Source: Butyrivibrio sp. (lineage in GTDB: Bacteria > Bacillota > Clostridia > Lachnospirales > Lachnospiraceae). From it: a DNA stretch of 64,000 bases. A program made the position numbers and the translations under genes. Below the pieces are notes generated by a model, which searched no databases, was not told the origin of the DNA, and worked only from the letters and a program-made list of their open reading frames with translations. This document shows positions 1-64,000 of this stretch, in pieces; the first letter of the stretch is position 1; each line of letters opens with the position of its first letter. The stretch lies in the NCBI RefSeq assembly GCF_017940685.1, contig NZ_JAGAYD010000281.1, forward strand, positions 1 through 64,000, given 5' to 3'.

Positions 1-1
1 A

Positions 2-670
2 GAGCTTGGAGAGAGACTTCAGAGACTTACAGACGATTACACAGATGCATGTGTGACTATCAGAGAGCTTTATCCTGTAGGAGAAGAGAGAAAGCCTGGT
101 ATTGCAGACAAGATCAAGAAGTTTGTTAATTCCTATAACCTCATGGCTAAGGCAAAACAGCCAAGTGCAGAATTCCTTCGTGAAGCTGAGAGAGCTGACA
201 ATAAGGACGGCTTTAACAAGACAATTGATAAATACAGCAAGGGTACTGTGATTTTTAGAGAGGGTGAGCCTGGTAAGTGCATGTATGACATTCACTTTGG
301 TACAATCGGTATCTATACCGGTTATGGCACTCCAAATGAGAAGTGCCTGACAACTCTCTATGCTGGCAAGTTCTTTGGAGAGATGGCCCTTCTTAGCGGC
401 GAGACAAGAAGTGCTACAGCTGTTGCTCTTGAAGAGGGTACAATGCTTGAAGCTATCTATATGGATGATTTTGAGGAGATCTTTTCTAAGAACCCAACCA
501 AGATCGAGTCAATCATCAAGCATATTTCCTTCAGGATCAGAAGACTTACATATGAGTATGTAAATGCCTGCAAGATGATCTATGATGCTGCAGAAGCTGA
601 ACTTAAAAATTCAGTAAATGATGAGCTCAAGAAGAAGGCACAGGAGTATAAAGAGAATTATTACGGCTGA
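2..670 (+). CDS. Cyclic-nucleotide-binding domain protein, 5' end outside window
   Basis: The reading frame is open to the left edge, so the gene begins upstream. A GTG at 53 is an internal codon rather than a convincing start, because no ribosome binding site precedes it. The visible part ends in a complete CNB (Crp-like) domain with the phosphate-binding cassette FGEMALLSGETRSATA, which keeps the Glu and Arg that contact the cyclic phosphate. No helix-turn-helix follows, so it is not a Crp-type transcription factor. The first residues (RLTDDYTDACVTIREL) resemble the end of the visible domain (RRLTYEYVNACKMIYD), so an earlier CNB copy probably lies upstream, giving tandem domains. It is followed by a terminator and then a nucleotide cyclase gene, suggesting a matched cNMP maker and reader. 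Ligand (cAMP or cGMP) is unknown. Confidence 0.85.
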   Translation, partial: ELGERLQRLTDDYTDACVTIRELYPVGEERKPGIADKIKKFVNSYNLMAKAKQPSAEFLREAERADNKDGFNKTIDKYSKGTVIFREGEPGKCMYDIHFGTIGIYTGYGTPNEKCLTTLYAGKFFGEMALLSGETRSATAVALEEGTMLEAIYMDDFEEIFSKNPTKIESIIKHISFRIRRLTYEYVNACKMIYDAAEAELKNSVNDELKKKAQEYKENYYG

Positions 671-685
671 TAACGGTCAGAATTT

Positions 686-720
686 GTGCCCGCTCAAAAC
701 TGAGCGGGCACATCTTTTTT
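686..720 (+). terminator. Rho-independent terminator after CNB gene
   Basis: A perfect 11-bp stem (686-696 with 701-711, GTGCCCGCTCA / TGAGCGGGCAC) with a 4-nt loop is followed by a T-rich run to 720. It separates the CNB protein gene from the cyclase gene. Confidence 0.9.
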
Positions 721-738
721 ATGAGGCAGGGAGAAAGC

Positions 739-2136
739 ATGGAAGGTTCATCAAAACTCATTCAGGAAAATATCATGAGAAATATGGCAGAGGGTGTCAT
801 GTCCATCGGTTTTAATGGCGTGATAAACTATGTCAATCCTATAGCTGTAACAACTCTCGGACTTCCGGAGGACTGTGTCGGAAAGAAGTTTGCTGAGTGT
901 TTCTTTGACAGCATTGACAACGACGAGTTTACGCAGATGGTCTTGGATGCTGTATATGACAGGACCAGGTCCCACGAGGGAATTGTGCCCTATATCAGAG
1001 GCAATATCACGCTGCAGCTGCGTGTTGTTACATCTTTTTTACAGGAGAAGGGTGAAAAAGTTGGCATCATCGTAGTTTTCAGTGATCTTAGCGAACTTAT
1101 GGATCTAAGGGATGCTGTAAAGAGCATGGAAAAGATAAGAGCTCTTAATTCACAGCTTGAGCTTAGAAATAACCTCCTGTCTGAGACATTTGGAAGGTTC
1201 TTGTCTGACGACATCGTACGCCAGCTCCTTGATACCCCTGATGGTCTTAGGCTCGGCGGCAAGAAAAAAGAGCTGACAGTCATGATGAGTGATCTAAGGG
1301 GCTTTACAGCCATGAGCGAGAGGATGGATCCTGAGGATCTTATCACCATGTTAAACCACTACCTTGGTGAGATGACAGATGCCATCCAGAGCAAGGAAGG
1401 AACCATCATAGAGTTTATGGGAGATGGTATTTTTGCCATATTTGGGGCGCCGCTTGACAACGAAAGCCACGCTGCGGACGCAGTTGCTGCAGCTCTTGAT
1501 ATGCAGAGCAGGATGGAAGCCATCAATAAATGGAACATCGAAAGAGATTTCCCTCTCCTTGAGATGGGGATCGGTATAAACACAGGTGAAGTCATTGTTG
1601 GAAATATTGGCTCTGAAAAGCGCACCAAGTATGGCGTTGTAGGAAGTAATGTAAACCTCACCGGAAGAGTTGAGAGCTATACCATAAACGGTCAGATTCT
1701 TATATCCGGATCCACCAAGGAGTCAATTCTTTCAGATATGTCCATTGCAAAAGAAATTGTGGTTCATCCAAAGGGAGTCAAAGGGGACATGAAGCTGTAT
1801 CAGGTTGTTGGTATAGGAGAGCCCTATAACCTGTTTATCGACGTTAAGAGCACTTTGCCCGACAAACTTGATAAGACCATACCTGTAACTTTCTATATTG
1901 TCGAAGGCAAGCACGGTGAAAAGAAATCTCACTACGGCGGAATAACTGCCCTTGGACAGGACATGGCTGTCATCGAAACCGAGGCAGAGCTTAACGTCTA
2001 CGACAATATGCAGTTAGAAGCCGGAGGGGAACTGTACTGCAAGGTCATGGAGAAGAATGATTCCGGATACCTTATACATTTCACCTCTGTTCCATCGGGC
2101 TACAAGCAGTGGAAAGAATATTTTGTTGGAAAATGA
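739..2136 (+). CDS. PAS domain class III nucleotide cyclase
   Basis: Predicted soluble cyclase making cAMP or cGMP. An N-terminal PAS-like sensor (about residues 10-120) and a short coiled linker lead into a class III catalytic domain (about 175-350). Metal-binding aspartates are visible in MMSDLRGFT (D185) and FMGDGIFAIFG (D229). The residue that is Lys in adenylate cyclases is Glu225 here, and the Asp/Thr position is Gly (KYGVVGSNVN). The Glu/Gly pair points to guanylate cyclase specificity, as I recall for Synechocystis Cya2; this is inference. A C-terminal extension of about 100 residues is PilZ-like in feel but not assigned. ATG 739 is chosen because AGGCAGGGAG (724-733) lies correctly before it; ATG 721 abuts the terminator T-run and has no ribosome site. 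Confidence 0.88.
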   Translation: MEGSSKLIQENIMRNMAEGVMSIGFNGVINYVNPIAVTTLGLPEDCVGKKFAECFFDSIDNDEFTQMVLDAVYDRTRSHEGIVPYIRGNITLQLRVVTSFLQEKGEKVGIIVVFSDLSELMDLRDAVKSMEKIRALNSQLELRNNLLSETFGRFLSDDIVRQLLDTPDGLRLGGKKKELTVMMSDLRGFTAMSERMDPEDLITMLNHYLGEMTDAIQSKEGTIIEFMGDGIFAIFGAPLDNESHAADAVAAALDMQSRMEAINKWNIERDFPLLEMGIGINTGEVIVGNIGSEKRTKYGVVGSNVNLTGRVESYTINGQILISGSTKESILSDMSIAKEIVVHPKGVKGDMKLYQVVGIGEPYNLFIDVKSTLPDKLDKTIPVTFYIVEGKHGEKKSHYGGITALGQDMAVIETEAELNVYDNMQLEAGGELYCKVMEKNDSGYLIHFTSVPSGYKQWKEYFVGK

Positions 2137-2154
2137 TTTTTTTTGAAATAAATC

Positions 2155-2182
2155 TGCCATGGTGACAGATCCTTCGTATAAA
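2155..2182 (+). promoter_or_regulatory. Promoter P1 of the shared TGCC/CGTATAAA class
   Basis: TGCC at 2155-2158 and CGTATAAA at 2175-2182 are separated by 16 nt. The same pair with 16-17 nt spacing occurs at 4124, 41504 and 60208, each upstream of a GG peptide or surface-protein gene. The -10 half resembles ECF-sigma -10 boxes (CGTA core) more than a sigma-A TATAAT. It probably drives the first GG peptide and phosphatase. Confidence 0.65.
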
Positions 2183-2226
2183 TATATAGCAACACTATAA
2201 ATGGCAGTGATCGGAGGATGATAGCT

Positions 2227-2382
2227 ATGACAAGAAAAGGTTATAACACAGCAGATTTCATCATGGAGCAGCTCTCATTTGAGGAACTTGGGCTCATTAC
2301 TGGTGGAGTAGGACTTGACAGCATATACATGATCGCAGCAAGCCCTAATACCACTCCGCCTCAGCCATGGTTTCCAAAGTGA
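2227..2382 (+). CDS. Double-glycine leader peptide GG1 (51 aa)
   Basis: Short peptide with a bacteriocin-type leader: QLSFEELGLITGGVG has the hydrophobic spacing and the Gly-Gly cut site typical of peptides exported by C39-peptidase ABC transporters. The predicted mature part is about 24 residues, Pro-rich at its end (PNTTPPQPWFPK). The strong ribosome site CGGAGG (2212-2217) sits 9 nt before ATG 2227; ATG 2218 is too close to it. It lies 45 bp downstream of promoter P1 and 39 bp upstream of the phosphatase gene. No peptidase-transporter is in the window. The product could be a pheromone, bacteriocin or other exported signal; its function is not known. Confidence 0.75.
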   Translation: MTRKGYNTADFIMEQLSFEELGLITGGVGLDSIYMIAASPNTTPPQPWFPK

Positions 2383-2421
2383 TCTCAAAATCCTTGGATC
2401 TGACTGGTACAGGAAAACTGT

Positions 2422-4122
2422 ATGAAGAGTAGTGAAACTAAAAAGAAAAGATCACTAAAGAGGGTGGCACTAAGTGCTATCCTCTTTGGTGCAATAATAA
2501 TCCTTTTTTCGGCGGTGCTTGTTGAGATAGTTCTTTTCATCTATCCGACCCTTGAAAACTACAAAAGGGAACTGACTCATGAGGGAGATTTTGCAACAGC
2601 GCTGATAGGTGATGAGTACCTGGAAAAAGTTTTTAGTGAGGTAAAGGACGTTTATTATAATACGCCTGAAGAGATACGGCATGAGCAGTATTCCGATGAG
2701 TATGTGAATATTATAAGGCCGTTGGTTGATGATGAATTTATGAATGCCAGGAACATCCTCACAACCTGCAGGGAAAGGTCAAAGCTTGAGAACGTATATT
2801 ATACCTTTTTCGATGATGAATATGAAAGACTTGTTTATGTCATCGACGGCAATGACAGAAATTTTGCCTTCCTTCCGGGAATGTGGCTGTCTGATGAAAA
2901 TGGCACCATTGATTCTCCCAAGGTGATAGAAAGAACCCTTAAGTCCAACTGGTATCTGCCTGTTACCTATGGAACTGTCCAGGGATGGACTGCTACCAAT
3001 TACACTGCAGTTTACGATTCTTCAGGAAATGTCATCGGCTATATGACCATGAACATCACCATCAACTCTTTTGCCAGACAGATAAAGACGTTCCTGGCTA
3101 TCTACATTCCGGTAATGGTAGTTGTGCTTGTTGGAATAGCTATTCTGGCAGCAGGTGCAATCAATAAGAGCATCATTGTTCCCATTAATAACCTGGCAGG
3201 AGCAGCAAGGAAGTATACATCCATCAGTAAGGTAGAAAGACATGTTGACACCTCAGTGTTTGAAGATCTCAGTATCAAAACTGGAGATGAGATAGAAGAG
3301 CTCTGGGAGACCATGGTAGACATGGAAGATGATGTATCCCAGGCAATGAAGCAGATAAGGGATGCAACGAAAAAGCAGGAGAGGCTTGCTACTGAGCTTG
3401 ACCTTGCAAAGGGTATCCAGGCTGCAGTACTGCCCACAGATTTTAAAGAAATATCTGCAAAGGATGAGTTTGAGCTTTATGCTTATATGACTCCTGCCAA
3501 GGAGGTAGGTGGAGACTTCTACGATTTCTTCATGATAGACGATGACCATTTAGGTCTGGTGATAGCAGACGTATCAGGAAAGGGTGTTCCAGCAGCTCTT
3601 TTCATGATGATCAGTAAGAGCCTTATCAAGACAAGGGCCATGGAGGGGGGAAAGCCTTCTGAGATACTTAAGTTTGTAAATGACAGTCTCTGTGAAGACA
3701 ATATAAACGATATGTTCGTTACTGTATGGCTGGGGATCCTGACCATATCCACAGGTGATGTGATCGCCGCAAATGCAGGCCATGAGTATCCGTTTATCAC
3801 AGGAGAGGATGGAAAACTTACCCTTTATAAGGACCGCCATGGCATGGTAATAGGCGCCATGGGCGGAATACAGTACAAGGACTATGGCTTTAAGCTTGCA
3901 AAAGGTCAGAGACTTTTTGTCTATACAGATGGTGTGGCGGAAGCTACCAATGAAAAAAATGAGCTCTTTGGCCTTGAACGTATAGAGGAGAGCCTGAACA
4001 GGTACGATGGGGACAGTCCTGAGGGACTTATCAGATACATGAAGGCTGAGGTTGACGCCTTTGCCGGATCCATGGAACAGTTCGATGACATCACTATGCT
4101 GAGCCTATGGTATAAAGGATGA
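2422..4122 (+). CDS. Membrane-bound PP2C/SpoIIE-type serine phosphatase 1
   Basis: 566-residue sensor phosphatase. An N-terminal membrane helix (about 14-36), an extracytoplasmic sensor domain (about 40-225), a second membrane helix (about 228-250) and a HAMP-like linker with coiled coil lead to a C-terminal SpoIIE/PP2C domain (about 345-565). Phosphatase signatures are AKEVGGDFYDFF, IADVSGKGVPAALFM, NAGHEYP, YTDGVAEATN and FDDITML, retaining the metal-binding aspartates. Family members dephosphorylate STAS-domain anti-sigma antagonists in partner-switching pathways; a STAS protein is encoded at 35872. It is paralogous over its full length, including the sensor (YLEKVFSEVKDVYYNTPEE), to the phosphatase at 60735. 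It lies in a cassette between two GG peptides, which may be its signals. Confidence 0.9.
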   Translation: MKSSETKKKRSLKRVALSAILFGAIIILFSAVLVEIVLFIYPTLENYKRELTHEGDFATALIGDEYLEKVFSEVKDVYYNTPEEIRHEQYSDEYVNIIRPLVDDEFMNARNILTTCRERSKLENVYYTFFDDEYERLVYVIDGNDRNFAFLPGMWLSDENGTIDSPKVIERTLKSNWYLPVTYGTVQGWTATNYTAVYDSSGNVIGYMTMNITINSFARQIKTFLAIYIPVMVVVLVGIAILAAGAINKSIIVPINNLAGAARKYTSISKVERHVDTSVFEDLSIKTGDEIEELWETMVDMEDDVSQAMKQIRDATKKQERLATELDLAKGIQAAVLPTDFKEISAKDEFELYAYMTPAKEVGGDFYDFFMIDDDHLGLVIADVSGKGVPAALFMMISKSLIKTRAMEGGKPSEILKFVNDSLCEDNINDMFVTVWLGILTISTGDVIAANAGHEYPFITGEDGKLTLYKDRHGMVIGAMGGIQYKDYGFKLAKGQRLFVYTDGVAEATNEKNELFGLERIEESLNRYDGDSPEGLIRYMKAEVDAFAGSMEQFDDITMLSLWYKG

Positions 4123-4123
4123 T

Positions 4124-4152
4124 TGCCGCAGGCAGAGACTGTTTCGTATAAA
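4124..4152 (+). promoter_or_regulatory. Promoter P2 of the shared TGCC/CGTATAAA class
   Basis: TGCC at 4124-4127 and CGTATAAA at 4145-4152, with a 17-nt spacer. It starts immediately after the phosphatase stop codon and precedes GG peptide 2. The following bases (AATATCC) extend the likeness to P1 (AATATAT). Confidence 0.65.
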
Positions 4153-4197
4153 TATCCGATAGCATAAAAGTGATGCCAGAAAGAATGAGGGAGAAAT

Positions 4198-4407
4198 ATG
4201 AGTAAGAATTTGAAAAACGCCATGATAGGTGAGGATGAGCTTGAGCAGGTTTCAGGAGGAAAAGGATCTACTGCCAAGCATATCATCAAAACATCCAACA
4301 TACAGCAGATTATCTGCAAGTACTGTAAAAAGCCGTTTTATGCTGATGTAAACAAGATACAGGTCACCTGCACAAACTGCAAAAAAAGAAATACTCTGGA
4401 TGGCTGA
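4198..4407 (+). CDS. GG leader peptide GG2 with zinc-ribbon-like tail (69 aa)
   Basis: The leader IGEDELEQVSGGKG matches the double-glycine type of export signal. The part after the Gly-Gly (about 46 residues) contains CKYCKKPFYADVN and CTNCKK, two CxxC pairs as in a zinc ribbon. A metal-binding or disulfide-bonded mature peptide is therefore likely. AGGGAG lies about 7 nt before the ATG. It has its own P2 promoter directly after the phosphatase gene. The combination of a GG leader and a zinc-ribbon cargo is unusual. It could be a bacteriocin-like product, an exported signal, or an intracellular protein with a fortuitous GG; the promoter context favours an exported product. Confidence 0.75.
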   Translation: MSKNLKNAMIGEDELEQVSGGKGSTAKHIIKTSNIQQIICKYCKKPFYADVNKIQVTCTNCKKRNTLDG

Positions 4408-4423
4408 TTTGGTCTTTATTTCA

Positions 4424-4452
4424 TTGAGCCATGCACTAAAAACAGATATAAT
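4424..4452 (+). promoter_or_regulatory. Sigma-A-type promoter for the HAD-like gene
   Basis: TTGAGC (4424-4429), a 17-nt spacer and a perfect TATAAT (4447-4452), ending 35 nt before the HAD-like start codon. It differs clearly from the neighbouring P1/P2 class. Confidence 0.65.
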
Positions 4453-4487
4453 TATTTTATAGTGACAAAAGCTGGGAGCGTGATTTC

Positions 4488-4964
4488 ATGAAGATTTCTT
4501 TTGATCTGGATGAAGTACTATTTGTCTCACCTGATACCTTTGAAGTCGAGCCGGAACTAAAGTTTCCACTTAATAAGATGTTTACCGAGAGACTTAGAAA
4601 AGGGACTGTATATCTGATAAATGAACTTCAGAAAAGAGGTTTTGAAGTGTGGGTTTACACTTCTTCATTCAGGAGTGACGTGTACATTAAGGGACTGTTT
4701 CGGCAGTATGGTGTTCACTTCGATCAGATAGTAAATGGCTATAGGCACAAGGCTGAGGTCCAGGGTAACAGAGAACAGCTCTTGCCTCAGAAGATGCCAC
4801 AGTTTTACAGGATATCACTTCATATAGATGACGAAGATGTTATTGTGCAGAACGCCAGAACTTATGGCTATAAGGTGCTTCAGATCTGTGATCCGGATCC
4901 TGACTGGACCACAAAGATCATTGATGAGGCTGAGCGCATCAGAAAGCTAGAAGAAGGGAAGTAA
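4488..4964 (+). CDS. HAD-superfamily-like hydrolase
   Basis: 158 residues. The N-terminus has the HAD motif I pattern FDLDEVLF (nucleophile Asp6, second Asp8). WVYTSS supplies a motif II Ser/Thr and HIDDEDVIVQNARTYG resembles motif IV with paired acidic residues. It is short with no obvious cap domain, as in the small phosphatases of this superfamily that act on proteins or small metabolites. Substrate unknown. It is preceded by its own sigma-A-like promoter and followed 6 nt later by a small unknown gene, so it probably forms a two-gene operon closed by the terminator at 5310. No clear link to the CIS genes beyond position. Confidence 0.75.
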   Translation: MKISFDLDEVLFVSPDTFEVEPELKFPLNKMFTERLRKGTVYLINELQKRGFEVWVYTSSFRSDVYIKGLFRQYGVHFDQIVNGYRHKAEVQGNREQLLPQKMPQFYRISLHIDDEDVIVQNARTYGYKVLQICDPDPDWTTKIIDEAERIRKLEEGK

Positions 4965-4970
4965 ACCTTT

Positions 4971-5303
4971 ATGACAGAACAAGATAAGAGAGAGAGAATA
5001 GCTTACGCTGAGTATCTTCTGGTGAAGAGTGGAGCAGCTCCAACGGACATAAAACCCAGAGGACAAGGCGAAAAAGAAAACAGACACATATACATCTTAA
5101 ATGATAATTATTATCGCATTGGAGAAGCTACTTTTGAGGGAATCGACGATCCATATGTGGTGGTCAGTTGCACGGACACCAAAAAGTACGCAGAATATGG
5201 ACTCTTTGATGACATCCATGCATTTGAATTTAACCTAAGTAATAAGGAGATGGAAAAAGAAATAAGGTTCGCCCTGGGACTGGACGAACTATTTCCAAGT
5301 TGA
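4971..5303 (+). CDS. Hypothetical small soluble protein (110 aa)
   Basis: Not recognised. The protein is hydrophilic with no signal peptide or membrane segment. Its middle (IYILNDNYYRIGEATF...DPYVVVSCTD) reads like a small alpha/beta fold similar to immunity or SMI1-like proteins, but this is only an impression. It starts 6 nt after the HAD-like gene and ends just before a terminator, so the two are co-transcribed. Confidence 0.65.
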   Translation: MTEQDKRERIAYAEYLLVKSGAAPTDIKPRGQGEKENRHIYILNDNYYRIGEATFEGIDDPYVVVSCTDTKKYAEYGLFDDIHAFEFNLSNKEMEKEIRFALGLDELFPS

Positions 5304-5309
5304 TAATGA

Positions 5310-5370
5310 CCGCCTTAATGACTGCTGACTCAGAAAAGTGTGAGACAGACAGTTTAAGGCGGCTTTTTTT
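5310..5370 (+). terminator. Rho-independent terminator before the CIS operon
   Basis: Outer stem CCGCCTTAA (5310-5318) pairs with TTAAGGCGG (5354-5362). An inner imperfect stem (CTGACTCA with TGAGACAG) fills the loop, and a T-run follows (5364-5370). Confidence 0.85.
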
Positions 5371-5523
5371 ATTGATGAGCTTTTCGCTGAAAAATTTATA
5401 AAAATTTTATTTCACATATTGCTAAAGCAGGCGCACTATTAATTCGTTAGTGTGTTATCATAGTATAAGGACTACTATATCTTGTGTTTTTGACTTTATG
5501 ATTCAGAGGGGGAATCTTGTAAA
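5371..5523 (+). promoter_or_regulatory. Leader region of the CIS operon with a dyad
   Basis: AT-rich 153-bp gap before the first CIS gene. It contains a dyad CACTA (5434-5438) / TAGTG (5448-5452) centred on TTAATTCG and, just downstream, a -10-like TATAAG (5464-5469) without a convincing -35. The TGCC/CGTATAAA motif of the GG-peptide loci is absent. The dyad is a candidate operator; the start point of transcription cannot be fixed from sequence alone. Confidence 0.4.
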
Positions 5524-7386
5524 ATGGCAAGCAATCAAGTGTATCCATTCGAAAGAAATCGTTATTATCCAGGCAAGATGTTGACAACAGCTGATTTCCA
5601 GGCTGAACAGAGCTATCACATCAACAAGCTTCGGTTCATGAACAGCCTTATGTATGGCGCTGGGATCGTGTGCGGTTGTAGCGTGGTCAATCTGGACGAT
5701 CTCTCAATCCTTGTAGAAAGCGGCGTTGTAATTGACGGTAGCGGCCGTGAGATAATAATCGATTCGTCTTTGGTAAAAAAGCTTTCGGCTATCGAGGGCT
5801 TTGATGATCTAAACAGCGACACTGCATGTCTGTGTGTGCGCTACAAAGAAAAAGACATTCATTCTGTTTATGCGGTAAGTCACAAGGAATCTGATCAGGA
5901 GTATGAGTTCAACCGCATAAGTGAAGGCTTTGAGATGTTCCTTGTAGACAAGGACGAATTTGACGAAGGCTTCGAAATGGAATCTGAATTCCTTCAGACT
6001 GAGAGCCTGTTTGTGGGCGCCAATTTTGAAGGAAGTATCACTATGCCTACAATTGTCAGCAAAGGCCGCAATGTAAAGGCAAGAGTAGAGATCCGCAAGA
6101 CAAGTTCTGCGGATGTGAAACTGTCATATAGAGCTATATTGGATATCCCCAGCTTTTCTGCCCCCGACGGATCCCAACAGATAGATATTGAAATAGATGA
6201 TATTGAACTTCCAGAAGGTGGAGTTTATTACAAGGATTTATGGATGGAAGTCCATAACAACGCAGGTATCGAGAGCAATGTGATCCTAAGAAGCGGATCA
6301 GCAACTGCTTTTGAAAACGACAAGGCTATTTCAGTAGAGAACAGCTTTGCCATGAAGGTAAGATTCTCAGAAGATACACCATCTTCTCTTATTAGAAGAG
6401 AAACAGGTAAGCTCTCCCTTGAAATGAGACAGGCTGTCACATCAGATGCCATAAAGCTTGCTGAGATCGATCTTATGAGAACTGACAGCGCTTATGTTAT
6501 CGAGAACATAAGAGAGGTTAAAAAGAACCAGTATATCGACCTTCCTGCCCAGACAGGTATCAGAAATGACTACATGGAGTTCTTCAATAAGGAAGTAGAT
6601 ATTAAGGAAAAGCACGGCGAGTCTTCCTTTGAGCCATCCAAGGCTCCAGTTGTAGAGTACACAGGGTCAGAGCTTAAGAACGTTGCAACAGGTGTACTTG
6701 AGATTCCTTTGGGAAGAGATGCAAGAAAGGGCGACATCAGATATTCAGGTGAGATCACCCATGGCCTTGGATCAGGTAATGTTTATGTTTCGATAGGTTA
6801 TGAGTATATTTCTCAGGACCAGACCCTTGGCGCAAGTGCCAAGAGCACTGTTTATGGCAATCCAGAGCTCTTTTCAAGACAGGCTCAGCAGCTTGTTGAC
6901 GCTGAGACTGCTGTAAGAGTGCTTAATGATAAAGGAAGCTTTGTTGTTGCAGCAAGACTTCTTAGAGATGTGGACTTTTTGGTTCTTACCTACAGATGGG
7001 TTGCTATCAAGTTCCCTTCAGGAGAAGAGCTTGAGGCAGCAGATTACTATGGCAAGTCCATCACTGCCAAGACTCCTACTGTAGTTATGAGACCTAGGGA
7101 AAATTACTACTTTGGAGTTCAGTTCAACAATATGGATCCATGCAGTATCACATACGAGCTCACAGCTCCCGGAACAGGAGAGGTTTCAACTGATGGTGTA
7201 TATTCTGCTCCTGCAAAAGAGGGCGTATATGAGATACGTATCTACTGTTCAGACATGCCTATGGTATGTACTTATGCTTATGCAATCGTTAAATCCACTG
7301 CTACGGAGGAGGATGTAGGAAGCATCAAGGAACAGGAAAGTGAGCCTATGGTCAAGCTACCGGATATGAAGGAATTCAACCTCTAA
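5524..7386 (+). CDS. CIS-associated protein with YPGKxLT N-terminal motif and Ig-like C-terminus
   Basis: 620 residues, first gene of the CIS operon, with GAGGGGG before ATG 5524. The N-terminus (RYYPGKMLTTADFQAEQ, then YGAGIVCGCSV and VVIDGSGREIII) matches a domain I recall from proteins encoded beside contractile injection systems in diverse bacteria, where its role is unclear (baseplate decoration or attachment). The middle is beta-rich. The C-terminal part (about 520-600), ending PCSITYELTAPGTGEVSTDG with GVYSAPAKEGVYEI, looks like an Ig-like (BIG-type) domain. There is no signal peptide, so it is presumably part of the particle and not conventionally secreted. It may be a fibre or tail-surface component; exact function unknown. 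Confidence 0.75.
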   Translation: MASNQVYPFERNRYYPGKMLTTADFQAEQSYHINKLRFMNSLMYGAGIVCGCSVVNLDDLSILVESGVVIDGSGREIIIDSSLVKKLSAIEGFDDLNSDTACLCVRYKEKDIHSVYAVSHKESDQEYEFNRISEGFEMFLVDKDEFDEGFEMESEFLQTESLFVGANFEGSITMPTIVSKGRNVKARVEIRKTSSADVKLSYRAILDIPSFSAPDGSQQIDIEIDDIELPEGGVYYKDLWMEVHNNAGIESNVILRSGSATAFENDKAISVENSFAMKVRFSEDTPSSLIRRETGKLSLEMRQAVTSDAIKLAEIDLMRTDSAYVIENIREVKKNQYIDLPAQTGIRNDYMEFFNKEVDIKEKHGESSFEPSKAPVVEYTGSELKNVATGVLEIPLGRDARKGDIRYSGEITHGLGSGNVYVSIGYEYISQDQTLGASAKSTVYGNPELFSRQAQQLVDAETAVRVLNDKGSFVVAARLLRDVDFLVLTYRWVAIKFPSGEELEAADYYGKSITAKTPTVVMRPRENYYFGVQFNNMDPCSITYELTAPGTGEVSTDGVYSAPAKEGVYEIRIYCSDMPMVCTYAYAIVKSTATEEDVGSIKEQESEPMVKLPDMKEFNL

Positions 7387-7399
7387 AGGGGATTAAAGA

Positions 7400-8245
7400 A
7401 TGATCTACGAGTCCGACAAAATGCGGCTTTTGCCGGTGGCCACCAGAAGTCTTGGGGAAGTGAACGACTGCTATATCTGCAGGGATTTGAATTCTTCAGG
7501 TGGGATCTTATATACAACAGTGGTGATCCACCAACACGAAGTGGTACGCAAAGTTCTGGAACTGTTTAAGTTCTCCGGCAGAAGCGGAGAGCAGATACTG
7601 GTTGATAACTTTGCTGTAGGGGAAAAGCATGTTCTTGTTTTTCCCTACCACAACGAAAGACCGCTATTTGATTTCTATGAGGGGGAGTCAATGACGCTGG
7701 CTCAGTGCGAAGATATTTGTATCAGCACGATTCTTGCCTGCATAACGTCAGATCTCCCATATCCAATTTTATATTTGCTACTTAGTAACGGTAAGCTGAA
7801 TCTGTCTGGTGACGGTTCGGTCTATTTTGGTTACGAAATGGACCTTAGCGAGCTAAACAGCGAGATAGGTGAAAAAGAGTGTACCGATGTGTGCGCAAGA
7901 ACGCTCCTTCTCCTTCTCCAGCCCAAGTCAGGACAGAAGGCTACAAGCTTTTATCTGCTTGAGAAAAAGGTAGCCAATGGCAGTTACCACAGATTTACAG
8001 ATCTGTACAGGGATATCACCATAGCTGCTGTTACAAAAAAGAAGATAACTCCATGGTTTTTATTTAAGCTGTGGGTTAAAAGAAATCAGGATGCTATCAT
8101 CGGGATATTGTTCTGGATAAGCCTTATCCTGGGAGTTATTGCTCTTTCCATCATCCTTTCAAGGGTACTGCTTGGAGGCAATTCCTGGTTTAGATTACTG
8201 TTTAACACATTTAAGAAGATAGGAACTGAGAGTCTGTTGCAATAG
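7400..8245 (+). CDS. Membrane-anchored protein with pseudokinase-like cytoplasmic domain
   Basis: 281 residues, with no confident family. About 210 N-terminal residues are soluble, followed by Lys-rich residues and one strong membrane helix (about 230-255) with a short outer tail. The soluble part has the order of a reduced protein-kinase fold: a hinge-like LVFPYHNERPLFDFY, a helical segment, then LSNGKLNLSGDGSVYFGYEMD at the catalytic-loop and Mg-loop position, without the HRD and DFG catalytic residues. This recalls the pseudokinase-plus-one-membrane-helix layout of EssB/YukC in type VII secretion; that comparison is inference. It lies 13 nt after the first CIS gene and could anchor the CIS baseplate to the membrane. 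Confidence 0.65.
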   Translation: MIYESDKMRLLPVATRSLGEVNDCYICRDLNSSGGILYTTVVIHQHEVVRKVLELFKFSGRSGEQILVDNFAVGEKHVLVFPYHNERPLFDFYEGESMTLAQCEDICISTILACITSDLPYPILYLLLSNGKLNLSGDGSVYFGYEMDLSELNSEIGEKECTDVCARTLLLLLQPKSGQKATSFYLLEKKVANGSYHRFTDLYRDITIAAVTKKKITPWFLFKLWVKRNQDAIIGILFWISLILGVIALSIILSRVLLGGNSWFRLLFNTFKKIGTESLLQ

Positions 8246-8257
8246 GAGAACCTATAG

Positions 8258-10696
8258 ATGGCAAGCAAAAGCTTAAGAACAAGAATCATCATAGTCCTTT
8301 ACATCATTAGCTTTACAATATCTCTTTTCATCTTTTCCGCTTTGATGAGCCGGGTATCTGTGGATGTTGAATGTACTGCGTATTCACAGTATACGGTTTC
8401 AGGTGGTGATATTTACTATGCCCAGAACATGAAGGGCACAGGCGGTATCTTCAAGATGAATGGCAAGGGCAATGTTTCGAGGATGTACCTCACAAAGAGT
8501 ATTGGAGATAAGAGGATTCTTGGGATCACAAATCGCGGGGATAACATTTATGCTGTGCTGTCTTCTTTTATAGAAGAAAAGGATCCAAATGATCCGGATG
8601 CCATCAAATATACTGCAGCTTATCGCATAATCTGTCTTGATAAAAAGCTTGCACTTCAGACCCAGACACAGAAGTTCACAATTAGCAACGATGAGATGAT
8701 CAGTGGATTTTCCGCTGATGACAAGGCTCTTTTCATAACAACAATAAGCCTGGACGGTCAGTACGTAAGAGTTTACTCAGTTGATGTCAATCAGCTTAAA
8801 GACCCTAAAGATGTTGCAACAGATGCTCTTAAAGTATCATCTGTCAGATCAAAAAAAGCTACAGAGGGAAGGTTCTTTGCTGATGCCATCTACACTGCAG
8901 ATGGTCTGCTTGTAAGAACTGATAGTGATGTTCCTGCAGGTGCTTTTGCAATTGACCCCTATATTCAGAGCGCAGTTTCAAATATGAAGCTGACCATCGG
9001 ACAGCTCTGCTCACTGTATTCAACCTATATCATCTGGTATCTGGCAGGTCTTGCTATCTGGTTCATAGTTCTGTATCTGCTGATCAAGACCTTCGAAAAC
9101 AGGAACAGATCTTTCTATTATATCGTTATTGCTGAGGCTACTTTGTTCTTCATCGTGCTCCTTGGAACTATCCAGATAGCTAAAAACCAGGCAGATGCAA
9201 GGGCTACAGAGCACTCAAGATTTGGGATCATTTCACTTATCAGTCTTGCAGATGAAGCAGGACTTACTGAGAATATCGAATACACTGATGATTTTTACGA
9301 TTCAGAAAGATACTTTGAGATCGCAGGAAGTCTTGGAGAATTTGTAAAAAGAGAAGGAAATTCTGACATCTTCTATGATGTATTCGTATATAGACTTAGA
9401 GATGGAGTTGTCTGTGCAAGTGGAAGTGGAAGAAACAGACAGACTCTTACAGAGGTTTATGGACAGGATCTGGACTCGCTTGCCTACAATATCTACAGGG
9501 GACAGAGGTACACCGCAGTAGATACTGAGATCGAGGGACAGAACTACAGGGCAATAGCAGCAGCTGTAGATATTCTTGCTCCAGAGTATGCCCTGGTTGG
9601 CATCATCAATTCAACAACAACTGATGCCACAGTTTTTGCGGATAACAGAGGAGTGATCCTTGTATTTTTGCTTATCTACTTCCTGGCAAGTGCATTAGTG
9701 GTGCTTGTATGGTTCCTTCACATGAGAGACATCACAGCCCTGGAAGGCGCTCTTTCAGCTACAGCCCTTGGAGGTGAAATGCCAGAAAAGCCGGTATTTA
9801 TTGGGCGTGACATCAAGGACATGTGGGACAGCGTTACAGAGATCCACAAGAGGATCGATGAGATCGAATACGCCAAGATAAGGATATTGGAGGCATACTT
9901 TAGATTCGCTCCAAAGAATGTTGAAAAGGTTCTTGGCAAGAAGTCAATCCTTGAAGTTCAGAGCGGAGATACCTGCAGCATTCAGGGCACGATCTCAATG
10001 ATCGGTCTTGACCTTAAGGGCGGAAAGACCTTAAGAAAGCTTGACAAGATGATCGAAAACATAGGAGTTTACCAAAAGGATCACAACTCCATCATCATTG
10101 GCAAAGCTCCTGACCTTTCAAGACTTCAGCTGCTTTATCTTCATGATGAAAAACAATGTGTAAGGTCCTACATTGATCTGTTTGGATCAAGCTTTGGAAA
10201 TAGTGATCACGCCAATATTTCAGCAGTACTGTTCTTTGACAGGTCAAGATTTGGCGTAATAGGAAGTGAAGAAGAGTCCACAACCTACATGTATTCTGAC
10301 AATCAGGATCTAATCACTCAGATCAGCAGATTTATCACTCTTCACGGCCTTGGGCTTGTAATAACTGAAACTGTAAAGAGAAGAGAGAACATAAATCTTC
10401 CACTTCGTTTTGTGGGCTATGCAGGCAAGGATACAGACGGCAATATGGTTCAGCTCTATGAAGTACTTGATGTTTATTCAGCCAAGAAAAGAGCTGAGAG
10501 AATTGCTACTTTGGATAGATACAACGAAGCACTTCGCTTGTTCTATGAAAAAGATTTTTACATTGCCAGAACCAAGTTCTCAGACATCTTAAAGGAAACA
10601 CCTGATGATGACCTTGTTAAGTGGTATGTATTTGAAGCTGACAGGTACTTAAATGAGAACGTTGAAGGCGATGCACACAAGATAATCCATCTTTGA
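8258..10696 (+). CDS. Multi-pass membrane protein with degenerate cyclase-like domain and TPR-like tail
   Basis: 812 residues. An N-terminal membrane helix (about 9-30) is followed by an extracytoplasmic beta-rich domain (propeller-like repeats such as GGDIYYAQNMKG and DNIYAVLSSF). Two more helices (about 254-275 and 285-306), a second outer domain (about 307-463) and a fourth helix (about 465-487) come next. The cytoplasmic part (about 546-710) opens with AYFRFAPKNVEKVLGKKSI, as class III cyclase domains do. The metal-binding motif is replaced (SMIGLDLKGGKTL, with no GDG box), so it should be catalytically dead. It ends LYEVLDVYSAKKRAERIA and a helical TPR-like unit, common after cyclase domains. 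Probably a receptor or scaffold in the CIS membrane complex. Confidence 0.7.
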   Translation: MASKSLRTRIIIVLYIISFTISLFIFSALMSRVSVDVECTAYSQYTVSGGDIYYAQNMKGTGGIFKMNGKGNVSRMYLTKSIGDKRILGITNRGDNIYAVLSSFIEEKDPNDPDAIKYTAAYRIICLDKKLALQTQTQKFTISNDEMISGFSADDKALFITTISLDGQYVRVYSVDVNQLKDPKDVATDALKVSSVRSKKATEGRFFADAIYTADGLLVRTDSDVPAGAFAIDPYIQSAVSNMKLTIGQLCSLYSTYIIWYLAGLAIWFIVLYLLIKTFENRNRSFYYIVIAEATLFFIVLLGTIQIAKNQADARATEHSRFGIISLISLADEAGLTENIEYTDDFYDSERYFEIAGSLGEFVKREGNSDIFYDVFVYRLRDGVVCASGSGRNRQTLTEVYGQDLDSLAYNIYRGQRYTAVDTEIEGQNYRAIAAAVDILAPEYALVGIINSTTTDATVFADNRGVILVFLLIYFLASALVVLVWFLHMRDITALEGALSATALGGEMPEKPVFIGRDIKDMWDSVTEIHKRIDEIEYAKIRILEAYFRFAPKNVEKVLGKKSILEVQSGDTCSIQGTISMIGLDLKGGKTLRKLDKMIENIGVYQKDHNSIIIGKAPDLSRLQLLYLHDEKQCVRSYIDLFGSSFGNSDHANISAVLFFDRSRFGVIGSEEESTTYMYSDNQDLITQISRFITLHGLGLVITETVKRRENINLPLRFVGYAGKDTDGNMVQLYEVLDVYSAKKRAERIATLDRYNEALRLFYEKDFYIARTKFSDILKETPDDDLVKWYVFEADRYLNENVEGDAHKIIHL

Positions 10697-10713
10697 GAAA
10701 GGGTTTTTAAACC

Positions 10714-11952
10714 ATGGGCGAGGGATTTGGACTTCTTAATATTCTGATCCAGACTATTAAGTCCAAGATGACTGGACTTGTTACCAAGTTCAGACTCTAC
10801 ACAAACTGGAACTTCATAAAGACCAAGATTGTTGTAAGGATCCGAGACTTCTTCGCCAACATGATTGGCGTCAAGCCAAGGAACAAGGAGGACTACTACA
10901 CCATTGGACGGTGGATGTTCAGTAAGCGCCTCCTGTACGCATTGGTTATTATCATTGGTGTTTTGAGCATCTGGTACATCACATCAGAGACTACTCTTTT
11001 CAGAAAGTTTTCTGAGGATGGGATTCAGACTTATAAATACAACTCAGTAAGACTTCGCACTGCAAAAGGAAGAGTAAGGATAACCGGAAAGAGCGGATAC
11101 CTGGCATACGACGGCAGTGTTGAAAAGGGATATGTTACCGGCGATGGAACCCTCTACAACAAGGACGGCAATGTGGTTTACAAAGGAGCCTTCCTTCAGA
11201 ACAAGTATGAGGGCTTTGGAACACAGAACTATGACAGTGGAGTACTTAAATATAAGGGAGCATTTCATGAAAACCTCTATGAAGGAGACGGAGTTCTCTA
11301 CAGAGAGGACGGAACTACAGAATATAACGGCGAGTTTTCAGAGGGCATGAAAAATGGCCACGGAACCTTGTTTGACACAGGCGAAAACGAGATCTATGAG
11401 GGAACCTTTAGCAGCGACCATATAGCTTACAATGAGCTTCTTGGGAAAACAGTATCTGAGGTTTCGGACTGCTACAAGGCCCACAGAACACTTTTTATGA
11501 CACCAACAGAGACTGTTGCCATCATGGATGATATAGGAGCCCTCTATCACGCCAGGAGCGATGCTGAGTCCCTTGAGGATGAAGAGGTAGTTGATTCAGT
11601 ATATGTTCTTTCAAATACCTACAACATTGGAAATCAAGTGGTAGATACAGTTTCGGAACTCAAAGAAGTTTTTGGGGATCCTTCATATGAAGGTAACTCC
11701 AATGTGATCCTTCCTGAGGCAGTTGCCATCAACAAGTTAAATGAAAAAGAAAATGCCCTGTTTGGAAAGGTTGACATGGATGTGGAACAGACCTATTCAG
11801 ACGTGGCAGAAGTAAACAGTTTTGACAGAAAGTATGTAGTTTACATCTATTCCTTTAAGCGAGGAGACGTAATGTACTCCTTCGTCTGCAAGGAAAAGGG
11901 TGCAGATTTTGACTTCTATTACATAACAGGAGCAGGAGATGAGAGTGCTTGA
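10714..11952 (+). CDS. MORN-repeat membrane protein
   Basis: 412 residues. A cytoplasmic N-terminus of about 70 residues and one membrane helix (LLYALVIIIGVLSIWYI, about 72-90) are followed by an outside part. Residues about 120-236 hold MORN-type repeats (YKGAFLQNKYEGFGT, YKGAFHENLYEGDGV, YNGEFSEGMKNGHGT, YEGTFSS), which form a flat beta-hairpin sheet used in protein or lipid contacts. The last 170 residues are not assigned. It starts 18 nt after the pseudo-cyclase gene, and its 3' end overlaps the next gene by 14 nt, implying translational coupling. In this context it is probably an envelope docking component for the injection system. Confidence 0.75.
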   Translation: MGEGFGLLNILIQTIKSKMTGLVTKFRLYTNWNFIKTKIVVRIRDFFANMIGVKPRNKEDYYTIGRWMFSKRLLYALVIIIGVLSIWYITSETTLFRKFSEDGIQTYKYNSVRLRTAKGRVRITGKSGYLAYDGSVEKGYVTGDGTLYNKDGNVVYKGAFLQNKYEGFGTQNYDSGVLKYKGAFHENLYEGDGVLYREDGTTEYNGEFSEGMKNGHGTLFDTGENEIYEGTFSSDHIAYNELLGKTVSEVSDCYKAHRTLFMTPTETVAIMDDIGALYHARSDAESLEDEEVVDSVYVLSNTYNIGNQVVDTVSELKEVFGDPSYEGNSNVILPEAVAINKLNEKENALFGKVDMDVEQTYSDVAEVNSFDRKYVVYIYSFKRGDVMYSFVCKEKGADFDFYYITGAGDESA

Positions 11953-14011
11953 GAGTAAGCGAAAGCTGAATACTGTAAAGAGTATATTTGCAGGTACTCT
12001 GGCAGCAGTATGCCTTACTGTAAGCACTATGCCAATTCAGGCAGAGGCTGTGCTCCCGGCTCAGAAAAAACTCACCCTTGCTGCAGCAAGGAGGCTTGCT
12101 GTTGAAAACTCCACTGAGTATGAAAGCGCTGAGCTGACCATAGAGGCCAAAAAGGCTGCCTATGAAAGTGCTGTCAAGTCTGTAAAGCTAAAAGAGACTA
12201 GCATGAAGCAGTTCAGATGGAGCCCCGCTCTTAGTTTTAAATTTCCACAGGAACCCAATCTTGCAGAGGCTTCAGAGTTTAAATTTAAGCCTATTGCCAA
12301 ACAGTATGAAGTAAGTGTTGCTGAGCACAACTATCAGGACAAGGTCTTTGCAATAAATGAAAAGACCAACAATCTCTACTGCGAGATAGTGGTACTTCAG
12401 GAGACCATCGCCTTTAATGAAAGGCGTCTTGAAGCAACCAAGGATGGTCTTGCCAAGAACGAAGCCAGGCTCCGTCTTGGACTTGCCAGTAAGGCTGACG
12501 TAGACAAACTTGAAAAGAAAGTCACATCCTTAAACAACAAGGTGGCAGCTGACAGGAGAACTCTTGAGGCGGACCTTAAAAAGCTCACCAAAATGGTGGG
12601 AATGGATGTTACAACAGGATATACATTTGAAAAGCCCTACATTGAGGCAACCATAGACAGAACTCAGCTCCAGCCCCTTATTCAGTACACAAGGGACAGA
12701 GACCAGACCTATTATGAGGCCTGTATCAATGAGTTCTCTGCAAGAACTGAGCTCACAACCAATGCAAGTCTCATGAAGCAGCATTACGGCAGTGAATATG
12801 GAATGATCGAGTCCTATGTGAGCATAGCTTTAAACGGCGGTGAAGTTAACAAAAAAGCTTTCACCAAGCAGTACAAAGCATTCCTTACACAGATAGACAG
12901 CCACTGGCAGGGCAAAAAGAAGATCTTCTGGTTCCTTAAGCTTCCAAAGATATGGTTTAAGGGTGACCTTGATGGAACAAGATATATAGAAGATGACGCG
13001 ACAGTCCTTCAGACAAACGTACTTGACTACGTTTCAGCCCTTAACGACAAGAAGGGGGCAAGAGAAGAACTGGATCAGAGCGTAACTGATGCTTTTAATA
13101 ATTACATTTCCGTTCGTAATTCGTATAAACAGTATATAAAGGATGTTGCTGATGCAGAGGAGAATCTTAAAAAGGACGAAATAAGAAACCGTGCAGGTGA
13201 AATGACCTTTGACGAGTACGACTCAGCAATGTCAAGTTTTGAGGAACTTCAGAACAATATGCTGGATTCCATGAAGCTGTATACTACAACACTTTACTCC
13301 TTTGACAGGCTTACCTGCGGAGGTATAAGCGCACTCCTTTCGGGAACAGATGCAGATATGAATTCAGCCAAGATAGGAGAGAGTTATATAGAAGAAAATA
13401 AGGCTGACGGTGCTTACTACACACTGGAATCCTTAGTAGAGGGAACAATTTTCGAACTGACTCTTCATATACCTGATGATTTCCCAGTTACCATAACTGA
13501 TTATGAGCTGTGGATAAACAACATACAGGTTGGAGAAAAAACACCATCAGATAAAAAACTTCGTCACCTTACTTTGGACTATGACACAGTAAATGAAGCC
13601 AAGATAAGGGTATTTAATGGAGATGAGTTTATCGATGATGTGATCATCGATCCCACAGTTGAATCCGGTCCATTACCTATCAATACAGGATACGACATAA
13701 AGAGAGACCTTCCTGGTCAGGTTGGTACATTTAAGGTAGAGCAGAATGAGACCACGGGACTTATGTCACTTACCTTTGAACTTAACAGTGAACTTCCAGA
13801 AGTTACAAGCTTTAAGGTTCTAAACGATGAGGGCAAAGCCCTTGGCAAGGATGAGCCTATAGAAATTGACAAGCCACTTATATATGTGGAGCTTCTTAGG
13901 AAGTCACTTGATGATCTGACAGTAGAGTTTTACGACGAAGCTGGAGATCTTGTAGAAACAGCCAGATTTGATCAGGCCAACAGCGCAGTTATTCGAGAGG
14001 ATGAGGAATAA
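11939..14011 (+). CDS. Secreted TolC-like helical-hairpin protein
   Basis: 690 residues with a signal peptide (hydrophobic AGTLAAVCLTVSTMPIQAEA, about 20-40). The next 400 residues show the outer-membrane-efflux-protein pattern: KLTLAAARRLAVENSTEYES, long amphipathic helices, and NEARLRLGLASKADVDKLEKK before a second hairpin. The C-terminal 230 residues are beta-rich (HIPDDFPVTITDYELWINN) and unassigned. TolC proteins form tunnels across outer membranes, so a TolC-like fold in a presumed Gram-positive host is noteworthy. Here it may form a helical conduit or collar in the thick cell wall around the CIS. Start ATG 11939 lies within the end of the MORN gene. Confidence 0.7.
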   Translation: MRVLESKRKLNTVKSIFAGTLAAVCLTVSTMPIQAEAVLPAQKKLTLAAARRLAVENSTEYESAELTIEAKKAAYESAVKSVKLKETSMKQFRWSPALSFKFPQEPNLAEASEFKFKPIAKQYEVSVAEHNYQDKVFAINEKTNNLYCEIVVLQETIAFNERRLEATKDGLAKNEARLRLGLASKADVDKLEKKVTSLNNKVAADRRTLEADLKKLTKMVGMDVTTGYTFEKPYIEATIDRTQLQPLIQYTRDRDQTYYEACINEFSARTELTTNASLMKQHYGSEYGMIESYVSIALNGGEVNKKAFTKQYKAFLTQIDSHWQGKKKIFWFLKLPKIWFKGDLDGTRYIEDDATVLQTNVLDYVSALNDKKGAREELDQSVTDAFNNYISVRNSYKQYIKDVADAEENLKKDEIRNRAGEMTFDEYDSAMSSFEELQNNMLDSMKLYTTTLYSFDRLTCGGISALLSGTDADMNSAKIGESYIEENKADGAYYTLESLVEGTIFELTLHIPDDFPVTITDYELWINNIQVGEKTPSDKKLRHLTLDYDTVNEAKIRVFNGDEFIDDVIIDPTVESGPLPINTGYDIKRDLPGQVGTFKVEQNETTGLMSLTFELNSELPEVTSFKVLNDEGKALGKDEPIEIDKPLIYVELLRKSLDDLTVEFYDEAGDLVETARFDQANSAVIREDEE

Positions 14012-16729
14012 ATGAAATTTCCAAAGCTTTCCTACGACAAGTTAATAAGAAGAGGTATAGCCATTACCTTGTGCGCAGCTACTCTGGCACTTGTTTTTGG
14101 CAAGAGTTTTCAGTCACGGGCTCTTTTTGATGAGAGTAAGGCCATCAACTATCAGACCTTCGCATCAAGGACTACAGTGGAGAATTCAGTTCTCTTTATC
14201 GGAACTTATATCATCCACAAAGACGCCCTGACTGATGACCTCTATGAGAAAGCTCAGGATTCAGCTGCTGAGTCAGGTCAGAACAACATGTATTACAAGT
14301 CTGAACTGGCTGATGGAAACTGGTTTTTCCTTGATACAGTAGACAACGGCATCAAGGGAATTTCCTCCGAAGGTCTTCCTGAGAGCATAGATACCATCAA
14401 TCCTTTGTATGTGACCTACTATGTTGGATCTGATGGAGTTTTAAGGGATGCCAAGACCATGGCTGGACTCAATCCTTTTGACATTCCGGATCCCTATAAC
14501 CTTGCTAATCTTCCGGAGCTTGATCCCATAAGGACCCAGTACACCATGTCAGAGGGAGCAACCAGTATCTCACAGGAGGATTTCTTAAGTAACAGAAACT
14601 CCAAGGATTCAGGAAACCTTAGAAGTGATGTTTATTACTACCAGCTATTGTCCACGTTCTTTTCATTAAACCTTAGAGATGCGGCTACAGACAAGTGTGA
14701 CACACAGCTTGCAAACTTGAATCAGTCCTATATCGCTCTAAAGGATGCAGGAGAAGATGAGAAGGCTGCTATTGTATATGACCTTATGAGTAAGGTAGAT
14801 GCCACAAGAAGGCTTCTTATCATGGAGAGACTTTCTGAGATGGATGATAACCTCCTAAGTAAGCTCAATGAGTTATCTACCGGCACTTACTATACGCCTT
14901 ATGGTAACTTCAAGGATTCTTCCGAGGATAAAAACAAAGATAACCTTCCGGACTATCTGGTAGATCTTGAAGACTCTACAAAGGGGGATATGAGTTCATC
15001 TTTTACATCTAATCCTTTTGTACTTCAAATGTTCAAACAGCTGGGTATTGTCTCCAATTCAAGTGGATGGTGGACAGTACTTGAGGAGTACGAGGCAGAT
15101 AAGGAGAAAAGAGCTGAGGAGGCCAATGAAGATAATGATGACTACGTAAGAGACAAGTCTCCTTCAGAGTATCCTTTCGTACAGGATGCAGCAATCATTG
15201 AGGCTATTGGAACCGCAATGGAGAACTGCAACAACAGCTACAACACATACAGAGCTAAGGCATTAGTTGATTCTGATGATCTCTTGCAGCACTTTATCTA
15301 TGATTACAGCACTCAGGTCATCGAGCAGACAGTTGGTACCACAGTTGGAGGCCCTATAGAGTTCCTTCAGCATGTCACCAACATAAAAGAAGATAAGATC
15401 AGCGACCAGGAAGGGGAGCTTACATATCTTTTAAACACTCTGATACCTATGGCAAGCAGCAGATATACTACATCTTCCAATGCTCAGCCAGGAGAAGCGT
15501 ATGTGGCTGCTACTTCAGAAGGAGCTAAAAAGTCCGCCCTGGAAGATCAGAAAGCCGACCAGGAAGCTGACAGAGCAATGCTCCAGTTCCTGATAGAGGC
15601 CATGAGGCAGAGACAGACTGCTGAAACAGCCCTTGAATTTGTAAATGAGAGGATAACCATTACAGAAGGTCTTCTGTCAGCACTTCCTGATGGAGAGTAC
15701 AGAACCTATTCAGCATCATCTGTTCAGGCCCACATTGTATGGCTCAAGGAAGAAGCCCAGAAGATCATTGATTCCGATGAATCCTTAAGATCCAAGCTGG
15801 CTGAGCTCCTTGCAAGGAAGAATGCTCTTCAGGATAAAAGAGATGGCTGCCTTGATAACAATGACCTGGCAGGAGCCAAGAAATATGATGCACTAATCGC
15901 AGCAGTTGATCAGGACATTGCAAGAGAAATCGCAGGCGGTGCAAGCGGCAGCCAGGACAATCTGGCAGACAAACTGGTAGATAAGGCACTTTCAAAGCTG
16001 GCAGATGATGCCAATGCAGATCTTTCCGGTATTGCTGATGCACTTGCAGAACTTGGAGAGGACGACAAACTTGATGCCCTTGCTGATAAGGCTGAGGCTT
16101 CCGGAGCAGGAGCTGATACTCTTGCAGGTATAAGCGATGCCAAGAACAAAGGAGATGGATCCGGTGTCGATTCGGATGCACTTCTTGCGCAGCTGGAAGC
16201 TCTTTTCGGAAAGAGCCTTGATGAAATGGACGAGGATGAGCTTGCAGTAGCAGGAGCAACCTGCTCAAGACTTTCAAGATCAGGTATTACTCCGGCAGAT
16301 TCACTGACTCAGATCATTGTAGGTAAGCTCGTAGATAAAAATAACAGATTTACTTACAGCCAATACACTGAGAATGCATCCACAGAGTATATCAGCATGG
16401 AGACCCTGTCCAACTGTACAGATTTTAGATATTTTTACGATGATTCCAAAGCAATTGCTACCATGACCAAGGGTTCAATCGTATATATATTTAAGAGAGG
16501 TTCAGATGAGATGCATAAACAGGATACATCATCTGACGGAGAGCCCCTTACTGAGAAGGTTGCATACCAGGGAGTTGTATTCCTGGATGAGGATGATACT
16601 CAGAACTACTTTAATTGTGAAGCTGAGTATTGCAACAAGACCAAGTACGCTATCTGCCTTACAGCTCCCAAGCAGGCAGCTGTTAAGGATTACACAGAGA
16701 GACTAGAAGAGTTCTTTAAAGAAAACTGA
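14012..16729 (+). CDS. Large extracytoplasmic coiled-coil protein of the CIS operon
   Basis: 905 residues, beginning directly after the stop codon of the TolC-like gene. Hydrophobic segment IAITLCAATLALVFG (about 17-31) after a basic stretch is a signal peptide or anchor. Long helical and acidic regions follow: about 360-400, and an Ala/Asp-rich part at about 600-730 with repeated ALAELGEDDKLDALADKAE-type units. The C-terminal 140 residues (TEYISMETLSNCTDFRYFYDD...IVYIFKRGS) look like a copper-amine-oxidase-N-type cell-surface domain, a weak assignment. No catalytic motif was recognised. Position between a TolC-like and a Pvc16-like gene suggests a wall-spanning structural protein paired with its neighbour. 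Confidence 0.65.
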   Translation: MKFPKLSYDKLIRRGIAITLCAATLALVFGKSFQSRALFDESKAINYQTFASRTTVENSVLFIGTYIIHKDALTDDLYEKAQDSAAESGQNNMYYKSELADGNWFFLDTVDNGIKGISSEGLPESIDTINPLYVTYYVGSDGVLRDAKTMAGLNPFDIPDPYNLANLPELDPIRTQYTMSEGATSISQEDFLSNRNSKDSGNLRSDVYYYQLLSTFFSLNLRDAATDKCDTQLANLNQSYIALKDAGEDEKAAIVYDLMSKVDATRRLLIMERLSEMDDNLLSKLNELSTGTYYTPYGNFKDSSEDKNKDNLPDYLVDLEDSTKGDMSSSFTSNPFVLQMFKQLGIVSNSSGWWTVLEEYEADKEKRAEEANEDNDDYVRDKSPSEYPFVQDAAIIEAIGTAMENCNNSYNTYRAKALVDSDDLLQHFIYDYSTQVIEQTVGTTVGGPIEFLQHVTNIKEDKISDQEGELTYLLNTLIPMASSRYTTSSNAQPGEAYVAATSEGAKKSALEDQKADQEADRAMLQFLIEAMRQRQTAETALEFVNERITITEGLLSALPDGEYRTYSASSVQAHIVWLKEEAQKIIDSDESLRSKLAELLARKNALQDKRDGCLDNNDLAGAKKYDALIAAVDQDIAREIAGGASGSQDNLADKLVDKALSKLADDANADLSGIADALAELGEDDKLDALADKAEASGAGADTLAGISDAKNKGDGSGVDSDALLAQLEALFGKSLDEMDEDELAVAGATCSRLSRSGITPADSLTQIIVGKLVDKNNRFTYSQYTENASTEYISMETLSNCTDFRYFYDDSKAIATMTKGSIVYIFKRGSDEMHKQDTSSDGEPLTEKVAYQGVVFLDEDDTQNYFNCEAEYCNKTKYAICLTAPKQAAVKDYTERLEEFFKEN

Positions 16730-16748
16730 TGAAAGGACTTAACCTAAA

Positions 16749-17339
16749 ATGGCTGATTATCCCATTATTGCAGACGTAAGTCAGTTTATAGTTAAGACGC
16801 TCAGGGACAAGATGTGTCCAGAGCCAATACCTTCTCCCAACAACATAGAGATTTCGTCCCCCACTTCACAGGACGTTGACTACCTTGTTGGTGTTTATCT
16901 CTATGACATAAGAGAAGAGGCAGAAGTTTCGACCCCAAGGTATATCCAGAAGGGAAGAACACAGATCACGAAACCTCCACGACCATATTCTCTTTACTAT
17001 ATGGTCTTCATCAACGGATCAGGTCAGATGGGCCTTAAAGATCCGGATATGCAAAAAATCATTGGGAAAATAGCGCAGATAGTTAACGACAACAATTCTA
17101 TCTACCCCAATGAGCTCCAAAACTGGCTCGATGTGCCGGAACCTCCTATTGTACTGTCTCAGGCGAAGATAAGTCTGGAGGAAAAGGAACGGGTGTGGAG
17201 GATGGTCAACAAACCCTATCAGATCTCATTATTCTATAGGGCGGCCCCCGTTTACCTTTCAAGCGGCGAGTTTATCAATACTCCTCGCGTAAGCGATGCG
17301 AGCTTTGAAATTGGAGTAACCGGCGAAGAAAGGGGGTAA
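16749..17339 (+). CDS. Pvc16-like (DUF4255) tail-cap/terminator protein
   Basis: 196 residues matching the Pvc16 N-terminal domain family found in nearly all extracellular contractile injection systems. The pattern is an N-terminal helix (YPIIADVSQFIVKTLRDKM), then DVDYLVGVYLYDIREEAE, PRPYSLYYMVFING and a C-terminal beta segment (PYQISLFYRAAPVYL). In Pvc and Afp particles the homologue caps the distal end of the sheath and tube. It lies 19 nt after the large secreted protein and 9 nt before the next gene, so it marks the start of the structural block. Confidence 0.88.
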   Translation: MADYPIIADVSQFIVKTLRDKMCPEPIPSPNNIEISSPTSQDVDYLVGVYLYDIREEAEVSTPRYIQKGRTQITKPPRPYSLYYMVFINGSGQMGLKDPDMQKIIGKIAQIVNDNNSIYPNELQNWLDVPEPPIVLSQAKISLEEKERVWRMVNKPYQISLFYRAAPVYLSSGEFINTPRVSDASFEIGVTGEERG

Positions 17340-17348
17340 AAATTCTAA

Positions 17349-18158
17349 GTGACAACAGTGATTTCAGCAAAGTTATCACTAGCGGTAGCTCTCATGGATA
17401 CTACTACAGGTCGGGGAGTTACTGAACCGGATGTCAGGTTCCTTAGAGATGGCAGGTTGATACCTGTCATGCGAAAAGGAGAAGGGCTGTACATCATTGT
17501 AAACGAAGGCAGGGAAGACTTTCCCATGCGAATAGAGGTTTACGGGTACGATCCAAAAGACGTCACGGTGTGCTATGAACAGCTGGATCCAAGGCTTCCT
17601 ACGCTTGATGTCTTCCTGATGCCGTCAGAGAAGAACAGGCTTGGAGGATCAGTACTTGAAATATTCGGAACCCTTTCAAAACTGGAATATATCGAGGCGA
17701 TCAATCTTGAACGCCCGATAGGTCTTTATCACAGCATGCAGGAGAAAAAAGGTGTTTATACCATGAACCTTTTACCTGTGCGCACAGGAGGTGGATGCAG
17801 GCTCGATCAGCTAAGCTACGCGCTTACTGATGAAGCATCAGAGCGCTACGATGTCTTTACTGTAAAAGAGCAGGATGCACCACTTAAGATCATCCTAAGA
17901 GATCCTTTCCAAAAAGAGCATAAGCTAAATGATAAGATCTTCCGTATCATTTATGGCAGAGCGGGTCCGGATGGTAAGTTCTCACTGAAGGTCAGAGATG
18001 ACGCAAACTCACTTCCACATATTGTTCGTTTTGGAGTTGGAGGTAAGGAATACTTCAGAAAAGTAGACTTTCATCTGGAAAAAGGTGAAATAGATCTTTT
18101 AAAGGATGCAATAAAGGTAGAGCCTGTAGACCAGAAAGGAGAGGAACAAGATGAGTAA
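17349..18158 (+). CDS. CIS operon beta-sandwich protein, unassigned
   Basis: 269 residues with a GTG start; AGGGGG at 17331-17336 is a slightly distant ribosome site. The N-terminal 90 residues (LSLAVALMDTTTGRGVTEPDVRFLRDG...MRIEVYGYDP) resemble a carboxypeptidase-regulatory or Ig-like sandwich. The remaining part has a repeated beta pattern (RDPFQKEHKLNDKIFRIIYGRAGPDGKFSLKV). There is no signal peptide. It lies between the cap protein and the PAAR-like tip gene, with an 8-nt overlap onto the latter, so it may be a particle component that decorates or loads the tip. Function not known. Confidence 0.65.
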   Translation: MTTVISAKLSLAVALMDTTTGRGVTEPDVRFLRDGRLIPVMRKGEGLYIIVNEGREDFPMRIEVYGYDPKDVTVCYEQLDPRLPTLDVFLMPSEKNRLGGSVLEIFGTLSKLEYIEAINLERPIGLYHSMQEKKGVYTMNLLPVRTGGGCRLDQLSYALTDEASERYDVFTVKEQDAPLKIILRDPFQKEHKLNDKIFRIIYGRAGPDGKFSLKVRDDANSLPHIVRFGVGGKEYFRKVDFHLEKGEIDLLKDAIKVEPVDQKGEEQDE

Positions 18159-18540
18159 TCTGGTAGTAGCAACAGGCACGGCAATGTGCACCATGGGAAC
18201 GGCTCCTGGACCTATAAAGGTTACCAGTAACCAGAAGGTGTTAGCCAGCGGAAAACCCTGTGCAACCATTCAGGACAGTCAGCCCATGGCATGTGTAGGA
18301 CCATTTGGGATGTGCACATCACTTGCTAACCCACAGGTTGCAGCAGCTACAGCAGCGGCTCTTGGAGTATTAACTCCCCAGCCCTGTATACCAGCTCCGG
18401 CAGGTACATGGATCCCAACTAAACCCAAGGTACTGATTGGCGGGAAACCGTGCCTTACCAATGACGCTAAGCTGGTATGTGCTTATGCAGGTCAGATTTC
18501 AATCACCAATCCAGGACAGGTCAAGGCAACAGCACAGTAA
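18151..18540 (+). CDS. PAAR-like (DUF4280) spike-tip protein
   Basis: 129 residues, rich in Gly, Pro and Cys. MSNLVVATGTAMCTMGTAPGP and GKPCATIQDSQPM, then PKVLIGGKPCLTNDAKLVC, fit the DUF4280 PAAR-like family. Such proteins form the sharp tip on the VgrG-like spike in eCIS. It overlaps the preceding gene by 8 nt and precedes the sheath gene by 24 nt, a typical CIS arrangement. The Cys positions (13, 37, 48, 54 and others) may bind a metal at the tip. Confidence 0.88.
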   Translation: MSNLVVATGTAMCTMGTAPGPIKVTSNQKVLASGKPCATIQDSQPMACVGPFGMCTSLANPQVAAATAAALGVLTPQPCIPAPAGTWIPTKPKVLIGGKPCLTNDAKLVCAYAGQISITNPGQVKATAQ

Positions 18541-18564
18541 AACAAAAGAAAAGAGGTAAAGTAT

Positions 18565-20268
18565 ATGGCAGAGTATTTATCACCAGGCGTATACGTTGAA
18601 GAATATGATAACTCTCCACGGAGTATCGAAGGCGTAGGTACAAGTACAGCGGGCTTTATCGGACTGGCAGAAAAAGGACCTTTAGAGGGTGCCCCACTTC
18701 TCGTAACCAGCATGAGGAGCTTCAAACAGCAGTTTGGCGGATTCCTTTCCGAGTTTGGCTACGGCGAGTACAGATTCCTTGCAAACAGCGTAGAGCAGTT
18801 CTTTGATAATGGCGGAACAAGATGTTATGTAATGCGTGTTGCTCCAAGAGATGCAAAGCCTGCTTCAGCCAAAAAAGGTCTCTTAAACGTAACAGCAACA
18901 AGCCCAGGAACATGGGGAAACAAGATCCAGGTTATGCTCTCAACCAATAAAAAGCGTAAACTCCAGCTTGTTGAAAAGACAGATGCTGGATTTAAGGCTA
19001 AGACTCTTGAGGGCTTCAGAGAAGGCGATCTTGTAGAGTTTGAAGGAACCTTTACCAGAATTAAAACTATATTCGACAGAGAAGTTACTTTCGAGGATGA
19101 CATCCCAGATGCAGCTGTAGATGCTGATATCATTCCAAAGTCTCTTTTGTACCTGGTAAGCATCGACATGACAGTTCGCTACGGCGACGATGTTGAGAAC
19201 TACTCAGAGCTCTCTGTTAACACACAGTCACCTAAGTACATAGGATCAAGACTTGCTGGTTCAGATATCATCAAGGTTGAGGTATCTAATCAGAAGACTC
19301 CTGGAAACCCTGTAGCAGACATCCTTGGTGATGACGTTACAGACGGAGTATTCTTCCTTGAGGGCGGTACAGACGGTTCTGTATCCAAGATCGATCCTTC
19401 AACTTATATTGGTGAGGACAACGGCCCTGGCAAGAGAACAGGACTTCAGGCATTCGTAGAGAACAACACAGTCAGCATGCTGGCTATTCCTGGCATCACA
19501 ATGCCAGAGGTTGTAGTAGCTCTTGTTGGACACTGTGAGAGACTTCGCAGCCGCTTTGCAGTTCTGGATATGCCAAAAGAGATGTACAAGACAGCAGATC
19601 TTATTGGCTACAGACAGATGGTAGATTCCACATACTGTGCAATGTATCATCCATGGATCCAGGTATTTGACAGATCCTCCAACAAGTCTGATTACATCCC
19701 ACCTTCAGGTGCAGTAATGGGCGTTTATTCAAGAACAGATATCGACCGCGGTGTTCATAAGGCACCAGCTAATGAGGTTGTATTCTGTACTGGCCTTTCA
19801 GTTAACTATACCAAGGATGAGCAGGATATCCTTAATCCAGAGGGAATCAACCTTATCAGAGCCCTTCCTGGACAGGGAATCCGTATCTGGGGCGCAAGAA
19901 CAGCTTCCAGCAACAGTGCATTTAAGTATGTTAACGTTCGAAGACTCTTTATCTTCGTTGAGGAGAGCATCAAGGCTAATACCAACTGGGTTGTATTTGA
20001 GCCTAATGATCCTACCCTCTGGCAGAGAGTTAATCTCACAATCTCCAACTTCCTTGATGGACTTTGGAGAAACGGAATGCTGGCAGGCGATTCAGCTGCT
20101 GACAGCTACTTCGTAGAGATCGGACCTTCCACAATGACAAGAGACGACATCATGAACGGAAGACTTATCTGCAACATTGGTATAGCTCCATCTCGTCCTG
20201 CAGAGTTTGTAATCTTCAGAGTAACACAGCATACATCTGAAGCAGGCGGCGAAGGCGGAGAAGAATAA
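18565..20268 (+). CDS. Contractile sheath protein
   Basis: 567 residues. The N-terminus AEYLSPGVYVEEYDNSPRSI with GVGTSTAGFIGLAEKGP is the classic sheath motif of CIS and myophages. The C-terminal region (about 440-555, including RLFIFVEESIKANTNWVVFEPNDP and LICNIGIAPSRPAEFVIFRV) is the conserved sheath core that makes the interlocking handshake and contracts. Homologous to Pvc2/Afp2-type sheath. One sheath gene only, whereas Afp and Pvc have several. It is followed by the tube gene after 23 nt with AAAGGAG before the start. Confidence 0.96.
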   Translation: MAEYLSPGVYVEEYDNSPRSIEGVGTSTAGFIGLAEKGPLEGAPLLVTSMRSFKQQFGGFLSEFGYGEYRFLANSVEQFFDNGGTRCYVMRVAPRDAKPASAKKGLLNVTATSPGTWGNKIQVMLSTNKKRKLQLVEKTDAGFKAKTLEGFREGDLVEFEGTFTRIKTIFDREVTFEDDIPDAAVDADIIPKSLLYLVSIDMTVRYGDDVENYSELSVNTQSPKYIGSRLAGSDIIKVEVSNQKTPGNPVADILGDDVTDGVFFLEGGTDGSVSKIDPSTYIGEDNGPGKRTGLQAFVENNTVSMLAIPGITMPEVVVALVGHCERLRSRFAVLDMPKEMYKTADLIGYRQMVDSTYCAMYHPWIQVFDRSSNKSDYIPPSGAVMGVYSRTDIDRGVHKAPANEVVFCTGLSVNYTKDEQDILNPEGINLIRALPGQGIRIWGARTASSNSAFKYVNVRRLFIFVEESIKANTNWVVFEPNDPTLWQRVNLTISNFLDGLWRNGMLAGDSAADSYFVEIGPSTMTRDDIMNGRLICNIGIAPSRPAEFVIFRVTQHTSEAGGEGGEE

Positions 20269-20291
20269 AAAATAGAAAGGAGTCATAGAAT

Positions 20292-20792
20292 ATGGCTACT
20301 GGAGCATATGATAATGGTAAAGGTTCTGCCTATCCATTAACCAAAATGAACTTCCTCGTAACCGTAGATCAGGTTTCGGGAGTTGCAGCTTTTTCTGAGG
20401 TAACAGGAATCGAGGCAACAGTTGATGTTATAGAGTTCCGTCAGGGTAATTCAGGTTCACTTGCACCTGTTAAGATCCCAGGACTTGTAAAGCATGGAAA
20501 TGTTACACTTAAGATGGGCTACATCGTTGACAGTGCATTCAAGACATGGTGCATGGAGTGTGTCAGCGAGATGCGTGGACAGATTCCTCGTTCAAATGTG
20601 ACCATCGAGTTGGTTGATATCAACTCAGGTGCACCTACAGCAGCGCTTACAGCAAACGTTGGTGCAAGACAGTGGACACTTACCAATGCTTGGGTTACTA
20701 AGTATCAGGCTCCTGATCTTGATGCTAAGAACTCTGATGTAGCGATCGAGACAGTTGAGATTGCATACGAGGAACTGGTAATTCCGAATTAA
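20292..20792 (+). CDS. Inner tube protein
   Basis: 166 residues, a T4 gp19-like tube subunit (Pvc1/Afp1 type). PLTKMNFLVTVDQVSGVAAFSEVTGIEATVDVIEFRQG is the standard first half, and AWVTKYQAPDLDAKNSDVAIETVEIAYEEL is the standard C-terminal strand pair. It forms hexameric rings that carry cargo and are driven out when the sheath contracts. It lies directly after the sheath gene and is followed by an intercistronic hairpin that may raise its mRNA level. Confidence 0.96.
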   Translation: MATGAYDNGKGSAYPLTKMNFLVTVDQVSGVAAFSEVTGIEATVDVIEFRQGNSGSLAPVKIPGLVKHGNVTLKMGYIVDSAFKTWCMECVSEMRGQIPRSNVTIELVDINSGAPTAALTANVGARQWTLTNAWVTKYQAPDLDAKNSDVAIETVEIAYEELVIPN

Positions 20793-20801
20793 GCATGGTT
20801 G

Positions 20802-20850
20802 TTTGCTTTTTGGGCATAGGAGCGTAAGCTCCTGTGTCCTGTAAAGCAAA
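20802..20850 (+). ncRNA. Intercistronic hairpin after the tube gene
   Basis: TTTGCTTT (20802-20809) pairs with AAAGCAAA (20843-20850), enclosing AGGAGC (20818-20823) / GCTCCT (20828-20833) with a GTAA loop. No T-run follows, so it is not a full terminator. It is probably an mRNA 3'-end stabiliser or partial attenuator giving more sheath and tube than baseplate. Seen directly; role inferred. Confidence 0.6.
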
Positions 20851-20880
20851 TAAATCTAATAAAGGTTTAAGGAGGAAAGT

Positions 20881-21243
20881 ATGGAGACTATCTATGATTT
20901 TACTCTTCCAAAGGGGTATATTGATGCATCGGGGGAGGTGCACAAACACGGAAGAATGAGACTGGCTACGGCTGGTGATGAAATATCAGCAACAAGGGAC
21001 CCAAGAGTACTTGCTAATCCCTCATATCTCACAATAGTGATCCTTAGTAAGGTAGTGACAGAGCTTGAAGGGCTGGATGCAGTAACAGCCACCACAATAG
21101 AAAAGCTCTTTACTGCCGATTTGGCGTATCTGCAGGACATGTATCAGAGGATCAACGACGTTGAGCCCCCAACAATGACCTGCGTATGTCCTGATTGTGG
21201 CAAGACCTTTGAGGTGCCACTAAATTTTACACAGGAGGGCTAA
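20881..21243 (+). CDS. CIS tail-assembly chaperone-like protein with CxxC
   Basis: 120 residues. IYDFTLPKGYIDASGEVHKHGRMRLATAGDE and a helical middle (SYLTIVILSKVVTELEGLDAVTATTIEKL) match the small protein usually encoded between tube and DUF6760-type genes in CIS clusters, similar to phage tail assembly chaperones. The C-terminal CVCPDCGKTFEVPL has a CxCxxC cluster typical of a half zinc ribbon. Ribosome site AAGGAGG is present after the hairpin. Its end overlaps the ribosome site of the next, CTG-started gene. Confidence 0.75.
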   Translation: METIYDFTLPKGYIDASGEVHKHGRMRLATAGDEISATRDPRVLANPSYLTIVILSKVVTELEGLDAVTATTIEKLFTADLAYLQDMYQRINDVEPPTMTCVCPDCGKTFEVPLNFTQEG

Positions 21244-21245
21244 GG

Positions 21246-21443
21246 CTGTACCCAAAAGATGATCTCTACAGGGAAATGTCTTTTATCTCCTATTACTTCC
21301 ACTGGGGTGAGGACCAGGTAATGGGGCTTCCCCACGCTGAGAGGCGCAGGTGGTGCAGTGAGATCAGCAGTATCAATAAGAGCCTTAATCCCTCTAAGAA
21401 GGAAAAAGAAAAGAGTATTTTTGACCTGAAACCAACCAGGTAA
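21246..21443 (+). CDS. DUF6760-like small CIS protein with CTG start (65 aa)
   Basis: This frame encodes a 65-residue protein beginning at CTG 21246. The peptide (LYPKDDLYREMSFISYYFHW, then LPHAERRRWCSEISSIN) matches the short DUF6760 family found after the tail chaperone in CIS clusters, whose members begin near YP and carry the FHW...HxERRRW pattern. A very strong ribosome site AGGAGGG (21233-21239) lies 6 nt before the CTG and no ATG, GTG or TTG is placed to serve. An ATG inside (codon 11) would delete the conserved N-terminus. It probably assists tail assembly. The next gene starts 12 nt downstream. Confidence 0.75.
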   Translation: MYPKDDLYREMSFISYYFHWGEDQVMGLPHAERRRWCSEISSINKSLNPSKKEKEKSIFDLKPTR

Positions 21444-21455
21444 AGAGGAAAACAC

Positions 21456-23333
21456 ATGCCAAGAAGCTACATATCAGTTGAAGATGGTAAAACCACCATA
21501 AATACCACAGAAGACGGCGCTTTTAGCGGTAGTGCTTTAGAGGCTTCGGTCCTTGGTAATACGGATTTTGATGCCATCAATAATCCCATAACAGCTTTTA
21601 ACTTCGTACTTGAGGTTGAAGGTTTGTATTTTCTGCCCATAAAATCTGTAAGAGCTTTTACCAAGGAAAATGAATTTGAGTATATCAGAGAAGGTGGTCT
21701 TAATGACTACGTTCATTTAAAGCGTAAGCCTATTTCAAAACCTTTTACCTTTCAGATTGAGAGATACGTGGGAACAGAGAGGTTTCTGGACCCTCTGGCC
21801 AATGGAACAGAACTTGTATTGCCTCTTGTCCTTTATGTATACAGGCATAAAGCCAGGTCAGGTCTCACTCAGTCTGCACCTGAGTGGCCTGCAAGAGTTT
21901 ATACTTTTACCGGATGTACTGTAATGAGTAAAGAGTATGGAGGGCTGGATGCTGAAAAGTCCGGTCTCTTGACAGAAACAACAACCATTGCCTACAGAGA
22001 ACTTGTTGTGCTCACCAATCCGTTCCAGGCAAGTTCCGAGGCTGAAGAATGGAATCCTAAAAAGGATCCAAGTCTCTACAAGAAAAGCGGCCCTGGCGCC
22101 TTAACCAAGTATGCGGCCACAAGCCCTAATGACAAGGAAGATTCAGGTACTTACTGGTATGAATGGGTCAATGAAGACAATGTGACCCAGATGAGGATGA
22201 AGGACGATGCACCATATCCTTTTCGAAGTGCTGCATGGGATGGAGATCCTAAAAACAGTAAGCGTCCTAAAAAAGCTGGGCCCGATGTACTTGGAGAGAC
22301 TTACGAACAGGGAACAGTTGATGGTAAGCAGACACTTGTCAGAAAAGATTCATCAGACTTTAACAGACCTGCCTACAGTTTTGCAGATGATGGCAGCAAG
22401 CCCAAGTATGCGCAGCAGAGCCCTGTGGATATGAACACCGGTGAAAAGATCTATGACAAGGATGCAAAGGGCAACGTAAAGAGAATAGATCACGCCGAGA
22501 ATAATAAGCCTGAGTGGACAGGAGCCAAGGATACCAAGGTGGCATGGGCAGCACAGGCTGCTCCGGACAAGGCTGGAAATACCTACTCAGTTACCAAGAA
22601 AGACGGCAACAAGGTCGTAAAGAGAAAAGACTCCGGACAGTTCAATGCAGGAGCCTACAATATCAGTAAAGACAAGAGCAAGAATAAGAGAGCCCAGGTA
22701 AGCTCCATTGACAAGAATGCTGCATCTCCAATCTACAAACAGGAGAAGGGACATACAGTAAGAAAAGACAATTCAGACGTAAACAAGGGTGCTTACAACA
22801 TAGCCAAGGATAGAAATGTATCCAAGTACGCCAATGAGGCGAAAAATTCCATGGCCAGACCAGAGACAGGACCTGCTTACTCCATAGGAGAAGACGGATC
22901 TACTGCAAGATATGCCCAGGAAGCTTCCACAAGCCACGATAAGCCAGAGGCTCGCGCACCATACAAGATCTCTGATGGAAGTGCACCTAAGTACGCAGCC
23001 AAATCTCCTAAGGATGGTCAGAAGGCCGAGGCAAAACAGCCATACAAGATAGGAGACGGATCGGCAGCCAAGTATGCAGCCAAGTCCCCCAAGGACAGTG
23101 AAAAGCCAGAGGCAAGAGGACCATACAAGATATCCGATGGAAGCGGTGCAAAGTTTGCAGCAACATCACCTAAGGACGGCGAAAAGCCCGAGGCTCGTGC
23201 ACCATACTCCATCAAGGCAGACGGAGCAAAGCCTAAGTACGCGGTACCATCACCTACCAATAAGCCTCTGCAGACTCCCGTGACTTGGCCTCCGACCCGC
23301 AGAGCACTTATGGCGGAGAACCTCAAGAAATAA
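21456..23333 (+). CDS. Tube-like protein fused to a long repeat tail
   Basis: 625 residues. About residues 40-200 (NPITAFNFVLEVEGLYFLPIKSVRAF ... TTIAYRELVVLTNP) form a gp19-like tube domain, so it is a second tube-type protein, perhaps the tube initiator at the baseplate. Residues about 205-610 form a low-complexity, Lys/Ala/Pro-rich tail of degenerate units around KYA..SP and PYKISDGS. The last four (from residue 496) are clean 27-residue repeats. No tube protein I know carries such a tail. It could reach into the sheath lumen, act as a ruler, or bind cargo. The C-terminus ends TWPPTRRALMAENLKK. Confidence 0.8.
   Translation: MPRSYISVEDGKTTINTTEDGAFSGSALEASVLGNTDFDAINNPITAFNFVLEVEGLYFLPIKSVRAFTKENEFEYIREGGLNDYVHLKRKPISKPFTFQIERYVGTERFLDPLANGTELVLPLVLYVYRHKARSGLTQSAPEWPARVYTFTGCTVMSKEYGGLDAEKSGLLTETTTIAYRELVVLTNPFQASSEAEEWNPKKDPSLYKKSGPGALTKYAATSPNDKEDSGTYWYEWVNEDNVTQMRMKDDAPYPFRSAAWDGDPKNSKRPKKAGPDVLGETYEQGTVDGKQTLVRKDSSDFNRPAYSFADDGSKPKYAQQSPVDMNTGEKIYDKDAKGNVKRIDHAENNKPEWTGAKDTKVAWAAQAAPDKAGNTYSVTKKDGNKVVKRKDSGQFNAGAYNISKDKSKNKRAQVSSIDKNAASPIYKQEKGHTVRKDNSDVNKGAYNIAKDRNVSKYANEAKNSMARPETGPAYSIGEDGSTARYAQEASTSHDKPEARAPYKISDGSAPKYAAKSPKDGQKAEAKQPYKIGDGSAAKYAAKSPKDSEKPEARGPYKISDGSGAKFAATSPKDGEKPEARAPYSIKADGAKPKYAVPSPTNKPLQTPVTWPPTRRALMAENLKK
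22941..23264 (+). repeat. Four 81-bp tandem repeats inside the tube-like gene
   Basis: Units begin at 22941, 23022, 23103 and 23184, each 81 bp (27 codons) starting with a K(P/A)EA motif and containing PYKI(S/G)DGS, KYAAKSPKD. The fourth unit is more diverged. Earlier degenerate units can be traced back to about 22070. Confidence 0.8.
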
Positions 23334-23358
23334 ATATTTAGTTAAGGATAGATATTAA

Positions 23359-25251
23359 ATGTTAACGATTTCGGCGCCTATAGAGTTGAAAGCGAAAAGT
23401 ACATACATTAGAGATCCGGAAGCGTTCTACCATAGGATTGTAGGAAATTATAGTCTTATGGAGAATCGCATAGATGAGGAGGATCTGCTGCATATAGCGT
23501 CTACGCCCCCTGAGATTTATGTTCAGGAAGGGGAGGGGATGACCAGTATCCTTCAGTACAGTGAGAGGAATGAGACCAATCTTAATAAGGTGGATATTCT
23601 CAATAATGTGCTGAACAGGATTGTGGCAAGTGCAGATGTGAATCTTACTTATCAGGACAGGGTTTTTATAACAGATGCATTGTACAAACTTGGTGTAAAG
23701 GATGACAGAAGGTTTATGAAGGCCTTCTATCAGATAGCAGAAGAGACCAAGAATACAAATACTCTCATTAACCTTTATCTCGAAAGAGGCGGTGAGCTGA
23801 GAGAGCTTATTGAAGAGGTTGAGACAAGAGAGAGGGAGCTGGTAAGTGCCTCAGAAAAGACCACTGAAACACAGAGAGAGAATTATCTCTATAACACAGT
23901 GATGGACAGGTTAAATACAGGAGCTATTTACCAGATAGTTTCCAACTTTAACAGGACAGTTGAGAACAACAATATCGATGCAAGCGAGTATTCAATAGCT
24001 GATCAGAGTTATACAGCTCAGCACATACTTTTGTCGGTTCTTAGAGAAAGGGCGGGAGTTGGAGCTGAGAACCTGGTGTTCCTCAACGAGAATACTTATG
24101 AGGAGACCATAGAGAACGAAGAGAATCTTGGAGGATCTGTTAAGAATGAGATCACCGCAGCAGTCCTTATGGATATGGTAAAGAATATTTACCATACGGG
24201 ATTTGACAGGTTCTACACCAACAACCAGACATTTTACAGGTTTGAGGATACGTTCTTTAAATCATCAGACAAGACTTTCTTAAGACTGGTTGGTGGAAGT
24301 ACAGAGAATTATTTTACAGAGAATATTGAAAGCGAAAACTACTACACAGAAAACAACAGGCTTACTTCCAGTGAGATAGAGCTTCTTGAAACCAGGACTG
24401 AGGGCGAGATGAGCCAGGAGGAGATCCTAAGGCTTACAGAGACAGTAAATGCCATTAATGTCCAGAATGAGCAAAGGCGTATTGAATACATGCAGGTTGT
24501 TGAGGAACTCAAAAGCAGGCAGGAGCCTCAAAAACCAGAAGAGGGACTTAAGCAGACCAGAAGGGATGCAGTCCTTGCTCTTACGGAACCACAAAAGCTC
24601 ATGGAAAAGCTTGAAGAGAGAGCTCAAAGGCGTGACAAGAGAAGAAGAGAAGTTCTTACTGAACTTCGAAACATCATACCTGACCAGTCCATGGAAGTAT
24701 ATCAGCTTCTTGAACAGTACTATGAAGGTGACAGCAGTGTTGTGAACAACTTTGTCAGAAGAGCTGATGTGGGAGAACTCATCTATGACATTAACGATGT
24801 GGAGAATCCAAGGACAGAGACAGTAGTTGTACAAGCTCCTGAAGCTATGGAAGATAGCGCCATAGAAAGTCTTAGACAGATCCGGGCAGCCAGGGAAGAA
24901 GAGCAGATAAGACAGCTGGATGAAAGGGCAAGGAGAATGCCCGTTGAAACAGTTCACAGACTCAATGAAACCCTGACAGCTGAGGATATTACAGAGCAGC
25001 TAAACACCATGGAGAGCAACATCAAAAAGAATATCAAAAAAGATGTTGAGACCCAGATAATTGAAGAAAATCATGTTACTAACAAAACTTCTGTAGTGAC
25101 CAATGAGACAGAGGTCAATCATTTAACGGCAAGAGATGTACAGACTCTTGTAGAAAACGGCTTAAAGAGCCATATGACTACAATAAGCAATCAGGTTATC
25201 AATAAACTTGAGAGGCAGATGAAGAATGAAAAGATGAGACGTGGCTATTAG
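23359..25251 (+). CDS. Large coiled-coil CIS protein, unassigned
   Basis: 630 residues, hydrophilic and mostly helical, with no signal peptide. The N-terminal third includes RDPEAFYHRIVGNYSLMENRI. The middle has a Glu/Asn/Tyr-rich part (ENYFTENIESENYYTENN). From about 350 onward it is charged coiled coil (EEILRLTETVNAINVQNEQ, LEERAQRRDKRRREV). It ends in IKKNIKKDVETQIIEENHV and NKLERQMKNEKMRRGY. It occupies the place where some CIS encode a tape-measure or coiled-coil protein, but lacks the hydrophobic segments of phage tape measures. The SD-like AAGGA before ATG 23359 is adequate. Function unknown; likely a particle or assembly protein. Confidence 0.7.
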   Translation: MLTISAPIELKAKSTYIRDPEAFYHRIVGNYSLMENRIDEEDLLHIASTPPEIYVQEGEGMTSILQYSERNETNLNKVDILNNVLNRIVASADVNLTYQDRVFITDALYKLGVKDDRRFMKAFYQIAEETKNTNTLINLYLERGGELRELIEEVETRERELVSASEKTTETQRENYLYNTVMDRLNTGAIYQIVSNFNRTVENNNIDASEYSIADQSYTAQHILLSVLRERAGVGAENLVFLNENTYEETIENEENLGGSVKNEITAAVLMDMVKNIYHTGFDRFYTNNQTFYRFEDTFFKSSDKTFLRLVGGSTENYFTENIESENYYTENNRLTSSEIELLETRTEGEMSQEEILRLTETVNAINVQNEQRRIEYMQVVEELKSRQEPQKPEEGLKQTRRDAVLALTEPQKLMEKLEERAQRRDKRRREVLTELRNIIPDQSMEVYQLLEQYYEGDSSVVNNFVRRADVGELIYDINDVENPRTETVVVQAPEAMEDSAIESLRQIRAAREEEQIRQLDERARRMPVETVHRLNETLTAEDITEQLNTMESNIKKNIKKDVETQIIEENHVTNKTSVVTNETEVNHLTARDVQTLVENGLKSHMTTISNQVINKLERQMKNEKMRRGY

Positions 25252-25278
25252 CCTTCGTTTGAGAAAGGAGGATGACAT

Positions 25279-26214
25279 ATGGATGCATTATCAAGCCTAG
25301 GATCTAACTTTGGAAGCAGTGCAAAGGGCATGTTTTCTGAGAATGTCGGAGAAAAGGCACTATTATATATCTATCTGATCGATCTTTCTGGTGAAAATGA
25401 CACCACGCTTTTGGATCTGAGCGGCTCAAGTAGCTTTGCAGATGAGATCAATAATTTAAACAAGCTGCAAAAGACCCTTATGAATAAAACAAAAGGAAAA
25501 CTGAGCCTGTCATCAATCACAAGCGGTATTGGGAATGCAATCTCAGATCAGATCGACGCCTTAAAGCCCGGAGCAAACAGCCCTGACAAGGTAGGAACTG
25601 TTGACGGTGATTTTGTTAAATTCAAAGTGCAATATAATCCGGCAACCATGAGGCTTTACTCTGTAAATGGTAAGGTCCAGTCCAGGAGAGGCCAGGATAG
25701 CATCGATGAGTTGAAGGTCTACAATTACTCCGGAAAGAGTAAGCTCTCCTTTGATCTTATCTTTGATGATTGTGACAATATGAATGCCTTTGGACTTAAT
25801 GAGGCAGCTAATGTCAATATGACTTCACTTGTCAATAAAGGACTTAGTGCATGGTCCAGCGGAGGACTGACCCATAGTGTCAGAAAAAGGATGGACGCTA
25901 TAATGTCACTGCTTTCATCTGCAGCTACGCAGCAGGTGGTGTTTTTCTGGTCAAACATGGTATTCAGGGGAACTATCACTGACGTTGGCAACAAGTTTAC
26001 CATGTTCAATCCGGAAGGTAATCCTATAAGAGGAGAGATGCACCTTGAGATCACTCAGGACAGGCAGTTTAAACAGCTTAAATACGATGAGACCTATTGG
26101 GAAAATGCCTTCAAAAAGTGCTTCAAAGCCAAATCAGGCCTTGCAGGCCTTGCAGGAGGCCAGTCTCTTACCAGTAAGCTTACTAATAACAACCTTATCA
26201 ATCTTAGTTTATAA
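25279..26214 (+). CDS. CIS_tube-type baseplate adaptor 1
   Basis: 311 residues. VKFKVQYNPATMRLYSVNGK and the C-terminal VFFWSNMVFRGTITDVGNKF with FNPEGNPIRGEMHLEI are the signatures of the CIS_tube/Pvc7-type N-terminal domain. That protein joins the tube to the central hub. The LysM domain that often follows in this family is missing. A paralog follows 14 nt downstream. AAAGGAGG lies before the start. The N-terminal 100 residues are polar, helical and specific to this copy. Confidence 0.82.
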   Translation: MDALSSLGSNFGSSAKGMFSENVGEKALLYIYLIDLSGENDTTLLDLSGSSSFADEINNLNKLQKTLMNKTKGKLSLSSITSGIGNAISDQIDALKPGANSPDKVGTVDGDFVKFKVQYNPATMRLYSVNGKVQSRRGQDSIDELKVYNYSGKSKLSFDLIFDDCDNMNAFGLNEAANVNMTSLVNKGLSAWSSGGLTHSVRKRMDAIMSLLSSAATQQVVFFWSNMVFRGTITDVGNKFTMFNPEGNPIRGEMHLEITQDRQFKQLKYDETYWENAFKKCFKAKSGLAGLAGGQSLTSKLTNNNLINLSL

Positions 26215-26228
26215 ACGGAGTAGAACTT

Positions 26229-27128
26229 ATGCCACTTAACCCTGATGCCAAAACGGGTATCGGCTCTGCGCTTAAGAATGGAGCAGCATCCCTGGCAGGC
26301 TTTAATCAAAAAGCTATAATTGAAATTGCAGATTTTTCTGACCTTAAACTGGTGGAAAAAGATGCCCAAAAACCAAGCTCAGGTGTGGGATTTGGTGGTC
26401 TTGGCGGCCTTAATCTTGACATTGGATTTAATCTGGATGCCGTCAAGAAGTTTGCATCAGCTATCGGACTTGCCGAGGATGATACTTTTGAGCTTTATGG
26501 AAATGTTAAAAAGTTCAGAATGGAATGTCAGTTCAATCCAAGTGAACTTAATATCAGCGGCTATGGAGGTGAGGAAATCCCTACCCAGAAATTCGCGGCA
26601 GCAGAAGAAAAAAAAGATGGACATGAGGGCGGAGATGAAGGAAAAAAGAAGAAGGGCACTAGAAACGGATCTACAATGGCTTCTGCATCAACACGTATTG
26701 ATATGAACTTCAGGATTGCTTTTGATAAGTCCAATCCACAGGATGCTTTTTTCTCGGACAAGTTTACTCTTTCCCAGACAAACATCGGAAAGGGACTTTT
26801 AAGAGGAGGTCTTAAGGCTGCAGGCAAATCTTCTACCTCAGTTCAGCCGGAGGTGGAAGCTCTGACTGCCATAGTAAGAAACGAAAAGAGACGACTTGTA
26901 AGATTTGCATGGGGAGATATGTCCTATGAAGGAGTACTTAACAGCGTAAATGCAGAGTATGTGATGTTTAATATAAATGGTGAACCCTGCAGAGCTTTTG
27001 TTTCTATTGGTATGGTTCTCTACGATGAAGATGTAGCTGGAGCTAATACAGATATTTGGCAGGGTGAGTACATGGCTGATTTCTACAAATTGAAATCAGG
27101 ACTTATTTCCCTTAAGCCTAGCATATAA
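26229..27128 (+). CDS. CIS_tube-type baseplate adaptor 2
   Basis: 299 residues, paralogous to the previous gene: FRMECQFNPSELNISGYGGEEIP, then RFAWGDMSYEGVLNSVNAEYVMFNINGEPCRAFVSIGMVL. It also lacks LysM. A Lys/Glu-rich insertion (AEEKKDGHEGGDEGKKKKGTR, about 120-141) splits the domain. Two adjacent adaptor genes suggest a heteromeric adaptor ring between tube and hub. The next gene starts 13 nt later. Confidence 0.82.
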   Translation: MPLNPDAKTGIGSALKNGAASLAGFNQKAIIEIADFSDLKLVEKDAQKPSSGVGFGGLGGLNLDIGFNLDAVKKFASAIGLAEDDTFELYGNVKKFRMECQFNPSELNISGYGGEEIPTQKFAAAEEKKDGHEGGDEGKKKKGTRNGSTMASASTRIDMNFRIAFDKSNPQDAFFSDKFTLSQTNIGKGLLRGGLKAAGKSSTSVQPEVEALTAIVRNEKRRLVRFAWGDMSYEGVLNSVNAEYVMFNINGEPCRAFVSIGMVLYDEDVAGANTDIWQGEYMADFYKLKSGLISLKPSI

Positions 27129-27141
27129 AGGAACTTGACAG

Positions 27142-28305
27142 ATGGCATCTATTGATCTTGAACAACTATATACGAAATATGAAGGCTATTACTATCCGCA
27201 GGTAAAAGTTTATCTTGGTGGCATTGATCCCACAGAGATAAAAAAGCTAAGTCTCGTTCCGGTGGATTTCAGCGTAGAACTCACCAGTGACTATAAGGCC
27301 AGCATAGCTACTTTTTCCCTGCTTGGGGTCTATGAAGTAAATATAGGCTACTTTATAACCCATGATCTTAAACCCCTTATTTCTCTTGGAACTGATGTCA
27401 AAATCCTCATGGGACATGCATCTGAGGTCACGGAGGTCTTTAAAGGCTATGTTGCAGGAGTGGATTTTGTATATAACAGTGATTCACCGTCAGAGTCATC
27501 CATAAGACTTACATGCCTTGATATCAAAGGCGTGATGATGGCGAATAGCTACAGTAAAAGACTTAAGGCCAACTATTATTCTGATGCTGTAAAAGAGATA
27601 TTTGATTCGCAGGTTTATCAGAACCTGAAAAACAGCGGAGTAGTGGACAGCATATCCGTGGCTGATACTCCTGACAAGCCTCCGGGAGGGATACCTGCAG
27701 GAGCAGGTCCAGGTGCTCCGGACATCAGAATAGAGATGGCAGCGGAATCGGATTATGACTTTGTGGTAAAGGCTGCAAAGAGATTCAACTTCGAGTTCTT
27801 TTCCATAGGCGGTAACGTGGTATTTAGGAAGGCTAAGCTAAACACCTCAGTACTTGGAAGAATAGTCCCTCATGCAAGTATCATTTCTTTTGATATTGGC
27901 TATGACATCACGGGAGTTGTAGGACAAGTCCTGGTAAGGACCATGGATATAGGAAAGGGTAACAAGATAGAAGCCAAAAAGAAAAATGGTGGCACGTTTT
28001 CCTTAGGAGCCAAGGCAAAGCCACTAGTTACAAGCCAGCAGTATGTTTACATAGACTCTGCAATAGAGAGTCAGGAAGACGCCGATAACAGGGCAGCTTA
28101 TATTATGGAGGACATGTCCTACAGGTTTGGAAAACTGACCATGACACTTTGCGGTATCCCGGAGTTTGTTCCTGGAAGATTCATTTCCTTAGTGGGCTTT
28201 GGGGATGCTGCTTCCAACACCTTCTACATCACTGATGTGGTCCATGAATATTATGCAGGTGGAAAATACACTACCACTATACTGGCAAAGGCAGCCACCT
28301 TATGA
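27142..28305 (+). CDS. gp27/GPD-like hub protein (VgrG N-terminal half)
   Basis: 387 residues of the phage late control D family: SVELTSDYKASIATFSLLGVYE, EVFKGYVAGVDFVYN, DIRIEMAAESDYDFVVKAAKRFNFEFFSIGGNVVFR and FVPGRFISLVGFG. It forms the trimeric hub that seats the spike and receives the tube. In many eCIS and T6SS it is fused to the gp5-like spike as VgrG; here the spike is the next gene, 22 nt downstream. A Pro/Gly-rich linker (DKPPGGIPAGAGPGAPD) lies at about residues 178-194. Confidence 0.88.
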   Translation: MASIDLEQLYTKYEGYYYPQVKVYLGGIDPTEIKKLSLVPVDFSVELTSDYKASIATFSLLGVYEVNIGYFITHDLKPLISLGTDVKILMGHASEVTEVFKGYVAGVDFVYNSDSPSESSIRLTCLDIKGVMMANSYSKRLKANYYSDAVKEIFDSQVYQNLKNSGVVDSISVADTPDKPPGGIPAGAGPGAPDIRIEMAAESDYDFVVKAAKRFNFEFFSIGGNVVFRKAKLNTSVLGRIVPHASIISFDIGYDITGVVGQVLVRTMDIGKGNKIEAKKKNGGTFSLGAKAKPLVTSQQYVYIDSAIESQEDADNRAAYIMEDMSYRFGKLTMTLCGIPEFVPGRFISLVGFGDAASNTFYITDVVHEYYAGGKYTTTILAKAATL

Positions 28306-28327
28306 ATAACAACCAGGGAGAGACAAT

Positions 28328-29140
28328 ATGCCATTTTTTGACATTGTAGACGATGTAGCCCGTCATCAGAACGAAAGAAGTGATATGGGCGATAACAGAA
28401 TAAGCGGAGTCATGGTGTGTGAGGTGGTCAAGAACTATGATCAGGAAAGACAGGGCTTTGTACAGGTCAACATAAGCACCAGAGACTACGATGAAAACAG
28501 GCTTGTATGGGCCAGAATGGCGCTTCCCTATGGCGGCAGCAAATGGGGTGAGTACTTCTATCCTGAGGTGGGAGATCAGGTCATTGTGGTATTTGAACAG
28601 GGCAATATAGAAAGACCCTTTGTCATAGGTTCAGTTCCAAAAGCTAATTCAGGATTTATGAAGAAAGCTTTTGATGAAAAGAATCAGATAAAGCGTATTA
28701 CCACCAGAAATGGCAACACCATTGATATCATCGATAAATCTGAGGGGGATGGAGACAAAGACAAGATAACCATTACCACCTCTAAAGGAAATCACAAGCT
28801 TGAGCTTGATAATGAAAAGAAAAAGATACTCATTTCTGATAAAGAGGGTGAGAACAAAATAGAAATGAAGACCGAAAACGGTCAGATGGAGATAGTTGCC
28901 AAGCAGAAACTCACCATAAAGGTTGGAGACAACATCAAGATGATCATGAACGGAAGTAATGGAACAGTTACTTTGGAGGCACAGAAGTTCAAGATCGACA
29001 CTTCCGATACCACAGAAGTAAAAGCCAACAACAGGATAAATGTTGAAGGCGGAAACGTGACCGTAGCCGGAAACTCAATGCTGAAACTAAAGAGCAGCGG
29101 ACCGGTATCAGTTGAGGGAACACCAATCAAGCTTGGATGA
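28328..29140 (+). CDS. gp5-like spike protein (VgrG C-terminal half)
   Basis: 270 residues. An OB-fold domain (about 20-100; SGVMVCEVVKNYDQERQGFVQV, WARMALPYGGSKWGEYFYPEVGDQVIVVF, ERPFVIGSVP) is followed by a repetitive beta-helix (about 115-270) with short strands such as NTIDIIDKS, KITITTSKG and KIEMKTENG, ending VSVEGTPIKLG. It is the needle-like spike below the PAAR-like tip. The lysozyme domain of T4 gp5 is absent, so wall digestion must come from elsewhere if it occurs. Confidence 0.88.
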   Translation: MPFFDIVDDVARHQNERSDMGDNRISGVMVCEVVKNYDQERQGFVQVNISTRDYDENRLVWARMALPYGGSKWGEYFYPEVGDQVIVVFEQGNIERPFVIGSVPKANSGFMKKAFDEKNQIKRITTRNGNTIDIIDKSEGDGDKDKITITTSKGNHKLELDNEKKKILISDKEGENKIEMKTENGQMEIVAKQKLTIKVGDNIKMIMNGSNGTVTLEAQKFKIDTSDTTEVKANNRINVEGGNVTVAGNSMLKLKSSGPVSVEGTPIKLG

Positions 29141-29153
29141 TCAGGAGATTAGC

Positions 29154-29609
29154 ATGGAACAGACTTTTTTAGGAACAGGGGTTACCTTTCCTCCGCAAAT
29201 AGATCCTGCTACAGGCAGGTTTAAAATGAGTAGTGGCCCGCAGAGTGTCAAGGAGTCCATATATCTTATCCTTATGACGCAGGTAACTGAACGACTCACA
29301 AGGCCGAATTTTGGTACTGAGACAGCTTCATACGTCTTCATGGATGTATCACTTACAGAGCTGACCATCATGCGAAGGGACCTTACAGACAGCATACTCC
29401 GTCAGGAACCAAGAGTCAGCACAGTGGACATAACTACAGATATGCAGGCACAGCAGGGGTACATAATGATCAGTATCGACTACACCCTTGCAGATACCAA
29501 TCAGAGAGACAATCTGGTATTCCCGTTCTATCTGAATGCAGAGCCGGAACCTTCTGAAGAAGAGGAATATTTTGAACCCGAAATTATTGACGTGGGAGAT
29601 ATCGACTGA
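29154..29609 (+). CDS. gp25-like baseplate wedge protein
   Basis: 151 residues of the gp25/lysozyme-like baseplate family: FPPQIDPATGRFKMSSGPQSVKESIYLILMT, then ERLTRPNFGTETASYVF and NLVFPFYL. It nucleates sheath assembly at the baseplate. Start ATG 29154 is chosen because AGGAG (29143-29147) precedes it and the upstream frame overlaps the spike gene without a ribosome site. Its TGA overlaps the ATG of the next gene (29607-29611, TGATG). Confidence 0.9.
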   Translation: MEQTFLGTGVTFPPQIDPATGRFKMSSGPQSVKESIYLILMTQVTERLTRPNFGTETASYVFMDVSLTELTIMRRDLTDSILRQEPRVSTVDITTDMQAQQGYIMISIDYTLADTNQRDNLVFPFYLNAEPEPSEEEEYFEPEIIDVGDID

Positions 29610-32600
29610 TGACTAATGCCTTTAAGCCCTTAAGTGCTGGGGATATTGAGAACAGAATAGAAGAGCTTAGAAAGAGCTATGCACCTGAGTGGAAGTTTGA
29701 CAGGGATAACCCTGATGCAGGTAGCGTGATAGCCCAGATCTTTGCCCGTCAGCTGGAAGAAAACAACAGGCTCATGAGTCAGATGCCAGAGCGCTATCAC
29801 ATGGAGTTTGTCAACATGCTGGACGCAAACCTGCGCCCTGCACAGCCAGCAGCCAGTATGGTCATCTTTAACTATGACGGTGGAACCATAATGGGAACCC
29901 AGATCCCCAAGGGCACCAGACTTACGGCAGAGTCTGCTGACACGGATTCAGGACTTATTGTCTATGAGACTGAGCGAAACATCTATGTGACAGATTCTGA
30001 GATAGAGGCAGTCTTTATGACTGACGCTGAGGAGGGAACTCTGTCTCCTGTTTTTGGAGACTTCGATGTTCCACAGATCATCTCAGGAGAGATAAGAACT
30101 GACGCTGAGGAAGAAGAATCATCACTGTTTGCAGAGGAAGAAACGGAAGATATAGGGCTTGGACTTTCCAGGCATGTTCCGCCATTTACACTCTTTGGTG
30201 AAAAGGAAAATCTTGGCAGAAGCATTCTTATCATGTATGAGCAGAGGCTTTTTGACGGTATTGATGAGCCTATCTACATAAGGCTTGAAGGCGCAGAAGA
30301 AGTAATAAACAGGGTTCAGAGCGGTGAACTTACCTTTAAGTACTATACAAAAAAAGGATTTGAAACCTTTAAGAGTGTAAAGCTCATGGAGGATGGCTTC
30401 ACTTTTATGCTGATCAAGGACAAAGAGTCCCAGAAGACCACCATTGGTGAGAAAGAGTACTCTGTAGTGATCCTTGAAGAGAATAAGGTGATGATCGATT
30501 CTCTTGAAGTCCAGAATATCCTGCTTTCAGCAGGTGGCAATTCCAAAGCTCCTGAATATGTTGGAGATGGAAGTCAGGAACTGGATCCGGGCAAATTTGA
30601 TCCTTTTACTGATGAACTTGCAGTATTTAACGAGTGTTACATTGGCCATGATCCAAGCTTTTCAAAAGCAGGAGCAAGGATAAGTCTTGATTTTAAGGTT
30701 ACTTACCATGAAAACCAGGTCAGGGTCACAGCTGAGGAGGAAGAGGCTGAGCTTTTGGTCATCAAGAGAAAGCCCAAGAAAACTCCCTATGACACTCCTG
30801 CACAGGTCAAGGTTGATGAGATCATAATCGAGTATTTCAACGGAATTGGCTGGAAAAAATTAAAATGTGACACAGAGTACGCCGGACTTTTTGAAGCCTG
30901 CGAAGAGGGTGACTACAAGCTCTCCTTCATATGTCCTGAGGACTGGCAAAGCTCTGAGTCAGGACCATATTCAGGAAGGTGCTTAAGGATCAGGATAACC
31001 AAGTCAGCAAACTGCTATATCCGCCCTGCGATCCACACCTATCCTACCATTGAGAATCTTAAGATCGCATACAGCTATGAGGGCCGCTTTACAGCTCCAG
31101 GCAGACTTGAAAGAATAGCCGGCACAAGGAAAGAAGATATAACAGCATGTCTTTTCTCAGATAAGTCCTTTACTGTCCTATCTGGAAACGAATATGCTGA
31201 GGATGCTATCTATATAGGCTTTGACAAAAAGCTTACAGAGGGACCTGTCAGTATTTACTTCCAGCTCTCTGACAACAATAACCAGAATGGTGTTAAGGTC
31301 AAGCTTGAATATGTAGGTGCAAATGGCTTTACTGAGATGCGCTTTACAGATCTTACTGAGGATTTTACAAGGTCTGGAACACTTATGTTCTTGCCACCTG
31401 CAGACATGTCAGACATGACCATCGAGGGGAAAAAGCTCTTTTGGCTAAGGCTCTCAAGAGCTAAGAAGCAAAAGGGCGCTGATAAAGATGTATTCCTTCC
31501 CAAAATAGCCAGGATGTGTCTAAATGCAGTGGTTGTCACCAACGTTCAGACCAGTGAAGAAGGTGACTACTACATAGAAGATGTTGTTCCAAACACCAGT
31601 GTTTCACTGGGAAGAGATAACATTTTGGATGCTGAGGTATGGGTCAATGAAGTTGGCTTTACCCGCAAGGAGGAGATGGATTATCTTCTTGAGAATTTCC
31701 CTGAAAGGGCAAGAGCTGAATATGACTTCCTTGGCAGAGTGTCTGCATTTTACGTGTTGTGGGATGAAGTGGACAGCTTTGACAGAGCCCCTCACAGAAG
31801 GTGCTATCGCATTGACAGGATGACCGGTAAGATCCATTTCTCCGACGGATACAAGTGTGACATGCCAAGAGTGACCACAGATGTGGCCTTTAAGGCAAGG
31901 ATCAGATCAACTGACGGTGAAAAGGGCAACCTTGGAGAGGGTGAGATCACAAGCTTTATCGGGGCTGCACCCTATATTGAATCCGTATTTAACCCCATAA
32001 GAGCCCACGGCGGATCCAATCTTGAGACCATAGACCATGCACTGGACAGATGCGCAGGCATTATGCACTCAAGATACAGACTCATATCAGAGACTGACTA
32101 TATCAGATTCTGCAAAGAGTTTTCCGACAGCATTGACAGGACAAGCATAGTGACCGGACAGCTCATTGACGGCTCCAAAAATCCGGCAGACATTTCAGTT
32201 GTACTTCTTATGAAAGACTATGCGGATGGTGCTTTCTCTTTTCACAGGATAGCAGCTCTTTTGCAAAAAGAGATGTTGGAAAACTGCGAACTGACTGTAT
32301 CTGCCAACAATCTTCACATCGTTGAGCCTATCTTTGTAGATATCTCAGTAAATGTGTGGGCCATGGTCATGGATATGGACGACGCCTTTGAGGTGCAGAA
32401 CGAAGTTAAGTCAGTACTGTCTGATTATCTGGACCCTGTAAGAAGCGGGGGCTCAGATGGATGGGATATTGGAACCCTTCCAAAGGAAACCCAGATACTG
32501 ATGAAGCTTGGAGTAATGAGATCCAAGGCAGTCATTCAGAGGATCACCATGATCGGCCACTACGTTGATGCAGATGGCGAGCATGAGCTTGATACCAAGG

Positions 32601-32668
32601 ATATAGATATTACTCCGTTTATGGTTCCAAGAAACGGAGAGCATAAGGTAATAATCACTAACAAGTAA
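29609..32668 (+). CDS. Baseplate J-like wedge protein 1 (large)
   Basis: 1019 residues, Pvc11/gp6-type baseplate assembly protein. The start EELRKSYAPEWKFDRDNPDAGSVIAQIFARQLEENNRLMSQ is the usual CIS form. The C-terminal part (about 800-900; GGSNLETIDHALDRCAGIMHSRYRLISETDYIRFCKE) is the conserved J-like segment, and VDISVNVWAMVMDMDDAFEVQNEV its strand-helix tail. An acidic stretch (DAEEEESSLFAEEETED, about 165-185) is inserted near the N-terminus. It forms the wedge with the next gene product. Start overlaps the gp25 stop. Confidence 0.88.
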   Translation: MTNAFKPLSAGDIENRIEELRKSYAPEWKFDRDNPDAGSVIAQIFARQLEENNRLMSQMPERYHMEFVNMLDANLRPAQPAASMVIFNYDGGTIMGTQIPKGTRLTAESADTDSGLIVYETERNIYVTDSEIEAVFMTDAEEGTLSPVFGDFDVPQIISGEIRTDAEEEESSLFAEEETEDIGLGLSRHVPPFTLFGEKENLGRSILIMYEQRLFDGIDEPIYIRLEGAEEVINRVQSGELTFKYYTKKGFETFKSVKLMEDGFTFMLIKDKESQKTTIGEKEYSVVILEENKVMIDSLEVQNILLSAGGNSKAPEYVGDGSQELDPGKFDPFTDELAVFNECYIGHDPSFSKAGARISLDFKVTYHENQVRVTAEEEEAELLVIKRKPKKTPYDTPAQVKVDEIIIEYFNGIGWKKLKCDTEYAGLFEACEEGDYKLSFICPEDWQSSESGPYSGRCLRIRITKSANCYIRPAIHTYPTIENLKIAYSYEGRFTAPGRLERIAGTRKEDITACLFSDKSFTVLSGNEYAEDAIYIGFDKKLTEGPVSIYFQLSDNNNQNGVKVKLEYVGANGFTEMRFTDLTEDFTRSGTLMFLPPADMSDMTIEGKKLFWLRLSRAKKQKGADKDVFLPKIARMCLNAVVVTNVQTSEEGDYYIEDVVPNTSVSLGRDNILDAEVWVNEVGFTRKEEMDYLLENFPERARAEYDFLGRVSAFYVLWDEVDSFDRAPHRRCYRIDRMTGKIHFSDGYKCDMPRVTTDVAFKARIRSTDGEKGNLGEGEITSFIGAAPYIESVFNPIRAHGGSNLETIDHALDRCAGIMHSRYRLISETDYIRFCKEFSDSIDRTSIVTGQLIDGSKNPADISVVLLMKDYADGAFSFHRIAALLQKEMLENCELTVSANNLHIVEPIFVDISVNVWAMVMDMDDAFEVQNEVKSVLSDYLDPVRSGGSDGWDIGTLPKETQILMKLGVMRSKAVIQRITMIGHYVDADGEHELDTKDIDITPFMVPRNGEHKVIITNK

Positions 32669-32681
32669 GGACAAGACTAAA

Positions 32682-34772
32682 ATGCTAAGTGTTGATGAAC
32701 TACAAAGCAGAACCTATGAAGAGAGAATGGAGGATGTGCTCAGAGAGCTTCCTATAAGATCATCTGAGTGGACCAACTACAATCCTTCTGACCCTGGAAT
32801 AACGATCCTGGAGAACATGACGGCTTTTTCGGCTCTTCAGGGTGCAGAAATTGTGTCACTTAGCTACAGAGCCAAGATGGCCCTGCTTAAGATGGCAGGT
32901 TTTGTCCCAAAGAGGGGCAAGTGCGCAAAGGTTCTTCTGTCATCGGACCAGCTGCCAGGGCCCTATACTCTTAAGTCAGGAGAGAGATTTCATTTAGGAG
33001 ATCTGGTATTTGAGATTTCAAGGCCGACTTTAGTAGGTGCATCCCGCATCATAGGAATATTTGCAAAAGAAAATGATGAATTCAGGGATATTTCTTTTTG
33101 CCTGGATAAAGAGATATCAGTTCCTGCAAGAATCTTTGGAGAGGAGCCCCAGGAAGGCAACTCATTATATCTTGTGTTTGACAAAAAGCCTGACGATCTA
33201 AGGGAACTCATCCTCTACATCAAGGCTGTTGAGAGCAGTCACAGAAACAAGACTGAGGACAGAACAGAGCATATCTTTGCCGATGTTGAGTGGGAAGTTT
33301 ATACAGAGACTGGCTTTGTCAAAGTTAACGCAAGGGATTTTACCTCTGCCTTTGTAGCAAGCGGAGAAGTCAGGATCTCGCTTCCGGAACAGAAATGCGC
33401 AGTATGTAATGAAACACCTGTTGAAGGCTATTGCGTAAGAGCTACATTAAAAAGAGCTGAGTACGACATTATCCCCAAGATCACCAACATCTATGGACCG
33501 CTTTTTGAAGTGTGGCAGAGGGATACAAAAGCTTTTTCCCAGACCTATAACAAGAATGACAAGATTTCTATAGATTCACCCATTGGCAAGGACGTATATT
33601 ACCTTGTATTTGGAAAGGAAAAGAAGGGATCTTCCTACAGAAGATATGAGCTTGTAAACAGCGCTTATGATCAGGGAAGATACTGCTACTATGAGAACAC
33701 AAAAGGTGGCATCAATGTTACTTTTAGCCAGGAAGACTTTGGATATGCGCCAATAAAATGTAAAGACTGCGTCAGAGTCATTATATACGGCGAGGATGTG
33801 ATGCGCAGGTACAACGTTGGAAAGGTCATAGGCTACGATGACCAGGAGATCAGTATTCCTGGAAACAATATAGTTCACGAGACATTTTTTCTGATCGCCA
33901 GAAGAAAGGATGAAGAGGGCTATATCTACGACTTTGTAAGACCTGAGAAGAAGGACGATGGAGCACTTTACTATCACCTTCTGGAGGGTGAAGGCAAGAT
34001 CGTGATTGAAGATCCCGGCGATTTTATTGATGCTGACCTGTTTATGGGAAGCGTTGCCGTAACTGGAGGTCCAAGAGGAAACATCGGCGCTGGCAATATA
34101 CTTAATGTTGACGACGAAAACGTAGAGGATGGTTTCTATAATCCTGCAGAAGGCCAGGGAGGGTGCTACCGAGAAAAGCTTGAAGAAGTAAAAGCGCGCT
34201 TTCTTAAGGATATGAGGACCCCATACAGGGCTGTAACAGCAGGGGACTATGAGTATATTGTAAAGAGCACCCCAGGACTTTGCATCAAGAAGGCCAAGGC
34301 GGTAATGGATGAGAGCAAGAACATGGTCAGGGTGGCAGTTTTGCCGGATTCTGATGAGAAGTTCCCAAAACTCTCAAGGATCTACTCAGACAAGATCACC
34401 GAAAGACTTAAAGAGAGGCGCCTTATCACCTCCGAGTTTGAAGTAATAAGACCAAGTTTTGCAGCAATTGGCGTAAAGGGTACAGTTTATGTAAAAAGAC
34501 ATTACTCCGACTGCAAGCGCCAGATCGAGGACAGGATCCGCGCAAAGCTTGATTACATCAATTCTGAAAAGAACTTTGGCGACAGGCTCATGTTTGAGGA
34601 TGTGTTCCACGCTATTGAGGACCTGCCTTGTGTTGAGTATGTTTATGATCTGTCACTTCACTCTGAGAATGGCAAGCTGGCTCAGATGAAGGAATATGAT
34701 ATCTATCCAAGATTTGACTGCTTGTGTTATCCGGGAGAGATCAGTCTTGAGCTTGTAACATCCGATAAGTAA
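32682..34772 (+). CDS. Baseplate J-like wedge protein 2
   Basis: 696 residues. TYEERMEDVLRELPIRSSEWTNYNPSDPGITILENMTAFSALQGAEI is the typical N-terminus of putative CIS baseplate assembly proteins. The C-terminal J-like part is seen in KDMRTPYRAVTAGDYEYIVKSTPGL with EVIRPSFAAIGVKGTVYV. It pairs with the larger wedge protein encoded 13 nt upstream and is followed by the tail protein I-like gene 19 nt downstream. Confidence 0.87.
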   Translation: MLSVDELQSRTYEERMEDVLRELPIRSSEWTNYNPSDPGITILENMTAFSALQGAEIVSLSYRAKMALLKMAGFVPKRGKCAKVLLSSDQLPGPYTLKSGERFHLGDLVFEISRPTLVGASRIIGIFAKENDEFRDISFCLDKEISVPARIFGEEPQEGNSLYLVFDKKPDDLRELILYIKAVESSHRNKTEDRTEHIFADVEWEVYTETGFVKVNARDFTSAFVASGEVRISLPEQKCAVCNETPVEGYCVRATLKRAEYDIIPKITNIYGPLFEVWQRDTKAFSQTYNKNDKISIDSPIGKDVYYLVFGKEKKGSSYRRYELVNSAYDQGRYCYYENTKGGINVTFSQEDFGYAPIKCKDCVRVIIYGEDVMRRYNVGKVIGYDDQEISIPGNNIVHETFFLIARRKDEEGYIYDFVRPEKKDDGALYYHLLEGEGKIVIEDPGDFIDADLFMGSVAVTGGPRGNIGAGNILNVDDENVEDGFYNPAEGQGGCYREKLEEVKARFLKDMRTPYRAVTAGDYEYIVKSTPGLCIKKAKAVMDESKNMVRVAVLPDSDEKFPKLSRIYSDKITERLKERRLITSEFEVIRPSFAAIGVKGTVYVKRHYSDCKRQIEDRIRAKLDYINSEKNFGDRLMFEDVFHAIEDLPCVEYVYDLSLHSENGKLAQMKEYDIYPRFDCLCYPGEISLELVTSDK

Positions 34773-34791
34773 TTTAGGAGCAGACCAAAAT

Positions 34792-35850
34792 ATGGCTAAC
34801 GACATATGGTATACCATCAAGAATAACAGAATAAAGCAGGGCTACATTGAAGGCTTTAATGTCTATGACAACAACAGGCTTGAGCTTGATGAGACTAAAA
34901 GGGATCACTTCGTATTCCTTCGCCCAATTGACGGAGTAAATGACGATTCTCACTGGGGCAGGCTCTCATGCAACCTCCTTTTGTCAGAAGAAATAGTGTG
35001 TTATATTTATGTTATAGCATCAAATACACTAGATATTGTGATTGGCGAGGGAGAAAGCGTCCATCTTGATGATATTTTATTTGGAAAAGAGATGGAGACC
35101 TACAAAAAGGTTTCTCTGCTCATGAACCTTGGAGCAAAGAGGTTTGTCAACAACAATGACTTCCTACTCTATGACTTTAAGGGAAGATATCTCTTTGTGG
35201 CCATAGAGATGCTTGGAACAGGCAAGGCATCCATTGGAAATATCAGAGTTGGTGTCAGGGGCGATAACTTTATGGGAGCATTTCCGGAAGTCTATCGTCA
35301 GGAAAACAGCTTTTTCCACAGATATCTGTCAATCTTTTCAAGTATCTACAATGACATCAGTGAACAAAATGACAAGCTATACGAGATGCTGGATCTGGAT
35401 AAGTGTTCACCAGAGCTTCTTGAGATGTACGGTTCCTGGTTCGGAATCGATCTTAGAGGTGGATTCTTATCTGAGGATGTGCTTAGGACAATAGTCAAAG
35501 AAGCATATCAGCTAAACCGAATGAAGGGTACCAGGAAGGTCATTGAGAGGATCCTTGAAATAATGCTGGGTGATGATGCAGTTCTTTTGGAAAACAGACG
35601 GCAGGACGGCGGGATATTTGATGTGACCATTCTTGTTAATCGCAAGCTCACAGAGGAACTGCGGCATCAGCTGACGTTCCTTCTGAATCAGTTTAAGCCT
35701 ATAAGGACCAACATACGTCTCCTTCAGATGGAGAAAGAGGCTGTCATGGATGGCAACAGCTATCTTGATATGAATGCCACTATTCCTGCTGAGAAGCATG
35801 TTGTGCTTGATGAAGAAGCCCTTTATGATGGTGCTATTACACTTTTGTAA
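34792..35850 (+). CDS. Tail protein I/gp7-like baseplate protein
   Basis: 352 residues. The C-terminal half (about 160-300) matches the phage tail protein domain of CIS baseplates: FPEVYRQENSFFHRYLSIFSSIYNDI, DLDKCSPELLEMYGSWFGID and the LNRMKGTRKVIERILEI region, followed by LLNQFKPIRTNIRL. The N-terminal 150 residues are beta-rich. It completes the baseplate wedge set and is the last structural gene before a block of regulatory and envelope genes. Confidence 0.85.
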   Translation: MANDIWYTIKNNRIKQGYIEGFNVYDNNRLELDETKRDHFVFLRPIDGVNDDSHWGRLSCNLLLSEEIVCYIYVIASNTLDIVIGEGESVHLDDILFGKEMETYKKVSLLMNLGAKRFVNNNDFLLYDFKGRYLFVAIEMLGTGKASIGNIRVGVRGDNFMGAFPEVYRQENSFFHRYLSIFSSIYNDISEQNDKLYEMLDLDKCSPELLEMYGSWFGIDLRGGFLSEDVLRTIVKEAYQLNRMKGTRKVIERILEIMLGDDAVLLENRRQDGGIFDVTILVNRKLTEELRHQLTFLLNQFKPIRTNIRLLQMEKEAVMDGNSYLDMNATIPAEKHVVLDEEALYDGAITLL

Positions 35851-35871
35851 GTACTTAGGAGAAACACGGAA

Positions 35872-36171
35872 ATGACAATTGACGAAAGCAGAAGCGATGA
35901 TAAGCTTCAACTCAATCTTCATGGCAAGATTGATGCAGTATCCAGTCCGGAACTGCAAAATGAGGTTTTGAAGGCGTTTCAGAAATGCCCAAATGTAATA
36001 CTTAATTTTGCAGATGTTCCTTACATCTCCAGTGCAGGACTCAGGGCTCTTTTGATAGGACAAAAAACTGCCGGTTCCAAGGGTGGTAAGTTCCTTATCA
36101 TCAATGCAAGTGATGCTGTAGTGGAAGTATTTAGGGTGACAGGACTTCAGAAGGTGCTGACCATACAATGA
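35872..36171 (+). CDS. STAS-domain anti-sigma-factor antagonist (SpoIIAA/RsbV-like)
   Basis: 99 residues, a complete STAS domain: LNLHGKIDAVSSPELQNEV, then VILNFADVPYISSAGLRALL. By alignment with the DS(S/T)G motif of SpoIIAA and RsbV, Ser54 is the phosphorylation site, while the usual preceding Asp is Ser here. STAS proteins of this type bind an anti-sigma kinase and are reactivated by PP2C/SpoIIE phosphatases, two of which are encoded at 2422 and 60735. Its TGA and the next ATG overlap (ATGA, 36168-36171), so it is translationally coupled to the ATPase gene. A CIS operon position suggests control of CIS or cargo expression or assembly. Confidence 0.85.
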   Translation: MTIDESRSDDKLQLNLHGKIDAVSSPELQNEVLKAFQKCPNVILNFADVPYISSAGLRALLIGQKTAGSKGGKFLIINASDAVVEVFRVTGLQKVLTIQ

Positions 36172-36827
36172 TATCTTTTTCTCACGTGACTAAAAAGTAT
36201 GAAAATGAAGACGGCAAGGTTTTAGTCTATGAGGATTTTTCCGAGGAGATAGGAAAAGGGGAGTTTGTGGTCCTTACTGGGGAAAGCGGATCAGGTAAGA
36301 CCACGCTTATAAAGATGCTGCTTAAAGAGACTGAGCCTGACAGCGGAACTATCTTTGTGGACGGCAAGGACATTAGTAAGATCGGCCGCAAGGACATTCC
36401 TTTTTACAGGCGCAGTATCGGCGTTTTGTTCCAGGACTTTAGGCTGATACAAGAGAGCAGTGTCTATGACAATCTGATGTCAGCAATCCTGGCAACAGGA
36501 GGTTCATATAAAGAAGCAGAAAAGAAGATCGTGGATGTTCTTACAATGCTGGGGATAGACTCTCTTCACAAAAGGTTTCCAAAACAGATGAGCGGCGGAG
36601 AGCAGCAAAAGGTCTGCCTTGCCAGAGCCATCATCAATAATCCGGGGATCCTTTTAGTGGATGAGCCAACTGGAAACCTTGATCCTTCTTCCAGCGCAGA
36701 GATAAACAGACTTCTCGATGTAGTAAATGGACAGGGCATCACAATAGTGATGGCAACCCATGATATTGCGGCGGCAGAAAGGCCTGGCCGCAGACGGATC
36801 GATCTTGATAATTTGGTAAAAGCATAA
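36168..36827 (+). CDS. FtsE-like ABC ATPase without a partner permease
   Basis: 219 residues. Walker A GESGSGKT (38-45), Q-loop in GVLFQDFRLI, signature MSGGEQQK, Walker B ILLVDEPTGNLD and switch His in MATHD. The segment FRRSIGV/LFQDFRLI pattern (FYRRSIGVLFQDFRLI) is that of FtsE, which works with FtsX to activate cell-wall hydrolases. No FtsX-like permease is encoded next to it, nor elsewhere in the window. It is coupled to the STAS gene by a 4-nt overlap. The ATPase may act on a CIS membrane protein or recruit a chromosomal FtsX for local wall opening; both are inference. The C-terminus ends soon after the H-loop. Confidence 0.82.
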   Translation: MISFSHVTKKYENEDGKVLVYEDFSEEIGKGEFVVLTGESGSGKTTLIKMLLKETEPDSGTIFVDGKDISKIGRKDIPFYRRSIGVLFQDFRLIQESSVYDNLMSAILATGGSYKEAEKKIVDVLTMLGIDSLHKRFPKQMSGGEQQKVCLARAIINNPGILLVDEPTGNLDPSSSAEINRLLDVVNGQGITIVMATHDIAAAERPGRRRIDLDNLVKA

Positions 36828-36865
36828 GTATTGAATCTATTATTCTTTAGGGGGAAAGTACATAG

Positions 36866-37747
36866 ATGACCAAGAACCAGAAAATCTCACTAGTAGCAGC
36901 TTGTATCTTTTATGTTCTGACAATTGTAGGATTTTTCTTCTTCAGTCTTACGCTGATAGTCCTGTTGTTTTTAGGTTTTTCATTGTCAATTGCATATTTT
37001 TCAATGCAGTGCTATCAAAGACATAACGACTACACGGGAGCTGAGCATTTGCAGCAGGAAATAGGGATGCTTACAGCAGAAAAAGAACAGCTCTCAAAAG
37101 ACTATGAGACTCTTGTTTCAGAAAAGGACAAGGCCATTGAAGAGAGCAACCAGAGAGCTGATGAGCTTGAAAAAGAGCTTGAAGTTGTCAAGGCTGATTT
37201 TGAGAAGTACAAAGAGGAAAACAAGGAAAACAGCGATAAAAATGCTGCCTCTGTTAAAAATGAATTTGAAAGCCTTCTTCCTCCTGAGGAGGACGATGAT
37301 GCAGCCAACGTCGACATCATCGAGATTGCAAGAAGGGCTATAAAAGAGCTTGAGGAAGCTGCCCATAAGGCAGGTCTTAGGGTCAATATATCAAGTGCCT
37401 CTGACAAGCTGATGGTACATGCATCGGCCAAGAGGCTTCTTATCATGTTTAGGAATATTATAGATAACTCCATCAAGTACATGCAGAAAGAGGGTACGCT
37501 TGTAATCACAATTTCTGCCATTGAGGATGATATCTTTATTGTTCTTAAGGATACTGGTAAAGGTCTTCCTGAGAATGAGACCAAGCATATCTTTGAGCTT
37601 AATTACCAGGGATCCAACAGAATCAGTGGAAACGGACTTGGACTTACTCAGGCCAAGGCCATTGTAGAACACTACGGCGGAACAATTTATGCCCGCAGCC
37701 CACAGGGCAACGGAATGGGTATCTATATCCAGTTGCCAACGACCTGA
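36866..37747 (+). CDS. Membrane-anchored HATPase (histidine-kinase-like, no phospho-His domain)
   Basis: 293 residues. Two close membrane helices at the N-terminus (about 8-46), a coiled coil (about 60-120), a short acidic linker, then a complete HATPase_c domain: N box NIIDNSIKY, G1 DTGKGLP, F box IFELNYQGSN and G2 GNGLGL. The region where an HisKA dimerisation domain with the phosphorylated His should be (about 145-185) shows RRAIKELEEAAHKAG with no H-E/D motif. Such a protein could be a Ser kinase acting on the STAS protein, like RsbW-type anti-sigma factors, or a signalling ATPase with lost kinase function. It lies 38 nt downstream of the FtsE-like gene. Confidence 0.75.
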   Translation: MTKNQKISLVAACIFYVLTIVGFFFFSLTLIVLLFLGFSLSIAYFSMQCYQRHNDYTGAEHLQQEIGMLTAEKEQLSKDYETLVSEKDKAIEESNQRADELEKELEVVKADFEKYKEENKENSDKNAASVKNEFESLLPPEEDDDAANVDIIEIARRAIKELEEAAHKAGLRVNISSASDKLMVHASAKRLLIMFRNIIDNSIKYMQKEGTLVITISAIEDDIFIVLKDTGKGLPENETKHIFELNYQGSNRISGNGLGLTQAKAIVEHYGGTIYARSPQGNGMGIYIQLPTT

Positions 37748-37753
37748 TGATGG

Positions 37754-37963
37754 GTGATGGTGGGCAAAAGTCCGGTTTGGCGGGCCAGTGGCATAAGTTG
37801 CCATTTTTGCTCTGTTAAACCGAACACTCCGTTAAGCCCAGAGCAGCAATCTCTGCGCGCAAGGGCGCTTGAGATTACTTGGTCTTAACTTCGTGGTTTA
37901 AAATCACAAAAATGTCAACTTATGCCACTGGTCCGCCAAACCGGTCTTTTGCCCTACCATCAC
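37754..37963 (+). repeat. 210-bp near-perfect palindrome (foldback element or large RNA hairpin)
   Basis: The segment folds back on itself along nearly its full length. GTGATGGTGGGCAAAAG (37754-37770) pairs with CTTTTGCCCTACCATCAC (37946-37963). CCGGTTTGGCGG and CCAGTGGCATAAGTTG on the left pair with CAACTTATGCCACTGG and CCGCCAAACCGG on the right. Weaker inner pairing (CATTTTTG/CAAAAATG, AAACC/GGTTT, GTTAAG/CTTAAC) continues to AATCTC...GAGATT at the tip. It starts 6 nt after a stop codon and has no T-run. It could be a MITE-like element, an attenuator or a structured RNA. Confidence 0.8.
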
Positions 37964-37996
37964 ATACTAAATATTTGCTTTCTAGAAGGGGGAAGT

Positions 37997-38740
37997 ATGA
38001 GAGATAACCAGAGGATATTTATATTCTTGATGACGTTTTTTACAGTTATAGCGCTGGGGTCACTTTTGTTCTTATCACAGACCGGATCAGCCTTTAACAG
38101 GACTAATAAGTCGTTGGGAGCAGAGACGGCGGTGCTGACGCAGACGATCATAAATGAGCCAGAGGAGGTTGAGGCGCAACCGGAGGAGTCAGTTGAGGAG
38201 ACTGCACCAGAGGCACCTGTAGTTGAGGATACAATGGCATCATTGGCTGAAGCTTCAGTTGAACCAGAGCCTGAACCTGAGCCGGAGCCAGAACCGGAGC
38301 CGGAGCCTGAGCCACAGATAAGGTATTTTTCTTATAAGGTTGATACCTCGGTTACTATCTTAAGACTTAGGGAATCACCTTCAGAGTTTTCAGAGGTTAT
38401 TGCCAAGCTTGCCAAGGGAAGCACTGGATATGTGATCCAGCCGGGCAACCAGTGGTGCAAAGTTGTTTCAGCAAAAGGAAATACTGGTTACTGTTCTACT
38501 GACTATCTCATTCTTACTGAGATGACTGAGGAAGAGTTTCCAGAGGAGTACAGGGGAGAAGTTGAAGTATCAGAAGATTCCCTTTCAGCACCTTTTGAGA
38601 GCCATATAGCTAACAGAGAAACATTTGGAACAGGTGAAGCTGCGCAGGAGCCTTCGGAGGCTTCTTCAGAGACAGCTTCTGAAGGGGCAGGAACTGAGAC
38701 TGACCCGTCACAGAGCAGCACAGAGCCTGATAATGGCTAA
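37997..38740 (+). CDS. SH3-domain membrane-anchored protein with Glu-Pro stalk
   Basis: 247 residues. One N-terminal membrane helix (FIFLMTFFTVIALGSLLFLSQ, about 7-28), an acidic linker with nine Glu-Pro dipeptides (about 90-108), a bacterial SH3 domain (about 115-180; VTILRLRESPSEFSEVIAKL, GYVIQPGNQWCKV, GNTGYCSTDYL), and an acidic Ser-rich tail. SH3b domains bind peptidoglycan, so it probably sits in the wall beside the CIS. AAGGGGGAAG (37986-37994) decides for ATG 37997; an upstream in-frame ATG at 37922 lies inside the palindrome. Confidence 0.8.
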   Translation: MRDNQRIFIFLMTFFTVIALGSLLFLSQTGSAFNRTNKSLGAETAVLTQTIINEPEEVEAQPEESVEETAPEAPVVEDTMASLAEASVEPEPEPEPEPEPEPEPEPQIRYFSYKVDTSVTILRLRESPSEFSEVIAKLAKGSTGYVIQPGNQWCKVVSAKGNTGYCSTDYLILTEMTEEEFPEEYRGEVEVSEDSLSAPFESHIANRETFGTGEAAQEPSEASSETASEGAGTETDPSQSSTEPDNG

Positions 38741-38755
38741 GCAGAGGTAAGTGAT

Positions 38756-39001
38756 ATGTCGAAATTTGTTGATGAAATGATGGCCGGAGAACGTGAAAAA
38801 GAGAAAAACAGAAAGGCGAAGATCCGGAATGAAGAGAAGGATATTGACAGCGAAGAGGGCGAAGAAACCTATATGTATGATATCCGCAAACCCATGGCAT
38901 TCATCAACGAAGGTGAGCATGGAGTATTTGATATAACTAAACAGACTGGCCTTAATACTGCAAAAAGCGTATTTGATAAAGGGGCAGTTTTTAAAACCTG
39001 A
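38756..39001 (+). CDS. Small hydrophilic CIS-operon protein (81 aa)
   Basis: Not recognised. Highly charged N-terminal half (FVDEMMAGEREKEKNRKAKIRNEEKDI) and a C-terminal half IRKPMAFINEGEHGVFDITKQTGLN that looks like a short conserved segment. No membrane helix. It lies between the SH3 protein and the AAA+ ATPase genes, spaced 15 and 38 nt, with AGAGGTAAG as ribosome site. Possibly a particle adaptor or a small effector. Confidence 0.65.
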   Translation: MSKFVDEMMAGEREKEKNRKAKIRNEEKDIDSEEGEETYMYDIRKPMAFINEGEHGVFDITKQTGLNTAKSVFDKGAVFKT

Positions 39002-39039
39002 TAGATTTATTCATATCGACAACATGAGGGGCGTAAGAT

Positions 39040-41478
39040 ATGGGAAGTTATGAGCAGGATAGAAACGGTAAGCCGTTCAGGGACTATACCGAGTACATGC
39101 AGTATATGTTTGACTGCGTAAACGGTTGTCTCGATACATATATTTCCAAAATGAAGGTCACCTTTGCCAACGGCGAGGGTGGTTATAAGAACGTGCTTTA
39201 TCCTGATATTGAGCTGGCTGGAGATGCCTGCAAAAACAGACTTCAGGCATCCTACAAGGAGAGATTCGGAGGCGGAGAGTCTGCTGGATCATCTTCCGAT
39301 GAAGCTGACAGTGATGACAATATTACAGATAAAGATGCACAGGACGCTGAGGATCTCTTTGGAGGTCTCTTTGGATCTGATGAAGACAGCGATTCTGACA
39401 GCGACAGTGATGACAACATCGATGATGATCTGATGCGTCTTCTTGGCAATTTCGCATCTGAAAATCCCGTAGATGAAGAGGAAGAGTCAGAGACGGAAGT
39501 TTGGGATGAGATTGACAAGGATACCAAGATTCCGGTTCTTGAGAGACTTCGCATAATAGATGAAAGAGCAGAGCTTACACTGGCTGAGGGCATTGAGCTT
39601 CCTTTTTATGAGCTGTGTAAGCGTCTTAAGTTTGAGCAGTTTACCAAGTTCTGTTTTGCCTGCGGAATCCTTTCTTCAACTCAGACTGATTACGCCGGCG
39701 TTTTCCATATCATCAACGAAAACAGTATGCTTTCTGCGCCTACAATCGAGTCTGCAGCCAAGGTCTTCTATGGCTCAGAGTTTTCCATAACTGGCGCATA
39801 TGGTGACATGAGTGCCTGCCTTGAGCAGCTCCTTCCGGTGCTTCCTCTGCAGGTACAGGGCAGTATGCCTTTTTCAACAGTTGTTTCCCCAGACAAGAGA
39901 ATAATCGACTTCCTGTTCGGTAGAAATCCTCTTCTTCTTGATGAGAATTACGACCGATTTATCAGCATGCTCACAGATGATAAAGAGCTTGATCCTGTTA
40001 TGGCCAATGAGGGAAGACTTGAGGCTATGAAGACTTCCTATGGCGATGGCGTAAGGATCTTTTATTACTACGGTGATGACGGCAGCGGAAGAAAGTTCTT
40101 TGTTAAACACTTCTGCAAGGAAAAGGGCCTTAAGGCCATCGCCATCAACTGTAAGAAGCTCTTTAACTATGACTATCAGTTCGTAGACAGAGCCCTTTGG
40201 TCTGTTACAAGAGAGTGTATCCTTGCAAAGGCCTGCTGCTGTCTTACAGAGCTCACCTATAGAGACGAGGAAAAAGAGAAGTTCTTCGGATATATGGATC
40301 TTGCTTTTAGTAAGCTCACTGAAAAAGACATCCTGGTATTTGCCATGAGTAAGCTCTACATCGACTTTAGAGAAGTAACAAAAATGGCATTTACAGATCT
40401 TGAGCTTCCAACACCAACTACAACTGAGAGACTTACCTGCTGGCAGTATTTTGCAAAGGGATATGACCTTGCGGAAGATGTGGATCTTCTTGAGATGTCT
40501 ACAAAATTCCTGTTCACAGCTGGTAAGGTCCACGACGCCCTTGTTAAGGCGAAAGCTCTTTCCAACATGGACAAGGAAGACAAGATATCAAGAGGCAACC
40601 TCTTTAAGGGGTGCTACGCGCAGATGTCCTCTGAGCTGTCCCAGAAGGCAACCAGAGTTGAGGCTAAGTTCGGATTTGAAGATATCGTCATGAACGAGAG
40701 CCAGAGAGAGACCATCTCTCACGCCATCGAGCAGATGACATACAGGAAACAGGTTTACGAGAACTGGGATTACACTAAGAAGTATCCATACGGCCGTGGA
40801 CTTACGGTTCTTTTGTTCGGTGCTCCTGGTACTGGTAAATCCATGATGGCTCAGGTTATTGCCCATGAGCTTAACCTTGAGCTTTACAGAGTAGATATTT
40901 CAAAGGTTGTAGATAAGTACGTCGGTGAGACAGAGAAATCCCTGTCCATGATCTTCAGAGAAGCCAAGAAGTGTAACGTCGTACTGTTCTTCGATGAGTG
41001 TGATACCATCTTCGCTAAGCGTTCTGACGACGGTGGTTCAAACCAGGCTTCAGCCAACAACAAGACAGCCCTCCTTCTTCAGGAAATGGAAGCTTACGAC
41101 GGTGTCTGCGTTCTGGCTACAAACTACAAGCACAACATCGACCCTGCGTTCTTTAGACGTATGAAATATATCGTTGAGTTCCAGTTCCCGGATGTGGATA
41201 CAAGAGAAATGCTGTGGCGTACCACTATTCCAAAGAGTACACCACTTGCCGACGACGTGGATATCAGATTCCTTGCTGAGAAGTTCGAGTTCGTTGGTGG
41301 TAATATCAAGAACTGTATCCTCAACGCAGCTTTCCTTGCAGCAGCTGATCCTGATGCAAATGGTGAGGTTCACATGAAACATTACCTAAACGCTATCAAG
41401 TACGAGTTCGTTAAGGTTGGTAAGGTCTTCACCAAGTCAGACTTCGAGCCATACGCTGAGGACGTTGGACTTGCCTGA
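39040..41478 (+). CDS. CIS-associated AAA+ ATPase (Pvc15-like)
   Basis: 812 residues. A C-terminal AAA+ domain has Walker A GAPGTGKS (594-601), Walker B VVLFFDECD (647-655), an Arg-finger segment (DPAFFRRM) and sensor II region; it closes with a helical lid. The long N-terminus contains an acidic Asp/Ser stretch (SDEDSDSDSDSDDNIDDDL, about 111-130) and a winged-helix-like middle, as in AAA+ proteins found in almost all eCIS clusters. In Pvc the homologue is needed for assembly or cargo handling. It is the last gene of the CIS cluster; the next genes have a separate promoter. Confidence 0.9.
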   Translation: MGSYEQDRNGKPFRDYTEYMQYMFDCVNGCLDTYISKMKVTFANGEGGYKNVLYPDIELAGDACKNRLQASYKERFGGGESAGSSSDEADSDDNITDKDAQDAEDLFGGLFGSDEDSDSDSDSDDNIDDDLMRLLGNFASENPVDEEEESETEVWDEIDKDTKIPVLERLRIIDERAELTLAEGIELPFYELCKRLKFEQFTKFCFACGILSSTQTDYAGVFHIINENSMLSAPTIESAAKVFYGSEFSITGAYGDMSACLEQLLPVLPLQVQGSMPFSTVVSPDKRIIDFLFGRNPLLLDENYDRFISMLTDDKELDPVMANEGRLEAMKTSYGDGVRIFYYYGDDGSGRKFFVKHFCKEKGLKAIAINCKKLFNYDYQFVDRALWSVTRECILAKACCCLTELTYRDEEKEKFFGYMDLAFSKLTEKDILVFAMSKLYIDFREVTKMAFTDLELPTPTTTERLTCWQYFAKGYDLAEDVDLLEMSTKFLFTAGKVHDALVKAKALSNMDKEDKISRGNLFKGCYAQMSSELSQKATRVEAKFGFEDIVMNESQRETISHAIEQMTYRKQVYENWDYTKKYPYGRGLTVLLFGAPGTGKSMMAQVIAHELNLELYRVDISKVVDKYVGETEKSLSMIFREAKKCNVVLFFDECDTIFAKRSDDGGSNQASANNKTALLLQEMEAYDGVCVLATNYKHNIDPAFFRRMKYIVEFQFPDVDTREMLWRTTIPKSTPLADDVDIRFLAEKFEFVGGNIKNCILNAAFLAAADPDANGEVHMKHYLNAIKYEFVKVGKVFTKSDFEPYAEDVGLA

Positions 41479-41503
41479 AGAAAGTGGGCAGGAAAAAATA
41501 ATT

Positions 41504-41532
41504 CGCCAGATATATCCGCTTATTCGTATAAA
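41504..41532 (+). promoter_or_regulatory. Promoter P3 of the shared TGCC/CGTATAAA class
   Basis: CGCC (41504-41507, in context TTCGCC), 17 nt, then CGTATAAA (41525-41532). It is identical in the -10 half to P1, P2 and P4. It lies in the 194-bp gap between the AAA+ gene and the surface protein gene, giving a 5' leader of about 130 nt in which I see no clear structure. Confidence 0.65.
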
Positions 41533-41672
41533 GGTATGAAAGGTGAAAATGTTTTTGTGAAGATTGCTGATTGGCATCAGGAAGTAATTTGCCGATATAC
41601 ATATGAGAGCATTTATGCTTTTGAAATAAAATAGCGATACTGTTCTTTAAGAGAGCTATGAGGGGAAATATT

Positions 41673-44600
41673 ATGAAATTGAGAAAACAGTTTAGTAATC
41701 TAAAGAAAGGCGCAAAGAAAGTATTCATTGGAATGCTGGTTTTGTGCCTTGTTTCTACTGCCACAGGCATTGGTTCCATATTTGCATACGCAGATGAATG
41801 TGAAAACCACTACGCAGATAGCTATAACTGCTACGATGAGCACACTCACATAGGAACCTGTGTTAACTGCGGAAAAGAGATCGAAGCAGAACACAGTTTT
41901 AACAGCGAAGGCAAGTGCACAGTATGTGGCTATAACCCAGGACCCCAAAATGATACCGATGATGATAATGATGATGGAGATGACGGCAGCGGAGATGACG
42001 GCAGTTCCTATGGTGAATGGCAGAAAAACGATGCGACAACTCATATTAGATATAACGACGCCGGAGAATCTGAAACTCAGGATCATCAGTTTACTGACTG
42101 GGTAAGTAATGGCAACGGAGTCATGGCAAGAGTCTGCACTGTCTGTGGCTACATGGAAGAGCAGGAAGATACCACAGGCGGAGATACTCATACCCATACA
42201 TATACCTACACTGATAACGGAGACGGCACTCACACTGCTGTCTGCTCAGAATGTGAAGATACCAAGACGGAAGCCCATAACCTTGGCAATTGGACATCTG
42301 ATGGTCGTGGCAACCATACCAGGACCTGTGCTCTTTGTGACTATTCAGAGGTAGAGCCATGCTCATTTGATGAGAATGGTATCTGTACAGTCTGTGGCGC
42401 TAATCAGGCAGACATGATCATTGCTTCTTCCAAGAAGGTAATGAAGTTTAGTGCAAGGAATATGTTTAGGGGACTAGGTGCGACAGCAAACGGCGGACTT
42501 GATGAGTCTGATTACGAAGGGCTATACACTTATTCTCAATTTTATTCTACTGCTCCGAGCGTGAATACAGGTCTTGTTTATGATGGTTCGGAACAAGAGC
42601 TGTTCACTATAGGTCAATTAAAAGATAGTAGTGATTTAACCGGAATGGGAGTTACGTATACAAATTTCATTCCGTTGGAAGCAGTGCCAGAAAGAAAACA
42701 GACAAATGCTGAAACTTATGTATACGAGCACACAATCAATTACAAATATACCGATCCTGATGATGGATCTGAAAAAAATGGATATGCGACAGGCAAATTT
42801 ACTGTTACGATTGATGCGGCAGATTTTGATAATTCTGTGACATTTACGCCTAATGCTGACTCTGTAGAATACGTAACACTTTCTGAAAGCGCACCATTTT
42901 TTAAATTAACTACTTTAAGTGGTGTATCGTTGGTGATGGACGTAGATTATGTATGCTCGTTTTCATCACCGGTTGGCAATACACCAGAAATTGGTACTAG
43001 TGATGTTGTTTTGACATTTTCACCATTTCCAGGTTCTGAAAACTTTACTTCCAGTAATGGTGTAACCAAGACTATTAAGTTTGGAGAAGTTGGCTACACA
43101 TTTAATAATTCTGCTCCACCATCCACTGGTACATATGATAGCAATGGGGCAATTACAGTAAAGGCACCCACTGGTTATAAAGTCAGCAACTCCGCAAATG
43201 GGGATTTTTCTGACCAGTTCACCTATGACGTTAAAGGGGAATCCACTCTGGATGTTTATTGTAAATATGAATCGACAGGGAAGATTGTTCACAAATCTCA
43301 TAGCGTTAAGATTAGCCGAGATTTGGTATTTGACGACTTTATAACATCTGAACCTGAATTTAATGAGGAAAATACTTATACCGGATCTGCTGTTACTTTA
43401 GCTTCGAAGCTGCCTGTTTTCAATCAGAACTTAATTAATGATCCATTAAATAAGATCACAAGTTTTTCATATTATTTCAAAGAAGTAACAAGCGGAGAAG
43501 AATTTATAAACTCCTCTCCGACAGCAACAGATTGTGGCGAGTATGGGTATAAACTGCACATTGTTTTCAAGGAAAATGGTGCGGATAAAGATCTTGAGGG
43601 TAGCAATACCTACACTACCAGAGTATTAAAAAGTGTTTCAGGGTCATACATGAAGTTTGAGCCAAAGTACCCAGATTATCAGTCATTAGATCCTTCCAGA
43701 GTACCGCTTTTGGCTGATGCTTTTGATGTATATGATGGTAGTACATTACTTCAACGTAATCATAACTACTCAGTTACTATTACTGAACCTTCTACAGCTC
43801 CTTATGAGACAGGCTCAGTACTTACCTATAAATTCGATGGTCTCAATGATGGGACTTCATATTATACCGGAACAACAACAAAAACACTTCCGGTAAGCAG
43901 GGTGAATGTTCTTTTAAATGGCAGTGCGCAAAAGAGTAGTTATGATGATGAAGTTATATTTACTGCAGATGGATACTCAATTTGTGATACTCCGGATGGA
44001 CATTTTAATACTGAGTTTCCTTTCTCAGAACCATGTACTAACTATTCATTGACACTGTATTTTATGAATGATGATACATCAAAAATAGTCAAACAGGATG
44101 TCACTGGTCTCAACATAGGACCTGCAGCAGCAATTAAGCTCCTCTATGACGGAGATGAAGAACTAAAGCCTTTCTATTACGATTCAGTAAGGATATCTGC
44201 TGAAGGGTATACCGTATCAAAGACAAGGAATGGTACGTTTAGCGAGAACTATCAGCTCAGTTATGATGCTTCCAAGAATATGGAACCGGTTGATGACTTT
44301 GATCTTTACTTTAAGAACAAAACCACCGGATTGGTTACGCTGAAAAAAGTCTCTGGTATTAATCTCTTTGAGTCGCCTACTATAGAGATTCTATATAATG
44401 GAACCGAGCAAAAAGACTGGTACTCTGATAATGTAACGATTACAGCTAATGGATATAAGATAGCTACAGAAACTAATAGGAGTTTGGTAAATAAGTACAC
44501 TGCGAAATATGTGATGTCAGGTAGTGGGACTGTTTCAGAACCGTTGTATTTTATTCCAAAAGATGCAACTACAGCTACTTCTTCAAATTGGAAGAAATTC

Positions 44601-46334
44601 AATATTGTGGTATCAATCGACAAAACCGCACCAACTGGTGTTATCAACCTTTCAAGTTACAGCAGCGATTCATTCACCACCAAGGACGCTGTTAAGGCCT
44701 ATACTAATGGATCACAGAAGGCAACTATTTCTGCATCAGATGCTCTGTCAGGAATTGATTACATTCACTACTATGTATCAGACACCTTCTATTCATCACC
44801 ATCTGATGTAAAGGCTGCTATTTCAGAAAAGAGCGGAGCGTGGAGAACTTACTCTTCATCCTCACAGCCGGCACTTGTAAAAGATAAGAACAATTACATT
44901 TACGCAAAGCTTGTAGATAAGGCGGGCAATGAGACCATCATCTCCCTTGGCAATATCCTTTACGACACTGTAGCTCCTAAGATGACTACAGCCAAGGTTA
45001 CTCCATCATCGAGTGACTCATCCAAGACCATGATCGGCCTTGCAGGAACAGATAAGCTTAGTGGAATCAACAGATTTAAGTATGTCTTTAAAGAAAAAGA
45101 AGAAGGTAAGAAGTACGACACTCCAGGCAAAGACTGGATGTTTGACAATGGTGAGGTAGTAAAGACATCAGAAGAGAAGGACGGAACTTCTGTTGCAAGT
45201 ACATCAATAGATGCTCTCGATTCTGAAAAGACATATCTTTTCTACTTCATAGCTGTTGACAGAGCTGGAAACATAAGTGATGTCATGACCCAGGAAGTTA
45301 AAGGTGAAGCTGCCTCATCCAATAAGAACAGCGGATCAGGTGCATCAGGCGGCAGCAGCGCTGGTGCAAATGGCCTTACTCCTGCACCTAATGGAATTGC
45401 AGGTGGCGGATCAGGTTCAGGCAGCAAACAGGGCGGTAGCTCTGGAGCATCATCAGGCGCAGGCTCATCTAAGTCTTCAAAGAGCAGCAAGAGCTCCCAG
45501 AGTGCTCTTGGTGACAAGGACAGAGAGATCAACAGGAATCCTTACATTGCTGAAGCAACTGGCAATGTAAAGATTGGAATAAATGAGACCAGTGGCTGGA
45601 ACAAGATTGCCAGCGAAGTTAATAAAGCAGATAAAGGCGCAGTCGTTGAAGTTGAGATGGCAGGTCTTTCAAATGTATCCAATGAGCTCTTCACCTCCAT
45701 GAACAACAGAGACGTGCAGGTTAAACTCCGCATGGCTGAAGATGTTGAGTGGGAGATCAAGGGCGAAGAGGTTCCAGATGCCAGAAGTGACATTGACATG
45801 GGAGTAAGACTGGGCAGCAGGAATATTCCTGAGCAGATCATTGCAGATGTAGCTGGAACCAATCCTCATGTGGAGTTTTCTATTAACCATAATGGAGATT
45901 TTGGATTTGTTGCGACTATAGCAGTGCCTGTAGGTGAGTCTAACAAGGGCATGTACACAACTCTTTACCACTACGACGAGGCAAAGAAAGAACTTGAAGT
46001 AGCAGGCGATGGAAGAGTAGATGACAGAGGATATGCTAAGTTCCCTCTTACTCACGCTTCAGATTACACAGTTGTAATAACTCCTGAGAGGATACTTACA
46101 GCAGCAGAAACTGATGCACAGACCAATACACTTGTGGGAGCAGAAGCAGAAAGTCAGAGCAGCCAGTATCTTGATGGGGCAAGACTTCGTCTTACAGATC
46201 TCTTCAGGATCAAGGGCAGCATGAGGATCTGGCTATTCTTCATAGCTCTCTTAAGTGCAACAATATGCATGGTAATTCTGTATCTGCCAGCACTTCAGTC
46301 ACGTAACCAAAACGACCAAGGAGACTTATTCTGA
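41673..46334 (+). CDS. Large secreted Cys-motif surface protein with C-terminal membrane anchor
   Basis: 1553 residues. Signal peptide (about 1-43; KKVFIGMLVLCLVSTATGIG). Residues about 45-250 contain at least five CxxC motifs with His and Thr spacing (CVNCGKEIEAEHSF, CTVCGYN, CSECEDTKTEAHN, CALCDYSE), as in repeat modules of Lachnospiraceae surface proteins. A long central part is built of beta-sandwich-like units (LYNGTEQKDWYSDNVTITANGYK type). Ig-like domains at about 980-1200 (SDALSGIDYIHYYVSD, TDKLSGINRFKYVF) precede a Gly/Ser-rich linker. A C-terminal membrane helix (about 1514-1537) ends the protein. Start ATG 41673 follows AGGGGA (41661-41666); ATG 41658 lies before that site. Probably an adhesin or displayed receptor. 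Confidence 0.8.
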   Translation: MKLRKQFSNLKKGAKKVFIGMLVLCLVSTATGIGSIFAYADECENHYADSYNCYDEHTHIGTCVNCGKEIEAEHSFNSEGKCTVCGYNPGPQNDTDDDNDDGDDGSGDDGSSYGEWQKNDATTHIRYNDAGESETQDHQFTDWVSNGNGVMARVCTVCGYMEEQEDTTGGDTHTHTYTYTDNGDGTHTAVCSECEDTKTEAHNLGNWTSDGRGNHTRTCALCDYSEVEPCSFDENGICTVCGANQADMIIASSKKVMKFSARNMFRGLGATANGGLDESDYEGLYTYSQFYSTAPSVNTGLVYDGSEQELFTIGQLKDSSDLTGMGVTYTNFIPLEAVPERKQTNAETYVYEHTINYKYTDPDDGSEKNGYATGKFTVTIDAADFDNSVTFTPNADSVEYVTLSESAPFFKLTTLSGVSLVMDVDYVCSFSSPVGNTPEIGTSDVVLTFSPFPGSENFTSSNGVTKTIKFGEVGYTFNNSAPPSTGTYDSNGAITVKAPTGYKVSNSANGDFSDQFTYDVKGESTLDVYCKYESTGKIVHKSHSVKISRDLVFDDFITSEPEFNEENTYTGSAVTLASKLPVFNQNLINDPLNKITSFSYYFKEVTSGEEFINSSPTATDCGEYGYKLHIVFKENGADKDLEGSNTYTTRVLKSVSGSYMKFEPKYPDYQSLDPSRVPLLADAFDVYDGSTLLQRNHNYSVTITEPSTAPYETGSVLTYKFDGLNDGTSYYTGTTTKTLPVSRVNVLLNGSAQKSSYDDEVIFTADGYSICDTPDGHFNTEFPFSEPCTNYSLTLYFMNDDTSKIVKQDVTGLNIGPAAAIKLLYDGDEELKPFYYDSVRISAEGYTVSKTRNGTFSENYQLSYDASKNMEPVDDFDLYFKNKTTGLVTLKKVSGINLFESPTIEILYNGTEQKDWYSDNVTITANGYKIATETNRSLVNKYTAKYVMSGSGTVSEPLYFIPKDATTATSSNWKKFNIVVSIDKTAPTGVINLSSYSSDSFTTKDAVKAYTNGSQKATISASDALSGIDYIHYYVSDTFYSSPSDVKAAISEKSGAWRTYSSSSQPALVKDKNNYIYAKLVDKAGNETIISLGNILYDTVAPKMTTAKVTPSSSDSSKTMIGLAGTDKLSGINRFKYVFKEKEEGKKYDTPGKDWMFDNGEVVKTSEEKDGTSVASTSIDALDSEKTYLFYFIAVDRAGNISDVMTQEVKGEAASSNKNSGSGASGGSSAGANGLTPAPNGIAGGGSGSGSKQGGSSGASSGAGSSKSSKSSKSSQSALGDKDREINRNPYIAEATGNVKIGINETSGWNKIASEVNKADKGAVVEVEMAGLSNVSNELFTSMNNRDVQVKLRMAEDVEWEIKGEEVPDARSDIDMGVRLGSRNIPEQIIADVAGTNPHVEFSINHNGDFGFVATIAVPVGESNKGMYTTLYHYDEAKKELEVAGDGRVDDRGYAKFPLTHASDYTVVITPERILTAAETDAQTNTLVGAEAESQSSQYLDGARLRLTDLFRIKGSMRIWLFFIALLSATICMVILYLPALQSRNQNDQGDLF

Positions 46335-47206
46335 TGGCTTTTTTGGAAGAAATATCTCCTGCCAACATGCGCTCTTTTGAGCCCTTCATTCCGGAGGCCC
46401 TCAAGCAAAAAGCTTTTCTTGAGGATATGCACTTTTTCGGGATAAGCGAATCAGATGAAGCGGCAGGCTGTATCATTTATGTAGACAAAATAACCGTTGC
46501 GGAGATAAGGTACCTCTACATCGTACCTTATCTTCGTGGTACGGGTGCAATGGATCAGGCTCTCATGGAGTTTTTCTACAATCTCCGTGATGAGGGCTAT
46601 ACTCATGTGCGCGTAAATTACATACCTGAGGAATTTAGGAATTTTATCGCCATTTCAAAGCGGTTTGGGTTTGAGGAAACCAGACTTGACCTGGCTTATT
46701 TCAGGTTCAGGGCGGAGGATATCAAAAAGTGCAGGGCTACTTCTTTTTCTCCCAAGAATATCATGAGGCTCAAGTATTTGCCGGAGGATAAAAAGCAAAA
46801 GCTCTTTAAGATCATTGATAAGAACATGACATTCTACAACTATGATCTTTCTGCTGAAAGCGATATCCTGCCATACAGTATGGCCTATCTGGAAAACGAT
46901 GACCCCAAGGGAGCTCTGGTAGTAGAATCCCCAAGACTTACTCTGCTGCCAGCTACAGAGGAAAAGAACACCTTCCCTGATCCCAACGCTTTTGATCTGG
47001 TGCTTTTTTTTGTTGGAACAAAGACCCTTATGGCTCCGCTATATCTATTGAGCGGGCTGTGCAAGGTCATTCAGACAGAGCTAAACGACAATGTAGTTCT
47101 TACAGGTTATTTTCAGGAAGGCCATGTTACCAGGCTCATAGAAGGAACGCTTGGAATTAAGGGCTACCATGAAGTTTGTGCTACTTTGGATTTAATGCAG
47201 CTGTAA
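46334..47206 (+). CDS. GNAT-family acetyltransferase-like protein
   Basis: 290 residues. The first 140 residues are a GNAT fold: VAEIRYLYIVPYLRGTGAMDQALMEFFY holds the acetyl-CoA pyrophosphate-binding loop (RGTGA, short of the full Q/RxxGxG/A), and ISKRFGFEETRL the C-terminal strand. The remaining 150 residues may be a second, degenerate GNAT domain. Its ATG overlaps the stop of the surface protein (TGATG at 46332), so the two are translationally coupled. It could modify the surface or protease protein, serve as an immunity function, or be a cargo itself; no evidence decides. Confidence 0.75.
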   Translation: MAFLEEISPANMRSFEPFIPEALKQKAFLEDMHFFGISESDEAAGCIIYVDKITVAEIRYLYIVPYLRGTGAMDQALMEFFYNLRDEGYTHVRVNYIPEEFRNFIAISKRFGFEETRLDLAYFRFRAEDIKKCRATSFSPKNIMRLKYLPEDKKQKLFKIIDKNMTFYNYDLSAESDILPYSMAYLENDDPKGALVVESPRLTLLPATEEKNTFPDPNAFDLVLFFVGTKTLMAPLYLLSGLCKVIQTELNDNVVLTGYFQEGHVTRLIEGTLGIKGYHEVCATLDLMQL

Positions 47207-47219
47207 GGAGGTTTTCAAA

Positions 47220-50200
47220 TTGCCACCTGTAATACCAGAAGATGCAACGTTAGCGGTTCAAAAAGACAGACAGAAGGACATTTTTGTCAACCAGAGAAAT
47301 GAAGACTACCAGGCTAATCTGGATAGATTTACTAATGGTGAAGTTTCTTTTGATGAACACTTTATACGAACTCAGGCAAGAGGCCAGCAGGATTTTTACG
47401 GCGAGTATGAACGCAAGTGGAAACAAAAGCCTGATGGTTTTATTGTTGCGCCTCCAATTCAGGTTGAACCAGAGGAAATCAGGCTTAATAACACCAAGCT
47501 TTCTTATTGGGACAGAAAAGAGCGAAAAGCGTCTGTAAATGCCAGTTACGATGCCTGGAGCAGGAAGATGGCAGAGTCTTCTGCGTATGATCTTCGGCTG
47601 GAGGACACTCTTTCTGAAGAAGAAATAGCAAAAAAACAGGCTAAGCTATGGAAGAAGAATCCTGAAGCAGAACTTAAGCATGAGTATAAGTCTACGTCTT
47701 CAACCTTTGATCTTATGAAGAGCACAGCAAAACTTTCTGCCAAGGAGAACGCCAAGAAAACCCTTGTAAATGAGGCGATGGAAGGCAAGGAGGTAAATCC
47801 GCTTTTTAAGCAGTATATGAATCATTTTCTTGCTGTTGCACCTCAGCTGGTAGCGCTAGAGACCGAGGGACCCGGGCAGAATGTGCAGATCACTGAGGCG
47901 TCGAAGGAAGCATTTAAGGCCTTCATAGAAAGAGCTATGGAAAATCCTGTTGAGGTTTTAAAGGAGGCGGTATCAGATCATCTTTTCTCCTTCAGACAGA
48001 TCCAGGACAAGCTTCTTGATAAGAAGGCAATGGCGCAGAAATTCGATGAAGTCAAGGAACTGCGAGACAGATTTAAAGCTATCACAGATCTTTTTACCGA
48101 AAGAGATGATGAGATGGGAAAAGCTTTTAAAGAACTTAGTGAAAACCAGGAAGAAGCTCCCCATGACAATATCCTTTTTGCAAAAGCCCTGTATCAGAGA
48201 ATTGACGCTGATATGCGTTTTTGCCTTGAAAACAACAAGATGAAATTCCGCGATAATGGATCACTCGTTGACAGAAGGAAAACTAAAAATCTTCATATTG
48301 CTGTTGATGGAAAGCAGTCAGCCAGCCTCTTAAGGGCTGTAAAAGCAAACGCAACACAGGAGCAGCATGATGATGTTGAGAGATACTGGGATCAGAAGTG
48401 CAAAAAGCTCCTTATGGATGATAGTTCAAAAGAGACAAAGGCAGATAAGGACTTTGTTGATAACTATCAGATAGCAACTGCCGTTACTGCTATTAAGGAT
48501 CAAAAGAGAAGTAAGGTTAAAGGCAAAGAAAATACGGGACTCTTTGATGATCTGTGTGATAATGCGGATCAGATTGCCCTTGCTGTGGCACAGATAGACA
48601 AAGAACTTGCAAAATCAGAGAACATTTTTCAGCAAAAGGCAGCTGAGTTTAAGGCTCGACCTATGGCCAAGGCTCAGCTTGAAAAGTACCTGCAAAAGAG
48701 AAAAATCCAGCAGGTAAATCTTCTTGAGAGGGCAGCAGGAATAATCAATGCCCTTAACTACCTTGCCGGAGCTGAGCAGCTTAAGGCTAATGGCCGCCAG
48801 GTTCTTGATGAGAACAGGAAGGTAAAGAGCAAGGTTACTACAGTTACAAGGAATAATACGACTGATGAAGCCTTGGTAAATGAATTTGAACAGGTTGAAT
48901 TTATCAAAGAGGAGATGTTTGGAAGAAAAGAGATCATGGGGCAACTTTCCCAGAGTGCCTTGACTTTTAAGGACACTAAGAACATGCTCCTTGATAAGTT
49001 CAAAGACAAGGTTGACGGAAGGCTAAAGAATCTCCTTGAAAGAGGAAGTGCTGAGCTAAGGGTCAATTACATTACTATGCAAAAAACCAACCTGCTTGAG
49101 CTTGATTATGACAGAGTATGCCAGTTACTTGACCAAGTAACCACTGTTGAAGAGTATACTCAGGCTCTAAGATCTAACATCACAGCCAACAATCAAAATG
49201 CAGATAAACTGTACGCTAAGCTGAACAATAAAAACCTTGATCAGATGACTGATAAGGAGCTTGAGTATTTCATAAGGGATTATAAAAATCTTCAAAAATC
49301 TATTTATGCTGCTAACAAGATGAGGAAGATGAAGCCAGGTATAAGCAACTTTACGCTGGATGTACTCCTTAAGAATAACAGAACAGTGCAGGATGTGGAA
49401 AAAGATAAGAAAAATGACCTTATCACAAACTTCAAGTTCAAGATGATAAGCGATATGGTCAATAAGTACCGTTGGGAATATATTACAAATGAAGTACAAG
49501 CTGGAAGTTCTGATTCAGAACTGCTTAGTCCCGCTGAAAAAAGTAAGCTGGGTAAATTAAAGACTGAACAGTCAAGACTTTATTACATCAAGTCTCTTGC
49601 ATTACAGGCAGATAATCTGCACGGCAAACATTTTGGAGAGTTTGATGAAGCTCTTAATAATGATGAAGCTTTGGCAGAACTTCATTCTTCCAGGCATCAA
49701 GCTGCTGAGCAGCAAATGCAAGATGGGCTTCATGAAGAGGAATTCGATATCCAAGATGAGTTTAAAGAGTATACCAAGGAGGAGAGAAAGGCACGAAAGA
49801 ATAAGAAAAACACAGTTCTTGCAAATGATTTTGACGAGAAGACTGAAGAAGAACGTGTAAGGGATCGCGATTACGTACTGAGGAATAAGTATGTAAGGAA
49901 GTATGGCAGTGATATTCTTCCATACTTTGAGCAGAAAATGCGAGGAATGCCTAATTATAAGGATAACTGCCTTGGAAAGATCTCCAATGAAGTACAAAGG
50001 TTCATACTCTGCGAAAATTTTGGTAACTTTAAGACAGATGAGAAAGCTCTTGATGAGGTGCTGAAAGATTCTGCAAAGACAGAGGAAGAAAAGACATTTT
50101 TATCTATTTTTAAAGAAGCTTACAAGAACCTTAGTACAAGCGGCTATGTTGACAATATCATAAATGAGCTCGTTCCTAAAAAAGCTCTTAAAAACGCTGA

Positions 50201-51422
50201 TCTGGACAATATCAATCTGCCTGTGGAGCAGGATAATAAAGATTTCTTGTGGTTAGTAAATCATTTTAATGCAGTTAAGAATATGGATGACGTCAAGGAC
50301 TTAAAGAAATGGTGGGAGATCAGAAATGATTTCTTCAAGGGCGTATATGGACAAGGCTGCGATAAGACTGTTTACCACAAGGGAAAAGCTCTTTTAGATG
50401 CAATGGTGGAAATCTATGACAAGCAGCAGAGCCAGGCGAAGCTCAAGAAAAATGTCGATGGTATCAGCGGATATAAGCCTCAGGTAAAACAGGAGGAACA
50501 GGAAAAGACATTTAATCTTAAGGACAACGACAAGGACAATATCTATGAATTTGATCAGCATCAGAAGGGAAGTCATGGATGCTGGGCTGCATCTCATACC
50601 TATGTCGTAAATGCCTATATGAAAGTACATAACATTGAAGGAGAGAAGTTTACTCAGAGCACGTTCAAAAATGAAGAAAACTTTATACCTAATGAAACGG
50701 CCTTGAAGTATATGGACGACCACAGTGATCAGAATCCGGAATCCATGAGCTTTAATCAGGAAGGTCAAAATATACAGAACTTCCTTGCAAAGGACAAGAC
50801 AGGTAATCCTTACATTACTGCGGATACTGTCATCAATGCCCTTCCAAAAACAGCTGAGCATCACCTTTTATTTACCAATTTCTATTTAAATGTCCTGGAT
50901 GAAAAGAAAGAAGAGGTAAAGACCAAGCTCACTGATTACATCATGGACAAGATACAGGGGGAACTTCAAAGGACCAAGACTCCGATATCTCTTTTGAAAT
51001 CTGGGCACTATCTGTCAGTAGTAGGAGTAGACAGGAGCAAAAAGGAACTCATCACCATGGATTCATTGAAGACTGGTAAAAAGCTTGAAGAGCCCACTAT
51101 TGTTAAAATTTCCGATCTGATCGAGATAGACAAGTTTGAGCTTGTTTATCCTGAGAACCTTGAAGATGGAAACCTTAAGTACTTAAGCGATAAATTCGGG
51201 CTTAAAAAGGATCTATACGACAAGGATGGAAAGATGAACATGAATGATGAGGAAGTTAAAAAGGCTGAAAAGGACAGCCTTGAAAAACCTCAAAACATGC
51301 TTCATATAAGCGGAGTAGAGTTTGAAAGAAAGACCAGGGACTTCGATTTTGAGGAAAATTTCGTTTCAGAACAGATCTACATGCCTAAGGATCTCAAACT
51401 GAAAAAAGAAGAGACAAAGTAA
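47220..51422 (+). CDS. Giant protein with C-terminal papain-like protease domain, candidate CIS cargo
   Basis: 1400 residues with no signal peptide or membrane helix. TTG start with AAGGAGG (47205-47211) 8 nt before it. About 1090 residues are charged and helical with no recognised family. The C-terminal region shows a papain-type site: QKGSHGCWAAS places Gln1115 six residues before Cys1121, as Gln19/Cys25 in papain, with the usual Trp after Cys. SGHYLSVVGVD gives the catalytic His (1263), and LITMDS an Asp/Asn position (D1281). A predicted cysteine protease with a large scaffold, lacking secretion signals, next to a CIS AAA+ gene, fits an injected toxin. It is the last gene of the P3 module, before a strong terminator. 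Toxicity is inference. Confidence 0.75.
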   Translation: MPPVIPEDATLAVQKDRQKDIFVNQRNEDYQANLDRFTNGEVSFDEHFIRTQARGQQDFYGEYERKWKQKPDGFIVAPPIQVEPEEIRLNNTKLSYWDRKERKASVNASYDAWSRKMAESSAYDLRLEDTLSEEEIAKKQAKLWKKNPEAELKHEYKSTSSTFDLMKSTAKLSAKENAKKTLVNEAMEGKEVNPLFKQYMNHFLAVAPQLVALETEGPGQNVQITEASKEAFKAFIERAMENPVEVLKEAVSDHLFSFRQIQDKLLDKKAMAQKFDEVKELRDRFKAITDLFTERDDEMGKAFKELSENQEEAPHDNILFAKALYQRIDADMRFCLENNKMKFRDNGSLVDRRKTKNLHIAVDGKQSASLLRAVKANATQEQHDDVERYWDQKCKKLLMDDSSKETKADKDFVDNYQIATAVTAIKDQKRSKVKGKENTGLFDDLCDNADQIALAVAQIDKELAKSENIFQQKAAEFKARPMAKAQLEKYLQKRKIQQVNLLERAAGIINALNYLAGAEQLKANGRQVLDENRKVKSKVTTVTRNNTTDEALVNEFEQVEFIKEEMFGRKEIMGQLSQSALTFKDTKNMLLDKFKDKVDGRLKNLLERGSAELRVNYITMQKTNLLELDYDRVCQLLDQVTTVEEYTQALRSNITANNQNADKLYAKLNNKNLDQMTDKELEYFIRDYKNLQKSIYAANKMRKMKPGISNFTLDVLLKNNRTVQDVEKDKKNDLITNFKFKMISDMVNKYRWEYITNEVQAGSSDSELLSPAEKSKLGKLKTEQSRLYYIKSLALQADNLHGKHFGEFDEALNNDEALAELHSSRHQAAEQQMQDGLHEEEFDIQDEFKEYTKEERKARKNKKNTVLANDFDEKTEEERVRDRDYVLRNKYVRKYGSDILPYFEQKMRGMPNYKDNCLGKISNEVQRFILCENFGNFKTDEKALDEVLKDSAKTEEEKTFLSIFKEAYKNLSTSGYVDNIINELVPKKALKNADLDNINLPVEQDNKDFLWLVNHFNAVKNMDDVKDLKKWWEIRNDFFKGVYGQGCDKTVYHKGKALLDAMVEIYDKQQSQAKLKKNVDGISGYKPQVKQEEQEKTFNLKDNDKDNIYEFDQHQKGSHGCWAASHTYVVNAYMKVHNIEGEKFTQSTFKNEENFIPNETALKYMDDHSDQNPESMSFNQEGQNIQNFLAKDKTGNPYITADTVINALPKTAEHHLLFTNFYLNVLDEKKEEVKTKLTDYIMDKIQGELQRTKTPISLLKSGHYLSVVGVDRSKKELITMDSLKTGKKLEEPTIVKISDLIEIDKFELVYPENLEDGNLKYLSDKFGLKKDLYDKDGKMNMNDEEVKKAEKDSLEKPQNMLHISGVEFERKTRDFDFEENFVSEQIYMPKDLKLKKEETK

Positions 51423-51437
51423 ATTGTATAACTAAGT

Positions 51438-51485
51438 GCAAGGTGTTATAATATCCGCATGTTATAACACCTTGCAGATTTTTTT
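51438..51485 (+). terminator. Strong rho-independent terminator after the protease gene
   Basis: Perfect 14-bp stem GCAAGGTGTTATAA (51438-51451) / TTATAACACCTTGC (51462-51475), 10-nt loop, followed by A-G-A and a T-run to 51485. It separates the cargo module from pyrE. Confidence 0.92.
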
Positions 51486-51503
51486 GAGGAGGAATTTTAA
51501 GGT

Positions 51504-52184
51504 ATGGAGCGTTACAAGGAAGAGTTTATCGAGTTTATGGTGGACAGCAATGTCCTTAAGTTTGGGGAGTTCACACTTAAGAGCGGAAGGAAGTCCCCAT
51601 TTTTCATGAATGCGGGAGCCTATGTTACAGGTACTCAGCTTAAAAAGCTTGGAAGCTACTATGCAAGAGCTATCCACGACACTTTCGGTCTTGAGTTTGA
51701 TGTGCTTTTTGGACCTGCATACAAGGGCATTCCTCTTTCAGTAGTTACTTCAGTTGCAATAAGCGAGCTCTACGGAAGAGAGATCAGATACTGCTCTAAC
51801 AGAAAAGAGATAAAGGACCACGGCGACAAGGGAATCCTTCTTGGAAGTAAGCTCCGTGACGGAGACAGAGTTCTTATCATCGAGGATGTTACCACTTCCG
51901 GCAAGTCAATCGAAGAGACAGTGCCTATCATCCAGGAACAGGCTGACTGCGATATCGTTGGACTTATGGTTTCTTTGAACAGACAGGAAAAGGGCCAGAA
52001 TTCAGATATGAGCGCCCTTGATGAGATCAAGGAAAGATATGGTTTTTCAGCTCATTCGATCGTAACTATGGACGATGTTGTTTCATACCTTTATAACAGG
52101 CCAATTGATGGTGAAGTTCTTTTAACTCCAGACATCAAGAAGTCAATTGACGCTTACTACGCTGAGTACGGCGCCAAGGCATAA
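51504..52184 (+). CDS. pyrE: Orotate phosphoribosyltransferase
   Basis: 226 residues. Makes orotidine 5'-phosphate from orotate and PRPP in UMP synthesis. FMVDSNVLKFGEFTLKSGRKSPFFMNAG is the typical N-terminus. The PRPP loop is VLIIEDVTTSGKSIEE and the catalytic loop region is KEIKDHGDKG. AGGAGG stands before ATG 51504. It starts a new transcription unit after the terminator and is followed by two small membrane proteins. Core metabolism, not part of the CIS. Confidence 0.95.
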   Translation: MERYKEEFIEFMVDSNVLKFGEFTLKSGRKSPFFMNAGAYVTGTQLKKLGSYYARAIHDTFGLEFDVLFGPAYKGIPLSVVTSVAISELYGREIRYCSNRKEIKDHGDKGILLGSKLRDGDRVLIIEDVTTSGKSIEETVPIIQEQADCDIVGLMVSLNRQEKGQNSDMSALDEIKERYGFSAHSIVTMDDVVSYLYNRPIDGEVLLTPDIKKSIDAYYAEYGAKA

Positions 52185-52205
52185 TATATTTTGGAGGGGT
52201 TAATA

Positions 52206-52358
52206 ATGGAAGAGCGTACATACAAGGTTCTTGGCGGAACCGGTGCTTTAAACTTAACATTTGGAGTCATCTCTATTGTAGTTGGACTTACAGCAGGGAT
52301 ACTTCTTATCATCAGCGGAGCCAAGCTTCTTGGCAGCAGAAGGAACGTAATTATCTGA
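52206..52358 (+). CDS. Small membrane protein (50 aa)
   Basis: A clear ORF with ribosome site TTGGAGGGG before ATG 52206. The peptide is MEERTYKVLGGTGALNLTFG, then one strong membrane helix (ISIVVGLTAGILLIISGAKLL) and a basic tail GSRRNVII. It contains a GG near its start (VLGGTG) but no leader helix, so it is not counted among the GG peptides. Next gene starts 4 nt downstream. Function unknown. Confidence 0.7.
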   Translation: MEERTYKVLGGTGALNLTFGVISIVVGLTAGILLIISGAKLLGSRRNVII

Positions 52359-52362
52359 TTCT

Positions 52363-52707
52363 ATGAAAAAGATTCGCATCAAAAAGTTTGAACCGGTCAG
52401 AGACCGATATATGTTTACTGACAACAGACATCCTGAGAAGGGCGTAATGAGCGCCATCTTAGGATGCATATCAGTGACTGCACTTATAGCCGCTGTCGTT
52501 TTTACTTACAACGACGGCGGGCAGGCACAGCTTAGATACGCCGCAGCAGCTATGGTTGCGGCCATTTTTTCTGTTGCGGGACTTGTTCTTGGGATTATGT
52601 CCAGAATGGAGAAGGACATATTTAAGCTGTTCCCAAACCTTGGAATAGTGCTAAACTCACTTTCCATTGCATTTATCATATTTATTTTAGTGTTAGGACT
52701 TAGTTGA
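52363..52707 (+). CDS. Small multi-pass membrane protein (114 aa)
   Basis: A basic N-terminus (KKIRIKKFEPVRDRYMFTDNRHPEKG) precedes three membrane helices (about 30-50, 60-82, 92-113) with a short middle segment MSRMEKDIFK. It resembles small Lachnospiraceae membrane proteins of the DUF4190-like type, but I do not assign it. Its stop codon overlaps a TTG of the downstream gene by 4 nt. Probably co-transcribed with pyrE. Confidence 0.7.
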   Translation: MKKIRIKKFEPVRDRYMFTDNRHPEKGVMSAILGCISVTALIAAVVFTYNDGGQAQLRYAAAAMVAAIFSVAGLVLGIMSRMEKDIFKLFPNLGIVLNSLSIAFIIFILVLGLS

Positions 52708-52709
52708 TC

Positions 52710-54815
52710 ATGAATAATGAAGAACTTATTTTTGAATTTGAAAGTGGAGAAGATGTAGTTAGTGAGAGACTTGAGCTGGCGGCAGACAGGATAAAAGCCA
52801 TGCAGGACGAGTCTCTTTCTAATGATAGGTTCGATGACTATTTTAAAAAGGTGTCAGCCTTTACCAATATGGTCATTGATACTTACAAGTGGGTGCTTGA
52901 TGGCGGCCCTGACAAGGACTCTTTAAATGAGCTTCAAAAGAGAAACAGGATGCTCTTTGAGGACATCCTTCCAGACAACTATGGGAAGAGCTATGGAAAT
53001 CCGGATGTGGCAGTAGAGAAGCTCTCAAAAGATTATGGACAACTCCTTTCAGCTCTTTATTTTGAACTCAGGTCCATGATCGGATATGCATTTGAGGGCA
53101 AGAAGGAAGAGCTTGTAATCCGCATAGAGCTCTTTTTAGAGATCTACGCAGTGTTCGCGGATGCAGATAAAAACGGCGCTTTGCCAAAGGCTGAGGACAT
53201 TAAAAAGATCATGTACTGGTTCTACAGCGATTATGCTGAAGAAGAGAGAATGGCAAGATTTGGAAGTATTGTTGATCCAGGCAACTCATTTTTCAGGGAC
53301 ATAATTATTGGCAGCGACCTTACAGATGTCCGTTATCTCTACAAGTTTGGCGAGTATATTACAGATAATGAGCTTGAAACCGCAAGGCATCTTGCTTCTC
53401 TTTCGAAGGATGAGATAGACAAGATGGCCACCACTTTTACAGAGGGCTACCGCATCGGCTTTGAGATGACAGGCAAGGACATCAACATCAAGAAGACTGC
53501 CTCCATCATCTACAACCTGGGCTTTGAGCTTATTGTGAAAAAAGCTATCGAAAACCTGAAGGCCATTGACCTTGATGCCACCATCTACAGATCAATAACA
53601 AGTACCTTCTATATGGGAGGAAGCGGTTCAAGAAATGCCTGCACTGGCGCAGTTCCAAACAAGCAGTTTGACTACGATCACAAGGATGATGAGGGTCTGT
53701 TCCTTGACAGCCAGCTTATAAACAGAAGGCTCGAGGCCATAAGGGCAGCAGGAGAAAAGTACAAGGATAAGGCAAGAGTCTTTGGAGGCCCTGCAGTAAT
53801 AGAGGTGTTTGGTGAAACTCCTTTTTCACCAGTGCCCAAGGAAAATGCAGTTCATCTTAGCCCTTCTCAAAAGAAGATGGTAAGCGAATACAAGATCCAG
53901 GCTTCTCTTATCCAGAATGAATATATTATAGGAAAAGAGAGAAGCTTTACCATTATCTCTTTCCCAATCCCGGAGATCGGCGATAATTTCAAGACCATAT
54001 TTGATGAGATAGTAAGGATCAACACTTTAGATTACAAGTTATATCAGACTATTCAGCAGAAACTTGTGGATGCACTGGATGAAGCTGAATATGTGCTGGT
54101 TAAGGGAATGGGCGACAATCATACTGATATGAAGGTATGCTTACGAAAACTCCAGGATAAGTCCAGGGAGACCAACTTCGAAAACTGCGTGGCAGATGTA
54201 AATATCCCTGTTGGAGAGGTGTTCACATCTCCAAGGCTCACAGGTACAGAGGGCGTTCTTCATGTGACCGGAGTTTATCTTGAGGGACTTTTCTTTAAGA
54301 ATCTTGAGATCCGCTTCAAAGATGGCTGCACAACAACATACACCTGCAGCAATTTTGAAGATGAAGCGGAAAATAAAAAGTATATCGAGGATAACATCCT
54401 GTTTAACCACAAGATGCTGCCTATAGGAGAGTTTGCAATAGGAACCAACACACTGGCTTATGTCATTGCAAGGAAGTATGGAATAGAAGAAAAGCTTCCG
54501 ATCCTCATTGCAGAAAAGACAGGACCACACTTTGCTGTTGGCGATACCTGCTACTCCTATGAGGAGGACAATGTGACCTATAACCCTGATGGCAAGGCTA
54601 TTGTGGCAAGAGAGAATGAGATTTCCTGTAAGAGAAAAGAAAACCCGAAGGAAGCTTACTTTAGCTGCCACACTGACATCACAATTCCCTATGATGAACT
54701 TGGAGAAATAAGGGCAGTCAGAGAGGATGGAAGCAGCGTAGTCATCATAGATAAAGGGCGCTTCGTTCTTCCTGGAACAGAGGAACTTAACAAGCCACTT
54801 GATGGCGAGTTTTAA
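52710..54815 (+). CDS. M29-like metallo-aminopeptidase with long N-terminal extension
   Basis: 701 residues. The C-terminal half matches the M29 (AmpS/AmpT) family: PVGEVFTSPRLTGTEGV, GEFAIGTNTL, EKTGPHFAVGDTCY and YFSCHTDITIPY supply the expected Glu, Glu, His and His/Asp metal ligands. Family enzymes are Co/Zn aminopeptidases of about 400 residues. Here about 300 extra residues precede the domain and are helical with no recognised motif (FESGEDVVSERLELAADRIK start). ATG 52710 is preferred; a TTG at 52704 overlapping the previous stop is an alternative. It lies just upstream of purE and is probably co-transcribed with pyrE. Confidence 0.8.
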   Translation: MNNEELIFEFESGEDVVSERLELAADRIKAMQDESLSNDRFDDYFKKVSAFTNMVIDTYKWVLDGGPDKDSLNELQKRNRMLFEDILPDNYGKSYGNPDVAVEKLSKDYGQLLSALYFELRSMIGYAFEGKKEELVIRIELFLEIYAVFADADKNGALPKAEDIKKIMYWFYSDYAEEERMARFGSIVDPGNSFFRDIIIGSDLTDVRYLYKFGEYITDNELETARHLASLSKDEIDKMATTFTEGYRIGFEMTGKDINIKKTASIIYNLGFELIVKKAIENLKAIDLDATIYRSITSTFYMGGSGSRNACTGAVPNKQFDYDHKDDEGLFLDSQLINRRLEAIRAAGEKYKDKARVFGGPAVIEVFGETPFSPVPKENAVHLSPSQKKMVSEYKIQASLIQNEYIIGKERSFTIISFPIPEIGDNFKTIFDEIVRINTLDYKLYQTIQQKLVDALDEAEYVLVKGMGDNHTDMKVCLRKLQDKSRETNFENCVADVNIPVGEVFTSPRLTGTEGVLHVTGVYLEGLFFKNLEIRFKDGCTTTYTCSNFEDEAENKKYIEDNILFNHKMLPIGEFAIGTNTLAYVIARKYGIEEKLPILIAEKTGPHFAVGDTCYSYEEDNVTYNPDGKAIVARENEISCKRKENPKEAYFSCHTDITIPYDELGEIRAVREDGSSVVIIDKGRFVLPGTEELNKPLDGEF

Positions 54816-54844
54816 ATGTTAAATTTTTTGTAAATAATCTAGCA

Positions 54845-54886
54845 CAATATTTAGTATTATGGTATGATATGACCGACTAAATATTG
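54845..54886 (+). promoter_or_regulatory. Inverted repeat around a -10-like box upstream of purE
   Basis: CAATATTTAGT (54845-54855) and ACTAAATATTG (54876-54886) form a perfect 11-bp inverted repeat with a 20-nt centre. A -10-like TATGAT (54863-54868) lies inside that centre; no good -35 is visible. This is a candidate operator for the purE-purD genes. It does not look like a known PurBox. Confidence 0.5.
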
Positions 54887-54920
54887 AAATTATCAGCACA
54901 AGGCTTTTATAGGAGGCACA

Positions 54921-55424
54921 ATGGCACAGGTTGGAATAGTAATGGGAAGCGATTCAGATATGCCAGTTATGAGCAAGGCTGCAGATATTTTGGAGCAGCT
55001 TGGCATATCCTATGAGATGAGGATCATCTCAGCACACAGAGAGCCGGATGAGTTCTTTGAATATGCGAAAACAGCAGAGGATAAAGGCTTTAAGGTTATC
55101 ATAGCAGGAGCTGGTATGGCAGCACACCTTCCTGGTATGTGCGCAGCTATTTTCCCAATGCCGGTCATCGGTATTCCAATGCACACAACTTCCCTTGGAG
55201 GAAGAGATTCTTTATACAGCATAGTGCAGATGCCTTCAGGTATTCCTGTGGCAACAGTGGCTATTAACGGAGGCGCAAATGCAGGCCTTCTTGCTGCCAA
55301 GATCCTGGCAACATCAGATCCTGAGCTTCTTAAAAAGCTCAAGGACTACAGCGCATCACTTAAGGATCAGGTAGTGGCCAAGGATAAGAAACTTCAGGAA
55401 GTTGGCTATAAAAATTACAATTAA
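54921..55424 (+). CDS. purE: N5-carboxyaminoimidazole ribonucleotide mutase
   Basis: 167 residues, class I PurE: VGIVMGSDSDMPVMSKAADIL, RIISAHREPDEF, GAGMAAHLPGMCAA and IPMHTTSLGG. It moves the carboxyl group to make CAIR in purine synthesis. AGGAGG stands before the ATG. First gene of a purE-purM-purN-purD run. Confidence 0.96.
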   Translation: MAQVGIVMGSDSDMPVMSKAADILEQLGISYEMRIISAHREPDEFFEYAKTAEDKGFKVIIAGAGMAAHLPGMCAAIFPMPVIGIPMHTTSLGGRDSLYSIVQMPSGIPVATVAINGGANAGLLAAKILATSDPELLKKLKDYSASLKDQVVAKDKKLQEVGYKNYN

Positions 55425-55470
55425 ATATAGAAACATATCATTACAAACGTAGTAAGGAAAGGGAGAGCAC

Positions 55471-56502
55471 ATGGCACTGGATTACAAAAAGGCGGGAGTT
55501 GATATCGAGGCAGGCTACAAGTCTGTTGAACTTATTAAGGGATATGTTAAAGAGACGATGAGACCTGAAGTACTTGGAGGTCTTGGCGGCTTCTCCGGAG
55601 CATTTTCCATGAAGGATATTAAGAACATGGAGGACCCGGTTCTTTTATCCGGAACAGACGGCGTAGGAACCAAGATCAAGCTGGCATTTCTTTTAGATAA
55701 GCACGACACCATCGGAATTGATGCTGTGGCAATGTGTGTGAATGATGTGGCATGTGCAGGCGGAGAACCTTTATTTTTCCTGGATTATATAGCATGTGGC
55801 AAGAACTATCCTGAGAAGATAGCTGCCATTGTAAAGGGAGTTGCTGAAGGCTGCAAGCAGTCTGATTGTGCACTTATAGGCGGCGAAACTGCTGAGCATC
55901 CAGGGCTTATGCCTGAGGATGAGTACGACGTAGCAGGATTTACTGTTGGCGTTGTAGACAGAAAAGACATGATCGATGGCTCTACCATTAAGGACGGAGA
56001 CGTTCTTATCGGTGTTGCAAGTAGCGGCGTTCATTCAAATGGCTTTTCACTTGTAAGAAAGGTCTTTGATATGACAAAAGAGAGCCTTGAAACTTACTAC
56101 GATGAACTTGGAATGACTCTTGGTGAGTGTCTTCTTACACCAACCAGGATTTATGTACATATGATGAAGTCCCTTAAGAATGCAGGGGTTAAGGTTAAGG
56201 GCTGCAGCCATATCACAGGCGGCGGTTTTTACGAGAACATCCCAAGGATGCTTCCAGACGGGATCAAGGCAGTTGTTGAAAAGAATAGCTACGACATCCC
56301 ACCAATCTTTAAGCTCATGCAGAAAAAGGGCCAGATTGAGGAACAGATGATGTACAACACCTACAATATGGGACTTGGAATGGTTCTTGCTGTTGATCCT
56401 GCAGACGTAGATACAGCACTTAAGGCTATCGAGGCAGCAGGCGACAAGGCATGGGTAGTTGGAAAGGCAGCTAGCGGCGAAAAGGGTGTAGAATTACTGT
56501 AA
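55471..56502 (+). CDS. purM: Phosphoribosylformylglycinamidine cyclo-ligase (AIR synthetase)
   Basis: 343 residues with full family length: YKSVELIKGYVKET, the ATP-binding DPVLLSGTDGVGTKIKLA, CVNDVACAGGEPLFFLDYIA, and GCSHITGGGFYENIPRML. It closes the imidazole ring to AIR. It starts 46 nt after purE. Confidence 0.96.
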   Translation: MALDYKKAGVDIEAGYKSVELIKGYVKETMRPEVLGGLGGFSGAFSMKDIKNMEDPVLLSGTDGVGTKIKLAFLLDKHDTIGIDAVAMCVNDVACAGGEPLFFLDYIACGKNYPEKIAAIVKGVAEGCKQSDCALIGGETAEHPGLMPEDEYDVAGFTVGVVDRKDMIDGSTIKDGDVLIGVASSGVHSNGFSLVRKVFDMTKESLETYYDELGMTLGECLLTPTRIYVHMMKSLKNAGVKVKGCSHITGGGFYENIPRMLPDGIKAVVEKNSYDIPPIFKLMQKKGQIEEQMMYNTYNMGLGMVLAVDPADVDTALKAIEAAGDKAWVVGKAASGEKGVELL

Positions 56503-56563
56503 TGATGTATATGCAGCCCGAATCACATGCTGATGAGGGCGTGAGAAAATGATACGAATGTGA

Positions 56564-56601
56564 GCCTGCTCCTTTGCCAAAGGCAACTTTAATGAGCAGG
56601 C
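56564..56601 (+). ncRNA. Hairpin in the purM-purN gap
   Basis: GCCTGCTC (56564-56571) pairs with GAGCAGGC (56594-56601); the loop holds a smaller TTTGCC/GGCAA pairing. No T-run follows. It lies in the 127-nt gap between purM and purN and may be a processing site or a leader structure for purN. Confidence 0.45.
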
Positions 56602-56629
56602 GATCAGGTTTGCGAAGGAACAGAGCAAA

Positions 56630-57280
56630 ATGAAGATAGCTGTACTTGTGTCTGGAGGCGGAACCAATCTTCAGGCCATAATAGATGGAATAAATAATGG
56701 AACTATCACTAATACAGAGATTTGCCTTGTGTATTCCAATAACCCTGGAGCATACGCTCTTGAGAGAGCTAAAAAGGCTGGAATACCAAGCGTTTGCAAG
56801 TCACCCAAGGACTATGAGACAAGGGATGCTTTCAACGAAGCTCTTTTACAGACCCTTGTGGATGCAGATCCTGACCTCATCGTTTTAGCTGGATGTCTTG
56901 TGGTTATTCCAGAGAGCGTAGTTAAGAGATTTCAGGGAAGGATCATCAATATCCATCCATCTCTTATCCCATCATTTTGCGGAACGGGATTTTACGGACT
57001 TAAAGTACACGAGAAGGCTCTTGAAAGAGGCGTAAGGGTTTCTGGCGCCACTGTTCATTTTGTTGATGAGGGCACAGACACAGGTCCTATCATCTTACAG
57101 AAGCCTGTAATGATAAGAGATGATGACACAGCGAAAACTCTTCAGCAGCGCATTATGGAGCAGGCTGAGTGGAAGATACTTCCAATGGCTATTGATCTTA
57201 TTGCTAACGGCAAGGTAAGTATTACAGATGGTCATGTAGTGATTGATGGTTATGATGACAAGGTTCTCTCAGAACTATAA
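56630..57280 (+). CDS. purN: Phosphoribosylglycinamide formyltransferase
   Basis: 216 residues: VLVSGGGTNLQAIIDGI, the formyl-THF region INIHPSLIPSFCGTGFYGLKVHEKALERG, and SGATVHFVDEGTDTGPII. The catalytic His/Asp pair is in HPSL and DEGTDTG. Transfers a formyl group to GAR. It precedes purD by 29 nt with AGAGG before the next ATG. Confidence 0.96.
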   Translation: MKIAVLVSGGGTNLQAIIDGINNGTITNTEICLVYSNNPGAYALERAKKAGIPSVCKSPKDYETRDAFNEALLQTLVDADPDLIVLAGCLVVIPESVVKRFQGRIINIHPSLIPSFCGTGFYGLKVHEKALERGVRVSGATVHFVDEGTDTGPIILQKPVMIRDDDTAKTLQQRIMEQAEWKILPMAIDLIANGKVSITDGHVVIDGYDDKVLSEL

Positions 57281-57309
57281 ATGGGGATAATAGAGGAAAG
57301 AGGCTAGGT

Positions 57310-58587
57310 ATGAAAGTTTTGATCGTTGGTGGAGGCGGAAGAGAGCATGCAATTGCTGAAGCCGTATCCAGGAGTAAGCAGGTAGACAAGATTTACTGTG
57401 CGCCGGGTAATGGCGGAATTGCGGAGCTTGCTGAGTGCGTTCCGATAACTCCAATGGAGTTTGATAAACTTGTTGCTTTTGCAAAAGAAAACAAGATTGA
57501 CCTTACAATCGTTGGCATGGACGATCCACTGGTTGGAGGAATCGTTGATGCATTTGAGGCTGAGGGCCTTAGGGTATTTGGACCAAGAAAGAACGCAGCT
57601 ATCCTTGAGGGAAGCAAAGCTTTTTCCAAGGACCTTATGAAAAAGTATGGTATTCCTACAGCTGCCTATGAGACCTTTGATGATCCTGCAAAGGCTCTTT
57701 CATATCTTGAAAATGCCAAGTTCCCAATTGTCTTAAAGGCAGATGGACTGGCTCTTGGAAAGGGCGTTCTTATCTGTAACGACCTTGAAGAAGCAAAGGC
57801 CGGTGTAAAAGAGATCATGGAAGATAAGAAGTTTGGCTCAGCAGGTAACCACATGGTTATTGAAGAGTTCATGACAGGCCGTGAAGTTTCAGTTCTTTCT
57901 TTTGTTGATGGTAAGACCTACAAGCTTATGAGTAGCGCGCAGGACCACAAGAGAGCTGGCGATGGAGATACAGGACTTAACACTGGCGGAATGGGTAATT
58001 TTTCACCAAGTCCTTTCTATACAGAGGAAGTAGATAAGTTCTGCAGAGAACATATCTATGGCAAGACTGTTGAGGCTATGGCCAAGGAAGGCAGGGAGTT
58101 TAAGGGAGTTATCTTCTTTGGACTTATGCTTACTGAGGATGGCCCTAAGGTACTTGAGTACAATGCAAGATTTGGAGATCCTGAAGCTCAGGTGGTGCTT
58201 CCAAGACTTAAAACTGATATAATCGATGTTTGTAATGCATGCATAGATGGAACACTTGGTAGTCTTGATCTTGACTTTGAGGATAAGGCTGCAGTGTGCG
58301 TTGTCCTTGCAAGTGATGGATATCCACTTAGCTATGAGAAGGGCAAGCTCATAAGAGGACTTGAAAACTTTAAGGGCAAGGAAGGCTATTATTGTTTCCA
58401 TGCTGGCACCAAGGCTACTCCTGAAGGAATAGTGACAAATGGTGGCAGAGTACTTGGCATAACAGCTAAAGGTGACACTCTGAAAGAGGCCCGTGCAAAA
58501 GCATATGAGGCTACAGAGTGGGTAGACTTTGATAATAAATACATGCGCCATGATATTGGTAAGGCGATCGATGAAACGGAGGAGTAA
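57310..58587 (+). CDS. purD: Phosphoribosylamine-glycine ligase
   Basis: 425 residues, ATP-grasp enzyme: VLIVGGGGREHAIAEAVSRS, KADGLALGKGV, GDGDTGLNTGGMGNFSP and KVLEYNARFGDPEAQVVLPRL. Makes GAR from phosphoribosylamine and glycine. The next gene starts 3 nt after its stop, suggesting read-through into the SH3 protein gene. Confidence 0.96.
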   Translation: MKVLIVGGGGREHAIAEAVSRSKQVDKIYCAPGNGGIAELAECVPITPMEFDKLVAFAKENKIDLTIVGMDDPLVGGIVDAFEAEGLRVFGPRKNAAILEGSKAFSKDLMKKYGIPTAAYETFDDPAKALSYLENAKFPIVLKADGLALGKGVLICNDLEEAKAGVKEIMEDKKFGSAGNHMVIEEFMTGREVSVLSFVDGKTYKLMSSAQDHKRAGDGDTGLNTGGMGNFSPSPFYTEEVDKFCREHIYGKTVEAMAKEGREFKGVIFFGLMLTEDGPKVLEYNARFGDPEAQVVLPRLKTDIIDVCNACIDGTLGSLDLDFEDKAAVCVVLASDGYPLSYEKGKLIRGLENFKGKEGYYCFHAGTKATPEGIVTNGGRVLGITAKGDTLKEARAKAYEATEWVDFDNKYMRHDIGKAIDETEE

Positions 58588-58590
58588 GGT

Positions 58591-60069
58591 ATGAAAAATC
58601 TAAGAAAGAGAGTATTGTCACTTGGGCTGTCAGTTATAGTTTCAGCAGCCGTTTTCGTATCAGCAGGCCTCTCAGCTTATGCTTATACTGAGACTACTGG
58701 TACTGTCAGTCAGGATAATGTAAAGGTACGTGAATCTGCCAGCACAACTTCCGCTCAGGTATCAAGCCTCAAAAAAGGCAATACAATTGAAATTGTGGAT
58801 GAGGCTACAGATGCTTCAGGATATGTATGGTACAAGATCCGTGTAAATAAGAGCGAGTATGGATATGTAAGAAGTGATCTTGTTTCCAAGGCAGGTGGAT
58901 CTTCTTCATCATCTTCATCAACAACATCTAATGAATCTCAGTCTAATGCAGCTGCAGCAGAGCAGCTTCCAGCAACTACTGCAACAGCTGTTGATGCTAA
59001 GAGCGCTACCATTACAGAAGAGAGCGTCAATGTTCGTGAGGGTGCAGGCACCAAGTACAATTCAGTCGGTAAAGTTACTAAGGGTGATACAGTTACAATT
59101 ACTGGTGAAGCCACTGGAACAGACAATAAGACCTGGTATCAGGTTACATTTGGTAGCAGCAACAAGACAGGATATGTAAGAAGCGACCTTTTACAGGTAA
59201 GTGAAGCAGCCCCTGAGGAAACTACAGAAGGCGGCGAGGGCGCTGAGGGAGCAGAAGGAGAAGGTGAAGCTACTGAGACTCCAGAAGAGAGCGAAGCTTC
59301 AGAAGAGGAAAATAATGACCCTGCAGTAACAAGTGAAGCTGGTGACGGCCACTACTCACTGGTTTATCTTACAGATGATGAGAGCGGAGAACCTATCTGG
59401 TATCTCTATGACAACATAGAAGGCTACAGAGTTAAGGTCAATGAACTTATTGACGCAGCTAAGTCAAGTGATGAGGTCAACAAGCTTGTTAAGACTAACA
59501 ACAACTACAAGACAATCCTTATAATCCTTGCTGTAGTTATAGCAGCACTGGTTATCGGACTTATAATAATGGCTCTTAAGCTCAGGGATTCTCTGTACTA
59601 TGAAGATGAAGAGGATGAGCAGGAATATGACCGCTATGCTCAGCAGAGAAGAAGGGCAAGACCTGACGACGATGAAGAAGAGGATGAGCGTCCTCAGAGA
59701 CGCGTAAGACCTTCTGATGAAAGAACTGTAAGACCAAACCGTGATGAGGATCCAAGGGCCGCAAGGGCAACCAGACAGCCAAGAAGAGATGAGGATGCTG
59801 AGGATAGGCCTGTTAGACCAAGAAGACCAGTAAGCGCTTCTGATGATGAACAGCGCCAGGCAAGACCATCAAGACCTGTAAGAAGGGATGATGAGGACAG
59901 ACCAGTAAGACCAAGAAGACCTGAGGGCGATGCTGATGGCAGAAGAAGCTATCGCGATGCTGATGCTGAGGCTCCTGTCAAGGAAACTCCAAAGCGCAGA
60001 GCCAAGAACTTCATCGGGGATGAGGATGATTTTGAGTTCGAATTCCTTGATCTTGATGATGATAAATAA
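58591..60069 (+). CDS. Secreted/membrane protein with two SH3 domains and Arg/Asp-rich tail
   Basis: 492 residues. Signal or anchor (about 10-32; LGLSVIVSAAVFVSAGLSAYA), then two bacterial SH3 domains (about 35-95, with GTVSQDNVKVRESASTTSAQ and YGYVRSDLV; about 135-195, with ESVNVREGAGTKYNSVGKV and TGYVRSDLL). A Glu-rich linker, one membrane helix (TILIILAVVIAALVIGLIIMALKL, about 309-332) and a tail of about 160 residues dominated by Arg, Asp, Glu and Pro (RPVRRDDEDRPVRPRRPEG) follow. The tail is probably cytoplasmic and disordered and may bind nucleic acid or acidic partners. Followed by a terminator. Confidence 0.82.
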   Translation: MKNLRKRVLSLGLSVIVSAAVFVSAGLSAYAYTETTGTVSQDNVKVRESASTTSAQVSSLKKGNTIEIVDEATDASGYVWYKIRVNKSEYGYVRSDLVSKAGGSSSSSSSTTSNESQSNAAAAEQLPATTATAVDAKSATITEESVNVREGAGTKYNSVGKVTKGDTVTITGEATGTDNKTWYQVTFGSSNKTGYVRSDLLQVSEAAPEETTEGGEGAEGAEGEGEATETPEESEASEEENNDPAVTSEAGDGHYSLVYLTDDESGEPIWYLYDNIEGYRVKVNELIDAAKSSDEVNKLVKTNNNYKTILIILAVVIAALVIGLIIMALKLRDSLYYEDEEDEQEYDRYAQQRRRARPDDDEEEDERPQRRVRPSDERTVRPNRDEDPRAARATRQPRRDEDAEDRPVRPRRPVSASDDEQRQARPSRPVRRDDEDRPVRPRRPEGDADGRRSYRDADAEAPVKETPKRRAKNFIGDEDDFEFEFLDLDDDK

Positions 60070-60080
60070 TTGAATTTATA

Positions 60081-60128
60081 GACAACGCTTTTTATCCGAA
60101 AATTTTTCGAAAAGGCGTTGTCTTTTTT
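60081..60128 (+). terminator. Terminator after the SH3 protein gene
   Basis: GACAACGC (60081-60088) pairs with GCGTTGTC (60115-60122), extended by T/A pairs and an inner CGAAAATTTTTCG-type hairpin, then a T6 run to 60128. Confidence 0.88.
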
Positions 60129-60151
60129 ATAAAAATTCAGAAAGTCTTAAT

Positions 60152-60189
60152 AAAGGGCGCGGTACAAGCCCTTTTGCCTATGATATACT
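60152..60189 (+). promoter_or_regulatory. Extended -10 promoter-like site with inverted repeat
   Basis: TGATATACT (60181-60189) is an extended -10 box. Just upstream AAGGGC (60153-60158) and GCCCTT (60168-60173) form an inverted repeat over the -35 position. AAAGGGCGCGG (60152-60162) recurs at 60466-60476 upstream of the next peptide gene. Possible second promoter for GG3 under repressor control. Confidence 0.4.
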
Positions 60190-60207
60190 TTTTACAAGAA
60201 AAAGTTT

Positions 60208-60235
60208 TGCCATTAGTGTCAGAAGTTCGTATAAA
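60208..60235 (+). promoter_or_regulatory. Promoter P4 of the shared TGCC/CGTATAAA class
   Basis: TGCC (60208-60211) and CGTATAAA (60228-60235) with a 16-nt spacer, in the context TTTTGCCATTA and CGTATAAATAA. It precedes GG peptide 3 by 41 nt, matching the layout of P1 before GG peptide 1. Confidence 0.65.
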
Positions 60236-60276
60236 TAATCAGATACAGATATATGAATTCCGAGGAGGTAACGATC

Positions 60277-60462
60277 ATGGGAGATAAGAAGGATAATACT
60301 TTATTAAATGAGCAGGCTCTTTCAGAGGATGAGCTTAATGAGGTAACTGCAGGTTTCAATTTTTCCAGCATATATAGTTTTTTAGGTTCTTTGTTTAAAA
60401 CAAAATCTGTACAAACATCTTCAGAAAGGGCAGGACTTACAAGACCGGATCCTAGTGACTGA
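60277..60462 (+). CDS. Double-glycine-type leader peptide GG3 (61 aa)
   Basis: Leader LLNEQALSEDELNEVTAGF has the double-glycine pattern with Ala-Gly at the cut site. The predicted mature part is about 28 residues, with a hydrophobic FNFSSIYSFLGSLF and a tail SERAGLTRPDPSD. The tail shares AGLTRP with the next peptide. GAGGAGG (60262-60268) fixes ATG 60277; the in-frame ATG at 60253 lies before the ribosome site. Confidence 0.75.
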   Translation: MGDKKDNTLLNEQALSEDELNEVTAGFNFSSIYSFLGSLFKTKSVQTSSERAGLTRPDPSD

Positions 60463-60516
60463 TCCAAAGGGCGCGGAGGATTTGATTGTAGATAATAATT
60501 CTTTGTGCGAGGTATA

Positions 60517-60678
60517 ATGACTATGGAATTATTTAAAAAAAATGAAAACGAAAAAAAGAATAGGAATGAAAAGTTTCTTGATCTGAATACAGAAAAAACA
60601 CTGTCTGATGAAGATCTTGATAAAGTAGCCGGAGGCTTTGGTGAAATTAAAGCTGGACTGACAAGACCTAAGAAATAA
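60517..60678 (+). CDS. Double-glycine leader peptide GG4 (53 aa)
   Basis: Small ORF. A charged N-terminus is followed by the leader KTLSDEDLDKVAGGFG and a short mature part EIKAGLTRPKK of about 12 residues. AGLTRP is shared with GG3, so the two are sister peptides. GAGG (60509-60512) serves as ribosome site; ATG 60517 or ATG 60523 may be used. The phosphatase gene starts 56 nt downstream. Such a short product suits a pheromone or signalling peptide; this is inference. Confidence 0.7.
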   Translation: MTMELFKKNENEKKNRNEKFLDLNTEKTLSDEDLDKVAGGFGEIKAGLTRPKK

Positions 60679-60734
60679 TGTTAATAGTTTTTATTTAAGC
60701 CTATACATTCTTACTTACAACGGGGGACCTACAT

Positions 60735-62429
60735 ATGCCCAGAAAAAGGTCACTGAAACAAAAGGTCTTTTTGACCATACTTGCTGTGTCAATCCTTTTG
60801 TTTCTGGCTGTTAATGGGGTTAACTTCACATTAAACTGCATGGATACCATGCAAAGTTACAAGAGAGAATCTGCATCTGATCTTAAGTTTGCAGTATCTC
60901 TTATTGACGTTGATTATCTTGAGAAGATATACGCAGAAGTCAGAGATGTGTATGAGAATACTCCGGATGAAATAAAGGGAGATCCTTTTTCGGAGGACTA
61001 CAAAGCACTTCTTGAAAAGTACATTGATGATGATTTCTGGAAAGCAAGAGAAGTTCTGGTAAAGTGCAAGGAACAGACTGGGCTTGACAGCGTCAGCCTT
61101 CTTATGATGGATGAAGAAAAAGAGGCTGTAGTTTTCGTGATCGATGGCTATGAACTAAGCGGAGCTTACTATCCGGGACAATGGCTGTCGCAAGAGATTA
61201 CAGATATAGACACTCCCGATCAGATAAGGGAAATAGTTGATTCAGATATCAAGATGTTTTTTGATCGCGGTGATCTCAATGGCTGGATAGCTACAAACTA
61301 CGTGGAGGTCCGTGACAGCAACGGTGATCTTCTTGGATATGCTTCCGGCGATATAAATATCACTGACTTCGTTGGAAGAATGGAGAGAAGTCTTGTTATC
61401 TATTTCCTGAATCTTATAGTTCTTATTCTTATCATGGTGATGCTGATATCAAGATCTCTTGAAAAGAAAGTCATCGAGCCGGTCAATAAGCTGGCTAAAA
61501 CGGCCCAGGATTACACAAAGAGAGATAAGGCAGTTGAGGAAGAAGAACAGGTAAAAGAGTACTTCAGCGAACTTGGCTTAAGTACCGGGGATGAGATCGA
61601 AACATTGTGGGAAAGCCTTTCCGACATGGAAAAGGATATGAATGACACAATGCGCAGGATCAGGGAAATGGCTGCCGAAAAGGAAAAGGTGGAAGCAGAG
61701 CTTGGGGTTGCCACCAAGATCCAGGCGGGTATGCTCCCCAAGAAGTTCCCGGCATTTCCAGGCAGAAACGAGTTTGAAGTTTATGCATCCATGGATCCTG
61801 CCAAGGAAGTTGGTGGAGATCTGTACGATTTCTTTTTAATTGATGATGATCATCTTTGTCTTGTAGTAGGCGACGTGTCAGGTAAAGGCGTTCCGGCATC
61901 TCTTTTCATGGTAGTAGCAATTACTGCGATAAGGAATATTGCCCGCACTGTAAAGAATATTCCTGAGATAATGCAAAGAGTCAATTATCAGATGTGCAAG
62001 AACAACGAGGAATCTTTGTTTGTTACTGTATGGCTAGGGATTTACTGTATCTCTGAAAAGAAGCTGCGGTTCTCCAACGCAGGTCACGAGTATCCGGCAA
62101 TCTACAGGGCATCCAAGAATTGCTACGAACTATATGATACTGAACATGATATCCCCATGGGAATCATGGAAGATATCGATTTTTCAGAAGATGAGATCAC
62201 CCTTGAAAAGGGCGACAAGTTATTTGTTTACACTGACGGCGTTCCAGAAGCTACAAGAGGTGATGATGCTCTCTATGATACAGAGAGGATGCTTAAGTGC
62301 CTGAATGATAATGCTGACAAGGACGGCAAGGGAACTTTAGATGCCATGACAGAATCTGTAAATGAATTCATAGAAGGTGCGCCGCAGTTTGACGATCTTA
62401 CAATGCTCTACTTTGAAGTGAAACAATAA
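60735..62429 (+). CDS. Membrane-bound PP2C/SpoIIE-type serine phosphatase 2
   Basis: 564 residues, paralogous along its full length to the phosphatase at 2422. Membrane helix (about 10-30), extracytoplasmic sensor (about 35-215; VDYLEKIYAEVRDVYENTPDE), second helix (about 218-240), HAMP-like linker and SpoIIE domain with AKEVGGDLYDFF, VGDVSGKGVPASLFM, NAGHEYP, YTDGVPEATR and FDDLTML. The sensor is about as similar to its paralog as the catalytic part, by eye, so both probably sense related ligands. It lies between GG4 and GG5, mirroring the first cassette. Possible substrate: the STAS protein encoded at 35872. Confidence 0.9.
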   Translation: MPRKRSLKQKVFLTILAVSILLFLAVNGVNFTLNCMDTMQSYKRESASDLKFAVSLIDVDYLEKIYAEVRDVYENTPDEIKGDPFSEDYKALLEKYIDDDFWKAREVLVKCKEQTGLDSVSLLMMDEEKEAVVFVIDGYELSGAYYPGQWLSQEITDIDTPDQIREIVDSDIKMFFDRGDLNGWIATNYVEVRDSNGDLLGYASGDINITDFVGRMERSLVIYFLNLIVLILIMVMLISRSLEKKVIEPVNKLAKTAQDYTKRDKAVEEEEQVKEYFSELGLSTGDEIETLWESLSDMEKDMNDTMRRIREMAAEKEKVEAELGVATKIQAGMLPKKFPAFPGRNEFEVYASMDPAKEVGGDLYDFFLIDDDHLCLVVGDVSGKGVPASLFMVVAITAIRNIARTVKNIPEIMQRVNYQMCKNNEESLFVTVWLGIYCISEKKLRFSNAGHEYPAIYRASKNCYELYDTEHDIPMGIMEDIDFSEDEITLEKGDKLFVYTDGVPEATRGDDALYDTERMLKCLNDNADKDGKGTLDAMTESVNEFIEGAPQFDDLTMLYFEVKQ

Positions 62430-62461
62430 GCACAGGATGCTTATCAAGGAGGATAACAAAT

Positions 62462-62662
62462 ATGGCAGAAAACAAAAAGAATTTAAATGAAAATGCTCTT
62501 AACGAGAATGATCTTGAAAACGTATCTGGCGGAGTAGCTGACTGGAGAAACCAGCAGACCAGAGCTGCTGACAGAGACAGAGCCGGAAGAGTATCCATGT
62601 CCAAGAATACTAAGAATGGAGTGCAGTCCAAGAATATCAAAAACACCAAAAATCCAATGTAA
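62462..62662 (+). CDS. Double-glycine leader peptide GG5 (66 aa)
   Basis: Leader NENALNENDLENVSGGVA is a clean double-glycine type. The mature part (about 40 residues) is very basic and Asn/Lys/Arg-rich (NTKNGVQSKNIKNTKNPM), with RAADRDRAGR in its centre. AAGGAGG stands before the ATG. It lies 32 nt after phosphatase 2 and before a terminator, so it is probably co-transcribed with the phosphatase. Confidence 0.75.
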   Translation: MAENKKNLNENALNENDLENVSGGVADWRNQQTRAADRDRAGRVSMSKNTKNGVQSKNIKNTKNPM

Positions 62663-62679
62663 ATCGGTTTCAAACAAAG

Positions 62680-62706
62680 AGAGCGGCCTACTAGCCGCTC
62701 TTTTTT
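62680..62706 (+). terminator. Terminator after GG5
   Basis: AGAGCGGC (62680-62687) pairs with GCCGCTCT (62694-62701) with a CTACTA loop, then T-run (62701-62706). It ends the second signalling cassette. Confidence 0.88.
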
Positions 62707-62708
62707 CA

Positions 62709-62797
62709 TGACATAAGCCACGGGGACGGTTCTTTTGGCTGGAAGCCATGGGGACGGTCCCCGTGGCATAGCAACAGAACCGTCCCCGTGGCTTGTC
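62709..62797 (+). repeat. REP-like double hairpin with GGGGACGGTTC core
   Basis: Three copies of the core GCCACGGGGACGGTTCT or its reverse: 62717-62732, 62745-62767 (two fused inverted cores) and 62777-62792. The outer copies pair with each other and the middle forms GCCATGGGGAC/GTCCCCGTGGC. I recall such GGGGACGGTTC repeats as scattered elements in Firmicutes, often near IS200-like transposases; none is in the window. Confidence 0.75.
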
Positions 62798-62806
62798 CGC
62801 CTGGAT

Positions 62807-62834
62807 TTGAAAAAACTGTATCATATGTTATACT
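62807..62834 (+). promoter_or_regulatory. Sigma-A-type promoter for the GntR-family gene
   Basis: TTGAAA (62807-62812), 16-nt spacer, TATACT (62829-62834), ending 35 nt before the start codon. Confidence 0.6.
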
Positions 62835-62869
62835 AAATATATCACAAACTTTGGATCAAGGAGGTGCAT

Positions 62870-63241
62870 ATGATCATTGAAATAGATTTTAACAGTGATG
62901 AAGCTATTTATGTGCAGCTGTGCAATCAGATCATACTTGGGATAGCCACCTCACAGTTCAGGGAGGGAGAACAGCTTCCAAGTGTAAGACAACTGGCAGA
63001 GACCATTGGCATCAATATGCACACTGTCAATAAAGCCTATTCTATTTTGCAGCAGGATGGCTTTGTTAAGATCGACAGGAGAAGGGGCGCTATCATAGCG
63101 ATAGACATTGACAAGCTTAGAGCCCTTAATGAGGCTAAGAGCGAACTTGCAGTGGTTCTTGCAAGAGCCATGTGCAAGGGCATTGGAAGAGATGATATTC
63201 ACACGCTGGTGGATCAGATTTATGACCACTATGAGGGATAG
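62870..63241 (+). CDS. GntR-family regulator, YtrA type
   Basis: 123 residues. A short GntR winged helix: EAIYVQLCNQIILGIATSQFREGEQLPSVRQLAETIGINMHTVNKAYSILQQDGFVKIDRRRG, then a brief helical C-terminus without a ligand domain, typical of the YtrA subgroup. That group usually represses its own operon with ABC transporter or membrane genes; here a ClpC-like gene follows 53 nt later. AAGGAGG (62858-62864) 5 nt before ATG 62870 decides the start over GTG 62864. Confidence 0.85.
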   Translation: MIIEIDFNSDEAIYVQLCNQIILGIATSQFREGEQLPSVRQLAETIGINMHTVNKAYSILQQDGFVKIDRRRGAIIAIDIDKLRALNEAKSELAVVLARAMCKGIGRDDIHTLVDQIYDHYEG

Positions 63242-63294
63242 CGAACAGTTTACAGGCATAGATATTTCTTTTGACAGAAAGAAGAGGAGTAAAA

Positions 63295-64000
63295 ATGGAT
63301 TCTAAGTTTACGGTTATGGCAAACGAAGCTCTTAAGCTTGCCAAGAAGACAGCAAGAACCTTAAAGCTCAACTACGTAGGTACTGAGCACATACTTATGG
63401 GTCTTATCTTAGAGGACGGATGCGTTGCATCAAGGATCCTTATCGATAACGGTATCGATGAGAACCGCATGATGGAGATGATAAGGGATCTTATCGTTCC
63501 AGACAGCAACGTAAGGACCCTTGATAGGGACGGCTTTTCACCAAGGGCTGAGAAGGTCCTTGAGGAAGCTCACAAGATTGCTGAGAGGTTCCATGCTGAC
63601 AAGACAGGAACAGAGCATATTTTGCTTGCGCTTATCAAAGAGGGAGAAAACGTTGCAGTTAGGCTCATCAGCACCATGAATGTGCCTGCCCAGAAGATCT
63701 ACGCTGAGACTCTGGCGGCCATGGGAGAGGACCCTAATCTTGTTAAAGAGGACCTGGGGAAAAAGAGCGCTGCACCTGGAAAAACAGGCAAGAAGCCTTC
63801 AATTCTTGCACAGTACAGCAGGGATATGACAGCTCTTGCTCAGGAAGGCAAGCTTGATCCGGTCATTGGAAGAGAGCGGGAGATAAAGAGGGTTATTCAG
63901 ATCCTTTCAAGAAGGACCAAGAACAATCCATGTCTTATTGGTGAGCCAGGTGTCGGCAAGACCGCTGTAGTAGAGGGCCTAGCCCAGAGGATAGCTTCTG
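63295..64000 (+). CDS. clpC: ClpC-like AAA+ protease ATPase, 3' end outside window
   Basis: The N-terminal Clp repeat domain is complete: [38 protein letters not shown] and the second repeat [34 protein letters not shown] linker ([29 protein letters not shown]) and the first Walker A (GEPGVGKT) follow before the window ends at residue 235. The linker and repeats favour ClpC over ClpB. It unfolds proteins for ClpP in quality control. AAGAGGAGT lies before ATG 63295. The usual ctsR-mcsA-mcsB genes are not upstream. Confidence 0.88.

Follow-up and report, generated by a model that had tools for sequence, protein, structure and literature searches.

The promoter-like motif that recurs at four loci in the 64,000-nucleotide stretch of Butyrivibrio DNA analysed here (the window, which is contig C140 of its own assembly of 3.67 Mb and 281 contigs) is almost certainly a real promoter class. 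We consider it likely that one ECF sigma factor encoded elsewhere in the same genome recognises it, and propose that a switch made of PP2C, STAS and RsbW-like proteins controls this sigma factor, which would drive a peptide-export regulon. The pairing of sigma factor and promoter rests on comparison among genomes, while the switch and export steps are drawn from gene context and protein families.

The initial annotation had placed an unusual motif, TGCC followed after 16-17 nt by a fixed octamer, at four positions, and all four sites were found exactly there on the plus strand: P1 (TGCC-N16-CGTATAAA, 2155..2182, with TGCC at 2155 and CGTATAAA at 2175-2182), P2 (TGCC(G)-N17-CGTATAAA, 4124..4152, octamer at 4145-4152), P3 (CGCC-N17-CGTATAAA, 41504..41532, octamer at 41525-41532) and P4 (TGCC-N16-CGTATAAA, 60208..60235, octamer at 60228-60235). 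The octamer is identical at the four sites, the spacer measures 16 nt at P1 and P4 and 17 nt at P2 and P3, and each site lies just upstream of a start codon, with 44, 45, 125 (or 140) and 41 nt, respectively, between the end of the octamer and the start. YGCC-N16/17-CGTATAAA was observed four times in the window versus a mean of 0.007 and a largest count of 1 in 300 first-order Markov sequences. The octamer alone was observed six times versus 0.81 expected; its remaining two copies (13122, plus strand, and 47361, minus strand) are within long ORFs, and neither is preceded by a GCC at the correct distance. All four sites are conserved in genome G233, and an ungapped comparison of P3 with that genome showed that the box and the downstream DNA match, whereas the upstream DNA does not. 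The motif as first written is present but slightly too narrow, a T before GCC and an A after it being usual; the off-consensus members are P2 (GCCG) and P3 (CGCC), and the A was a requirement of the genus-wide search described below. The consensus consists of an A-rich tract, TTTTGCCA, 14-15 nt and TCGTATAAA.

Throughout the own genome, GCC-N16-CGTATAAA occurs 13 times against 3 for the reversed form, and the N17 version 5 times against 2. Two of these 18 sites lie inside ORFs of at least 150 aa (contigs C182 and C228), one (C14) is part of a hairpin-like repeat and is followed by no gene on its strand, one (C238:7561) has no clear target, one (C29) points to the contig end, and the other 13 precede starts. 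A scan of 80 Butyrivibrio genomes for GCCA-N14/15-TCGTATAAA yielded 236 matches versus 22 for the reversed control, which gave at most 3 per genome, and the motif counts per genome were two-peaked. The 100 stretches that we fetched cover 101 of these 236 matches, namely the 96 of ten genomes and 5 of the 8 in G231; among them there are 99 different site sequences. The expectation in the initial annotation that such hits would not be equally common inside coding regions was borne out, since only three of the 99 unique sites of relatives fall in ORFs of at least 200 aa. In 93 of the 99 cases the site is followed, at a median distance of 49 nt (25-110 nt in 82 of the 93), by an ORF whose start is ribosome-site-like; a few of these ORFs are probably spurious. 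In columns outside the search pattern, the 76 N16 sites carry T at -1 (94%), -2 (83%) and -3 (72%) and are A-rich at -11 to -8. A survey with the spacers 17 and 18, which are off the usual spacing, found a match in 29 of 200 genomes of the family, with counts of 0-3 and the maximum of 3 in the own genome and in G122.

The candidate reader of these promoters is a 157-aa protein encoded on the minus strand of contig C5 of the own genome (C5:14536-15006), one of 7 Sigma70_r2 matches there. It was classed as an ECF sigma factor on having sigma2 and sigma4 domains (PF04542 and PF04545/PF08281) and nothing else, and it is apparently a small, undescribed transcription factor; no published account of the regulon was found in the literature searched, outside which most subscription journals lie. 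A motif site adjoins its gene: counted from the sigma stop codon, the GCC box starts after 9 nt and CGTATAAA after 28 nt, and the site leads into the gene of a small protein with an AAG-ended leader (the AAG protein). A close ortholog (at least 70% identity) is present in 24 of the 80 genomes, and every one of these 24 has 5-15 motif matches. Among the other 56, which include four genomes with sigma relatives of 32-48% identity, two have at least five matches (G231 with 8 and G263 with 7), G201 has 2 and the rest have 0-1. Fisher's test gives p = 2e-18 for this association, a value that counts genomes as independent despite shared ancestry and so is not a true probability. The initial annotation's view of the motif as an unusual class of promoter, its -10 box being ECF-like, is supported in that motif presence tracks the candidate sigma gene. 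In G041, which belongs to another genus and has a sigma factor of 50% identity (ISYGILKLEHRKA), a GCC-N16-CGTATAAA site likewise lies between the sigma and AAG genes; the named records of relatives are all Butyrivibrio (10/10). Where the AAG gene lies apart from the sigma gene, in G205, G211, G238 and G243, it has the motif all the same. These comparisons make it very probable that the C5 ECF sigma factor reads the motif. In G221, the sigma locus is found in three copies (L172, L186, L187) that share at least 2.36 kb of identical DNA, each 3 to 6 kb away from the end of a contig. The locus may therefore be mobile or repeated, and may be lost from binned assemblies.

The -35 box offers a second comparison. 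The recognition helix reads LSYG[VI]xKLRHREA in all 24 close orthologs and aligns as ISYNSCKxHHK in G254, G229 and G257, where the sigma factor is 43-48% identical and 0-1 standard motifs were found; by the look of the alignment, sigma2 is well conserved, unlike the sigma4 helix. In G254 and G229, the AAG promoter has a changed -35 but an unchanged TCGTATAAA. A scan of the 80 genomes for TTGNNC-N16-TCGTATAAA gave 9 matches in G254, 4 in G229 and 2 in G257 (reversed control: 0, 2 and 2), and elsewhere 15 matches over 14 of 77 genomes, with no more than two each (control 0-2), six of which are GCC sites in another register. Over all 80 genomes the pattern is not enriched (30 matches versus 37 in the reversed control), and because it had been suggested by further G229 sites, G229 is not independent. 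G254 is the only independent positive for the changed -35; G229 is weak and G257 is not above control. Read post hoc, 13 of the 15 matches in the three genomes are TTGTAC or TTGTCC, against none of the 15 elsewhere. The -35 box thus appears to differ where the recognition helix differs, clearly by scan in G254 only.

The genes that follow the four sites all lie on the plus strand. P1 precedes a 51-aa peptide with a double-glycine-type leader (LSFEELGLITGG; 2227..2382) and no family match, and then a membrane PP2C phosphatase of the SpoIIE family (2422..4122; PF07228, E 3.6e-46), the outer region of which is weakly Cache-like, below cutoff; homologues of this phosphatase come after motif-driven leader peptides in two loci of relatives (L264, L279). 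Downstream of P2 lie a 69-aa peptide with the leader IGEDELEQVSGG and two CxxC pairs (4198..4407), a HAD-like protein (4488..4964) that is 73-79% identical to genes of C39-exporter loci in relatives (L319, L321, L323, L324) and has Pfam HAD matches below cutoff, and a 110-aa protein (4971..5303) that is 36-41% identical to the partner of the HAD-like gene in exporter loci. The P3 target is a 1558-aa protein (41658..46334) whose start looks signal-peptide-like by eye. P4 is followed by peptides of 61 aa (leader LSEDELNEVTAG; 60277..60462) and 53 aa (leader LSDEDLDKVAGG; 60517..60678) and by a second membrane PP2C phosphatase of the SpoIIE family (60735..62429; E 1.4e-46), which shares 39% identity with the homologue that the first has in G233. 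Relatives of both PP2C genes and of the HAD-like gene were found in exporter and sigma loci. We also considered whether a large protein at 47220 is related to large products after other sites; it had no blastp match to them at E 1e-6.

Several further features of the window were observed. Both P4 peptides carry AGLTRP near their ends. A contractile injection system cluster (16749-41478) encodes Pvc16_N, a tail sheath, a gp19-type tube, Phage_base_V, baseplate J and an AAA ATPase; P1 and P2 precede this cluster and P3 comes directly after its ATPase gene. Just before P1 (53-2136) are genes for a cNMP-binding protein and then for a protein with PAS and adenylate/guanylate cyclase domains, possibly a cyclic-nucleotide input.

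Across the 99 sites, the first product is a protein with a double-glycine (GG) leader in 32 cases, an AAG protein in seven and another protein in 54, six sites having none; the GG regex matched 13 of 277 other small ORFs as a control. A crude rule marks 22 of the 54 other products as signal-bearing, and this group also includes wrongly called ORFs and GG proteins that the regex missed (for example, in L245). Two CxxC pairs occur in four of the 32 GG products, a W..L..YDxWE body in six and NLLY-type repeats in four. In the own genome, eight products bear an LxxxELxxVxGG leader or a near form (P1, P2, two at P4, C6, C177, C262:8529 and, in the AAG form, C5), and a ninth, C174:4750, follows a site with ACC in place of GCC. 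When eight peptides were scanned against curated families, the only cutoff reached was that of TIGR01847, a generic leader model, by one peptide (C174:4750); none reached that of a class-specific bacteriocin family. The sigma factor would accordingly be expected to drive four kinds of genes: those for small double-glycine-leader proteins; that for the small protein with the AAG-ended leader, usually its neighbour; those for secreted proteins and lipoproteins; and leader-peptide genes that have membrane PP2C phosphatase genes after them, the arrangement seen at P1 and P4.

In relatives, the sigma gene is found together with an exporter and with the parts of a partner switch. Two loci, L317 (G223) and L318 (G209), carry in one run the AAG gene, the ECF gene, a C39 exporter, a second ABC protein, a 206-213-aa protein, a STAS protein and an RsbW-like HATPase. 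Families were checked in L317, the L318 members being look-alikes: the L317 exporter matches TIGR03796, the HATPase is HATPase_c_2 (RsbW-like), STAS is present, and the second ABC protein falls just below the TIGR03797 cutoff. In L320 and L324, PP2C, HATPase, a 207-aa protein, exporter and ECF genes lie within about 10 kb. Taken over the sigma-linked clusters of relatives, PP2C, STAS and HATPase are all represented. By coordinates, a C39 exporter lies no more than about 5 kb from the sigma gene in 8 of 24 genomes. PF03412 is present in all 24 close-ortholog genomes, and a C39 exporter also occurs in 38 of the 56 genomes that have no close ortholog. In the own genome, the sigma factor (C5), the exporter (C244, which like that of L317 passes the TIGR03796 cutoff) and the STAS gene seen (C221) are on separate contigs, and the PP2C genes are in the window. 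Near a motif site on C221 (L056:1727-3253), we observed this STAS gene together with a 402-aa protein that by eye has two repeats like the 207-aa family. In G129 (L079, by eye) and G256 (L185), other, distant ECF sigma genes stand directly before C39-type exporter genes, an arrangement that looks like a second ECF-exporter pairing, judged by eye in G129.

The 207-aa family matches no Pfam or NCBIfam family. Its structure models are of modest quality (best pLDDT 73, the other four 50-60), and in a fold search no match reached E 0.001. The first match by E was an unrelated prenyltransferase (probability 0.23), and the anti-sigma-F factor UsfX was matched with probability 0.99, E 0.02 and TM-scores of 0.38-0.41 on the query. 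The predicted fold thus weakly resembles UsfX/SpoIIAB, and the 207-aa protein is possibly a divergent anti-sigma factor.

We propose the following working model. An outside signal would activate the PP2C phosphatases, which would dephosphorylate the STAS anti-anti-sigma factor; STAS would then capture the RsbW-like anti-sigma proteins, and the ECF sigma factor would be freed. For the leader peptides whose genes the sigma factor transcribes, cleavage and export would fall to the NHLM-type C39 ABC exporter. Because PP2C genes come after motif-driven peptide genes, the loop would probably be one of positive feedback. The parts of the model differ in strength: judged from leaders and gene context, export of the leader peptides by the C39 exporter is rather probable, while the case that the partner switch acts on this very sigma factor is evenly balanced.

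The most serious competing explanation accepts the sites as promoters of this ECF sigma factor and makes the AAG protein its regulator, as a conventional soluble anti-sigma factor, with PP2C, STAS and RsbW controlling something else. Anti-sigma genes are often targets of their own sigma factor, as the AAG gene is, and AAG and sigma genes are neighbours in 18 of the 24 genomes (a regex identified 16 of these, inspection by eye two). The protein itself speaks against this role: it has no family match, and its conserved part, which closes with a leader-like LSDDEL..AAG, gives way to a variable tail that in G229 is zinc-ribbon-like. We therefore regard a conventional anti-sigma role as unlikely, and the broader notion that the AAG protein regulates the sigma factor in some manner as possible, with the balance leaning against it. 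A structure model of the protein was too poor to judge (pLDDT 61.5). In the G229 locus (L183:1066-1383), the tail joined to the AAG leader resembles those of some GG peptides. By analogy with FlgM, the AAG protein might be both a sigma binder and a C39 substrate, giving an ECF factor governed by RsbW and STAS a second, export-sensing brake; we hold this combination to be improbable.

That another sigma factor reads the motif, or that the motif combines an activator site with a sigma-A -10 box, we consider more improbable still. TATAAA within the -10 resembles a weak sigma-A box, and G231 and G263 keep the motif with no recognisable sigma ortholog (best matches E 1.4e-10 and 2.4e-5). Against such a reader, the motif tracks the ECF gene, its -35 differs where the ECF helix differs, and GCC-N16/17-CGTATAAA is absent from the six contigs that hold the own genome's other sigma factors. 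Sigma-A as the reader was rejected on the motif's -35, which is unlike that of sigma-A, and no SigB/SpoIIA-type sigma factor is obvious, judged by appearance, among the seven own sigma matches. An ECF gene near a motif site in G231 (contig C39 of that genome) was rejected as a substitute sigma factor, being by eye the counterpart of a different own ECF factor (C82). Chance matches or a repeat element, suggested by the short core and by TCGTATAAA alone not being enriched in the own genome (40 versus 80 for the reversed form), are refuted by the controls and have next to no likelihood, given the counts for the full motif, its position before starts, and spacers and downstream genes that differ among most sites.

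Returning to the preferred reading, in which the partner switch governs the ECF sigma factor, the system shares features with several known ones. As in ECF sigma factors (sigma-70 group 4), the protein has Sigma70_r2 and r4 only, a CGTA-type -10 and a candidate promoter beside its own locus. Usual ECF -35 boxes contain an AAC core, whereas the -35 here is TTTTGCCA or TTGTAC and lacks it, the core being a usual trait and not a strict criterion; a further difference is the linkage to STAS and RsbW-like genes in several relatives. The SigB/SpoIIA switch (RsbU-RsbV-RsbW) likewise has PP2C, STAS and HATPase_c_2-type proteins encoded together, but the sigma factor linked here is an ECF. As in NHLM/NHLP bacteriocin export, the exporter scores over the TIGR03796 cutoff and the leaders are of the double-glycine type; unlike there, some cargo is zinc-ribbon-like or of the W..L..YDxWE type, and expression appears tied to a dedicated ECF sigma factor. 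Sublancin is linked to ECF sigma factors. An excerpt of PMC4336743 concerns sublancin, and the main text of a survey of rumen bacteriocins (PMC13289728) is without the words sigma and promoter. With EcfG (ECF15) and its PhyR-NepR system, the present case would share an ECF factor under a partner switch; EcfG uses a sigma-mimicking response regulator, and partner switching is given for ECF15 only in the sections consulted of PMC8999054, whereas no PhyR or NepR was recognised by eye in the clusters here. According to the part of PMC3999984 that describes it, a Rhodobacter PP2C/STAS/HATPase system had its sigma factor not identified, and in a passage of PMC7406223 RsbW serves as the negative control for ECF partners, the reason being that the two were not known to interact.

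A signalling relay of this kind may be new for an ECF-type factor and, if the partner switch is true, it would join two regulatory systems so far treated as separate. If the AAG protein did act as a FlgM-like brake, export capacity would feed back on the sigma factor through it, as FlgM does for the flagellar sigma factor. That the -35 box and the recognition helix differ as a pair provides a natural experiment on how ECF factors recognise promoters. From sequence alone, our analysis gives Butyrivibrio, a main rumen genus, a promoter class together with a sigma factor and a candidate regulon, and it would tie odd leader-bearing mini-proteins and the promoters flanking a contractile injection cluster to one signal.
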